Positions 1 through 64,000 of a stretch of DNA of 64,000 nucleotides are shown here, in pieces. The notes under the pieces are model-generated. The model searched no databases and had not been told where the DNA came from. It saw only the letters and a program-made list of their open reading frames with translations. The stretch's first letter is position 1, and each line of letters begins with the position of its first letter. The stretch lies in NCBI GenBank assembly GCA_030141605.1, contig JAQGDQ010000068.1, positions 310,001-374,000 of the forward strand. The letters are read 5' to 3'. Position numbers and translations under genes: made by a program. The stretch comes from Tubiluchus corallicola. Taxonomy: Eukaryota > Priapulida > Priapulimorpha > Priapulimorphida > Tubiluchidae.

Positions 1-2786
1 CACCCAACAGTTATAAAACTATCTTGTTCTAGCCGTATTGTAATTTTTGTTATTGCAGTAAAACCAGGTTTAATTGTAGGCTACTTAAAAATGAATGATA
101 TACCATTTGATATAAAGGCTTGTCAGCTAGCTAACTAGTATTAATCGATGGTTAACTTGTACTATGGATAAAAACCCATTGTTCCATTTCTGTTCTTTCT
201 TGCATACGTTGCATACTAATTCAAACTAGTAACAGTTGCTAGGTATTATTATGTTATACAAGCTATCTATGGCAAAGTCGAACCATGGATACATACGCAA
301 CAGATGACTGTTGTGGCTTAATGTTTTACAGAAGTCTAGGTTGACAACAGTTACAATAGGCAAACAAATACAAAAGAAAATTATTCCATTGTGGACAAAA
401 TTGTTGCCTAGTTTTATAGTCTAAAAAGAATTATCTAACATACGACATTATAATAAAACTTCATCACAATCTAATTTACTGGTTTTATGACTGAGAGGCT
501 CGTATATACATGTAGTTGTTATTGATGTGGAAGCATGAATACAATAGGCACTAAAATACTCAATAAAAACTGTCTAAATACTATCATGCAAAAAGTTCAT
601 GGTTTTTCCTTGTTAACAATTCAGGAAATATTGCCAAGTTAACTAGCACAGTGTTTAGAATTTATAGTGATAAAATTAGAGTGAACAGAAAATTCTTAAT
701 TAAGTCTTCACAGGGTAAAAGGAGAAGCCCAACAAATTGGCATAAAAATATCTATTGACTGCACACATTGTAAACATATCATTACTCTATACAATATTAA
801 ATTACATTCCATTATTTTTATGTAAAGTTTAGACATAAATCTTATAATTAGGGTTGTTACTTAAATTCACAAATTTGTATTATTTACACATTGATAATGC
901 ATATAACTCAGATTATAGAAAGAAAACATCGTAGTCTTACCCATAATTCTAATTATCACCATATAAGTTGGTCTACTTAAAGGCTTACGCATGGGCCTAG
1001 TTGGCAAATCTTAATCCCGATCCATCTCACGTGCAGCACCTGTATTAAAATCATCAGAAGTAGACCTAATTATTAACGATATAAACACACATTTTTATTC
1101 GGATGTAATTAATACTATTAATAAAATACTATTTATTAACAACTACTGCTATAGAAGCCGACATTGTAATGAGCATGGATAGGCCCGTTTACCATAAGAG
1201 CACTGACGTCAACATAACAAGCTTAAATAAAATTACAAAGAACTAGAGGAACTGTAGGCCTATTACAAAATGTTTTTCAGTGCATAACTGGGATAACCCG
1301 ATATGTACATTGCAAAAAATAGTGAGCATTATATTTACATTAACTGTGTGATTCACTAAAAACTGGGTGAGTGCAAATAAAATGCCATTTGTTCTAAACG
1401 TCACCAATAAGAACTCTGACAATCCGTTCCATTCCAATAGAAAAAATTCCATAAAATTATTTAAACTCCAGAATCCATATTCCAAATTCCAGTGTAAAAC
1501 AAAAATTTAAAAAAAATAAAAGACACAGTATTGGCGAGTACACACCTCAGTGTAGTTTTAAAAATGATCGGGCTACATATACTCGTAATTTAGTAGAGAG
1601 AATAAACCAGCATTTTCAATTATTACTAGGGTGATTGACGTAATAATGTAAGAAGTGACAGAACATAAAAAATATGCTAACAAAACACTTTTGGTTATGT
1701 GAGAATCAACTGTCTTAAGTTAAATACTGTAGACCCTGTGAAACTGGGTTTTAGACTCTGTTGATAATCTCAAAGATAAGGAATTTATGACAACTATGGA
1801 AACGCAAGCTACATAGTCACAAAGTTTTTAAACTTTAACATGCTGTAGTAGGCCATCTACCTTAGGTGATTTATATTTACATTTTTATTTAACATCTTCA
1901 CTATTTAGCAACTGGTAGCAATATAAGGGTAAACTTTGACCTCAAGCGCATTAATCTACAATAATATTAAGTGTTTTTATTTATTTTATTATAATATTTC
2001 GAAATATGTCGAAATAAACTAAACTAAACATATAGAAGTTATCACTCGTATTAGCTGTTATGTTTACAATACATTCATCACAGACTGTGCAAACACGTAT
2101 AATATACCGTTTGTACCTATATGCAGTACAACTTAACTTCTGGAAATGCAGTGTGTAAACATGAAGAAATCAAGAAATCAACTAAAGGCGCTTATATGTG
2201 CATGTCAGGTGTAACAGTGTACACAAATTTGCATTGAATGGTTAAAATATTTTGCTTTGTTGTTTATATTAAATACCTGACAGAGTTTGCATCCTCAAAA
2301 GTCAAACATAACAGGTAGTGTTAGCCTGGTGATTACAATTTCAGGTACCAGTGGGTCTATATTACATCATTGCCTCATTAGCATATGAAATTTTTCCTTA
2401 TAACATTTTGCATAACATGCATTTGCAACTGATTTTAAACAAATCTTTAGTCACTAACGATTTTTCTTAAATTCAGCATTGCAAAACGTTTGAAACAGAA
2501 AGGAGAAAGACAATACTTTTTATGCAATTGAAATGTTGCGGAATGTGATTCTGTGAAGTTATTAATGGTCGTAAATACCTTCTCAGCTAACAAATATTTA
2601 TAATTATAAATTATAGCAGTATTGCACTAATTATAGGTTAAATTTTACACTTCTAGTGATACCTGTAACACTAAAATTTACATACCATAATACAGGTATG
2701 TAAAATACAATAAATTCATCTCTTTCATCTTTTTAAATAATTTCTAAAAATCCCAAAAAAAATTGAACAGTAATTACATAAACTAT
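1..2786. other. No gene seen; 3' flank of SLC16-like gene
   Basis: AT-rich sequence with only short chance reading frames and no splice-flanked coding segment that I can recognise. The last few hundred bases must hold the 3' UTR and poly(A) site of the minus-strand transporter that ends at 2787, but I could not place a convincing signal. Confidence 0.5.
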
Positions 2787-5700
2787 TTAAATTGTGCTCA
2801 TCAGCTGTACTACTGCTTCACTATTTTCTTCATCACTAGAGTCCATGTCATCGGTCACAAAATTTTCTTTTAAAGCAACTTGTGAATCTCTTTTGGCTAT
2901 TCTTGACTTTTTCCATCGTTTTCCTCCATACAGACCAGCATATAGCAAGATTGCACTGCATAAGCTCAAACTTCCCCCAAAGATAAACATAATGAAAAAT
3001 GACTGAGTGTTGTCATACAAAGCCCCTATGAAAGAAAAATACATACTGTTTTTGAAACTTTCATAAGAAGCATAAAAAATAGTAAAACATTGATGGCCAG
3101 TCTCTTAAACAGTACAAATTTTAATCTTAATATCATATCGAAACTCCATAAAGTAATAACATTTTCTTCTAATTCTCTCGGCAATTTAGAAAATGATGCG
3201 TGATTTATTTAGAGAGAAAACTATATACACTAAAGAATTAATGTTGAAAAACTACTTGTCAGGGGGAACGTCATCATACAACGTTTAGTACACTGATAGG
3301 TAATTTTTCTTATGGAAGTGCTTTTGATAATTTGTCTGTTTTGCTCTCATACATACCTGCAATAGGAGGGCAAACTAGGCCACCAATTCCATGAGCAAAG
3401 TTGACATATCCGAAAGCATGCAATAGTGAATGTGCACCATATAGTTCTGTAAGTACTCCTGGAACACTAGTAGTAGACATTCCAAATGCTAGGCCAAATG
3501 CTGACGCAAGCAAAGCATATAAAATGTAAATTTTTCCCATTGGTATGATCATAGTAATCGTTCCCATTAGAACTAAACTGAAGTAGAAAATGTGTAAACT
3601 GTCCACTTTCAACATGCCAACAGCGCCTGTCATTAGTCTTCCAAGCATATTAAATACGCCCATAAGAGACATTATAAATGTGCTGTTATCAGGATCTATC
3701 CCTTGTGAAGTCACAAAATCATTTAGCATCACAAGCACTACATAAGCACTACCTATATATAGGAAGCTTGAACTAATAAATGCTAAGAATGATATTTTCT
3801 TAAGCAGGTAAAGTCCTTTCACAGTTTCCATATATGTTCGAATTTTATCAACTACAACATGAACATGATCTTTCTTTATCGATTTAAACTTTTCTTCACA
3901 TTGGTAATAAGGAGTCTTTGTTACATCAGATGTTTCAGGGATGAAAGATTCAACGACTATTTCAACTTTTTTTATTGGTTCACCTGTCCTTTGTGTTTCA
4001 ATTTTAAATGGCTCTGGAAGTGGACGAATCAGTGCCCCACATACACACATATTAAATGCTAATCCACCTGCTATAAGCATTGCACCTCTCCAAGAAAACA
4101 AGTCCACCATGTATTGAAGAATAAGTGGGAAAAGGAGGCAGCCTACTCCTGCTCCAGATGTTGCTATTGCCAAAGCTATTTTTCTTTTCCTGTCGAAGAC
4201 CATGCCTACTGATGCAACTGCTGGTGTGTATACTAATCCGGCCCCAATTCCTGAAAAATTGTCATGTTGACAAGGTAGTACATAAGAATAATCATTTGCA
4301 AGTTTGATTATCAATTGTCATTATCAGTTTATCAGTTATTATTGACCACCTCCGCCAATTAGTCAGTAATAGCAAAGACATATTTCAATGCTTTTATGTT
4401 TTACAGCTTTCAGCTTTATGGCATTCAGCAAAATTCTTGCTTAGACTTTAGACAAAATGACGTTCTTCTTATTCCTAGTCATTATTTTACATTTGCCTTT
4501 AGTCTTACCTGTCAGACAACCATAAGTCATCAGCAGGGTATTTAGGTTTGGTGCCACAAAGCTAACAGTATGTCCAATGCCAGAAACCAGCCCACCCAAA
4601 ATGACTGTTAGGCGACATCCAAGTTTGTGCGACAAAATGCTTGCAACGGGACCTAAAAATCAAATTATACACATTTTAACAACATTCATAGCCGAAATTC
4701 CTGAGTGACACCAAAACAGACAACAGACAGGAAAACAAATGGACAAACAACAAGAATGTAGAATGTACTGTGATGATGTACACGATGATGTAAAATCCAT
4801 CCTGTGGAGCTACCTGCAAAATAACAACAGTTTGAAAAAACATACAAAGATAATTTTACCAGCAGCACTTACAGTAGCTGGTTTACCTACCTAGGATATT
4901 TGTGAATATATTGTTTTCGTCATCAAATTTGTGTGAACTACAACAAACTTCTTAGGGTATGAGGACCTGTAACCCATTAAGATTAGGGTGTAAGATATTC
5001 ATGAAGAAATCCTGGACCTTTTTGTGGCATTTTCTTTGAGCCTGCGAACGTGAATTTGTGGTTTATCAGTGGTGGTTGTGTTGGCACTGTTAATGATTTC
5101 CAGTAATCTGAAATGACACAAGAAACTCAATCTGATCAGAGATGCCTGCAAAAGCAAAGGTTTTCATCCAACAAGAACAGTCCTGTAAAATACCTGTGCA
5201 AGAAGGTTACTAGTCCAGTAAGTAACCAAGCTGATCCTAGTAAACCAGCAAATAGCCAAGTTATAAGAGAAATGCAATCGGAAAGATTTCATGCTATATG
5301 AAGCGAAACTAACAGACACAACAGAGGACATTGTAAAGCAGGTGCAGAAAGAAATGAAAATGCATGCAGTGATACCTAGTGTCATAGCTACAGTGCTCTA
5401 AATACAGTTGCGCTGCCTTCAGCCTTAATCAGCCATAACCAGCGGAAAAGATACCAGCTTATAAAAGTGAAGCCTGAAAGAATTGCTGCTGGAATGCAGG
5501 AATTGTCTACATTGTAGGATACAAGAACACTACAAGCTAGTATCGTATGGATTTGTTATGTTATGGATTAATGAGGTTGCAGAATTATACCACAGCTATG
5601 CAGACATTCTCAAGCTTTTGAATAAATTTTATAACTAACCTATTGGCTACTGTCTGAATTCAGTTTAGCTACAGTACAAGAAGAATGCTGGTATGGGAGG

Positions 5701-8700
5701 TCTTCAGTCTTTGATTATTTTCATGATGTGATGCGTTTTCGTGTTGCCAGTGGTGGATCTTCAAATGAATTTTACTTTTCATATCACCAACAAATTGCTT
5801 TTGCGTGATGCACCAGAAATATTCATTGGAATCTCTGCTTTTGCTCTTGGCTTTTGTCAAAAATTTGATCATTTACCACATAATATTTTATGAAAGACCA
5901 CTAGACAAGAGTACATTACTATCACGCAGACCATCGTGTAAACAATGCAACAGAAAATACTATATCAAAAGATAGGGCACAGGAGCGATACAAGAGACTT
6001 CAGGTTAGCCTCAAAAGCCAACGATTAAAATTCTCGTTGGCGCTTACAAGGTTAGTATCAAATAACGTTTCTTCGGGTTATGGTCACGCAAATGCATGTT
6101 ATAGTAAAGAGTTTTTGCAATTGAAGGTTTTGAGGATACAATACAAAATGGCCTTAATTTAGTGAGTGCAAATAGTAGCAGCCAGTTAAAGGAAAAGACA
6201 ATTCATTTAGCATGTTAGGTTCATTAACTTTTATTTTACTGTTATTTGGAAAAAATATAACAAAGAAATGTGCAAAAATGTTGTCTATAAAGCAAAAGTT
6301 AATTTACACTCTTCTGTTCACAAGATTGCGTTCATTACACTCTTCTGTCCACAAGATTATGTTCACTGCACTCTTCTGTTGACAAGATTATGTCCACTAC
6401 ACTCTTCTGTTGACAAAATTATGGTTGCTGCACTCTTCTGTTCACAATATTACGTTCACTACACTCTACTGTTCACAAGATTATGTTCACTACACTCTTC
6501 TGTTCACAAGATTATGATCGCTGCACTCTTCTGATCACAAGATTATGTTCACCACACTCTTATATTCAAAAGATTATGTTCACTACACTGTTCCGTTATC
6601 AAGATTATGTTGGCTACACTTTTTTGCTCACTGTGAATAACGTGCACTCGTAAAAACGGCATACTAGTACATTATTTATTGGAATCAGACAAAGCAGGCC
6701 CATTAACAAGCTCTACAAAAATGCATGTTTACAATGAAAAGAAATAGTTCATGCAACAACGTTAGTAAATACGATGAAAAAAATCCCGTGCGTAGGATGA
6801 AACAGCTAAAATGTAGAGACGTAAACGGGTACAAGCAAAAGATGAAGTTGGTGATAGAAGGATCAACATGTACAATCCTGCCACATGTAATGGTAATAAT
6901 GACGATTGCAGTATTATAGATGAGAATTAAAAACTTGCGCAATAAAAACAAGGAAAAAGAAAGAAACAACGCTTCAAGCACTTCAGTTCTTTTTCAGGCA
7001 CGCTAAAAAAGAACAAAGACTGAGAAGCAATTACAAGAAAGTACTTTTTTATCATTTTTACGTTCACCTAAAAGAGAACTTGAAAACTTCAAAGAGAAAA
7101 CAGTGGTAGCTTGAAACCTTTTCCTTTCTTTTTTCTTTCATTGTTTTTAATTGTGGGTTTTTTATTAGCTGTCACTATTCTTGTCACTAAGAATTAATCT
7201 GTGTTGCTTAAACACATTAATAACATTAACAACATAATACAAGCCTACGGGTATTTACTAAAATGAACGTCTTGTGTTGCTTTTGCTTCTCTAATAACGT
7301 ATAAGTTTATTACTAAATTTAACACGCTCTAAATTGTTAGTAAATACATTTGAAGGAAACACCTTCACAACATTCTCATATAATGCGCCTCTCGTTTTCG
7401 TTAAGCACGATACGTCAAGAATGTATTCCATAAACCAGATTTATACAGCACAGTTAAAAAGACGGCAAATTCTCAAGTTGCTAGAGGCCCATCATCAAGA
7501 TCATTATCATCATTCATGATTTTTTTACGAAATACTCGTTCTGTCTTGCTTGCTGCTTGCCTGTTAATCGCGTGAATCAATCTGACAGAATTAAATCTAC
7601 CTTCATTTATGTGAACATAAACATAATCTTCCTAAACCACAAACAGTTTCACAAAATTTTGTAATGACTGACAATATAGGAATATAATTTATTCTGTGAA
7701 ATAACTAAGTTACCAGGGTGTAGTGTTAAAGTTTTGAGAAGACATATGTACTCAAGTAATAGAATCTGGTCAGATGTGTTTTTCCGTTTTTTTGATGTGC
7801 ATAATGTATCAGCTTTACAATGCATTAGTAAACTAGATACACCAATATGCGCCTAAACCAGAAACAATATACCCGTCAGTGTCTTGAAAGGCAAAAGTGA
7901 GAGTTAGTTGAAAACAAACTAATATAGAAGCACTACATCTGGAATTTCCGTCATTCCTGATTTGAAAACTTCAAGCCATCTTATTCAGACTGAGCTTAAG
8001 CATTTAAATGATCATTTACTGATATATGATTCTAAAATGAATGAATTAGTGGCAAGTTGCGACGCGAATAAAAGAGAGATTGCCACTTTACGGGAAACTG
8101 ATTTTAAACAGTAACACAAGTTAAACAAGGATGACAAAAAGCGTGATGGCAGTCAAAAGTGAAATTACAGAAAAAGTGATTTGCAGCTTTCTGAAAATCG
8201 TCGCAGCAGCATTATAATTCATGACATTGTTCCTCTTGATTCGTCTGATTTAAAAGCTAACACGATGAAAAGGTTGTTAAACTATTAACTGATTCCAGGA
8301 GGGGTGATGCTCAAGCGATTTACTTGCGTCGGCTTCGCCGATCTCAAAACGGAAGCGGTAGCTGAGCTTGACAAACTGGTTGAAACCCTGTCGTCTGAAC
8401 ATAATAAGAGTAACAAGCTTCGCGCCAGGAAAAAGAAGCTACGTGTACAGTTTCTGACGTCACGTACGACATGAAAGTAACAGCTGATCGTACCTGGGAG
8501 CTTAGCATTCATCCGTCGTACGCGAAACACGGAAGCAAACAACTAGATCTAGTCAAACAGAAAAATGAATCCTAGACTTTGCACCTATAAACACAGGCTG
8601 TAAATTGGACCATAGTGAATGTTGTCTGAATTAAACAGCGCTGGTTGTAATAATTCTTAAGATGATTGTTTCAGTGTGAATGCCATTTATTTTATTATTT

Positions 8701-9610
8701 TATCTTTTTACTTAAAGGTATGACCTCTATATTTCGGTTAGCGTGGCAAAAAAGCAACTGTAATTTAGTGCTGTTTTAAAATTACATTTCACTGTGAATG
8801 CCATTTATTTTATTATTTCATCTTTTTATTTAAAGGTATGACCCCTAAATTCAGTTTGCGCGGCAAGAAATGAACTGTAATTTGGTGCTGTTTTAAAATC
8901 TACACTTCTTATCTAGCTATAAAAAAACGTTAAACGTCAAATGCTTATTGCACTGAGAACATGACGAACAACAATTACAAGTTAGTTTAACGTCACATTG
9001 CAAATTAGTACATTGTAAATCTATCTTTTAGCTGTAAATAAATTACATTTCTAAGCTATTAAACTAGGATTTTATGCTACAGTTCTACATGTCTATAAGC
9101 ACACTATGCACAGGTAGTGCGAACAGGTATATGCCTTACTCTGCATGATAACTGTTTTCCATTCCACGATAAATGGAGCATGATTACGTCCTTTTTAGGG
9201 ATTGACCATTCTGGTCATAGTGGTGGTGTAGACATCATTTGAAAAAATCTGCTCAAGTGATCATCCTGTCCGCGTCTCAATCCGCTTGACTATGCCAAAT
9301 AATTTGTATGTGACCACTAATTTATTTGGCGATACTTATTACCGAATAGTGTGTGTATACAGGTGACCAGCAACCAGTTGTAGCAGTTTTATTATGATGT
9401 TTTGTGGAATTATGTGTTGATAGAGATGAACAAGTTATTACTATTGAAGATGTCAATCTTCTTGCAATAAACTGGAGACTATAAAGAGCGCGCCTGAATT
9501 GCTCATTTACAGCAAGCTTCTTGAATTTAGTGACATAGCCTGTTTATAACAGGTAATTAAATCTGTAGGAAACCTATTTCCGATAGCACAATTATTGTAT
9601 ATATATATTA

Positions 9611-9656
<46 letters not shown>

Positions 9657-12600
9657 TCATGTATTTATTATATAAATACATGTCAAATGTATTTATACAT
9701 ATATAAAGTTAAAACTGGATTTATTATACTGTAGTTTACTAAGGCTAATTATGAAAATTATGAAGTGTTCTGTATGTAGTAAGAACGTAGTCTTCTACAG
9801 CTTAATTGTACAATGAATAACTTTAAAGCCAAGCGAATCGCTACTGGTTCATTAACTATGTAATTGTCTTAATGCACATGATGTTATAAAAGTGCAGACA
9901 GGGAACAGATCCCTGCGTAAAACCTGTCTGGTGCGTAAAATGCTGAGAATGCTGAGGTTATCCTTATATAAGTCCTCTAAAGTACTTATATAGTATGTAA
10001 CTGTGCACAGATCAAATAGATACTAACGATTATCCTAAAATCAATGCGCCGTCTAACCTTTTTTTGTAATTTAATATGTACGTCTCACCTTGTAACATTG
10101 TTGTAAATAAGTATTTGCGTCATGATGTTTTAATCAATCGTACTTTGCTTTTATTTTATCTCTAGCTAGGAACTACCTAGAAGATCAACAAAATACTAAT
10201 TTCTAATAATATGCTTTTCGAGAACTTCCTTTAGATACAAAAAACCTTCAGTCTAATCACAATAAAATCCATAGTAGCACACCTCATCTTATATTTAGTA
10301 CATCTCTAACAGTACAACTCTGGACAAGTTCCGTTTTTAGCGTAGTTAAATTTTACCTGGGGTGCATGTAAGTCACACAGGCAGTATTCAGCTTCGCCCC
10401 ATAAAATATTGTGCAGTTGTATCTCCAGGCAGAAGTATCTTAAAATACTAGCAACTGATAATTTGGTGTTGCAATAATCATATTACTCTGGAGAAAACGT
10501 TTTTCCTTCTTCTATTTTTGACTTTCATTATACGAAACCGGTTTTTGAACGAGACAGTGGTAGCATCGCAGGCACCGATGCCGCAAATTCAGAATACCAC
10601 TTTAGATTCAATTGCTATTGATTGTGAATTGATTTACATTATTCTTGAAAAAATCTAAACCTAAATATGGTAACACGCCTGATAATATTCCATCAGCATT
10701 ACTTCGCGACTGCGCCGAGGTATTAGCACACTCGATTTATATTGGGTGTGAGAATCGTACATGCTCATTCTGTAGAAAAGAAATTGAAGACGAATTACAA
10801 TTTGTTTTAAAATGCCCATACGACAATGATCTTAGAGAAAAATTATATAATCACATCAATGTAATTATACCAGAATTTTTCCTTATGAGCGAGGCTAATG
10901 AATTTTTATTCTTGATGGGAAGTAGTGATTTAGAAGTAATTAAGGCATTTATTAATTACGTTGAAAAAGCGTTTTTAAGACACGATGAACAATATACTAT
11001 GTAATAATCATATCATTGAATATCAGGTCATATTTGTTTTATTAGTAATTGTTTTGCTTGTATATACTGTCATTATATTTCAAAGTAGAAATTGTATATA
11101 TGTCTTGTTTTTTTGTATATTTCAAAATTGAAATTGTATGTATGTCTTGTATGTAATTTTGACACAAATCAATAAATAAATATATACATTTTAGCACATC
11201 CCTAAATTCTGGACAAGTTCCGTTTTTAGCGTGGTTAAATTTTAGCGGGGATGCATGTAAGTCACACTGGCAGTGTTGACCATGCTTGTTTTATTATATT
11301 CGCAAATATATAAAAAATACAATAATGCAAAGAAAATTTACCATACAAAACTAGCTAAAAGTCTGCGAACAACTAGTTTATTTACAAGTGCAGCCTGGTG
11401 GCCTAGTGCAGCTTCGCCGCATAAAATATCATGCATATCTCCAGGCAGAAGTATCTTAAAATACTCGCAACTGATAATTTGGTGTTGCAATAATTATTTT
11501 GCTCTGGGAAAAACGTTGTTGCTTCTTCTATTTTTGACCTTCATTATACAAAACCGGTTGAAACCAGTTATCCCAACTAGACTGATCTGGTCTGGCGGTG
11601 TCGTATTGATTGTCAGCAAACCAGCGAGCTCTTGACGCAACACAGTGCAATCGTGCAACCTTGCTTTATACGTTTTCACGTTACGTGGGGTGGGTGGGGG
11701 GCGTCAAAAATAACAAAGGAAAACACTTGATTCTTTAGAAATATTTTTGAAAAACTGATGCTGTAAGACGATGCTGCAAAACGGCATTTCTGACAAATTG
11801 TGTATTAATTGCTGAATCTCCTCATGACCACAAGGTCTCACTGACACTGAATTCTATCAAATTAGGCAAAATTCATAGAGGTTGACTCGTATTTACATTA
11901 TACAGACGCGCTCACGTCAATAACCTTTTATCATGCAGTCGTGTACAAAGGCTGCAAATTTGAAAAATGAACTTAAACAAAAAGGTCTAACGTTCTGAAA
12001 ACTGCAGAAATCTCGTCTCGGTCACTTCATGGATACAAGTGGAAAAGAATAGATACAATCCACTTAACAAGCGAGTATTAGTGAGCTGTGCCGTTGTACA
12101 TTGCATGCTGTTTTCCTAAGAAACGAAGTTCCTTGCGGAGTAAGAAGTCACATGTTTATATGGGTCAATTGATGAAGCCAACAGCCCTGGCCAAATGGCA
12201 AATGCTAAACTGTCTAACGTCTACTTAACTCGCACACTCGCCATACTTCTCTAAAATGTAGACACTAATTAAACGAATATTATTAATATTATTAAATACT
12301 TAAAAACTAGATTTTGCTTGTTATTAATATTTACAATGTCATGAATGCAAAAATAATAAGTACACTAATAACTAGAGCTATGTAATTAGGCCTACTGAGT
12401 AATTATTGATAGGGATAGACGCTAAATGTAAAGCTTCAACGCCTGTTTTTATACATTTATGAAAAATGAAAAGAAAAGTGAAAGCTGGCGAGTGCTGGGT
12501 TCCTACATGCACCTAAACTAGTGCACAGGATCTTATAGTAGTGAGAACATTAACTAACATTATCCGCATCATTCACAACAGAAATATCTCAGAGTTAAAA

Positions 12601-13657
12601 CACATTTGTCGCAACTCACTTCGCCTAAGCATCAATAGTATCATTCTCTTGCCATGCATAAAACAAAAGCTTAGTGAAAATGACACAACAACTATACTTC
12701 CATGCATTCGTGTCCCTCTCCCGCCTGAACTTGGAAAATTACGTAGGTCTAAAATTTTAATGCATGTGCTGTATTTAAAATGCCATACGACACATTACCC
12801 AGAAAGCAACTGACAGGCTGACAGCTGAGGTCCTGTGGTAAAATGTCTTGTCAAGCGGGGGTGGGGGACCTCAAATCACCAAAGTCGACTTACGACAACT
12901 TTCGGTTCAGACCGATCGACCGACCAACTGAATTTTTGTGCTGTTTTCGCTGGTTGTTCGTCGTTGCGGTTGTCACTAAGCCGTTGGCATGAAGCGATAC
13001 GCATGCAATAATGCATTTTGGTTATATTAAAGAACCTATGGGCATGTTCACAATTTTTGGCACTTTTCGGGTAAAGTATATCAATGCCAGTCCGACGACT
13101 ACCCAAATCGCCAACAGAAGTTAACATTGATAATGATAAAAGCTTTTCGTATTAAAATATGATTTCTTTGTTTGATGAACCTTTTGCCCACCATGTTTTT
13201 GTCTTGTCAGTCTCTCGTGTGTCATTGTGCGCATGCTCAGGAAAGCAGTTTAAAGTACACCAACATATTAAGCTTGTACCTACTATTACCTTTATAAACA
13301 CATTATGAAAACATTAATAGTAGCTTAACAAGTACGCTTAACCGAAACATCAACGCTTCTTCCCATTTTCAATTTCATGTGGAATCAATATGATAATATT
13401 CTTGTACTCAGAATAGCATCACAGATAACTGTAGAAAGCAAAAAAAATCACTTACCAAGCAAACACATCAAAGCTGGTGGGAGAGCTCCTAACAGGGCAA
13501 CCCGGGCCCTCGATTCTCCCAACTCTTCAATGAGCGCCACGGCGTAGACGCCGAAAGAAAACACTAGACCTGCTAAAAGTAAATGTGCATAATAGGACGC
13601 CAACATGACTACCCAGCTCCAACCACTGTCTACTGCGAATTTGTGCCTTGACTTCAT
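2787..13657 (-). CDS. SLC16 / monocarboxylate transporter-like protein, 4 coding exons
   Basis: Exons on the minus strand: 13657-13456, 4652-4509, 4250-3357 and 3025-2787. All three introns are phase 1 with GT-AG ends, giving about 492 residues, normal for the family. The N-terminal SLC16 signature is present as DSGWSW; TM2-TM4 run through the GPVASIL, LGCRLTVILGG and YGCLTGIGAGLVYTP segments, a hydrophilic loop follows TM6, and the C-terminus is acidic and cytosolic (DDMDSSDEENSE). Such proteins are 12-helix plasma-membrane carriers. The TM8 motif FNMLGR keeps the Arg of MCT1 Arg306, but Asn sits where MCT1 has the proton-linked Asp302, and Phe sits where MCT1 has Lys38. An orphan-type SLC16 with another substrate or coupling is therefore more likely than a proton-lactate carrier. 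The ATG at 13657 is the first in frame; a pyrimidine tract and CAG just upstream (13684) suggest a further 5' exon, so the N-terminus could be longer. The first intron is about 8.8 kb and repeat-rich. Confidence 0.88.
6308..6632. repeat. 31-bp minisatellite, about 10 copies
   Basis: Degenerate tandem units close to actcttctgttcacaagat followed by tatgttcactac, 31 bp each, in the first intron of the SLC16-like gene. Units differ by a few substitutions. The unit is not a multiple of three, so the reading frame through it is incidental. Confidence 0.85.
7985..8575 (+). pseudogene. Degenerate coding-like stretch, possibly LINE ORF1
   Basis: Broken reading frames here look like former coding sequence rather than intron: a charged, coiled-coil-like run (NELVASCDANKREIATLRET), then ENRRSSIIIHDI, which resembles the start of the RNA-binding domain of LINE ORF1 proteins, then a Lys/Arg-rich part (LRARKKKLRV). 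Stops and frameshifts break it up. The ORF1 assignment is a guess from pattern only. A different retrocopied gene is possible. Confidence 0.3.
8672..8908. repeat. Direct tandem duplication, 118-bp unit
   Basis: Two adjacent copies beginning at the shared gtgaatgccatttatttta (8676 and 8794) and ending near gtgctgttttaaaat. They differ by scattered substitutions. It lies just after the coding-like stretch, perhaps as its 3' tail. Confidence 0.75.
9596..9654. repeat. (TA)n microsatellite
   Basis: Almost pure TA dinucleotide run in the first intron of the SLC16-like gene. Confidence 0.95.
10297..10560. repeat. Flanking duplication, copy 1
   Basis: Shares long blocks with 11193-11565: ctggacaagttccgttttta, tctccaggcagaagtatctt, actgataatttggtgttgca and a common end near cgaaaccggttt. 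The two copies flank a LINE fragment in direct orientation. Confidence 0.8.
10640..11190 (+). mobile_element. Non-LTR retrotransposon remnant, internally deleted
   Basis: An open stretch (10645-11004) starts with a segment like the fingers region of LINE reverse transcriptase (NTPDNIPSALLRDCAEVLAH). It jumps directly to the C-terminal zinc-finger-like motif of such elements (RTCSFCRKEIEDELQF then CPYDNDLREKL). Most of the RT domain is therefore deleted. An AT-rich tail with aataaataaa ends near 11187. It lies between two direct repeats. Confidence 0.7.
11193..11565. repeat. Flanking duplication, copy 2 with insertion
   Basis: Second copy of the 10297-10560 sequence. It is interrupted by roughly 120 bp (about 11277-11400) absent from copy 1. 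Confidence 0.78.
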
Positions 13658-14716
13658 CCTCCTTTTGTAGTAGATTTTTTCCACTGCCACAGAAAAAAGC
13701 TACATTTGTTGCAGAAATTCTCAGCGTAATAGTGCTATCCCAGCACTAATTCTGAAATCACAAGGCTTAATATGTCCATGATAAACTGTACCAATGAGTC
13801 AGACTGCGATCACTACATTTACATGGTAACACAGCCACATAGAGCTGGCGAAATCTAAAAGCGGAAGAACAAAACAGCTGATACAGCGACCTAGTGCGCA
13901 TGCGTTAATTGCCATTTGGGTCAAATAACGGCTATCGTTAGGCTGCAGATTCGCGGCTGAATAAAAAATTATTGAATTGGCTTAAAGTTTCAATTAAGAC
14001 CAAAAATTGTTGAAAATAGTCATTTCGCATTTGAATTGTATTTCATTCTGATTGTTTTCTCTTGAAGACAAATGGTGTTGCTAGCCTCAGCCGACTAAAA
14101 TACTAAAATGCCCTTCACAAGTTCACATTGTGCAAACTTCAGACTTGACAGATGCTTTAAAGCTTGCACTTTAAAAATTGGAGAGTATTTTTATTTTCAC
14201 ATATATTATCAAGATGGGATTAAAAATATTTAAATCTTTTGTGATTTACCTAAAGATGTAATGGGAGGGGGCAGAGATGTGCAATTGCAATACTGCAAAA
14301 ATGAATTATAAAAACGTGCATCAAATGATTGTAAAAGTCAGTTTTCAGTAACTTCTAATTTCCATCTGTTGAGTCAAAGAATTTCGAAACTCGCCGAAGT
14401 TGTTTATTTGTGCCTCACATAAATTAACGTTACTAAATGTCAATTAGAAAAAACCAGGAGAAATCCAATTTATACTTACATAAAATTCTTCGTATATATT
14501 TTTAAATAGATATTATTCTCGTTATAAAGAATTTAAAAACTCTATATTATATGTTTTAACTATAAATACTTTATATTTTTTTATGTGTCTTGCCACAGAT
14601 TTTGAACGGTTTTAGTAAAATATTCAATTTTATTTTATCAGTTTGCAAGATGAAAAGGTTTTGAAAATTCAGTTCTTTTTTGTCAAAAATATTTGTAATA
14701 AGTTTATTTCTTAACA

Positions 14717-14995
14717 GGTCGGTATTTTGAGTCTCATCAATGGGTTATGTGTATCCCATGAATCGAAGAGAAACTACGCCGACAACCGAACAAAGAATTC
14801 CTCGTCGCCATTGATTATGCTAATGTTTCCCCAGCTACTCAAATACTGTACCCCGGCGGAGCAAATCTTCTGCAGTTCAGTCACATCGGTGACACTTCCG
14901 TGAACCGCAACATCGTACATGTTGCTGCAGCTGACAGGCAGTTGTTACTGCAGTAGAAATCGATCAATTTCAGACAAAGAGTTTTTCCAACTTGA
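14717..14995 (+). pseudogene. Unidentified coding-like fragment
   Basis: A less AT-rich block follows an acceptor-like ttatttcttaacag. One frame reads through EFLVAIDYANVSPATQ and LLQFSHIGDTSVNRNIVHVA, well above background in composition. It then needs a one-base frame change near 14940 to continue as TAVEIDQFQTKSF. It could be the last exon of an unseen gene or a decayed retrocopy. I do not recognise the protein. Confidence 0.3.
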
Positions 14996-15026
14996 ATTTA
15001 CAGGCTTTTCGATCTCATTCGTGTGC

Positions 15027-16614
15027 AAGGCTGGCAGAACGGAGCGATACGAAAAAAATTTCCGTACTTCGTACGTCTAAAAATATCATACCGTAATTGT
15101 GTACCGTACCTACAAAATCGAATCCGTACTGTACAACTACGATAAAATGTTGTACCGTAATTTCGTACCATATTCCGTACGAAGTGCATGTAGGATCTAC
15201 TATAAAAAGACAAAGACTAGCATAAAAGTTAATTGCAAAAACGATAAGTTTATCAATTATTGTTATGAATTTATGCATGCTATAAAAACAGAACTGCTAT
15301 TTGAACTTCCATACTATTTATTTTATTCAGGTACTATTTCATATACTTATTCCGGTACTTTATTCCATACTATTTATTTTGTTTAGGTTACAAAAGTTAC
15401 ACGAAATTATACACAAAATATCAATTTATTTTGAGTTACTTTTTCTTAATAAATAATTTTTATTTTTATTTTCGTGTCGGTAGACACGGAAAGTTACGGT
15501 TTGTCTTAAATTATCTGCTCACTAGTGACAAATTTTATGATGATTCAAATTAATTGTCTTGCCTAAAACATTTGTAATTATACCACGCAAGCTACGCAGG
15601 GTAACGTATCGAATTTTTTTCGTTGGCAAAGCAAATCTTTAGTTCAGACGTTACACTCAAGCTATGCAGATTTTTTGAAACAAGAACGAATGTAGGTGAA
15701 AACGGCACAGGTACAAATGGCATAGGAAAAAAATATGCATGGCAGTACGTTCTATACAATTGACGTCTAACATAATGTCAATCATTTTCGTTGACTGCCC
15801 AATCAGCGTGCAAGTTATTTCACACACCCCTGCAGCAAGTACGTTCGCGACATTTAGCTACAGCTCCGTCTAACACTGTTATGAAAAATGTTCAACTTTT
15901 CATTAGTTAGCGGGAGACATAGGCCTTGTTCTAGATTTTATTATTGTCAATTGAAATTACAAGTGAATTAGTGGAAATATATATACTAGTTTCGTTTGCA
16001 TGAAGAAATGCATAACGCTTTCGTCTATGAGTTGCTGATTAAACCATTTTGCAATCAAGAAAATACGCAGTTTAGTTTAGTTTATGGCTTTGCAAGTTAG
16101 ATAAAACAACTATTTGGATAACTTCAAATAAGGACAAAACAAAATATTTTCTTTTTGTTGCCCCGAATGCTGAGCGTGCTTACGTTGCAGCGGGGGCGGA
16201 GCGAAGCGATAGACCAATATGTTTGACGTCATTCCCAGAAATAGAAGTGAGAGCGGCGGGTTACATGAATAGGTGTCAAATGTGGTAAGCAATATACCCA
16301 GTCTGTATACGTACAACAATAAAGTTAAGGTAATTTACGGGAAATGACAACCCGTGCTTCTAAACAATTAGCCACCTTTGCATCCAAGCCGAACCGTTTT
16401 CTAGCCGTTTTGTTTGCGTATGTTAATTAGGGGAGTTCAATAAGTCCCCACCTAATAGGCAAAACAAGTCGTCATGCTGATTTGCTGACCACTAAAAACA
16501 TTACAAGAACACGAGTGAAATGGTACGGAAAAGGTACGATAAAGCTACGAAAAAAATACCGCTATTTCGTGCTTCACGTAACTGTTAAAAATTACCGTAC
16601 CGTACTGCCAGCCT
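15027..16614. mobile_element. Possible non-autonomous DNA transposon with short TIRs
   Basis: Left end aaggctggcag at 15027 and right end ctgccagcct at 16605-16614 are inverted copies. Both subterminal regions are packed with gtac/tacgaaaaaa words in opposite sense. The interior has no transposase. I could not find a convincing target-site duplication, so the limits are tentative. Confidence 0.45.
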
Positions 16615-16999
16615 CGTTGGTGAGCCAAAATAGATTATGTATTGTCGTTGATACTGAATGATAATAAAAATCAGCAAAAACAAAGAAGTACCAACTGGGC
16701 TAAATTAATCTGGACGAATTTGGTTCAGTCATGCATTTGTACACTGCACTTGAAAACTTATAGTCAGTTTGCCAATCTTATAACAGCTGCGATGGAGCAA
16801 AAGTAGTCTTTCGTACTCAGGGAAAAAAGCGAGAAGAACTAACTATAAACAATTTCGCGGACTCGGTACTTCTTTTCCCTTTGCTTTCCCCACCCTCTTT
16901 CTTTTTTCCCTCTTTGTTTCTTTCGTTCTGTTTTTCGTTCTTGCTTTCTTCTTTCTTCTTTCTTTCTTTCTTTCGTTCTGTTTTTCGTTCTTGCTTTGT

Positions 17000-17041
<42 letters not shown>

Positions 17042-17655
17042 TTTCTTCCTTCCTTCCTTCCTTCCTTTCTTTCTTTCTTTCTTTTGATTTAACTTTTTAT
17101 TTGCTTCTTTTCTTCTTCTGCAAGTCGTCATGTTGATTTGCTGACCACTATAAACATTACAAGAACACGAGTAAAATGGTACGGAAAAGGTACGATAAAG
17201 CTACGAAAAAAGTACCGCTATTTCGTGCTTCACGTAACTGTTAAAAATTACCGTACCGTACTGCCAGCCTCGTTGGTGTGCCAAAATAGATTATGTATTG
17301 TCGTTGATACTGAATGATAATAAAAATCAGCAAAAACAAAGAAGTACCAACTGGGCTAAATTAATCTGGACGAATTTGGTCCAGTCATGCATTTGTACAC
17401 TGCACTTGAAAACTTATAGTCAGTTTGCCAATCTTATAACAGCTGCGATGGAGCAAAAGTAGTCTTTCGTACTCAGGGAAAAAAGCGAGAAGAACTAACT
17501 ATAAACAATTTCGCGGACTCGGTACTTCTTTTCCCTTTGCTTTCCCCACCCTCTTTCTTTTTCCCTCTTTGTTTCTTTCGTTCTGTTTTTCGTTCTTGCT
17601 TTCTTCTTTCTTTCTTTCTTTCTTTCTTTCGTTCTGTTTTTCGTTCTTGCTTTCT

Positions 17656-17717
<62 letters not shown>

Positions 17718-17783
17718 TTTCTTCTTTTTTTCTTTCTTTCTTTCTTTTGATTTAACTTTTTATTTGCTTCTTTTCTTCTTCTG
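16465..17783. repeat. 656-bp tandem duplication with (CTTT)n tracts
   Basis: Copy 1 is 16465-17120 and copy 2 is 17121-17783. Both begin caagtcgtcatg and end with a long CTTT/CCTT tract then tttgcttcttttcttcttctg (first 20 bases match exactly). Unique parts differ by only a few bases, so the duplication is young. Each copy carries the right end of the neighbouring TIR element (ctgccagcct at 16605 and 17261). Long Lys/Glu or Phe/Leu/Ser frames inside are microsatellite artefacts. Confidence 0.92.
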
Positions 17784-19069
17784 CCGTTATTTTTCTCCTT
17801 TCCTACCTTTTACCTCTTTTTTCATTTTTCCTTTCTCAGGTTCTTTTATCTTTTCCTCCCTTTTCTCTTCCTTTATCTTTAGTACCAGTAGGCACTACAA
17901 TAAGCATGCCCGCTGGCCATAACGCACGTGATTTACACGAGATCGATGCTGATGCTGCACCATCTGCCGCATGGGGCAGCAGACCTGGATGCGTGAAAAA
18001 TGAAGCCGGCCGCCGGTCTTAGCAGTTATTCCTAAGCAAAAGAAACGTGACGCATATAATTCCAGGGAACAGAGAAAGCTGAAGCGGTCTGGTATAGGCC
18101 TGTAACATTTTGTCTCGCTTCCAGAACATTTTGACTTGAAAGACAGTGGCTGCATGCTACATACGTTATTTGACCTAGGATGCATGTTTCCGGTCAACGA
18201 CCTCTAATACAAGCACGGTTTCCTAAAACAATAAAAATAAATCACTTGTCTGCCTGTTTCCTTTGCAGCTTTCATTACAATGAAATAAAATGTGCTGGCA
18301 TCATTGATCAAAGTGGGTGGGTAGCTTTAGTGATGCAGCTGGGAAGACTGGAAAGCCGACTGGTGGCATATTAACTTGACGAATGATAGTTCACTTACGA
18401 CATGCATCATCCGAAACATGACTTTTTTTTACATTAATGATGAGAAAGATAATTTCGGTCATTGTTGGACAGTGTGCAAAGCTGCTTTAAATATTAAGTT
18501 TTGTTAAGGGAAAACCGGACGAAAAACAGCATTTTAGGCAGTTTAAAATAACTTTTAATTTATGTTAAGTCGTAAAACGCAGAGGGCTGGGGTAAAAAGC
18601 TTTCAAAGTAGGCACTTAGGTAAGGCTGTAAAGGGCATAAATTGATTTTTTAAACCAATAACTCGGTCAAGGGTCAAGGATACTGGACATCTGTCAGTTC
18701 GAGTCGTAACTTTGAATTCTCGTAACTCTAAAACTGGGTTATGAGTTCCGACAATGATGTAGTTGAAAGAGCTGTGATTGTTTAAGGCCCGTGACAGGTG
18801 TCAATATGTGAATATTAGGGCAAACTGCTCGGTCACACATGAATAAACCGTGCCGAGAATCGCTGATAATTATACATGAGCACCGCCTAAAGGTAAAAAA
18901 GGGAACTGTTTGGAGCCCGAGACACTTGTTTGGTGCCATTTGACTTGAGTAAATTATACTAGACCAATCATAATCAAATGGTAAACATGGTCATGTTAGC
19001 TAATTTGGGACTAAATTCATTTAATTTTTTATTTATAGGAATTGAGCGCATCGGCCTACATTCGTACGT

Positions 19070-19630
19070 CTATTGAAAATGTGCAAAGGTATTTCATTAA
19101 AAAATTGTACGCTAGGTGTAGATTTACTGTTGTGTTTTACTCTAACAGACTTTTAGCTTTGAATATGTTGTCATTAGAAGATAGAAGAATTCATTATGAT
19201 CTAAAAATGTGATACAATATCATCCGTAGGCGTAGGGAAAATGACTTAGATGGAAATGAGTTTTTTACACAAACTCCTAGAATTTCTAGGTGTCATTGCC
19301 ACAAACTATGGTAGTATCTGTATCATCTGTAGCTCAAAACTCGTTTGCCAATAAAGTTGTCAAGTACTGGATTTCTCTTCCTGAACATGCAAATGGGTCT
19401 CCACTGTAAATACTGGCTCCAGTAAATTATTTAGTCAAAGATTAATGAAAATTGTCTTCCCAATACATTTCTACTTCTGTAGAAACAAATAAGTAGTAAT
19501 TCTTCTGTTTGTGTCTCTCCCGTATCCATTTCAACCTATCTTGTTTATTATTGTAAATATTTTATTGTTTTATGCGTTTAAATTTTAATGTATGCTTGGA
19601 TGCTTTAATAAAATTAAAACAAAATAAAAA
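19070..19630 (+). mobile_element. LINE 3' end (RT C-terminus and tail)
   Basis: Translation gives the classic end of a non-LTR polyprotein: NVQRYFIKKLYARCRF, LLALNMLSLEDRRIHYDLKM, an in-frame stop, then FFTQTPRISRCHCHKLW and, after a frame change, NSFANKVVKYWISLPEHANG. An AT-rich tail with aataaaattaaaac ends near 19628. It is 5'-truncated and dead. Confidence 0.75.
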
Positions 19631-20373
19631 GATGCACTGTTCAAGAATCGTCTTACCTCGTCAAAGTTTTCCTTTTCCGCGATTTCCAGAGAATTTAGAA
19701 TATACGTATGTGTGTGTACATTTTAAGAACATTTTTGGTCATATGTTGGTGAAAAAAGGTGCTTTTTAATTTCTTGTACACTGCAGTCTATTTATGGTTT
19801 ATTATGTTGTGTGTTTTAATCATTAAGTGGTGCTTGCAGTATATGCTAGCTTGGTTCATTATCTACGTTTCTCATACATTCCTCTCAGGACCTATTTTAA
19901 ATATATACATAATATTATGTAGATGAACTATTTCAAGCTTATTTGCATGCGTGGCGTGTAACACGAATGCATGGCGAATAATTTTCATTTCTAGATTATG
20001 CGTTTTGTTAGTCCCAATACCGATCCGGGGACCCGATCCGAGATTAGCGTTATACCGATCCAGAAATTAAAATGAATACCGGGACTGAGATTCTCTCTCC
20101 GCCGCTAGAAGGCGCAAGCATTCAGTGTAAAGTGCATTATCACTGTTCGACTGAACTTTACTGTGTTGCAATCAATTGAAATCTCTTAAACGTTAAATAT
20201 GAACGAAGATTTATTAGCCGATGTTTGCAGCACATAGACCTAGCTGATAGGCCTAGCTAACTGCTTCAAAATAGTTTCAAAATCGCGTGCCTTTATTTGG
20301 TTATGTAATGTATATGTAGTTACTCAAATATTGCCGCGTAAACTGTGAAATTATTATTATTGTTGCTGTTGCT

Positions 20374-20407
20374 ATCATCATCATCATCGTCATCGTCATC
20401 GTCATCG

Positions 20408-20438
<31 letters not shown>
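20374..20438. repeat. (ATC)n microsatellite
   Basis: Run of atc/gtc trinucleotides, upstream of gene A. Confidence 0.95.
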
Positions 20439-21077
20439 TAAATTTAGGTAAGAAATGTACTTATCATTGTTAAATAAAGTTAAATAAAAAATCCAAGGAG
20501 TTTAGCTTTATGATTGAACTATTATCTTATGGTCGTCTTATTTGATTTCTTCTATGCTTAATACTCTTAAGATATTTACTGTACTCCCTGCTCATACCTT
20601 TTCGTTACTGTCTTCCAATTTCTGACAAATTATGCATGACGTCTTGACTACTGTAACACGTCTGGCTTCAGAACCAGTTTTGCACGTATAACGCATTTCC
20701 TTTGCATTTGCGGTTTATGCAGTGTAGTTTTTAATGCGTTTGAGCTTTTGGCTTGTGGTGTCTCGTTGCTGCAGTAAGTAGGTAGTTTATTTATAAAATT
20801 GCAGTAAAAGCTACATAACACAAAAGTTAACCGAAATCTATAAAAGTGATAAAATACACAGCATGTAAAATTGTCTTTTGTCTGCAATGAGTGTCCACTG
20901 TAACTTTACTGTGAAAAACTTGAAAGGCAGATTATAACACTGACCTAACTATAGTTTTGTAATAAGCATCAGTTGGTTATCAGAAAGATCAAAAAGTAGT
21001 GCAAGTAAAAACTTGTTTTGAGCCATTTGTTTGTATTTGCGATTTGTATCATAAATATTTTTATCGATGTACGGCGC

Positions 21078-21144
21078 TATATACGGCATTACGGCAATGT
21101 ACGGCATTATTTCTTAGCACAATGAGCCGAGCACTAGCAAGCAA
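21078..21144 (+). promoter_or_regulatory. Gene A putative core promoter and 5' UTR exon
   Basis: A TATATA at 21078-21083 is followed at the usual distance by a short probable non-coding exon ending at 21144, with a strong donor (caa|gtaagt). It would splice to 21301, just before the ATG at 21319. The arrangement matches genes B and C. The exact start site is inferred. Confidence 0.5.
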
Positions 21145-21318
21145 GTAAGTAGCATCTTATAAAGCAACATTTTATGTAATAGTATTTGTTGTCACCAATT
21201 ATTTAGACCTATTGAACCACATTTGTCTTATCTCAAACTTGTGAAAGCACATTGTGCAACGATAGTAGGTTTCCTTTAACAATAATTATTTATTTTTCAG
21301 GTGTTGGGCTACAGAGAT

Positions 21319-24300
21319 ATGAATGTTTTAATAACCACCACGATTTTTGTGTTACTGGTACAGCTGGCGACATCTAGTGATTGGCGAATGAAACGTCAAG
21401 CTACCCAAAATCTAAAAAGCTTGCCGCAGAGTGCATTAGATGGTTAGTACCTGTATTACAATTGATTATCAATTAATAACATTTTTAATTGTCACTATTG
21501 AACAACAGCTGCCATACTTGCAGATGATTTTTTTTGAACTTCTGAAACGCTTCGGATGGATCACTCTACATCATCAGCCTGTTTTAGAAAATTAAGTGAA
21601 CTGTACTAAGAGTACTCTTGTACAATTCACTTATTTTTAAAACAGGCTAATGATGTACAGTTAGTACAGTTCACTTATTTTTTAGAACGGGATGATGATG
21701 TACAGTCGATGTTTATTAACCAATAGTTCAATAAATATCCAATTTGTCATTAATAATAAAAGTTGCTTTGTGATTATTAATTACTAATGTCTGTAACTTC
21801 GTTATATTAACTCTGGCTGTTACTTAGTTCTACGATTGGTGGGATACACCATCAACCTCCGGAAAAGTTTCTCTAAACTGGTTTGTTTTATTTCATTGAA
21901 TTTAAGTTTTGTGAAGTGGCCTTAATAACCCGTAGAAGCATCTTGGTCAACAAAAAATTGCAAATGTTGACATTTATTATTTTTAAAGCCAAGTATACGA
22001 ACAGAATAATTTGTTGTAATTCATTGTTACTATCTAAATATAATGTTTTGGCAATTTAAATAAATTCCTGTTGAACTAAATTCAAAAAAGTGTCAGTGTG
22101 CTGATAAAGTCATTATGGTAAAACCAGAAAATAGATTAAAAACCAAAATGAAACCAGAAATAAGAATAAAAACCAAACGTTTTATTTTGGTACAGGAATT
22201 TCCAGAGCCGGCACAACTTACCTGAAGAAGTTGTATTTGGCGAAATACAAGAGCCTGAAAAATCAAAGGGATGCTGCTTTGGTTGAAAAAGATAAATGTG
22301 TGGAAAAGGCCAAACAAGTAAAAAAGAACTAATATAGCATGCTTTGACACCGCTTAATTTAAAAACTGTCATGGTTAATCCTTTTCGTTGGGTGGGCAAT
22401 TGTTTGATTTTAAAATTGATTTCCTTTTTTAAATGAAGTTCACAATTTGTAGTAAAACAGTGCTGTTTTGGGATCAGCAAAAGTTATCGATAACGATAAC
22501 AACTTCCTTTTTCGAGACTGAAAATGACATTTTACTCATACAATTTTGCCCTCACGGGCCTCATTAAAAAGTAAATAGTTGGCAATTGGATATATTGCCA
22601 AACACTGCTAATACTGACAGAACATTATGAATAAAAATGGTAGAGTGCAAAATTGCATAGGATTAATCAGCAAAATGACTAACATTATATAACAAACACT
22701 GACACCTAGCTTGCATATGCATAACTAAACAAGACTTTCTAATGTAGTATTTTTGTTCATTTGGCTGGTATAGTTCAATTCTTATTAATAATTCATTTTT
22801 ATTATTCTCTAGTTTAATCGAGTTCTCCTTAATTGTTTTATCAGTGTTGTGTAGTCGAAATCGCTTTCAAAAACAATTCGTGCTTTTTTTTGTTTACAGT
22901 TGAAGCCCATGAAGCCAGCATTTTTAGGTCAAATAGGTGAATTACTTATTTTGATGCTTGAAAGTCAAAATGCTGCCGTTTTGTAAGGAACGCAAAACAA
23001 ATGAGTTCAACCTCATTTGTTTCTCTTCACAACTTGATAAGCATTAGTTGTCAAAAACTATAGCCACGTCATTTTTATTGTCAGATCAAAGAAGAACTAA
23101 ACACAAGAAATAAAGCAAAGCTGGAAAACATTTGTGCTCCATGTGTAAAAGAAAAGTGTAAAGCATTTAGCAGAGAATGTGGTAAGTATACTTGTATTGC
23201 AATATTCACCTTGGTTTCAAGAACTATAAAAAATTTACTGACACGATTCTTTTAATAGGGAAATAACATCATAAGCCAAGTGTAATATCGGATATAAATA
23301 GTCATTTTAAAAGTAAAAGTCTTCTGAAAATGTGAAGAAAACAATGCGTACTAAAGCGTCATCGGTATATTATGTAACTCACATAAGGGTCGCAGATTTT
23401 CGGTGGGTTTTTTGGTTTTCCATATATTTACAAAGGTACGGAAGTAGTTTTCTGAATATCATCATCTTGCTTCTGCCATTCAGTTTAAGATGCCAACAAT
23501 TATAAAGCCATAGAAAAATTAGATGAATATGTACCAGCTGAACACTCACTTCATCTAATTAACCTTTAACTCGACTTTATTTCAACTTGATTAATCACGG
23601 CTTCTGTAACCGGATGTTGCATTTTCTCACAACAATCCTTAGATTCTTATAACATACTCATCTTACCCATGTTGTTACATTTATAATAAAAATTTTTTCT
23701 AAAACCATACTGACTAGTTTTGGGTTGGTGTTCATCTTAGTTACACTTCAAGCAACTGCACAGACGAAAAACTAAACTTTATTTGTAAACTGAAATAATC
23801 AAATTATTCATTCATTTTGATCATTAATTGCAGCAACAGCAAAGCTGGCAACGACTGAGCCAACATGCAGTCAAATCACGTCTCTCGCTGATCTGTCAGA
23901 TGAAGAAAAGAAGAAACAGTCAGTGCAACTTTGCTCGTACTACGTCCGTGAATGTGATCCTAAAAGAGAGAAGTTTTTCTCTACTGAATGCTTGGCACAT
24001 GTAAAGAGCAAATGTACAGCTAAAGCAAAAGATTGTGGTAAGTCGTCGTTTGTACTAATTGAAAACTGCAAAACATCTGCCTGTTACAAACTGTTTCACA
24101 CAAAAATTGTGCTCACTTGGCAATTTCTATGAAACAACTTTAGTTTGGGTAAATTCAGTAAAATTCGGTCAACGTTTTATGAATGACGGGTAGTAAAATG
24201 ATTCTTTTTAATGGTCTGATCGGGTTTTGTCTAGCGCAAGTTGCTGTAAGCAGGATGACCTTGGACGTTAGTCAGAGCTGGGACCGGTTATTTTTTATCG

Positions 24301-27300
24301 GTTAACCGTTCTCTGATTAACCGATTAATCAGATCTAAGTAACATCGGAGGCGCTCTGTAATTTGCCGACTAGATCATTGGAAAACCAAATAAACATATG
24401 CAAACATATCAAGTGAAACTTTAGAAGAATATGTTCAAATAAGAATGAAACTTTTATACGTAGAAAGTCTACATAGAAAGTGAGAAGTCTCTGTTTGTAA
24501 GAATGCCAAGCGTTGTTTTGTTGAAATAAGCGCAACACTTTCCTACATAGAAATGAAAAGTCTCTACAGTAAAGATGTAGTGAAGGTTCAAATTTTTTAT
24601 CATTTATAATTTTTTGTATAAAAATCGGTTAACCGTACTGCTCAAAGCACATTTAACAAAAATCCGTATGATACGAGCTGTTGCTGATAGATTTTGTCTC
24701 TTGTATAACAAATATTGGAATACCAAGTTCTATGTTAATCTGTTCGGTGATTTTTCTTGTTCATCGTCTCTGCAATATAACTTGTAAGTCGACACTATGT
24801 CTCTTGTATAACAAATATTGGAATACCAAGTTCTATGTTAATCTGTTCGGCGATTTTTCTTGTTCAGGGTCTCTGCAATATAACTTGTAAGTCGACACTA
24901 TGTCTCTTGTATAACAAATATTGGAATACCAAGTTCTATGTTAATCTGTTCGGCGATTTTTCTTGTTCAGGGTCTCTGCAATATAACTTGCAAGTCGACA
25001 CCTATTTGTGTTGTGTTATGTTGTACCTGGATGAGCTATTGGTTTGATATTCGGTAAAATAATTAAGTAATCAAGTTGTCAAATATCATTAATCTATTTT
25101 TTAATTCGGTTTTTAATTTTATTTTGTGTAGCTCCTAGTGGCTTTTGCGGAACACCCATCGTTGGTTATACATGTCCTTTGGTAGAACTAGGCATTGAAG
25201 AACTAAAGGACGAAGTTTTGGATCCAGCCAGTGACTTTTTCACATCTTTAGGAGGTATCATCAATCATTTTCTGTAATAAAGGTGTTCTGGTAGAAACAG
25301 TATGTTAACATCCGCACTGTCAGAATGTTTAAAACCAAGTTATATGGTAGGAAAATTTGTTTTGTAAAAATAATATTTTTACGTCATTATGAGTCATAAA
25401 GTTGATTGATGTCCAGGTTCATCATGAAAAACAATTAATAACTATTCAAAACATTCGACCTGATGAATCTGCGTGTCTTGAATGGGCGTACCTTTCACAA
25501 CACACAGTGCAAGTTAGAAGAGAATTAAACCTGTAATTTACCTACTGGGGCACTGACTTTCTATGAAAAAAACACCAGACAACATCGTGGTTATTGATTT
25601 ACTTCAGATACTTGTGGCTATGTACTAAATCTATGTCTTTTCTCTTTTTCTGTGTGGCAGAATTAGGATGCTGAAGTTAAAGATTTTTGCTCTTTACGTC
25701 AATTTTAAATATCTTCAAATGATTGTTCATCACTCACAATGATGACATCCTGGGCGAGCGTCTGTGTTATAATTAAGATTGATTGCTTTACATGTTATTT
25801 TTCTATTTTTACTGTTTATTTCGACCAGTTTTGTACTTTTGTTTAAACAATTAAAGTGATTCAGGTTATAGGGGACATTGTTAGTAGAAATTGACAATGT
25901 CAGTACTGCCTCAGAAAACGAGCCTTTTCACAGTTTCGTTGTGCGCACGCGCAGTTGCTGTAGGTCAAAGATTAAGGGTAGCACAGCAACGTGTCTTAAA
26001 AACAACAGTCACGTGACATGTGGGTAAGGCAAAGCCGTCTGCTGCATCTGTTCAGTAACTTTACTTTGCTTAATTATGCATTCGTTTGTGCATAGAGTGA
26101 TTTACCAGCAGGATCTTGCTTGGAAACCAGAAAAATGAAGTAAGGTTCTAGCTAGCTGTTAAAACTATTACAACAGCATGGGCTGCGAGGCGCGTTGTCA
26201 AGTGTACACAAACGCGTTGTCTGGTACACTTAAAGGACAAGAAAAGGGTACCTGAAGTAGATTTCGTAAAAACCGCCTTGAAGAATTATTTCGTGCATAT
26301 ATCGTACTCGCGTTAAAATGAATTTTTGTTTGTTTTCATCTTAAATCTCCCGCAATACTGTTACGACGGTGCCATTACATAAGGTCACTTACGCAAACGT
26401 GAATCTAGCGTAATCTAGAGCAAACGTAAATGTTAATATATTAAATATCAATTTCCCACACGGGAAATAAAAATGATCATAGAACCATGTACGCGAGAAG
26501 AATAGGAAACTTATAGGCAAAACCCAATAAATGTTAAATTATATCCCAAAAAACTTTCCATGCAAATCTATATTACTTAGCATTTCGCTTACCTTCTGGA
26601 AAGACCTATGTAACTAGAAATAATAAATTAAAATGATCGTTGCTACTGGTAAAATATCGCTGGCTCTTCCTACAGGGTGCTCTGGTTATTTTTTCAAACA
26701 ACTCAGTGGTATCTAACCTTCTTTCAAACGACCTACCATCAAAATGGCTAGCTTAACGGTCATCGCCGGAGTTTAAACTTACACGCTTTATACAGCCTTG
26801 CCGCCGACGCCAAATCCTGCATGCAAAAAGGCAGTATGTAAATGGTATAAAATTTCGAGACGAATTTTTAAGCTTTATCTAAGTGGGCGGCTTTCTTGTG
26901 CTTTAACCATTCACGTTTTCACGTTCATCATCAGTCGCTGGAACTGTGAAAAGGCATATTGACCTCTCATTATAACAATTTGGTACCCATAGAATATGTG
27001 TTTACGTTCTTCTTGAAGCAAGTGAGATTTCTTAGTTAGCAGGCTTAGATAAACTAATTTGATAAAAAATTGTTGCAGGATCTGTTGTGAGTGCTTTCGG
27101 TACAGAAGCGGTACAGTTTTTTGACAGCACTATTGGCGATTTCTTAACTGGAGATGTTGCAGACTTTTTTGAGAAAGACGTCTTGGAAAACATCCTTCCA
27201 GACGAAGTTACAAACTTTTTCTCAGAAGAACTGGCGAACACATTAGATGTTTTTGATTTTGGGCTAGATTTTGACCTTGGTGGTAATTAAGTGCACTATC

Positions 27301-27983
27301 ACAGTCTCCGAAAACATAAAATAGTACATATCAAAGGGTCACGCTTTTTAATTTCAAAATGCACCTAATAAGATAATGTTACCATAACTATTGTCGTCGG
27401 TTTATTAAGTTTTTTTAAATTCATAACTGAAAACTTACTAGGAAAAGTTAGATTCGGTTTACTATCTTAGTATAAAACATTGTTCTCTTTCTCAGCGAGT
27501 GATACTCATTCAGTGATTTGTGATTGGCAAGTTCGTTTAAGCTCTTCAATAGCCATAAACGTGGTCCTAACTTTAGGATATCCTGTTTCATTCTGCCTGC
27601 GCTGACGCTATTACAATGTTCGCTATTCGTTCCTAAGCAAAATTGTCGTTCAAATTTTGCAGGCATTGGCGACTTATTCGGGAATCTTGGAGATATCCTT
27701 GTTGATATTGACTTCGGCGATATTCTGGGTGTTTTGAATCTGGGTAATCTTGGTGACATAGACTTTAGCGATCTTAACCCATTCAAACGTAAACGCAGAG
27801 CGGCAGCAGCACCACCAACATGTACAGACATTGAAGTCAAAGAAACTAGGGAGAAAGCATGTAAGTTCTAGCTATCATCTGGGACTAAGATCTTTATATA
27901 TATCTCCCCCTCTCTATCTCTCTCTCTCTCTCTCTCTCACTCTATCTCTCTCACTCTCACTCACTCACTCTCGCTCGCTCTTG

Positions 27984-28014
<31 letters not shown>

Positions 28015-29860
28015 TCTCTCACTGTCTCTCTCTTTCATTCTCCCTCTCTGTCAATCACTCTCTCACTCTCTCGCTCTCTCTTTCTTATTCTCTCTCTTTC
28101 TCTCTCTCTCACTCTCTCACACTATAGCTCTCACTCTCCCACTCTCTCTCTCTCTCTTGCCCTCTCTTTTCTTTCTCTTTCTCTTTCTCTCTTTGTCTCT
28201 TTCTTTCCCTCTTTTTTTTCTCTCTCTCTCACTCACTCTTTGTTCCCGAGATTCCGAGATGAAAATAATTGCCACACGCAAATTGTTTGAATTTTGAATC
28301 ATGTTTGAATTTTTACTTTATTTCAAATATAGGTTTGTACTACACTAACGAGTGCCCATGCGAACAGGAGAAACTTCAGTTCGATGTAAAACAAGGTATT
28401 TTGGTGAAACAACAGTTACTATCCGATTTTGTGTCATTTACTTATAAGTCCTAGAGTTTATGCAATTCGGTTATGGATAAGGTCTTTATTTATGAAATTT
28501 ATTTGTCAATACAGCTGTAACTACTTATTACCCAATAACAATCTTGACAGCATTAGAGCAAGTTTAACCTGCCCCCATGCAGGAAAAATGAACCCTTCTT
28601 GACTTTTTTGTATTTCTTCAATAATATCTTTACAGTCTGCCCTGAGTACGTTGTGGAAAAGGAGAAATTCAGCCAAATTTACAAAGATAACGCTGCACTT
28701 TTTGGAATAAGACGCAGTAATTTGAAAGTGGAATTTTCTTCGGTAAGATTTATATCAACATAATTCTATACACATGTACATGCAATGTATAATTTGTTTG
28801 TTCTAAAAATTTGACTCTATTATAGGATTTTTTGTGTTATCTCTCACATATGGAATTTCATCGGCTATTTTATGTATTTCAATTGTTTATTCTCCGTGAA
28901 TTCATCGTTAAAATGTTAATAACTCAAAATACACGAGCTCTCTTTTGGGCTAATATCCAGCTCGAGTTTTTTTGCGTAATTGCAAGCGAGAATGGCGTTG
29001 TGAGCCGTTTTTCAGAAAGAAACATAGCTGGGCTGCTTGAGACGATTCAAAAACTAAAAATGGGTTTGTGACACGTCGACTGTAAGCTTGCAGTTAGAGT
29101 AGTTGAATGTATTACTTGACTAGTACAAGTCTGGGTCATTTGAGGGTCACAGATCAAACAAGGGTCTCACAGAGAAGCAGAATACCTATAATTTAAAACT
29201 TAAATTTTGAATTTCTTGCTTCGGAAGAAACCATGTTGTCGTTTTATACCATCATTTTCACTTGGTTTTAGACGAATATCTTTGACTATGTTTGACTATG
29301 GCTGCATAATAATTACAAGCGCTGAGTGATGTGTACCAAAACTGTAAATAGACGTTATCAAAAGTGTAACAACGTTCGTATCATTGACAAAAATATCAAA
29401 ATAAAATCGTATAATTTGTATTATGGGCAAAAACATCAAAACAAAATCAATAAATGGTATACACGCAGATCAAGTAAGAAATTTCTATTTCTGCTGCCAT
29501 TTGGCAGAAAACATTGTCGTAGTGGTCAGTTGGCACAATATTTCGCAATGTGACCTTGCAGATATCACTTTATTATTATTTACAGGGCATAAAATACTTG
29601 CTATTTGCATGAAGTAGTACCCGCCTAGCTTGTAAATTGATTAGTTTGAATCCTACATCAAAACACTTAATTTTTTTCGACTACTTTAGATTCAAGTGGA
29701 TACTGCCACAGAAATCAGGGATAAAATCTACACGGGCTACTTTGAATTTACTGTAGCTGGGAAGCCGTACACGCTTACACATGAAATAGGCGTCACATCC
29801 CAAACCATGGAAGTGACACTACCTGGAATTCTGGAAGCTGCTATACAGATGGCAATTTAA
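21319..29860 (+). CDS. Gene A: secreted clusterin-like preproprotein, 10 coding exons
   Basis: Exons: 21319-21442, 22196-22317, 23085-23181, 23834-24037, 25132-25254, 27079-27282, 27663-27860, 28333-28395, 28636-28742, 29690-29860, giving 470 residues. Order: signal peptide (about 1-20), furin site RMKR (near 23-26), Lys/Glu-rich coiled coil, Cys at 76, 99, 102, 107, 114 (core CAPCVKEKC), a six-Cys exon-4 module, CGTPIVGYTC, an acidic Phe/Gly/Asp region, furin site KRKRR (333-337), Cys at 345, 358, 365, 367, 380, and a C-terminus with GYFEFTVAGKPYTL. Human clusterin (449 residues) has the same order with core CKPCLKQTC, five Cys per chain and internal furin cleavage, which is the basis of the call. 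I infer a two-chain, disulfide-linked secreted protein with a 133-residue C-terminal chain. No N-glycosylation sequon is present, unlike vertebrate clusterin. Gene structure is firm; family assignment is pattern-based. Confidence 0.82.
21567..21703. repeat. Inverted repeat plus partial third copy, intron 1
   Basis: Left arm 21567-21605 and right arm 21620-21657 (gtacaattcactta to gatgta) are imperfect reverse complements around a short loop. A third copy in the right-arm sense follows at 21664-21703. It looks like a small palindromic element in the first coding intron of gene A. Confidence 0.7.
24273..24650. mobile_element. Degenerate hAT-like MITE, intron 4 of gene A
   Basis: The left end cagagctgggaccggttatt resembles the terminal sequence of many hAT-type elements and is followed by cggttaaccg words. 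An inverted cggttaaccgt near 24628 marks the decayed right side. No transposase. The right boundary is uncertain. Confidence 0.4.
24695..25003. repeat. Three tandem copies of a 103-bp unit
   Basis: Units start at tgtctcttgtataacaaata at 24695, 24798 and 24901, in intron 4 of gene A. Copies 2 and 3 are nearly identical; copy 1 has a few differences (ttcatcgtct for ttcagggtct). Confidence 0.95.
27905..28245. repeat. CT-rich low-complexity tract, intron 7 of gene A
   Basis: Runs of tctctc/tcactc start about 45 bases after the donor of exon 7. Gene B has a similar tract at the same place (39558-39800); gene C does not. Confidence 0.95.
29393..29640 (+). repeat. Diverged repeat shared with 31385-31620
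   Basis: Collinear similarity with 31385-31620: aaaacatc..., then caagtaagaaatttctattt against caagtagaaaatttctcttt, ctgctg.catttggcagaaaa against ctgctggcacttagcagaaa, cagatatcacttt against caggtatcacttt. One copy lies in intron 9 of gene A and the other upstream of gene B. Confidence 0.55.
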
Positions 29861-29950
29861 AATGAGGACATGAATTTTACTAAATATATTCTAGTAGTTT
29901 TCCGTTTTATTTCAGTTGTTGTTGCTTGAAAATTCTGTAATTATTATGAC

Positions 29951-29956
29951 AATAAA
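29951..29956 (+). terminator. Poly(A) signal of gene A
   Basis: AATAAA 91 bases after the stop codon, the first such hexamer in the 3' flank. Confidence 0.7.
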
Positions 29957-29974
29957 AAGTTGATTAATTAATTT

Positions 29975-31820
29975 CAATCTCTGCTTTAGATAATTAAGTT
30001 TCGAAGTGAACCACCATACAATAACAGATGATTTTCTAACCCACACTCAACAAAATTTGGATGTAATCGTGTAACTCGCGTAAATTAACCGAGCTGTGAT
30101 TGTATCTACCAAAAGCACTACAGTAATAATTGATGTTGCAAACTTACATCTGTGGAAGTTGCGTGCACTTGTACTAGTTGGTACTTGTACTCCTGGCAAA
30201 AAGTCTATGGTGCAAGAGTCTCACAGAAGAAAATTTCTTCATGTGCAGGCAGCTTTTCTATGAAACAACCGGCGGCATTGTTAAAAAAATCATGAACGTT
30301 TACTAGATGACAAGTACCATGTAAAACGATAGCTTTTTACTGGTTGCACCGAGTCCGCGTGTGCTAAAATCTGTTGCCTGTGATAGCTTTCAATTATAAA
30401 TTATGACAACGCCACCGCCCAGCAACAATATTACCAAGCTTTAGGGATTCCGCACTTCGTTCGTATCCAAAAATACCGTTTGTTTCAATAAATCAAACGG
30501 ACGAACTGCCCCAGGCGCGTCACTGTACATGACGTCAGCAAGGTTTGTACCGGAAGTGCGTTACTAATGTTAGTACTACTGTTGAAATATTAATAGATAC
30601 TGGGTAAAATCTGAAATAAGTGCTTTACTAGTATAAGACTATAACAAAGTAAGTGCTTTACTAGTATAAGACCATAACAAAGTAATATAATTTCGTAATG
30701 GAATGTTTTTGAAACTCTTGTGTCTTATCTTTAAGAAGCTTGCTCACTCTTCTTGCCCTCTCAAATTTGTCCATTCATCCGTCAATGTAGGCTTCACCTG
30801 GTTTAAATAAATGTCTAGTGACTATATTGTTCCCTGTACGTTTAACTTCATAATAATGAGAATGAATTTATTTATAATTAAAGGAAAGGTCACGCAATTT
30901 AGCATGTTGCGTTTATTTGACTACTATCACTTAAACTTAGAAAAATACAACAAAATACATTGAAAATGGCTGTAAATCATAAAGTAAGTTATACTACCGC
31001 TGTACTGACATTTTCAGGTGCCGTGGTTGCCAACATTCACTTTATAATTATAACGAAACTGGTGGTTTCGTGACTTCATAAGCGCATCGCAGTTGCACTG
31101 GTTAACATAATTCAACTGCTGCAGCTTACCTAATATTCATGCAGAAATATCGCAAAATTAGCTGTCTAATTCTGTAAAAACTTTTTATACCGTTGACACT
31201 AACTGACAGTGCGCTGCTTTTCTTTAGTCGACGAATGACGTCAATGGTGAAAAAATGGGCATCCAAGGGTGAGATGATCATGACTGAAGTGATTTTGTTA
31301 ATACACAAAGTGCTTATTGCTATTACTAAATCTTTCTAACATTCTCTCGAATATTGAAATAAGCTTAAAACTGTAATTTGGCCTAGTCAAAACATTTACA
31401 AAACTACTTGTAAAAAGTATCAGAACAGAATCAACAAATTGTACGTAAAGCCAGTCAAGTAGAAAATTTCTCTTTCTGCTGGCACTTAGCAGAAAATATA
31501 ATCATACTTGTCACATGGTAGTATAACATTTCATAATAAGCCATGCAGGTATCACTTTCTGATCACTTAGCATACTTATCTACTCTGTGAGAACCTGCAT
31601 AGCTTTTAGTTTGTACACCTGCATCGTTTAAGTTTCTAGACATAGTATGCAAAAGTTCTAGATATAACAACACGGTATAATTGATCCTTTTATTCACAAT
31701 ATAGAGGTGGTATTATTGCTGCCATTATGGTTCGTGATTTATTTGATAAGACCAGTAAGATCTCGCAATTACGGACGGGATCATGCAATTATCTACTTAA
31801 ACCACGAAAACAGTAAGGCG
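29975..31820. other. Intergenic A-B spacer
   Basis: No gene seen. It holds a 31-33 bp tandem duplication at 30618-30682 (aagtgctttactagtataag repeated) and the second copy of the 29.4-kb repeat at 31385-31620. The rest is unremarkable AT-rich sequence. Confidence 0.6.
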
Positions 31821-31824
31821 TGGC

Positions 31825-31952
31825 TGACGTCAGTTGTAAGATCTGTATATAAGACAGAACGTTCTTACTTCTTTACTTTGTTGACGACTTCTTGGAATTT
31901 CTTACAGAGTTTCCAGTTTCAAAAAAGTGTTGCTGTACTGAAGTGCTTAGAG
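31825..31952 (+). promoter_or_regulatory. Gene B core promoter (CRE + TATA) and 5' UTR exon
   Basis: A perfect palindromic cAMP-response-type element TGACGTCA (31825-31832) sits just upstream of TATATAAG (31846-31853). A short non-coding exon probably starts near 31876 and ends at 31952 (gag|gtaatt). It would splice to 32294, nine bases before the ATG. The TATA box is strong; transcription factor use is inference. Confidence 0.6.
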
Positions 31953-32302
31953 GTAATTTTAATGGCATTTTGCTGCTATGTTATTTTACTGACGTTGTTA
32001 TTATAGACGTTATTAATCTCTTAAAATGACTGTTACTTTGGTCATAATTTTTGCGACGTACTTAGTTCCAATAATATAACCTAGTAATAATGCGAACTTT
32101 GAATTTTTAACGTCACACTTTAAAGATCGTGTATTTTGTGTCACTATTCTTTCAGAAATTTGTCACTGTCAAATCAGCGGTAGGCAATAACAGAGACCGA
32201 GATCAAAAGCTCCAGTAAAATTATATGACGAGTGAATTATTAAGGCAAGAATTGACCAGCACTCAATCAACAGTTTTGTTTATATCATTACAGGTTGCAG
32301 AG

Positions 32303-35077
32303 ATGAAATTCTTAACGATAGCAATGTTGACCATCTTGATGATACATCTGGCTGCATCCGGTGGCCTGAGAAGAAGGCGTCAAACCACACAAAAATTAAA
32401 AGCCATGCCGCAAAAAGTATTAGATGGTAAGATAGATTGCATCGTATATTATTATTAATGTTATTGGCAAGTGTTATTAATATTATTTAACACAGTTAAA
32501 TTACTTGATTCCTTGGAAACCTCTACTCTGCCTACTATCGGTTTGTTCAAAATTTTCTTTACTTTCGACCAGGATCTGCCTAACGTCTGAACTTTTCTGA
32601 TCAATTCCAGATAAAAACGAGCGCACAGATAATCCAGTCGGATAACAAGTTTGAATTTTTATGCTAAATTACAGTAAACATTTTCAAAAATGTATATACA
32701 TTTCTGTAATCAGTGTGCATTGATTTCAACAGCATTCTTTTCTTTGTTTGTTTCGATTTGACAAGAAAAGTAGTTACGTTATAAATTTAACCTGATGTAG
32801 GTGACCTTGTGTATTTCCATTGTTTAATGAACAATAAACAAATTAATTAGTAATGGAATGAATAAATAAAAATAAATAGTAGTGCAAGTATGGCAGTGAA
32901 ACTTAAATTTAAAGTTTAATTTGTTAAAAGTCCAACAACGAAATGTTTTTAAAACAGGACTCTCAAAGACTGGCACATCTTACCTGAAGAAATTGTATTT
33001 GGCGAAGTACAATGCTCTTAAGGACCAAAAACAGGCTACGTTGGCCGAAAAGGAAAAGTGTGTCGTGAAAGCAACCAAGGTAACGATTAATTTCATGCTT
33101 TGAATGCATAAAGATTCCATTTTATGCTATGATTGACTAAATAGTGGAATGTAAAAAGGGGTGATAACTATTGGTCCTAATCTAAACACTTTTTTAACTC
33201 CGCAAGTTTATTTTGGCCGGTCGGGTTTTACAAACAATGTTTCCAGTTGATATAATCACTGAGCTGGCTGTTGAAAAGGCTGAATTGAGGGCTCAGTGAG
33301 GTGCTCCCAATTATCAAAATAGGGCTCAACAGCTACCACACTGATGTAGAAGCGGGCCATCAGCTGTCACAGCAACCATAGTTTAGAAAGGCGGGGTTCA
33401 GTGTAGCATGAGTTCTGAAGTCTAGCCTGAAAGTAATGCAGTTAATGAAAAACATTAACATGAAAAAGCCAAAAATAAACAAAATGTAGTTAAACAGTGC
33501 TGGCGCCTTAAACCATCACGCCACAGTATGCTCACCACTACTGTAATAACTCAAACTGAACGCCACAGCCAACAAGTATAGTATGACCCTTTAGTATGAC
33601 AATTGTTTAAAAAACTCTTTCATCCCAATAGTTAGCGTTTTATATTGCTGACCGAGTTGTTATAAATAAGAACAATATTTAACAACAAAATAAGTCACTA
33701 GCAGAAATAGACTGGCGAAGTTAATTTAAAGATGAACTAAATATTCGCCGGGAGAGAAACGTCAAAACCTATATAACAAAGCCTTGAAAACGGTGTAATT
33801 TCCTTTTATATTATTATTAGGTGAAAGAAGAAGTGAAAGCAAGAAACGAAGCAAAACGGGACAATGTTTGCGTTCCGTGTGTAAAACAAAAATGCAAAGC
33901 GTTCAGCACAGAATGTGGTAAGTAACATAGTAAAATACATCTTTACTTACGATATCACAATTTTTACACGAAACAGAGATTGTTAGTTTAAAGTCATGTA
34001 AGCTATAAAACCGCGCTTTGTAGCTGTTATTTCGTCATATAAAAGAGCGCTACTCTGAAATGGGTTTTTGTTGCTTGACGATGCTGTTATTTTCACTAAA
34101 GTTGCTGTGATTTTCACCAGCATACTGACTTTCTGTATGTCCTACGCTTTTGCTTTTTAGTTATAGAGATTCTAGTTTTTAGCCAATCGGTCGAGATGGG
34201 ATGAAGTACGAAAGACTAGAATACTACAACCACTACATCTAATGTCGACAGAGGGACATAATATTTTTAAATGTCATTTCGCAGCTTCAGCGAGCTATGA
34301 CTAGTAACTCTTAACTGTCAGTCCTTTTGGTTTAAGAAATCTAGTATCCAAACTAAGAATCACGGTTGAGGTTGCATTCGACACGTTTCACGTTTTGTAA
34401 ACAGTGAAAAAAATGCTGAAAATATAATAATAAATGTAGTGTCAAACGGCTTAAGTGAATAACTGACGAACAAACTATATAATTCATATCTACAGTGTTA
34501 AATTGTCCATTGTTTGATTAGGTGCAGAAATGTGTAGAGCCTCCATGAACAGGCGTGTCAAGTATTGTCTGATATTTCATCATTTAGGCCAATTTATTTA
34601 TTTCATATTTGAATCAGCTATTTTTATTTTGACCCATGTTAAATTTTGATTTCGTTGTTTCTTTTGCAGCAATAGCAAAACTACCAACTAGTGAGCCAAC
34701 ATGTGATCAGATCAAAGCTCTCGCTGGCTTGTCTGAGGCAGAGAAGAAGAAACAGGCCGCGCAACTTTGCTCATACTATGTGCGTGAATGTGATGCCAGC
34801 AGAGAAAAGCTTCTCTCTGACGAATGCAAAGCACATGTGAAAAACAAGTGTGCATCTAAAGTAAAAAGTTGCGGTAAATCGTTTAGAATGTCTTGCTTAC
34901 TGGTACATTTATATAGAATAGATTACATTGTGTCTTGTGGTAACTTAATTAAATCGACAATACATTGTTGCCTATGTACTTGTTAATTCTCTTGCTATGT
35001 CACTGAATTGGCAGCAATGATCTAGAGATCCACCAAGGACCCAGTCAGCTCCGGAATTCAGAACCGACTCTCCCCCC

Positions 35078-35109
<32 letters not shown>

Positions 35110-38100
35110 GATAACTGTACATGACTTACGAGCATTGTCTTGGCGTACAACTTGGCAAAGATGATTTCATAACAATATGAAATTAGCTGACATTTTTATG
35201 TGGTCAGAAATTTAAAATATTGCAACCAATAGTTACAGAATTAGACCTTCAAATGGTCTTTTGTTTGAAAGTAACAACTTTTATTTTATCGAATTCACCT
35301 TGTTTGATTACCTAGCGTTTGAGTTTCACAATGAAATTGGAACTTGTGTCGCTTCAAAAGTGACCTATGCGTCAAAGGTTAACTAATCTCACGTCAACTT
35401 ACATTCGATTCGCCTCATTGAGAACTTTCATTAGATATGCTATAAGCTACTGTCGCTCCAAGCTCGCGACATTTTATTTCCCCCAAATTTCACTTTTTCA
35501 GTCACAGCGTATAGAGAATATTTCCACTCGTACCTGGCCTACATTCAGTCATTCTCGAACTCTCCACTCCACCTAGTCACATGCCAGAAATTGCTGCCCT
35601 AGCTCAAAATCTCTAAGAGGAGACAGAGCCTATTTGTTTTCCAGACCGCCATTTTTCCAGTTAGTGGGGTCAGAGGTAAACCAATCTCATTCGATTTGTC
35701 TTATCAAGACCTTTGTACAAGGTACATCGCTCGAATCACCATCGCAAAATTTCGGCTTTTGTGGTCGTGATTTATAATTGAGGTTAAGCGTTAAAAAATC
35801 GTTTGAATTCTTGTGTCACGGGCTTGTATTTGCAGTAAATTTAGCAGCTATATAAAACTTGTAAATTTATGCAATCACGGTTAGACGGCAATTTTAATGG
35901 TCAGTGGCTGAGTGAGAAAGTGAATTTAAATGACATTGCTTAAAATTCCAAAAAATAATCAGATATTTGTACACACATCACTAACTAAAGAGAGGCAGAA
36001 AATTATTTTACGTTGTCACTAAGATTAATAACACGTTTTTTGATGAGCCAGTGCCGTTTTTGTGCTCTTTGGGATAGTGAATCTGTGACGTTTTAGCAGT
36101 TGGCTCGAACATTTTTAAATTAATTTTTCTTCCAGTTTTGCAGTTGCAAGTGTGTTTCAAACAGATAAGCTTATTGCCAAGTTCTCGAACTTTGTACAGA
36201 AACTTTTTGGCATATGCTTTAACATTCCCTTTCTTGTAAAATCCCAGGTGCACCAAAGTTCCATAAGACCCGAATACTTGCGAAGAATGTTTGAAAAAAA
36301 TGGAATTCTTAAGAGGATATGCGGTCTAACAGAAAAACTGACCAATTCCCATTGCCCTTGCACATTGACCAGAGATCAAAAGTCATCACACTCTTCTTCT
36401 GCCCCAGCAGGGTTACCCACCTTGTAAGTTTCGTGACCCTAGCCTGCAAGCCTGAGTAGGTAATACGCGAAATGCTTACAAAGAATAAATAATAAATGAA
36501 CAATTCCATGCGATTCAAGAGTTGACTGAATGAATTTCAAGAAGATTTGAAATAGCTATTGCAAAACTTTAATTAGTTAGAATTGTCTCACAGAGCATCA
36601 AATGACACTTTTATTAAAATTGCGTTCTTAAGATGCGTAAAGTTCACTACGTTTAATAATCGTTGGCACAAACATAATTTCCATGTCAAGCTTGATAGGT
36701 GGTCCTACTGTAACAGCTGAGTTGGTCATCTAGGCGAAAATTTAATGAAACCTTTGTACGAGTTGAATAAATTTCATTAAAACAAAACTCGGTGTGTTTA
36801 ATGGCTTAGCATAGTTTGCACAGTTAGTCATCTCAGTCAGTATGCACCTTGAGTCAATCAATCAAATGACCTGTTGTTAGTTGGTCAACTGGGAGACCGG
36901 GTCTGGCTGGCAGGCAGTCAATAAATAAAAAATTCAGGGCCGTACTATCCTATAGGCTAGTGTAGGCTGCAGCTAAAGCTTGGGGGCCCTCAAGCTTTGA
37001 CAACATTTGGTAAAAATGTGTTATTTCACTACTACACGGTTGTGTTGAAATACGTGCTAATTTAGTTTGTAATAAATAGTAAAATACTGGCATTTCTTAA
37101 AGAATATTTTTGTTGCCAAACAAAAGATAGTTATTCTATTCTAGTGTATTTAAAGAATTTGCAATGAGTTTACTTTAAGCTATGTAAATATCGTTAAAAT
37201 GTATCACGAGTGAATAATATTCAAGACGAGTGCTGGCGAGTTAAATAGTGACTCCGTCTGTGGAGCAGCCCCCCCCACTTTTGGGGCCCCTTAGTTTCAT
37301 TACCTAAGGGCCCCAAAGGGTCATAATCCAACCCTCAATAAATTCAATAATAATTTAAAATAAGAAATGTGGAAATAATTTAGCTCTTTTGTTATTATTA
37401 AGTTAGCTAAAAAATGAGTTTAAAAATAATTTGCTTGCAACGAAATAATTTGAAAGACCAAAAAACAAACAGCATTTTGGAGAGAACGAAATTCAACCTA
37501 ATTAAGCCTAAACGTGGTTTTGTTATATTTTACATAGCTCCAAGCGGCTTCTGTGGAACCCCCGTTGTTGGCCTCACATGTCCTTTGGTAGAACTAGGCA
37601 TCGACGAACTACAGGAGGCAGTTCTGGATCCAGCCCAAGACTTTTTCACATCTTTTGGAGGTATACCTAGCTATCATAGTGATTTATTTAGTTTCACAAC
37701 GAAACAAAAAAAACTTTCTTGTAACAGTAGGATGATTAAATTGCGAAAATTAGTCATAACTTGGCCTGTCGTTAAAGGACCCTATAACAAGCTCCTAAGA
37801 GCACAAACTAAAGTCACTATACAGGTATTAGTTTTAGTTTACAAGACAAGTGCGGGACACATTACTCCTGTTCTTCGCGACTCGTACCAGTTACACTTGA
37901 GCAGCGGATTTGCTTTTAAAATTTTGTGCTTTGCCTTTAAAGTAATGCATAGCTTGACGCCAACTAACATAACAGAACTTGTTTCTATTCACTTTCCAGT
38001 GCGTGAAAACGTGAGATCTAATGAAGCTACACTTTTGAATAAATGGACAGGCAAAACTTTAAAATTTTACGGTGACAGGGCTTTTGCATTGTGCACTTCG

Positions 38101-41047
38101 GTTCTGGAACTCTGTACTTAGTTATTTGCGTAACCTGCTATCATATAAGACGCTCAATTCGTAATTAAAGACTCACTTGTTTTTCAAATATTATGGCTAA
38201 ACTGTGCGTACATTTACACATACGCCCATGTTGGTAATATTTGAAATTAACCTCTATTATTGTGAAGTCATTTTAAAATTCCTTTTATATTTCCGACTTT
38301 TTATTCCAAATTGTGTATTTGATTTTATATCGTTTCCCATACTTTATTGTAATGTAATTTTAGCTGTATTTTATGTAAAGTGTGCTGAGAATGCTTTTAT
38401 ACAGTGCACTGCAAAAAGATTTTTTTCTGTCCCCTTTTCTGTCCTGCCACTTTCAATGGAAGTTTAACTTTGTTTTTGAGTCTAATTTAGTTAACCAACA
38501 AATTTGTTGCAGAAACTTTTGTTGATGTTTTTGAGACTAACGTGCTGGAATTCTTTGATGACACTATCGGCGACTTCGTCACTGGAGATTTGCTTGACTT
38601 CTTCACGGACGACCTCTTGGACAATGATTTCACAAACTTTTTTACGGATGATGTGGCGAATGTATTTGAAAATGCTTTTGATTTCGACATTGATCTTGGT
38701 GATGTTCTTGGAGGTAAGTTTATATAGGAGAAGAACAAAGATGCAGATGCAACTTTCTTGATTACTGATGAGTTTTTATTATTATTTAATTCGCATATAA
38801 TCTTAGTTTACTGTAGTGTAATCTGCTGCATTTTTAATAGTTTCTGTGTATGTTATTTTTGGTGATTTCACTTTTATACTAGCACTTGGACCATAATGGA
38901 AATAAAACGTGTATGATATATCCCAGAAAAAAATAAACATGTTGCTATTACACATAAAACACATTATTCAGTTCTTGGTTATTTGTTACAGTGGCTTGTT
39001 AGGGACATAGTAAAAATAAAAATAAATGTATTAGATGTTTTCGAAATTTCGAGTTATTAAGTCGGAATTTCGAGTTAATATATTTATTTTCATTTTTACT
39101 ATGTTACTAGCAAGCCAGACAAATTTCGAGACAAATTCCATTGTTATAAAAAAATCACCGCTTTCCTACAATGTCATGTATTTGATACGCTGCTTTCAAA
39201 ACAGTCTAACTCCATTATTACCGGAATCGGTAATGATACATCGCAGATATTTAAACTCATTAATCAATCTTTGTTACTGATTTAAATTTTTTGACGTTTT
39301 CTAAAAGCACTCTTTCACTTCGAACTTTGCAGATCTTGGTGATCTATTTAAAGACTTTGGTGATATCTTTGTTGACATCTTTTCTGACTTTGATTTTGGT
39401 GACATCCTGGGCGGTCTTCCTGACCTTGGCGACCTGGACTTCAACATTGGTGATCTTAACCCATTCAAACGTCGACGCAGAGCGGCAGCAACACCACCAA
39501 CCTGTGCAGATATTGAAAATGAAAAAACTAGGAAACAAGCATGTAAGGAGAAATTTCAGTCTATCTCTCTCTCTGTGTGTCTCTCTCGCTTCTTCATTCC
39601 TTCCGCCTCTCGTCCTCTCTTTCTCACTCCTTCTGGTTTCATCGCTTTATCTTTCTTTCGCTCGCCCAACTTCTCTTTCCCTATTTAAATCTCTTTTACC
39701 TAATTCTGTCTGTCTTTCTCTCTTTCTTTTTTTCTCTTCCCCCTCTCTCAACATTTCCTTCCTCTTTCCCTCTTTTTCTTTCTCTTTCCTCCTCTCTTTC
39801 TCACTCGCGCTCTCTCATCATTTCACTGTCCTTGTTCTTATATTTTTCTTACGTTCACCCTTTCCCATTTTCCTGTCGGCCTTTCTTTGTGCAAAACAAG
39901 TAAATGGATTTAATTAATGCTAATAATCATTCTTTAGCTCAACTACGTATACCAGTAATCCCTTCCTGACTGGTTCTCGATCATTACTAAACTAAAATTT
40001 AACATAAATTCAACCTAGTGGCCGTAAGAGTGCTGCAATTTTTGCGCTAATATAGACGGGCATTGAACCAGAAAACTTCTGCTCAGAAATCGAATAATAA
40101 CTGTTACCAACTGAAGCAATTTTGCCTTTTGTCCCTTTAAGGCGATCATTCTACTATAAAACTTACAATGCAAACCCATTTTAATAACCAATACAGACAT
40201 GCCCTACAGTAATATTATAAACTGTCCCTAACATTTTTACCTTTGAATTTCAAATATGTGAAATTAAACGTCACGTTGTATAATTTTTTACAGGTTTATA
40301 TTATACAAACGAGTGTGATTGCGAAATGGAAAAAGTCCAATTTGACGTGAATGAAGGTATGGTATAAAACTGGATGTGGTACATTCCCCGATTATAACAG
40401 CAAAAATATCTAAATAGCTTCAGTTTTTTTAAAAATAATGTTTCGTTGATATTGATAACAAACTGATGCTTATTTTTACAGCATGCCCTACGTTTGTTAC
40501 GGAGAAAGACAAGTACAGCAAAATTTACAAAGATAACGCTGCACTCTTTGGAATAAAACGCAGTAATTTAATAGTAAAATTTACTTCGGTAAGAACTAAA
40601 TAAATTTTTTGTTATAGAAAAATTTTGTTGAAAGCTATTAGGTCTATCAGTTCTATAAGGCTGTAGGTTTAAAAATTCAAAGATCGAATTGAGGTTCCAA
40701 AGATTCTTACATTCGAGATTTAATACAATTGGCAATGGCGTCGTCTAATTGTAAATGTTATAAATATGGACAGAAGATTTAAGACATCTTTTAATCTAAT
40801 GATGATATCGTATAATAATATGGAAATTACACTTTACACTTAACTTATGTTTAACTAAACTTTTCAACTATTTCAGACACAAGTAGACGTTGCCAACAAA
40901 ATCAGGGACAAAGTGTACATGGGGTATTTTGAGTTTACGGTAGCTGGAAAGCCATTCTCACTTTCACACGAAATGGGCGTCTCATCCGCAACTTTCAAGG
41001 AGACACTGCCTGGAATTTTAAAAGCTGCAGTACAAATGGCGCTTTAA
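32303..41047 (+). CDS. Gene B: secreted clusterin-like preproprotein, 10 coding exons
   Basis: Exons: 32303-32426, 32958-33079, 33821-33917, 34670-34873, 37538-37660, 38513-38713, 39333-39542, 40294-40356, 40482-40588, 40877-41047, giving 473 residues. Eight exons match gene A in exact length; exons 6 and 7 differ by one and four codons, and every intron has the same phase. Signal peptide ends near a Gly-Gly-Leu, followed by furin site RRRR. The first cluster core is CVPCVKQKC, exon 4 has six Cys, the acidic region has DFFTDDLL and NFFTDDVANVF, the second furin site is KRRRR (336-340), and the C-terminal chain (133 residues) carries CLYYTNECDC and GYFEFTVAGKPFSL. Close identity to A in exons 8-10 (for example YKDNAALFGI) makes A and B the nearest pair. 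Intron 4 carries a hAT-like MITE and intron 5 a LINE end. The start is the MKFLTI codon after the acceptor; an in-frame ATG upstream lies in intron. Confidence 0.82.
35070..35109. repeat. (CT)n microsatellite, intron 4 of gene B
   Basis: Short tctctc run after a C-rich stretch. Confidence 0.9.
36935..37335. mobile_element. hAT-like MITE, intron 4 of gene B
   Basis: Begins cagggccgtactatcctata and has an inverted counterpart ending in gggtcataatccaaccct. Mirror-image ggccc-rich inner segments (cttgggggccctcaag; ttttggggccccttag) are present. This layout is typical of non-autonomous hAT elements in animals. About 400 bp, no coding capacity. Confidence 0.5.
37735..38420 (+). mobile_element. LINE 3' end inside intron 5 of gene B
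   Basis: Open translation with the end of a CR1/L2-type polyprotein: a region like the HWLPV..R..FK block (SSGFAFKILCFAFKVMHSLT), PTNITELVSIHF, VRSNEATLL and the hallmark GDRAF. A frame change follows (LLSYKTLNS then LKTHLFFKYY), then a 3' tail with gtgctgagaatgctttta. It runs in frame with exon 5, so retention of this intron would add LINE-coded residues up to the stop ending at 38121. Confidence 0.75.
39558..39800. repeat. CT-rich low-complexity tract, intron 7 of gene B
   Basis: Starts about 15 bases after the donor of exon 7, like the tract in gene A at the homologous intron, but more degenerate. Confidence 0.9.
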
Positions 41048-41183
41048 GTCTAGAGGCGGGGAGCCATCTCTAAAAATGGTAGAATAAGAACTGCCATTGA
41101 AGTAACTTAGAGGGTGGAAATGTGGGATTACTTTTAGTTGTGACTTCTGATTGTTTTTTTAATGATTTTCAAACTTTAAAAAC

Positions 41184-41189
41184 AATAAA
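41184..41189 (+). terminator. Poly(A) signal of gene B
   Basis: AATAAA 137 bases after the stop codon. Confidence 0.65.
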
Positions 41190-41588
41190 ATTGTTTCTTC
41201 TTGTAGTCGAATTTAATTAAGGGTTTTGTTATGGACATGCTTACTAAAATTACATTTTGGTTATTAATTTTAATCTTTTCATTCATATGAAAGAAAATTG
41301 TTACTGGAAGATTTTAAATTATAGCTCTTTCGATATCATTATTACTATCTGCTTTTAAATTTTTGTCTTTGTGTTTAATTTTTATTGCTTAGCATTATTA
41401 TATTATTTGGGAAAATAAAATGGAATATAAACGGAATTAAATAATCTTTGTCTGCAAAATTCGACTGTTAGAGCGTGCCGAATACGTTTTATCAAATAAC
41501 TTAGCTTAACTGCAAAATAATGATAATAATAATCCAAATGCTGCCATTAACATTATCTATGGTCATTTATAATTAACCCGAAGGAAGT

Positions 41589-41879
41589 AGCTCAGTAGTC
41601 ACCGTGTGCCCTTGGAGACGAAATTCAGAAGTGCATTCTGGTTAGCAGATAGATACGAGATTCCCGGAAAAGTGTTGTTGTGTACTGCCATCTGCTCTAA
41701 TGTCTCCGACTTCCTGTTGTAAAGAAAGCTGTGAAGGAAACTAATCATAAAGGATTATCCTGGGCAACATTTCAGTACCGCCCTAATGTCACCGACTTTT
41801 TGCTGTAAAGGAAACTGCGAAAAACTCTCGCTAATTCGCAGTTCCAATCGCAAAGGATTATCCTGAGCAAAGTTTCAGT
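41589..41879. repeat. SINE-like sequence with internal duplication
   Basis: TAGCTCAGTAG at 41589 resembles a tRNA-type A box, with a weak B-box-like region about 70 bases on. It is followed by two related units (41697-41776 and 41783-41879) sharing ctaatgtc.ccgact and aaaggattatcctg.gcaa. The tRNA-derived origin is only suggested. Confidence 0.35.
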
Positions 41880-43329
41880 TTGCTGCCGAACAGTAATAGT
41901 TCCATTGGCTAATCCCTTGTTTTAACTTTTGAAACTACAATTAAATTACAAACTAAAATACGTGTGATATTCAGACATGTACAAACTAAAGTTATATGTC
42001 GCTGACCACCTGCGCTCATCGAGCCAGTAGTTTCACGGGACGCAAGCCGGACTGATCAAGAGCCTGATTCTATTCTCCCGATACTTGAAAATAACAGCGA
42101 ACTAGAGATTGGTGTAGGAGCTTGGCGTAACCAATTTTGTAAAACCAGATTTTGTAAAAAATTTGTAAAACCAGATAAAATATGCGGCAGCAATTTTGGC
42201 ATTTATTTCATTAAATCAGATTAATTTGAGGATAAGGATCATTTGGTTGGTTCCGTCCACTCTTTTTGTTTGATTTAATTCCACGTACGTGTATGAATCG
42301 AATATTATTGTCAGGCTTCTCAGTATCTTGGTTTGAAGTTGATAATAAATTACGAATTACTGAAGTATCTGCAAACAGGCTGCGTCCGTCCTGGGCTTAA
42401 TGTGCCCCTGATTGCGAATAGTCACTTGTTCTCCTCAGACAGGCATCGGCTGGATTTTACTATGTTTGTCTTTTTTGTAACACCTTATAGTTTTCATAGC
42501 GTTTGGGGAATCTCAGCCCATTTTCATCGGCTCGTTCAAAGTCAAATGGACACCATCTTATAGAATTCAGATATCTTGCCAGTTTATGTCGTTAGTGATA
42601 TTATACCCTTACTTTAGACTGCATGTGCAGCAAACTAATAATTAAACACTTAATAATTAAACTCTGTGCAGTTTCTTTCTGTGCCATTTTGGTGCTTTCA
42701 TGACATTTGTTATGTAACATATTGATAAACAAATCCCACCACACTATATGAATCTACGCCAATAAAATCCACTCTTGTCTGACACCAGTCTCTCTGACTC
42801 GCAATTGTGTAGAAGAAATTTGCTAACTTATATATATAAACAAATAAGTCTGATGATGACTCATTTTAAAATCCCCTCTACATTACGTTACCTGGAAATA
42901 ATATACCAAAAACCAAGGTCATATTTTTGTTGTCACGTTAAGCCTCCTTGTCTTCTTTACCTGATGGCAGTCAAGTAAATGAAAAGAAGTACATAGTACA
43001 GATGCTGTTGTTTACCAATGAGATGATGAACATTACCAGTGAGTTAGGATGAAAATAGGCTTTTATAACATTCGACATTCATATATGCCGAAATCGGTAA
43101 ATTACAAGCGTAAGATCACGTACGCCATTACCGCAACAGTCCGCGACAATATATATATATTGTATCTCATATCTCATATATATATATATATATATACATA
43201 TATATACATAATTCTAAAATAAATGTAATAGTTAGTGTCACTGAAGCATTGAGAGTAGTGATGTACGACAATTTCAACCATACATGATATACAATAATTA
43301 CAAGCGCGTATAATCAATGCAACAGGTGG

Positions 43330-45330
43330 AAACATTCAAAAACTTTATGGGCAAAAATCGGGTGGAATGATCTCATGGCCCCTTCAGTTTCAGCTGGCAG
43401 TAAAGGGCCAATTTAAAGATCATTTTAAATTTTTTTTAAATCCGGTAAATAATGAATGTATGAGTGATTTTGTAGTCTCTGGAACACCTTATATGCCTGC
43501 TGTAGACTCAGTTACTTCTATTAACGAATATACCGAAGCCTTAAATATATGTAAATCAAACAAAGTTGCTGGTTTAGATTGCAACCCATGAGGAATTTAT
43601 GGATAAAATTATTGTAATTCTATTTGACATTATTTTTAATCATGCTTGTTATCCTGCACATTGGTATTTCTCTAGATTGGTAATTACGTTTAAGAAAGGG
43701 TCTCGTAATACATGAAAGAACTATAGAGGCATTGTTATAATAGATGCACTATGTAAAATGTTTGAATCAATTATGGCAAAGAGATTCGAATTATGGTATA
43801 AGCCAAGACCCGAACAAGCCAAAGCTCAGACCGGCAGTGGTCCATTGATCAAATATTAGCTTTGAACTTTTAAATGAGTATGCAAAAGCGAGGAAAGTCA
43901 AAATGTGGATTCTGTATATAGATATAGATATATATACATATGACAAGGTGTCCAGGTTAATGTTATTAGAACAATTAAAAATGCAGGTTGTGGGCAGAAG
44001 TTCTTGCTTACGATTCGTGCAATGAATAGTTGTACAAAGTTTGCGTTCCTAGCGTTAAACAAGGAGCCCCAATGAGCTATTCTCTGTTCGTTTTTATGTA
44101 GACTGTATGGTGAGAAAAATCAGTTCTTCTGGACCTGATGGCTTTCTTTACACTTTGCATACATTACTATTTATGGACGATACAACAATTCTTGTCACGT
44201 CTAGGGAATCCTGTATTGAGAAATTTAAATTACTTTTAGAATTTTGTGACGAATTCGGTATGCCAGTTAACCAAACAAAATAGAGTTTATGGTTAATTAT
44301 ATCTTAGGGTTAGTTATATGCAGGTTAATTATATGCAGGTTAATACAATCTTACTGGTATTTAGGGTCCCCTATCACGGACGACGGTAAAATGTCTTCCG
44401 TTATGAAAATCCATGTTAAAGACAAATTCAAACATATGCTAAAATACATGCCTTTTATTGAACGTAATTATAACACGTGATTTTGTTTAAGAGAAAGTTG
44501 CAGAGGCTTGCGTAAAAAGTGCCTTGCTATATGGAGTTGAAACATGGTTAACGAGTGAATTTAAAGGTTTAGAATACTATGCAATAATGTCGTGAAAGCT
44601 TTACTCGGGGTGAAATTACAAACACCTAATGAATTATGTTATGCAGAGGCTGTCATGCCAAGGTTAGCAGATAGAATTCTTAAGAGAAGAGCTGACAACG
44701 TGAACACAAAGCTTCGTCCATGGAGCCTTGATAAACCAATAGCTGTAGCGCGGGAGCTTATGAATAACCTGACAAGTAATTCCTCGAATTTTAGAGCATT
44801 CAATCGTTGTTTTGATCATTGTTCAACAAGTAGCCTAGAATGCATAACAAGAGAAAGTCAGACAAAAACCAGATTCGCTACTTGCTTAACGTTAAATCCC
44901 TCCGCACAACAACATGAAATTTATAAATCTACTATTCCAGATGCTCATAGAATGAACTTTAACCGTTTTGTTCTGTGTTCTCACACACGAAAAGTCGAGA
45001 CAGGACGTTGGCATAGGCATAGGCCCCCTATCCCACACGACCTAAGGCTGTGACCCTGTAGTAACACACTGCAAGATGAAGAACACGTCGTTACTATTTG
45101 CGAATTAACAAAAGCGGTGAGAGAAAAATACAACCTAAATTTGAGTAATGTTCTGGAGCTTCTTGATATTGATAATAATATGACCTGCTTAATGTTGCGC
45201 GTTACACGTATCGTTATTGTGAATATATGTGTAATCTTGTCTATCTTAATGACAGTAAAAATACTGCTGCTACTAACAACAATCATTCCAAGCTCCAGTT
45301 ATAACTAACTATTTAATAAACCAATAACAT
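43330..45330 (+). mobile_element. 5'-truncated, frameshifted LINE reverse transcriptase
   Basis: Spread over several frames: KSNKVAGLDCNP, KKGSRNT..KNYRGIVIIDALCK (fingers), MFESIMAKRFELW, then the catalytic-box region FMDDTTILVTSRESC (F-x-DD), SPITDDGKMSSVM, SALLYGVETWLT and the C-terminal zinc-finger-like NTLQDEEHVVTICELTKAVR. The order is that of non-LTR elements, and stops and indels mean it is dead. No endonuclease part seen. Confidence 0.75.
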
Positions 45331-46475
45331 TATAATAACTTTGAACTAATGAACTATGGCTTTGAACTAACCAAGTGACCTATATATTTCGAGAGCAAAT
45401 AAACAACACAGTCAAGTCAGACTGGAATACAATCAAGCCATTTTTTAAGCAAATGGATTGACAGAATTTAGAAATTTTCAAAAATCAGGCAATGTGCGCA
45501 TTTCCACAATGACTAATATATACCCATGATATTAAGGCAGCCAAGTTTAGCCTAGGAACATAACAAACATTACTTTTTTATAAAAAAAATGGTTGATAAA
45601 ATGGTAGTCGCGGCATTAACCCCTTAATCTGAAACCATGCAAGTTAGCAATAAATACTTATTTTCAGACAAGCAAACTTAGGCTGAGACTGGCTTGAAAT
45701 TTATGAAGAACAAATTCAAGTTTCTGATGCATTTGGATTTAACAATTTAGTCAAATCTGGTTATCTGTACGTCTTACAATTATTATAACAACACCCGTGT
45801 CCTTCCGACTTCTACCCAAGAACGGAATCATTAATGCGAAATCCACTTGTAGTGTGGATATGATTTGTATCACAATTTAATAATGAAACTTTTGTTAACC
45901 AAAGCCACCAATCGGTAAAAATGTAAGAGATAAAAATACTTACATATGACAAATATCAAGTTGTTGCGCAAGTTTGTTAACACAATGTGTTAATTGCGCT
46001 CGATGCAAGGCCAGGCACGACGTTACTTAACTTCAACCGCTACACAGAAATAGAGGCAAGAATAGATACAATTTAAAAAATCCCACAATCAAGAAAAGGG
46101 TGTTTTCTTTTTCTTGATTTTTTATTTTGGGTCACTAAACACATCTTTGCATTGCACGGTTGAATTTTGAATACATTTGTTTCTTTATTGTATTTTCGTA
46201 CTTTGCAAAAAGTAGTTTTATTTTTAAAATTTTACATTTGTTTTTGATCTTCCTAAACTGCTTTTGATTTTGTCATTGATATAATGCTTGATTCATACTT
46301 GCTCAATCGCTAAAAGTTGGTTTTTAATTAACAAAGAACATAAATGTGGCTTTGAGGTTTTGACTTGTTTGTCGAGAATTAATAGTTCTAAGAACGAATA
46401 ATTACCGGAAAACAGACAGAATCACCAATGAAGGACCCAATATAACCGGTTCAGCAATAACCAGGGGCTATTTAC

Positions 46476-46601
46476 GACGTCACGAGCGTTTAGGTGAAAT
46501 GGATGTTTTCTAGTGAGTTTCTTATTTAAGTCGAAAAGGTGGCCCATGCACATAGAGAGAAGAAACAGAGATCACTCAGTTGCAAGGACCATTCTGAAAG
46601 C
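46476..46601 (+). promoter_or_regulatory. Gene C putative core promoter and 5' UTR exon
   Basis: GACGTCA (seven of eight CRE bases) at 46476-46482 is followed by a weak TATA-like cttatttaag (46521-46530). A short non-coding exon ends at 46601 (gc|gtaagt). It would splice to 48016, 27 bases before the ATG. The layout parallels gene B. Confidence 0.45.
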
Positions 46602-47184
46602 GTAAGTAAATATACTTTGCCTGCTGTATTTTAAATATCACGAAGCTGTCATAATTGATTTTTAGATATTAATTATTTGGAAATCAGTATATAGATGTGG
46701 GCTTGCATGGTTGCGCGGTCTACAGTTTGTGTATTATATTATTTCCTCTTTGTTATCGATGAAACTTGACCCATGTGATAACATTCAGTGCTCTTATTAT
46801 TTTTTGTTGATATATTAACCGCTAGAAATAACAATAACTTTTGGGTTTAATCATTAATTGTTTTATTTTTTCTTGTGCTTAAGTACGATTTTGGACATTT
46901 AGGTTATACGAAATTACTTAATTAATATTACTTATTAGTAATAAAGAAGAAAACCTTAAAATTACAAAATAGAAAAGTATATAAATTGAGACTGTAGGCG
47001 TCGCGATACTTTTCGAATGGAGTGTCTTAACTTCTCGACTTCGTTAATATCCCAGTATCAAGCCCTGCACCAAAATCAGAAAATTGCGCACTTAGCAGGT
47101 GTTTTTAACCAAACTAATGCGATTATTTATGGGATAGCATGATTGCAGTGGATAATTTATTTATCACGCCGTTATATTAATTAG

Positions 47185-47420
47185 TCCCTTTTAAGACGCC
47201 AACACCAAAAATAAGGCCACAGTGCGGGCCCATTATTTATATTATACTTAGTAAGATATGCAGGGTCATTAATATTTAATGTAAAGGACTTACTGTGTCC
47301 CTTTAGTCCTTTTTAAGACGCCAACACCAAAAATAAGGCCACAGTGCGGGCCCATTATTTATATTATACTTAGTAAGATATGCAGGCTCGTTAATATTTA
47401 ATGTAAAGGACTTACTAACA
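47185..47420. repeat. 122-bp tandem duplication, 5' UTR intron of gene C
   Basis: Two copies sharing ttaagacgccaacaccaaaa (47191 and 47313) through tttaatgtaaaggacttact. They are almost identical, so the event is recent. Confidence 0.93.
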
Positions 47421-48042
47421 GGTACGCAAGTTTAGCTTAAGTTGTAGAGAACCACAACGTGATAGGTTAATCATAACTTTGATGAATGTGACGCATGCGC
47501 AGAAGCAACTAAGAATGCAGTCGGAAAAAATTAAAATTACTGAGTGACTATCAACAACTTCATCCAAATCTATCATTAGGAGTAGAAGAACTTACGCTGT
47601 CAGGTGCAGATAGAAGTGGGTGGAATACTCTGATAAAAGTTGATACCTCAATGCCTACAATAGGTGGAATGAGATTTTGAAGAAAAGAAAAGAAAAGAAA
47701 AGAGTGACTATAACTGAGCATCAAATTTGTTTTCTGCAGCAGTTTACAGCTGGCATCTTCAATTTGCTCTTTTAAGCAAATTACAAAAAAACTGCACGTA
47801 TTTACTGTCAATCTTGTAGAAAAGCGTTATAATAGTAATAGTATAAAGCGTTTCTAAAATGCTTTTATACAAATTTGTAGGTAAATTCGTACATATATTT
47901 TTATACAATATATAATATACATTTTGTGAATTCAGTTTGTTTTAGAATTTTATCATTGCTAATGCTAGACATGCATCTTTGGCTTATTCCTAACGAATAG
48001 CAAATTCATTTACAGGTATAGAGACACTGACATAAAAAGAAA

Positions 48043-51000
48043 ATGAAGATTTTTAAGACGGCGTTGGCGATTATTTTGATGATTCAACTAACAAGATGTG
48101 CCGTTTTGAGAAAGAAACGTCAGAACGCCCAGAATTTAAAGGACTTACCGCAGAACATACTTGATGGTAGGGCTAAGAAACTGATTTATAAAGGCTAATT
48201 TACTTCCGGGTTTGCGGTAACGCTACGTTTCTTCCGACACCATCCGCATGTACAAAACCAGCGGCAGCACTTTATTGAAAAAAGATACATTTGCTGCCAC
48301 TTTCTACCCACGTTTTATAGCTGCTGTCGCCAGATTAAGAGTGCTAATGGATGATTCGCATGACCATATGTACCTTTACCGCACATACCGCGTGCATGTA
48401 TATGAACCCTAATCCTTTTCTCTAAAAATCTTCTGTGGCTTTACCTAAAGAATTTATGAAAAGGATTATAACTGTTAATTGGTTTAACACTAGTCACAAG
48501 TGTTTGAACTATGCATAAAAATGCAAAACTATAATTAATCTTGGATTTTGATTTATCAGAAAGAATTATCGTTCTATTATATAGTATAGCTTTTATAGGC
48601 TATAAGTCGTCAAATAAAAAAAACTAGAAACATGGATTAATTTTCAGTGTGGAGCCTGAAATAAAATTATCTTGTTAATTAAATATTGTAACTGTTTTCA
48701 TGCTAGGTCTTTCCAGCGCTGGGACAACTTACCTCAAAAATCTTTATGCCGCCGAATACACAGTCCTCAAAGAACAAAAAGACGTTGTACTAGCTGAAGA
48801 GCAGAAGTGTTTAGAAAAGGCAGAACAGGTGAGTGAAGTTTATTAATCTTCAGTGTAAAAAAGTACAAAAATATAAATATTCATGGTAGCAACATATACC
48901 GGAAACTGTATTGTTGTTACAATTGCATCTTATACAATTGACACGATATCGTTTCCTGTGTCTTGGCACGATTGTTTCTATTTTTGTGCCTTTTTGCCAT
49001 GTTGTCGTGAATTTGAATGTCGTGATGATTATGAATGACATGATTTTTAATATTTAAACATTTGATTCTTTGGCGATCAAATTTGTTATTCCATTTTGTA
49101 CTTTTCTGCATCATTTCGGATACACTTTAAAACTGAAAAAGTATTTATGAAAGTTTGTTAAAGTTTTAATTCCTTTTGTTACACAAACATTTATCATCCA
49201 AAATGAAAAGAACGATTTATTTTAACGTCTTGTCGCAATATGTCGATAGCCATAATTGCTATTATTATAGGCGTAGGATACGTACAGGACACAGGAAGTG
49301 CATATGGGCTAAACTTGATTATTATGCGTTTCGAAAGGAAGAATTTAAGGTCTGGATAGCATAAAGTAGTTTATCCATCCTGTGGGGTTACATGACCAAG
49401 GTGTTATAATTTGGCTGTGACTAACTAATAAAGTTTTTTCCGCAGAGAATTTTCAGTAAAGATACGTAAGAGCACGCTAGTACAATACGCCAAAACAATA
49501 TCTCTGTTAGTCGAATCAATCCGACCACAATGAATGTTAGTCAATGAATACATCAATGTTGAAATGAAAAAGCCTTATACTTAACCTTTTATAATACATT
49601 ATATTTTTGGCAGACAGCCTAATACCTATAGCTACAGATGATACTTTTTTCAATTATAATTAATGTGTGAAGGGAATAAATGAATACTGTCCTTGGCATA
49701 TTTAAAGTAAGCCCTACGGCTTTTTTGGCACAAGCTCTTACAAACGACTAAATTTGATATAATCAATATTAGTTTTCCCAGTAACTGGTGAAAACGGCAG
49801 GTCTGACTCTACATTGAGACTAACTTTAGTGCGGACTAAATCTTTGTTTATTTATTTTTTAATTTTATTTATTGACACTAAAATTGTATAAAAGAAAGAA
49901 TCAGCAGACGCAAGCGCACTTATGCTGATGCTAAATAACGTAAAATTACGCACAAAAATTAAACCTCATTAAAAGGCTTCTAATACAATGTAACTGAATA
50001 GGAATTATATACAATATACAACACGTTTTATACAACAATACGGTTCAGAGATAACTAATTACGCCAATGACTATGTTACATGTTTCGGATAAAGTTGCCA
50101 TAAGGCAGTAGGTTAAAGTTAGCTAGTAGATTACTAAAAACTGAGAAACTAGTAGCTAGAACTAGAGTATTCCAAATGTTTACAACTCAGGCAACAAACG
50201 AAAATTTTGAGACGTTTAATCTCGAAAAAGACATAAGCAGTTTTGAAGTTGTGACCACGAGTATACTGGAAAAAATCGTCAAAATTTAAACCGTAATTAA
50301 ACTGACATCGTTGGAACAGCCTATGAGAACAAATATTTCTGGACCTTTACAATGCTGTCAATATGTAACATACAGTGCGGCGAACTACACTGATGAGCAG
50401 TTCTCTAACAAGGGACGCTCATAAACTTTATAAGCAGTCAATAGTGCATTTTTGTTTTTAGTGTACAAACACCGAAAAATCATATTTACCATACGAAATT
50501 CTTTAGAAACTATGGTTTTACAATGTGTCGAGAATTTCAAATCGGATAATAGTATATGACTAAACAACAGATTATATTTTCACGATATCCTGTAAACAAA
50601 TGATCATAGTTGATAGCTTAAATTTTCGTATAAGTTATATCAGACATTAATTTTTTGCTAGTTGAAAGAAGAACTTGAACAAAGAAATTCCGCCAAATTG
50701 GAAAAGGAATGCGTCCCTTGTGTGAAAGAAAAATGTACCGCTTTCAGCATAGATTGTGGTAAGTGCCATGAACTATAGATAAATTTTTGTTTTTTTTTCA
50801 GATGACTCTAGGTCTACTAGAACATTGAAAAGTATCTGTAGTTAGACCGCTGATGTTGTGCCTTTTCTGTCGTGTTAAAGTTTGTAGGATTGATTCAACT
50901 GTTTAAGGACTGATATTAAATCCTTACGTGTTTTCTTATAGCACTAGACAAATTGCCTGTCACTGAACCCACCTGTGATGAATTAGATGCTGCAGCTGAG

Positions 51001-54000
51001 CTTACTAACGAGGAAGAGAAAAATGCTCAATTAGGCTTCCTTTGCGGATTCTACAGATTCGACTGCAAATCTGGTGAGGAGTTCTCAGAAGCTTGCACGC
51101 AGGATGTAGTAACCGCTTGCAAGGCTAGATTGCGATAATGTGGTGAGTTTCAAAATTATGACATCAAGTAACGCCACTTGATAAGGCTTTATTCTTCAGT
51201 TTTGAGACTGTCTTGCTTGCTTAAAACCGTTTTTTCTGTTAATTGGGTAACTGTAAAGGATTTAACTAACAAAGTGCAACTAATTCGTTGAAAAAAACAA
51301 AACGAAACGAGGCTGTATTCATTAGATAAGTTATTCTATAATTTGGAACCTGCAATTTGGAATAATGAGTTCTGGGCTTTCGAAAGAAAGTTCTGGTCAT
51401 TTGAAAAAGATCCTTTAAGGTCCGAGTATTAAATTTATAGGCTTCTATAGCTGTTTGTCTTAATTTACGTAAAACGAGCTTGGGGCATTTCACTGAAAAT
51501 AACAACCTATTGTAATCAGCTTTGTAGTCGTTAAGAACGAAACCTATAGATCTTTCTTGTATTAAAGCCCCGTAATGTGCGTTTTACCTACCAAATGCCA
51601 AATGGGATAACAGTAATGACATGGCGCAATAAAAGTTTGGTATGCACATTTTGGTTTCACGATTTAGGTATCTGGATAGTCTTTTTTAGAACATTTAGTT
51701 GACGACTGATCCTGCTACACACTTCAGTTACTTAGTTATTATACCTCAATTAGTTTGCTGCTCATCTAAGTGCCCAGAAGCTTGATGTCAGGTTTGCAAT
51801 CAACAGTTTCTTCGAATAAATTAAAACTGGTGATATTGGGTTACTAACACCATGGCTTAATATTAATTTGGATTAGTTTTCATGTAATTACTATTTAACC
51901 AATGTGAGATTTTGCAAGATTTCCGAGCTACTGGTTGTAGGCGCAGTTGTGCAGAGGGTGTTGTAATCAGTTTTATAGAATGCTTTTTCTATAAAAAGCA
52001 AAATGTCGTTAAAGAAGATGTTAAACAAAGAGGGACCTGAAATGGAACCTTGTGGGATGCCAAGACTAAGATTACATCAACTGTTAGTAATATCACCGAT
52101 TTTAGCAGTTTGTTGCCGTCCTCGGAGGTAACTAACAAGTAGCTTGGCACTATAACTTCTTCCACGCCATACGCTTTTAGCTTAGCAGTTAGAGCAAGCA
52201 AAGCAAGCTGATTACAAAGGCCAATTGGCATGGCACCTACAATATTTTTCCGATCGAAGGTGAGGTTCCAGTTTTCAACTAGCTTAAGTAAGCACTTTGG
52301 CAGCTGTATTTTCTCAGATATTTTTGAGAAGCGTGTAAGAATACCGATTGGTCTGTAATTGTTTACAACTAGGGGGTTGTCCTTTAACTAGTTGGAATGC
52401 TTCTGCAACTTTCGTGCTGAATCATACCATGTAAATAAATTAATAAACCACATCCGGTTGCAGTAAAACCTAGTGTGTTTTTTGTTTATTTGATCAGTAC
52501 GTCGACATTACGTCCTCTTGTAGATTATACAACGAAAAACATAATATTCACAATTTTGATCTAAGATTGTACATATTATACTTTTGATTATATATTCTTG
52601 AAGAGAACATAATGTCGAAATATTGATCAAATAAACAAAAAAAAAATAAACTAGATTTTACTGCGTCAAGCGTGGTTTATTTTGTTTACATGTTATATAA
52701 TTCGGGTGTTCTTTTTAAAGATAGATTTAGCAATTGCAAGGGCTCGGCAAAGCAACATTGCGTAATGCAGGCATAATCAGTGAGGGCAGACAAAACTTGA
52801 CTAAATTGATCGACTTTTAAGCTACCTGTAGCACTTTTTTATCAAAACAATAGTAACGGCTGCAGGATCATAATTATCATAACAACTGCAAACTCTGCCG
52901 CAGTGATTAGACCTTGTTTATGCTGGGAATGAACAACAGCTTGCTCACATTGTTCCCACATTTTGCAGCAACAGCAAAGTTACCGACCAGCCGGCCCACT
53001 TGCAGTCAAATCGAAGGTCTAGCAAAGTTATCAGAAGAGGAGAGGAAAACAAGAGTAGGAGAACTTTGTATGTATTACATTCGAGAATGTGATCCAAACA
53101 GGGAAGAATTCGCTTCCGAAGAATGCATTGCGCAAGTGAAATCCAAATGTGAAGCCAGGATAAATGAGTGTGGTAAGTGTATTACAATACAATGCAATAC
53201 AATACAATACAATACAATACAATACAACACAACACAATACAATACAATTTAATAAAATACAATACAACTTAATATAATAGAATACAATGCAACATAATAT
53301 AATACAATATACAAAGACAATAAACCATTTTAGTAATACAGTAACACAAGTGAGGATTTTCAAACCCAAGTTTGTTTTAACGGACTTTCGTGAATAAGAC
53401 CAATTATTTAATATCGATATTAGCAAGCGACAAAAAAATTAAATATATAAATAATTTCACATTTTTTCGATATATTTTTTGTTTTACGGCTTTTTAAACT
53501 TTTCATTTATGACTTTTTGTGTTTAATGTGTGATTTCGGGAATAGTGTATACATGTATTACATAGAAAATATCTGTCGATGACGCCATGTCAATTGCTCG
53601 CAAAACAAAGCACGTTAATTTCTATTTCACTCGTCTTGCCAACCCTTAATATTTAAATCCGAAATCTCAACGCAATGTTGCGCTAGAAAACATGATTTCT
53701 CACAAATTCCTAAAAAATTATTTGATGAATAAATGCTCTTCGTCAGCAAAAAGAGTGGCATTTTAGTTCCTGGATGACCAAAATCTGAAAAAGTTCAGAT
53801 ATAATTAATCTGAAGGTGACCAATTTCCATGCCTGTTAATAAAATTAATATATACTTCAGAGAATAATTCACATAGAATTAAGATTTGTGAAATATAAAG
53901 AAACCTTAAATTTAAAGAAAGTTAATATATAGCCTATGTAAGGCCAGCTACATCAAATTTTCAAAGATAAAGTGTTTTTCACTAACTTGAACTTTGTAAA

Positions 54001-56059
54001 ACTAATTAAATTCAAAGAATTTGTTAAAGTGGCCTTTTCTACACTTTGTTTCAGTTCCTGATCCAAGTGGTTTTTGCGGCACCCCTGTTATTGGCGTCAC
54101 CTGCGCTCTGGTAGAAAAGGGCATCGACGAATTGACGGACAAAGTTTTGGAACCAACAGGCGAGTTCTTCGTAAACGCTGCAGGTATTTAATCACCCAAG
54201 TTTATCAGAATTGATTTAATCATTACACTATTATACATTTTATTTCAAGCAAAATGTTCCATATACAAATATTTACATAATAACAGACAAAACTAAGATC
54301 AAATTGACCTAATAAAAATAATTACAAATTCACTAAAATGGCGCTGAAAAACTAATGTAAATTGAAATTTTGGAGATAAAAGTTATTTTCACAATTTGAA
54401 CATATTCAATTTATATACTACATCAGAATTCACAATATTAACAACATACGTGGTATTTGAGAACAGCAGTCTATTTCTAATGTTATATAAAAATTTTCTA
54501 CACATTGTAATAATCGGAGACGAGCTATAATCATATCGTAATTTAAAAAGCTTTCGTGTTCAATTATTATAAGCTATCCGCATAGAGCTTAATGTACCAG
54601 CACTATATTTATTCCATACTCTACTGTAGTAAAAATTAGAACAATAGCTCTTAAACAGCATCTTTTTAACGTCAAAAGAGCAATTTTAGAATTTTCTTAT
54701 TAAAGAATTGACACGTACGCAAAAAAGTTTCATCTAATTCTCAATATTAGCATTATCACTTAAATTAGAGTATATAATGTGTCCAAGATACTTTCCTTGA
54801 TGTTTAATAATTACAATCAAACTCATCTTTGTTAAAGTGGTTTTGGAGTTTGTGAATATGAACGCGTGTTCTTGGAATAGTAAAAGAATTAGAAAACACT
54901 CTTAAAGACTATGTTCAAGATGTTTTCAAGCGAACACCAAACTTTGTCTGAAATACGGAGAAGACCGAGAAGAAAGAAACAATGGTTTTTCAAAAAAACT
55001 TTGTATGAACCAGAATTATCATGTGTACTAATCTTGTTACCACTTTTTCCTATCTTTGCAGAAGATGTAGCAGATTTTTTTACCGACGATTTTGCCAACT
55101 TCTTTGCAAAAGATTTGGTGCGTTTCTTTGAGAAAGATGTCGTGCAATTCTTTGATCAAACGATCGGCGACTTTGTCACTGAGGATATTGGAAAGTTTTT
55201 CACAGAAGATGTCGCTGGTGTGCTGGGTGACATTGGTGACTTCTTCACCGAGGATGTGACAGACTTTTTTACAGAAGACGTAAAGAACGCATTCGAAGAC
55301 ATTGGTGATAAAATTGGAGGTGCATTTGAGGGTATGTTTTTGTTCACTAAAAACTTGTATATCATAATTTCACACAGAGTGACTGCAAAGATTTTGTCAA
55401 GTAATTTTCAATCAATTAGCGATTGTCGGTTGAATCGATGAATGAACAGATTGAGGAATGAATGGACGAACGAACTTTATTGACCTACCGAACTGCAATT
55501 TAATTATTTTTTCAACGTAAGTTCAAGTTAGTAAAAAAAAGATTTTTTCTTTAAAAGTTTGATCTGGGTGGACGTAGGCTATATGTAAACTGTGGTTTCT
55601 TTAAATTGACAAAGCGTAATTCTCTGTGAATTTATTAATCTTACTACATATTAATTTTACTATCCATATTTGGCAAACAGATATAATTACATCAAAATGG
55701 AATTTTTTGCCGACCGTTTACGAACAAACTGTTCATTTTCAAGGCATCTAAAACAAAGAAATTTACCAGAATTTAGAAACAACGTCGAAATAAAATTCAG
55801 CAGTTTGATAGCCAAAAGATATATGCTATAACATTATATATTGTTACAAGTTAAAAGTTTCATACCCATCAAGGTATGTAATCTGTAAGGTAAATTGTTA
55901 AATTATCTATATAATGTTATATCATATATCTTTTGGCTATATAACTACTAAATTGCATTTCGATGTTGTTTCTAAATTTTGGTAAATTTCTTTGTTTTAG
56001 ATGCCATGACAATGAACAGTTTGTTCGAAACTGGTTGGCAACAAATTATTTTGATGTGA

Positions 56060-56149
<90 letters not shown>

Positions 56150-58594
56150 TATTATTATTATTATTAATATTAATTTCATTACCAGGCATATACCTGAATT
56201 TGTACGCTTATGTTTGACTGACTTATGTCTGAATTTTTTTCAGATTTCGGTGATTTTTTCACTGACGGCCGAATCTTGGACTTTCTTGATAACAAAGTGC
56301 TTGGTCAACTTGAGGACTTTGGTGAAGACGCATTATCTGGCATTATAAACATTGGGGAAGACATTGGAGATATCTTTGGAGACATTGGCGGCGGCTTCGA
56401 GGACGCTTTCAAAGGCGTGATTGACTTCGGTGGAGACGTAGGTTCAGAAATCGGAGGTGCTTTTGGAGACTTCGGCGACACACTTGGTGATATTGGTAGT
56501 GACATTGGTGGAGCATTTGAGGATTTCGGCAAATCTATTGGAGGCATTTTTGGAAAACGCCGTCGTAGACAAGCTGCGGAGCCTCCAACTTGCGCCCAGA
56601 TTGAAAACGAAGATACAAGAAATAATGCCTGTGAGTTTTTTAATAATAATAAATTTCCTTGGAAATGCAAATAGTGAGTTACTTTAACCGTCAAGTTTGT
56701 ATATTAGAATGCTTTTCGTTGACTCCCGATTTTGGAGGAGAAATACTTTACTTATAAATGTAAAAATGTTAATTTGTTGTTTCCCTCCACCATTTGAACA
56801 GTATTTATTTTAAAACGTCAGCTAGTTTCAGGCTAATATATGCTCATTATCAGTTCACAAGTAAAAATAAATGAACATTTTGCTGCTTTGGACACTAGTT
56901 TTAGCGGCTAATGTTTACAATTCCCCAACTAGAAATTAGTTCGTGATGCGGATTAGAGTTAGGGTTAGGGTTAGGGTTAGGTTACAGTTAGGGTTAAGGT
57001 TTAGATTAGGGTATTTAAACTGTGTGGGGAATTGTAAACTCCTTCCGTTTTATTACACGTATGCATAAAAAATTTTTATGAGACCATTTAAAATCAGTAT
57101 AAATAGTTGGTCAAGTATTGCACGTTGTACGAGAAAGTGATCGTTTTGAAATAATTCCGCTGTTTTGTAGGTCGCCGTATCAACAACAAAATCGTATAAC
57201 AGTGACAGTTACTGTTGGAGTCGCTATGTAGCCGAGTTCTAGTTTTCACCAAGTTAGAATAATATCTCAAAGTTAAAAATGTCTTTCGTTTAATTTTCAG
57301 GCCTATACTTCACCAACGAATGTCCATGTCAGGCTGAAACATTGCAGTTTGATGCAGATGAAGGTATTTTACTTTTTGCACACCTAAATGTCACTGGCTG
57401 AACCATCCAACTTTAAATTGGTGTCAGAATTTTTTGCTCCAACTATTCTGTAGTTTAATGACCATGCATGTGTTTTATATACTAAATGAATCAAAAGGTA
57501 CTTTGTATTTTCATTTATTGCCACAACTTATCACATTAGAAAGTTCTAATAAATTCTACTGTATAATTCCATTATATAAATTCTAGTTTAATTTTGACTG
57601 CTTTAGTAACAAGCAATAATACATGGTATTAATACCATGTTCGCAAACTATCCTTAAACAATTAAATTCACTTTAAAGAATCGACACGTATATATTGTAT
57701 AAGCGTTGTAGGAATTGATAACTTCCTCTTTCAAACAATTCTTATTATTTCAGTTTGCCCTACCTACGCAGCAGAAAAAGAGAAATACAGGGAACTTTAC
57801 AACAATAACGCTGCACTCTTTGCAATAAAACCCGAAAACTTGATAGTGGAGTTTACTTCGGTAAGATTTACAAAGTTTCATAATTCTTTCATTCGTTCCC
57901 TCATTATTTCGCTCATTCTACATTCAATTGCTTCTTTGTTTGCAAAGTTTCGTAATTCGTTCGTTCTTTTGTTAAACGCTCATTTAATTACACTTTTGTC
58001 TTCTTATTGTCTGGTTAATCACTCGATTTTGTTTTTGTTTGCTCTTTCATTTGTTGATTTGTTGTTTCTTTCCTCTTTTCCTATTTCATGAAGCCTGTTT
58101 TATGAAGCCCATGTTGTTCATTCGGCAAACTATAATAATTTCCTGATTACTGCGATTATTTCGGCCATCACTGTGTGGAACTAGACTTCAGAGGCCCAAA
58201 CTGGCTGCTTTCTAACTGACATTTTTGCATCCTAATGTTTCTGAAGCTTTTGGCTTCACCAAGCCGCTTTTGATCAGTTTGTTTAAGTTCCCTATGTTTA
58301 AAATTGTTTTTTTGTGATCCTTGTTATGCATCGTAGTTTTAAAATCTAAAGCTTCTGCACTAGTTTTAATCGCATTTAATGATAATGAGAGTTGTAGTAT
58401 TTTCCTTGTTATTTTAGGCAAAGGTGGATCTTAACCAGAAGGATAAGGACAAGGACAATGTCTACATGGGCTACTTTTCGTTCACCGTAGCTGGCAAGCC
58501 ATACAGTATTGAGCATAGAATTGGGCTGTCTTCTGACACTCTGAAAGAGACATTGCCCGAAATACTCAAAACAGCGGTGGAAGTTGCTATTTAA
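48043..58594 (+). CDS. Gene C: secreted clusterin-like preproprotein with expanded acidic repeats
   Basis: Exons: 48043-48166, 48707-48828, 50662-50758, 52969-53172 (exon 4b), 54055-54183, 55062-55331, 56244-56630, 57301-57363, 57754-57860, 58418-58594, giving 559 residues. Phases match genes A and B throughout. Signal peptide is followed by furin site RKKR; first cluster core is CVPCVKEKC; exon 4b has six Cys; exon 5 carries SGFCGTPVIGVTC. Exons 6 (270 nt) and 7 (387 nt) are longer than in A and B, built from repeats of the DFFTEDV and DIGGAFEDFG types. The second furin site KRRRR ends at residue 424, leaving a 135-residue C-terminal chain with CLYFTNECPC and GYFSFTVAGKPYSI. A second exon-4 copy with a stop lies at 50942-51142 and is left out of this model. 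Gene C is the most diverged of the three. Clusterin-like identity rests on the same pattern evidence as for A. Confidence 0.8.
50942..51142 (+). pseudogene. Exon 4a of gene C: duplicate exon with in-frame TAA
   Basis: Homologous to exon 4 of all three genes: it opens with TEPTCDELDAAAEL and keeps Cys at five positions before the stop and the sixth right after. It has a good acceptor (ttttcttatag) and a perfect donor (g|gtgagt), the same 1-1 phase, and 201 nt length. Codon 66, next to the final Cys codon, is TAA. Inclusion would truncate the protein at about 180 residues. It is either a dead duplicate or a regulated poison/alternative exon. The intact copy 4b lies 1.8 kb downstream, with a LINE fragment between. 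Confidence 0.8.
51940..52430 (-). mobile_element. LINE reverse transcriptase fragment, antisense in gene C
   Basis: On the minus strand, NNYRPIGILTRFSKISEKI is a fingers-region motif. It is followed by FDRKNIVGAM, LLALTAKLKAYGVEE and, in the next frame, LGIPQGSISGPSLFNIFFND, the highly characteristic G-x-PQGS...LFN block of non-LTR RTs. Frameshifted and truncated, between exons 4a and 4b. Confidence 0.8.
53184..53310. repeat. (AATAC)n pentanucleotide microsatellite
   Basis: Imperfect acaat/aatac repeats starting 15 bases after the donor of exon 4b in gene C. Confidence 0.95.
55691..56056. mobile_element. Palindromic MITE-like element, intron 6 of gene C
   Basis: Arms 55691-55840 and 55908-56056 are reverse complements over about 150 bp with a minority of mismatches (shared words gaacaaactgttca, gcatctaaaacaaagaaatt, gccaaaagatatatg). 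A 67-bp loop separates them. The outer ends read atcaaaat / attttgat. Confidence 0.85.
56058..56170. repeat. (ATT)n-(ATC)n microsatellite
   Basis: Pure att then atc trinucleotides, immediately beside the palindromic element. It produces long Leu/Ile/Met frames that are not genes. Confidence 0.95.
56913..57039. mobile_element. Small TIR element carrying TTAGGG telomere-like repeats
   Basis: Perfect 15-bp inverted ends gtttacaattcccca (56913-56927) and tggggaattgtaaac (57025-57039) bracket a core of gttagggttaggg repeats (56957-57012, partly degenerate). It lies in intron 7 of gene C. Confidence 0.7.
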
Positions 58595-59124
58595 ATTGAA
58601 AAAAAATTTATTTCAAAAAGGATGAACTGCATTACATCCTCTATCAACCAAAGATCCGTTGTTTACACTGTATAGCTGCAGATAATGCAAATTAGTGTAA
58701 GAATTAGAGATTAGTACAAGAATTAGTAATAAGAATTAGTACAAGAAATTCAATAGCTCATTTGTATAAACTGCCGTATAACTAGAATACATACTTGTAA
58801 TGTAAATGCTCGGCTGAGAAACCGAAAGAAAAACGTAAGTCACGTAACTTAAATGGCCCATTTAATATTTTTACAACGAACGCTTTGCCGGGAGAAAATT
58901 CAAGTTAACTAAACTACAGTCCATTGTGTGTCAAATCCTTGACAAATTCGTTGCAGAAACAAGATCAAACTTTTTTGAGTTTGATCGGCGTTGTATATAA
59001 TATAAGCTTACCATGCCAAAAATTGTTAGCTTCGCTCAAAGTTAAAACAAGTCACATAACCTTGTTATGATGCTGTAACCAAAACTTGCTGCCTTAATTA
59101 AATTTCTTATGATATATTAAAAGC

Positions 59125-59130
59125 AATAAA
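59125..59130 (+). terminator. Candidate poly(A) signal of gene C
   Basis: AATAAA about 530 bases after the stop, the first clean hexamer I see. An earlier non-canonical site is possible. Confidence 0.4.
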
Positions 59131-59134
59131 GGTT

Positions 59135-61145
59135 ATTATTATTATTATTAATAAAGGCACCAACTGTTATCGATAGTTTTGCTTTTTCTTTTTTGCTACA
59201 GAGACAATAGTCCGAAAGCAAAAGAAAAGAAATTGTGAACTTATGCGATAGTTTTCTTACCTAGAGAGAAGAAAAGACCTACTCAAAAGAAAAAGTTATT
59301 AGAAGAAAAAAATCTAAATGATCAAAAATGGCAACCTCCCATATTAGCTTTGAATGCATTTTATTGAAAATTGCAACGTTTCGGTTGTACTTTACCCAGC
59401 AGACGAAATATGCACCAGTATTTTGAAAATCAAGCTGATTGCATAATGTAATAAATTGGCAACAGTTAAAAATGAAAAAGTGGATAAAATGAAAATATGA
59501 AAAAAGTAGTTGTAACAAACATGAATGCGAAAAATAACAAATTAAACCACCTGGCGAACTTAGAGAACTATCAAATTTATCATACACGAACGCGCGCACA
59601 CACATGCACGCACACACACGCACACACACACACAAACACACACACACACAAATCCAAAGTAGTAATGCACAAAATAACAAGAGTCATAAATTGTTCTAAG
59701 GAAGTTGCAAGAAATTTTTCACTAACAACAATGGGATGTTACAGGCCACTAATAAAGAAACTTCGTTTTCTTGAATATACCTATAAAAATGAAACATAAA
59801 CTGGTAATGTCCAAAATTCTACAAAGGATTATAGTAAAGACGTGCTGAGCACACAGTCTTTCGTTGCTCTTTAATATAATTTTAATAACGCCTATTCGTT
59901 GGAAACACTGTGAATGCTATAATAGTTTGAGCAACCTTAGAATGTATGTATGCAATTATATAACTGCAGAAATCTAATGAAAGGAACTAAAATTCAAAAT
60001 CCAACGTGTCAAAAGAAAAGGAATACAACTAATAACATAGGCGTACGAAGTGCAGGGTGGGGAGGGGGGTGTCTGCGATTGCTCTCCCAGAACAAATGAA
60101 TTTTACATTTTCTGGGGAAAAAATATTTATTTTCAGGGCAAATAATTGTACAGGAAAATTTCCAAAATTATTATTGAATATTATAAAAATGCTTAAAATG
60201 CACAAGAATAAAATTTGCAAAAATTTAAAGAATGCAAAAGTAAATTTACAATTTCGGTTTTCTAAAAATTTCTGCTAATTTCGACTTGAAAAATGAAAAT
60301 AGTCACAAAGTTCAGTTTTGCAAAGAAGTTATCCACAGTCTTTATTTTAACATTAAATTAAAACATATTTGCGTTCACGACACATTTAACCTTGCTGTTG
60401 TATCATTTGGATTAGGTATTCCGATTAGAAAGAGTTGTAAATTGCATTACTTCACTAAGCACTTATCATTACCCTCGGCTTAAATTTTGCTTAAAAAACA
60501 CTTCCATCTTGGCGATGCACGTGGGGTGTTGCGAATGGGCCTCACAAGTTGAGTGCCTATCTTCATCTACTGAAACTGATAAGGTTGTAATTTTCGGGAG
60601 AACAATTATCTGGTGAGGCATTTTACGGATATGAAGTATAAGGGAAAAACTGGATCTGTATAGGAATGACAAGCAACAAAAAAGGCGAGTACTATATACG
60701 AACAAACTACAGACGCCTGGGAAGAAATTACGAGAAGACCTGTGAGTATCTACATCTGAAACAGGACTAAAAGAAGCTTAATTTAGCAACTGATTTTCGA
60801 TGATCAAAAGACTGTGTGGCTGAAGTGAAATAAGACTCAACGAAATTAATAACAAGATCCCAGGATAGCAATGTTTCATACTAGGTCGAAAAGTCGATTT
60901 ATAAACTTTAATGTGCGTAGCATTTAAATCTTTGAATGATATACAGAGATTCTAAAATTGTTTCTTATTTTTAAAAGGAGCAGAAAACTATGACGTCTTA
61001 TTTCCACGTATACAAACTATAGCATCACAATACAATTGTGGAACAATAATTTTAAGCAAAGAATCGACTGGTGAGTTTAAAATGTTATCACGTAGCAACA
61101 AAATGTAATGATACTTTGCTTGCACAAGGCCCTGGACATGCTACC
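59135..61145. other. Intergenic region between gene C and KLHL10-like gene
   Basis: Contains a (CA)n microsatellite (59590-59650) and no recognisable gene. It must include the promoter and 5' UTR of the KLHL10-like gene. A donor-like ctg|gtgagt at 61071 might end a 5' exon of another transcript but is unsupported. Confidence 0.5.
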
Positions 61146-63648
61146 ATGGAATACGAATCTTCCCAGATGACCGATATCCTCAACAATCTCCGTCATGCTA
61201 ACAAATTCTGCGACGGTGTTATCAGAACAGAAGATGGTGGGAAATTCCCTGTTCACCGGGCAGTTATGGCCGCTTGCAGCCCTTATTTTCGAGCACTGTT
61301 TACAAATGTCATCTGCGATACAGAAAACCGCGTAGTAACAATACCTGATGTATCTGCTGAGATTATGTCGCTCATTATAGAATTCGCATACACGGGTAAG
61401 TTTTGATTGAAAAAAAGTGTCTCAGACATGAAAGATTAAAGCAGTCTCCGGCAATGATAGACGTTTTAAGCCCCGAGGCAAACGAAAACAGACACAGATG
61501 ATACAAGTGCATAATGAAAACAGAATACGCTCAGTAGCGTTGAGTAATTGTTTTGCTCTTGATATGCTAACTAGTTGGCTGGCTGATGGACTAACTAATT
61601 TATTAGTTAACTCGTAAACAGGATTTTCGTTGATTGGTAATTTGTACCTTGATTGGTTGGCTCGGGTTAGTTGGATAGATAGCTTGGTGTGATGTTTGTT
61701 AATTAGTTAGCAGTTAATTCACCGGTTTCAGCAATCGGCTAGGTATCAAGCTGACTGATTATGTGGCCAACTACTTCGTTATTTTTGCTTGCCGACCAGC
61801 TGAATTGTTGTCTAGCTTATTAGTTAGTTCGCTGGCTGATTTGCGTATGTTGTGATTTGGCTGGTTGGACGATTGATTTAATCATTGGATAGATGGTTAG
61901 CTGATAAGCGACTGAATGGTTTGTTAGTCAGGTAGTTGGTAATAGCAAGCAGACAGCACATGTCAAAATAGGCAAACTCTGCATATTAAATATTGATTTT
62001 TGTTATGTCTGGAAGATGTAACAAATAAAATTTCAATGAATGAAATAAGTTTTAAATCCTGCTAAAGTTTCCAAAAATGTTTTAATTCGTTTTGACAGGT
62101 GATGTAAAGGTTACATCAGAAAATGTCGAGCTTCTTTTACCTGCTGCTGATCAATTTCACGTCTTGCCTCTCGTCAAAATGTGCAGTTCATTTCTCAAAT
62201 CTCAACTTCGCATCGAAAACTGCATCGGTATCTACAAGTTCGCAAAACACTTTTTCTGCCCACGGTTAGCTGAAGCCGCACTCAGATTTATCCAGAGAAA
62301 CTTCATCCCAGTTTCTATCAAAAGTGTAGAGTGGCTTCAATTGTCACTGGAGGAGTTACAAACTCTTCTGGACAGTGATGACGTGAACGCGAAGAGCGAA
62401 GAAAGCGTTTTCGAAGCAATAACGAGGTGGATTGATTATTTGCCAGACAAGAGGAGTGCCGAAATGTCAAAACTTTTGTTAAAGATTCGATTTGGGCTTC
62501 TACCCCGCACTTATCTAGAAGATGCGATAATGAGCAATGGCTACACCCAAGCAGCCGTTTGCCAAGAATTTTTAACTACTGTTATGTCCTTACTTGACGA
62601 GCTTGATGATACCGATTTGACAGATCTTGATATGAACCAGGGACTATTCCGTCCCAGGGTGCCACATGATATATTATTCGCGATAGGTGGTTGGAGTGCT
62701 GGCAGTCCAACTAACTTCATTGAAACATATGATTGCCGTGCAGACAAGTGGTATTTGACAATGGCAACAGATAGAACGCCAAGAGCTTATCACGGAACTG
62801 CCGTTGTTTGTAATAAAATTTATGTAATTGGTGGATTTGATGGGACTGACTACTTCAACAGTGTTAGATGTTTTGACCCAGATGACCAAAGTTGGAGCGA
62901 AGTAGCGCCCATGTATACTCAGCGTTGTTACATCTCAGTGACAGTACTAGACGGAATGATTTACGCCATGGGTGGTTATGATGGTAGATTTCGTCTGAAC
63001 ACTGCAGAAAAATACGACCCAGAACGAAACCAATGGACGATCATAGCGCCAATGGCACGACAGAGGAGCGATGCTAGCGCCACAACTTTAAATAAAAAAG
63101 TATACATTGTTGGAGGCTTCGATGGTCACGAGGTGACAAATACTTGTGAAACGTACGACCCAGAAACAAACCAATGGACGCTAATCCGTAACATGCTCAG
63201 TCGGAGAAGTGGAGTGAGCTGCACCACTTTTATGGGCTGCATTTATAGCTTGGGCGGTTTTAATGGGATGACTAGGCTGAGCTCTGGAGAGAAGTATGAT
63301 CCAAGAACTGGGGAGTGGACCGAGGTAATGGACATGTATAGTCCACGCAGCAACTTTGGCATTGGAGTGGTGGACAATATGATCTATGTGGTTGGCGGTT
63401 TCAATGGCTCAACAACTGTTCCATATGTGGAGTGCTTTGATGGAGAGGATTGGTTTGATGCCACAGGAATGAACTTGAACAGAAGTGCCCTCAGCGTATG
63501 CGTAGTTAGCGGGCTTAAACGTAGCAAAGATTATTCTTATCACGGACACAGAATGCAAGCCAAAGGTGAAACCAACGAAGCTGAAGAAGATGCCGAGCAA
63601 CAAAATGACAACGAGGCTCAGCAAGCCAATGATATGGATGTATCATAG
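61146..63648 (+). CDS. KLHL10: KLHL10-like BTB-BACK-Kelch protein
   Basis: Two coding exons, 61146-61395 and 62099-63648, phase-1 intron, 599 residues (human KLHL10 is 608). The ATG in ctaccATGg is the first in the coding frame. BTB domain about 18-115 (NKFCDGVI, HRAVMAACSPYFRALF, IIEFAYTG, LLLPAADQF), BACK domain about 120-225 (CIGIYKFAKHFFCPRL, VFEAITRWIDY), then six Kelch repeats about 275-560 with the GG and Y/W pairs (ILFAIGGWSAGSPTNFIETY, VIGGFDGTDYFNSV, YAMGGYDGRFRLNTAEKY, VVGGFNGSTTVPYVECF). The GWSAGSPTN block is a KLHL10 trait. The C-terminal tail is acidic and Gln/Asn-rich. In other animals KLHL10 is a Cul3 ubiquitin-ligase adaptor in male germ cells, needed for sperm maturation; the same role here is inferred. 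Confidence 0.92.
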
Positions 63649-64000
63649 ATGTTGCCCATGTTTAGAATGTCACAATTTAAAAATGAGTGCCGTTATTATT
63701 TCTTGGCAAGTGTGGCGTAGTTAACTGCCATATGACCACCAATCAGAATAGTAATAGTAATGTAATTCAGAGATTCAGGATTTACGTCTGGAATAATCAC
63801 AGGAGAAAATGCAGCGTTGTACGCGTTTGAAGTGCCATTAAATTTCAAATTTGAAAGAGTAACGCTCCTACACAAAAAAGATCTGTGTTTACATGCATTA
63901 CTTTCTGGAAAAAACATCAACATGTAAAGCTGACCAGTAACTGTTAGATAAAATCAGGAAGGTGTGGCTAAATTTTCAAATTTGGTTAAATGTATGAGTA
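63649..64000. other. 3' flank of KLHL10-like gene
   Basis: Probable 3' UTR start. No AATAAA seen before the window ends and no other gene. Confidence 0.5.

Follow-up and report, generated by a model that had tools for sequence, protein, structure and literature searches.

A Tandem Array of Three Ten-Exon Genes Encoding Proteins of Clusterin-Like Architecture in Tubiluchus corallicola

Organization of the Gene Array

The window, i.e., the whole stretch of DNA that was analyzed, comprises 64 kb of a contig of the priapulid Tubiluchus corallicola (contig C541, 310001–374000) and has a GC content of 31–39% per 4-kb block. Pairwise comparison of its plus-strand stop-to-stop frames between 20000 and 60000 yields three collinear exon sets, from which the models of genes A, B, and C were spliced by hand. 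All three genes are arranged head-to-tail on the plus strand and have ten coding exons each. Gene A (21319–29860) encodes 470 amino acids in exons at 21319–21442, 22196–22317, 23085–23181, 23834–24037, 25132–25254, 27079–27282, 27663–27860, 28333–28395, 28636–28742, and 29690–29860. Gene B (32303–41047) encodes 473 amino acids in exons at 32303–32426, 32958–33079, 33821–33917, 34670–34873, 37538–37660, 38513–38713, 39333–39542, 40294–40356, 40482–40588, and 40877–41047. Gene C (48043–58594) is the longest of the three, with 559 amino acids encoded by exons at 48043–48166, 48707–48828, 50662–50758, 52969–53172, 54055–54183, 55062–55331, 56244–56630, 57301–57363, 57754–57860, and 58418–58594.

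All 27 introns (nine in each model) are bounded by GT and AG, and the intron phases are 1,0,1,1,1,1,1,1,0 in every gene. An earlier note on this DNA had described three head-to-tail genes of ten exons, and both the coordinates and the lengths that it gave are correct. A CAG acceptor-like site lies 9–27 bases upstream of each ATG (21298–21300, 32291–32293, and 48013–48015 in A, B, and C, respectively). These sites are suggestive of a possible non-coding first exon or of spliced-leader trans-splicing, in which case the total exon count may exceed ten.

Proteins B and C are 64% and 54% identical to protein A, respectively. The Nei–Gojobori dN/dS ratios are 0.21 for A–B, 0.16 for A–C, and 0.11 for B–C, at dS values of 1.0, 2.0, and 2.8, of which those for A–C and B–C are close to saturation. 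The three genes look like genes under selection whose similarity is not due to chance, and on ratios of 0.11–0.21 the idea that they are nonfunctional copies was rejected.

The remainder of the window harbors several other elements. A major facilitator superfamily transporter frame lies upstream of the array on the minus strand (3310–4317), and a fragment of a reverse transcriptase (RVT_1, E = 4.1e-6, 27.1 bits; cut-off 29.6) is found between genes B and C at 44059–44280. Downstream, a BTB frame (61056–61406) is followed by a BACK-Kelch frame (62086–63645) with six Kelch_1 stretches; these are probably two exons of one BTB-BACK-Kelch gene. Repeats include a 103-bp unit present three times at 98% in intron 4 of gene A (24695–25001), a 31-bp unit repeated 10.5 times at 6305–6631, and a 122-bp unit repeated 1.9 times at 47181–47416. 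Near-identical frames occur twice, ~650 bp apart, at 16431–17750, with TTTC-type repeats between and after them.

Protein Anatomy and Cysteine Content

The order of elements is the same in proteins A–C: a hydrophobic leader, an R-x-K/R-R motif at residues 23–26, a charged stretch, a first cysteine cluster, the exon 4 and exon 5 cysteines, an acidic phenylalanine-rich segment, a central R-x-K/R-R motif, a second cysteine cluster, and the C-terminal end. Read by eye, the leader is a putative signal peptide. The basic motif that follows it is absent from the features listed in the earlier note.

The charged stretch and the first five-cysteine cluster (C76, C99, C102, C107, and C114 in A) are encoded by exons 2–3, at 22196–23181 in A, 32958–33917 in B, and 48707–50758 in C. 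Charged residues make up 35–41% of this stretch in A, B, C, and a fourth family member, D, described below. A coiled coil had been proposed for this region; a helical-periodicity test finds no heptad-like pattern in any of the four proteins, with 346–484 of 500 shuffles scoring as well.

Exon 4 (23834–24037 in A, 34670–34873 in B, and 52969–53172 in C) encodes a six-cysteine module spanning C126–C182 in A, and exon 5 (25132–25254, 37538–37660, and 54055–54183, respectively) encodes a cysteine pair, C188 and C197 in A. The central cleavage motif is RKRR in A and RRRR in both B and C, in agreement with the internal basic site proposed earlier. Counted from the exon table, RKRR occupies residues 334–337 of A (27788–27799, plus strand). 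The region comprising the cleavage motif and the second five-cysteine cluster (C345, C358, C365, C367, and C380 in A) extends over exons 7–9, at 27788–28742 in A, and begins at 39470 in B and 56558 in C. Exon 10 (29690–29857, 40877–41044, and 58418–58591) encodes the end of each protein.

In all four family proteins, two five-cysteine clusters flank an internal convertase-type site. The four proteins share the same gaps between the cysteines, 22-2-4-6 in cluster 1 and 12-6-1-12 in cluster 2. The core motifs quoted in the earlier note (CAPCVKEKC, CVPCVKQKC, and CVPCVKEKC) are present in the models, as is its C-terminal sequence. Its account of the clusters holds insofar as A, B, and C have one set of gaps in common; however, the first cysteine stands 22 residues ahead of the next, compared to 10 in human clusterin, and eight further cysteines between the clusters in exons 4 and 5 (six in D) went unlisted.

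Cleavage at the central motif would separate an N chain of 311–398 amino acids from a C chain of 133–135 amino acids in A–C. The C chain has five cysteines in all four proteins, while the N chain has 13 in A, B, and C (excluding a cysteine in the leader of C) and 11 in D. Because five is an odd number, at least one disulfide must join the chains, provided that all cysteines are paired. The cysteines fall into sets of 5, 6, 2, and 5, for which the simplest closed scheme would connect the clusters by a five-rung ladder and place three bonds within exon 4 and one within exon 5. Protein D retains all six exon 4 cysteines and lacks both of those in exon 5, which fits closed subsets of this kind.

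The Acidic Phenylalanine-Rich Segment

The acidic segment starts in exon 5, and most of it is encoded by exon 6 and the 5′ part of exon 7 (27079–27787 in A, 38513–39469 in B, and 55062–56557 in C). It was scored from the last N-chain cysteine to the central site or, in D, to the first basic site. Thus defined, it is 136, 139, 221, and 206 residues long in A, B, C, and D, respectively, with a net charge of −28, −36, −42, and −24. Phenylalanine makes up 12.5, 17.3, 15.4, and 16.5% of its residues, compared to 2.7–3.3% in the rest of the same proteins. Its hydrophobicity has a period that peaks at 3.9–4.0 residues, and a peak as strong occurs in only 7, 4, 0, and 0 of 300 shuffles of A, B, C, and D. 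This segment is also the part in which A and B differ most in length from C.

In human clusterin, furin cleavage creates two disordered, phenylalanine-biased tails that are required for chaperone action, as described in PMC12527946. Residues 204–238 of human clusterin, which belong to this chaperone tail region, contain 14.3% phenylalanine versus 4.3% elsewhere and carry a net charge of +4, where 25 of the 35 residues lie outside PDB 7zet. Thus, the phenylalanine bias and its position at the cleavage site agree between the two, whereas the charge is opposite, acidic in this family and basic in the human protein.

The Exon 4 Module and the C-Terminal End

When exon 4 is compared with a profile of cluster 2, all four proteins match, chiefly in the first half of the exon, and none of 1000 cysteine-preserving shuffles of each scores as well. 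Against a profile of cluster 1, the second half of exon 4 matches in A, B, and C (score reached by 0, 17, and 9 of 1000 shuffles, respectively) but not in D (455). On the basis of these matches, exon 4 appears to be an internal echo of both cysteine clusters. AlphaFold, given exon 4 of B with three other exons of the window as alignment rows, predicts three helices (pLDDT 82.2, pTM 0.62), and in this model the cysteines are placed such that they could pair in an antiparallel helical hairpin. A Foldseek search of the PDB with the model returns 14 matches at E ≤ 10, none of them at 0.001 and clusterin not among them.

For exon 10 of B, with A and C as rows, the prediction is a strand-strand-helix arrangement, although the five models range in pLDDT from 77.5 for the best to 59.1 for the worst. 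None of the 696 PDB matches of this model at E ≤ 10 reaches 0.001, and 7zet is not among the best 50 of the 696. Both pieces are too short for Foldseek to decide on a relationship with clusterin. According to PMC12527946, the AB domain of clusterin consists of a three-stranded sheet wrapped on helix α12 and stands at the protein end. The predicted exon 10 fold would be consistent with such a sheet and terminal helix.

Intron 3 of gene C contains a second copy of exon 4, decayed or truncating, that is 201 nt long with splice-like ends (50942–51142, plus strand). An in-frame TAA (51136–51138) stands immediately 5′ of its last cysteine codon; upstream of that stop, the copy shares 38% identity with exon 4 of B. 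It may be a relic, or else an alternative exon that would truncate the product.

Family Members Elsewhere in the Genome

Searches of the organism's own genome covered the 343.5 Mb assembly in 2344 contigs. Protein B gives at least 33 matches, of which 30 are on C541, all within the array, two are in a single frame on contig C612, and one is on contig C1381. The C612 frame encodes the intronless paralog D (L021:1692–3548; 618 amino acids), which is 26–28% identical to A–C and is possibly an old retrocopy. D has two basic sites, RKKR at 386 and RLKR at 463, as well as six N-glycosylation motifs; none of these motifs is found in A, B, or C, while human clusterin has six. With D as the query, the genome yields D and five sites within the array. 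Searches of the assembly for COX1, which gave matches in eight prokaryote controls, and for mollusc haemocyanin and annelid linker families, which gave none in any control, returned nothing. The match on C1381 belongs to a fragment, E, with exon-9-like and exon-10-like pieces on opposite strands (L022: ~309–428, minus; 6651–6854, plus), which is either a broken copy or an assembly error.

Similarity to Clusterin

Human clusterin (PF01093; P10909, PDB 7zet) likewise has two five-cysteine clusters on either side of a convertase-type site. Its cysteine gaps are 10-2-4-7 and 9-6-2-7, such that the inner 2-4 of cluster 1 and the 6 of cluster 2 match those of this family. A and B are similar to it in length, and D shares its number of N-glycosylation motifs. 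There are several differences as well. A–C have eight more cysteines, a second basic site after the leader, and zero N-glycosylation motifs. Their C chains are also shorter than that of human clusterin, which comprises 222 residues (precursor residues 228–449 in PMC12527946), implying that the counterpart of helix α10 would be much shorter than in clusterin.

The family-level searches are negative. Neither the full-length proteins A, B, C, and D nor their N and C halves appear among the PF01093 matches at E ≤ 10 (cut-off 23.6 bits), in a search where the HMMER filters drop most weak matches; human clusterin, the positive control, scores 527.9 bits. Profiles of A–C, A–D, the N halves, and the C halves were compared with all PDB sequences, and neither 7zet nor any other clusterin is listed at E ≤ 10. 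A search of the organism's own genome with PF01093 and human clusterin finds no match, and control genomes gave none either. The family is not filed as clusterin, since none of its members matches the PF01093 model.

The matches that these searches did return were rejected. The best PDB profile matches, ribosomal L31 (0.017), Lmo1466 (0.82), and MAPKAPK2 (0.69), as well as ZorA (0.0026) on a low-complexity segment, are interpreted as compositional or due to chance. The Pfam matches of full-length A–D (DUF349, DUF3895, HTH_10, and DUF6175) are sub-threshold and are taken as chance, and those of the half proteins (DUF349, DncV_C, HTH_10, AMOP, and Cep192_D7) each occur in one of four members.

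Comparisons with human clusterin alone reveal a weak collinear signal. The N-half profile scores 8.9 bits, a value reached by 10 of 2000 cysteine-preserving and 5 of 2000 local shuffles, and the C-half profile scores 7.2 bits, reached by 4 and 3 of 2000, respectively. The composition-corrected score of the full profile is reached by 59 of 2000 shuffles that preserve the cysteines, 48 of 2000 local shuffles, and 10 of 2000 full shuffles, while the uncorrected score is reached by 0 of 2000 in each shuffle type. Shuffles without a HMMER score were counted as not reaching, and all of these figures overstate the case because the target was chosen after the earlier note had named clusterin. Taken singly against the human sequence, with E-values for four targets, A (0.00018) and C (0.0017) show some similarity and D (0.33) and B (0.45) show none. 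The HHalign probability against human clusterin is 25.1% for the whole protein, 32.5% for the N half, and 0.8% for the C half.

Against a profile of three clusterins (human CLU, mouse Clu, and CLUL1), the HHalign probability is 5.5%; 2 and 4 of 300 column shuffles attain the score of this alignment. In the second-best alignment, exon 4 (C155-x11-C167-x7-C175-x6-C182), not exon 3, is set on human cluster 1; on this account, exon 4, instead of cluster 1, could be the partner of cluster 2. CLUL1, in what we take to be its sequence, has five cysteines in each cluster with a C-x2-C-x4-C-x6-C arrangement in cluster 1, and it scores 608.7 bits against PF01093. The halves of the family are no better than shuffles against this presumed sequence, with 1223 and 609 of 2000 reaching the scores. 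The assignment to the clusterin family made in the earlier note is supported in part: the order of the architecture, the inner cluster spacing, and the phenylalanine bias at the cleavage site agree with it, but formal family similarity in PF01093 or the PDB does not.

Proposed Maturation and Alternative Explanations

It is hypothesized, with confidence evenly balanced, that the family consists of selected, secreted precursors that mature like clusterin into cut, disulfide-joined proteins with a chaperone or lipid role. The signal peptide would be removed first and, in A–C, a short pro-segment would then be cut off at the R-x-K/R-R of residues 23–26. A proprotein convertase would cut the central R-x-K/R-R; the genome, with seven matches to P_proprotein domains, encodes convertases with P domains. 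The resulting N and C chains would be held together by disulfides, with an antiparallel ladder between the two five-cysteine clusters being the most likely set of interchain bonds. Exon 4 may form an extra self-contained disulfide hairpin (C126–C182, C148–C175, and C155–C167), and exon 5 a small loop (C188–C197). The cut would free a long, acidic, phenylalanine-rich, and amphipathic tail that terminates the N chain and that, by analogy with the phenylalanine-rich tails of human clusterin, could hold non-native proteins or lipid. The odds are about level both for this mode of working, in which a cut, disulfide-joined protein exposes a sticky tail, and for the family being a deep homolog of clusterin.

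A further reading, put forward tentatively and with rather more doubt than confidence, is that this tandem family of an invertebrate preserves an ancient extracellular chaperone of two chains with a disulfide ladder. Its phenylalanine-rich, client-binding tail would have lengthened to an amphipathic segment of 136–221 residues and its disulfide core would have been part-duplicated, as exon 4, into a second self-contained ladder, such that clusterin would not be a vertebrate invention.

The foremost alternative, which falls a little short of an even chance, is that this is an unrelated secreted two-chain protein whose cysteine clusters and cleavage site came to resemble those of clusterin by convergence. 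The mechanism may still be similar in that case. The failure of every profile search at database scale, a similarity to CLUL1 that does not rise above shuffles, the eight extra cysteines, and the first gap of 22 residues are all consistent with convergence. However, several traits agree in their order, and both half scores against human clusterin are rarely reached by cysteine-preserving shuffles.

It is rather unlikely, yet still credible, that the proteins are acidic, phenylalanine- and aspartate-rich secreted components of matrix, mucus, or haemolymph. The central segment would then bind calcium, mineral, or lipid, or would self-assemble, with the clusters just holding the ends. Such a role would suit the large negative charge, the length, and the 3.9–4.0-residue period of the segment, as well as its variability in length between A or B and C. 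In contrast, the strict conservation of the clusters, the basic motifs, and much of the C-terminal part seems to go beyond the needs of a scaffold.

It is very improbable that an AMOP-type adhesion domain (PF03782), rather than a clusterin C chain, makes up the C chain: one of the four members aligns across most of its C chain (residues 8–120 of 133; E = 0.027, 15.1 bits) and a CPC motif is common to both, but the match lies under the 25-bit cut-off, is unlisted for the full-length proteins, and sets a five-cysteine chain against a domain that has eight cysteines.

Biological Significance

Clusterin is described as a conserved vertebrate glycoprotein in PMC12527946. No report of an invertebrate clusterin is among the papers listed in the literature searched, which included PMC12527946 and PMC7481362; this is a weak negative, as most subscription papers fall outside its scope. 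The comparison of the present family with clusterin is apt as one of architecture. Homology of the family would date a main extracellular chaperone, which is also an Alzheimer risk protein, to an earlier point in animal history and would provide natural variants with far longer acidic, phenylalanine-rich tails for testing how clients are held. If the resemblance is convergent, it would suggest two origins for the release of a sticky tail by cleavage of a disulfide-joined precursor.
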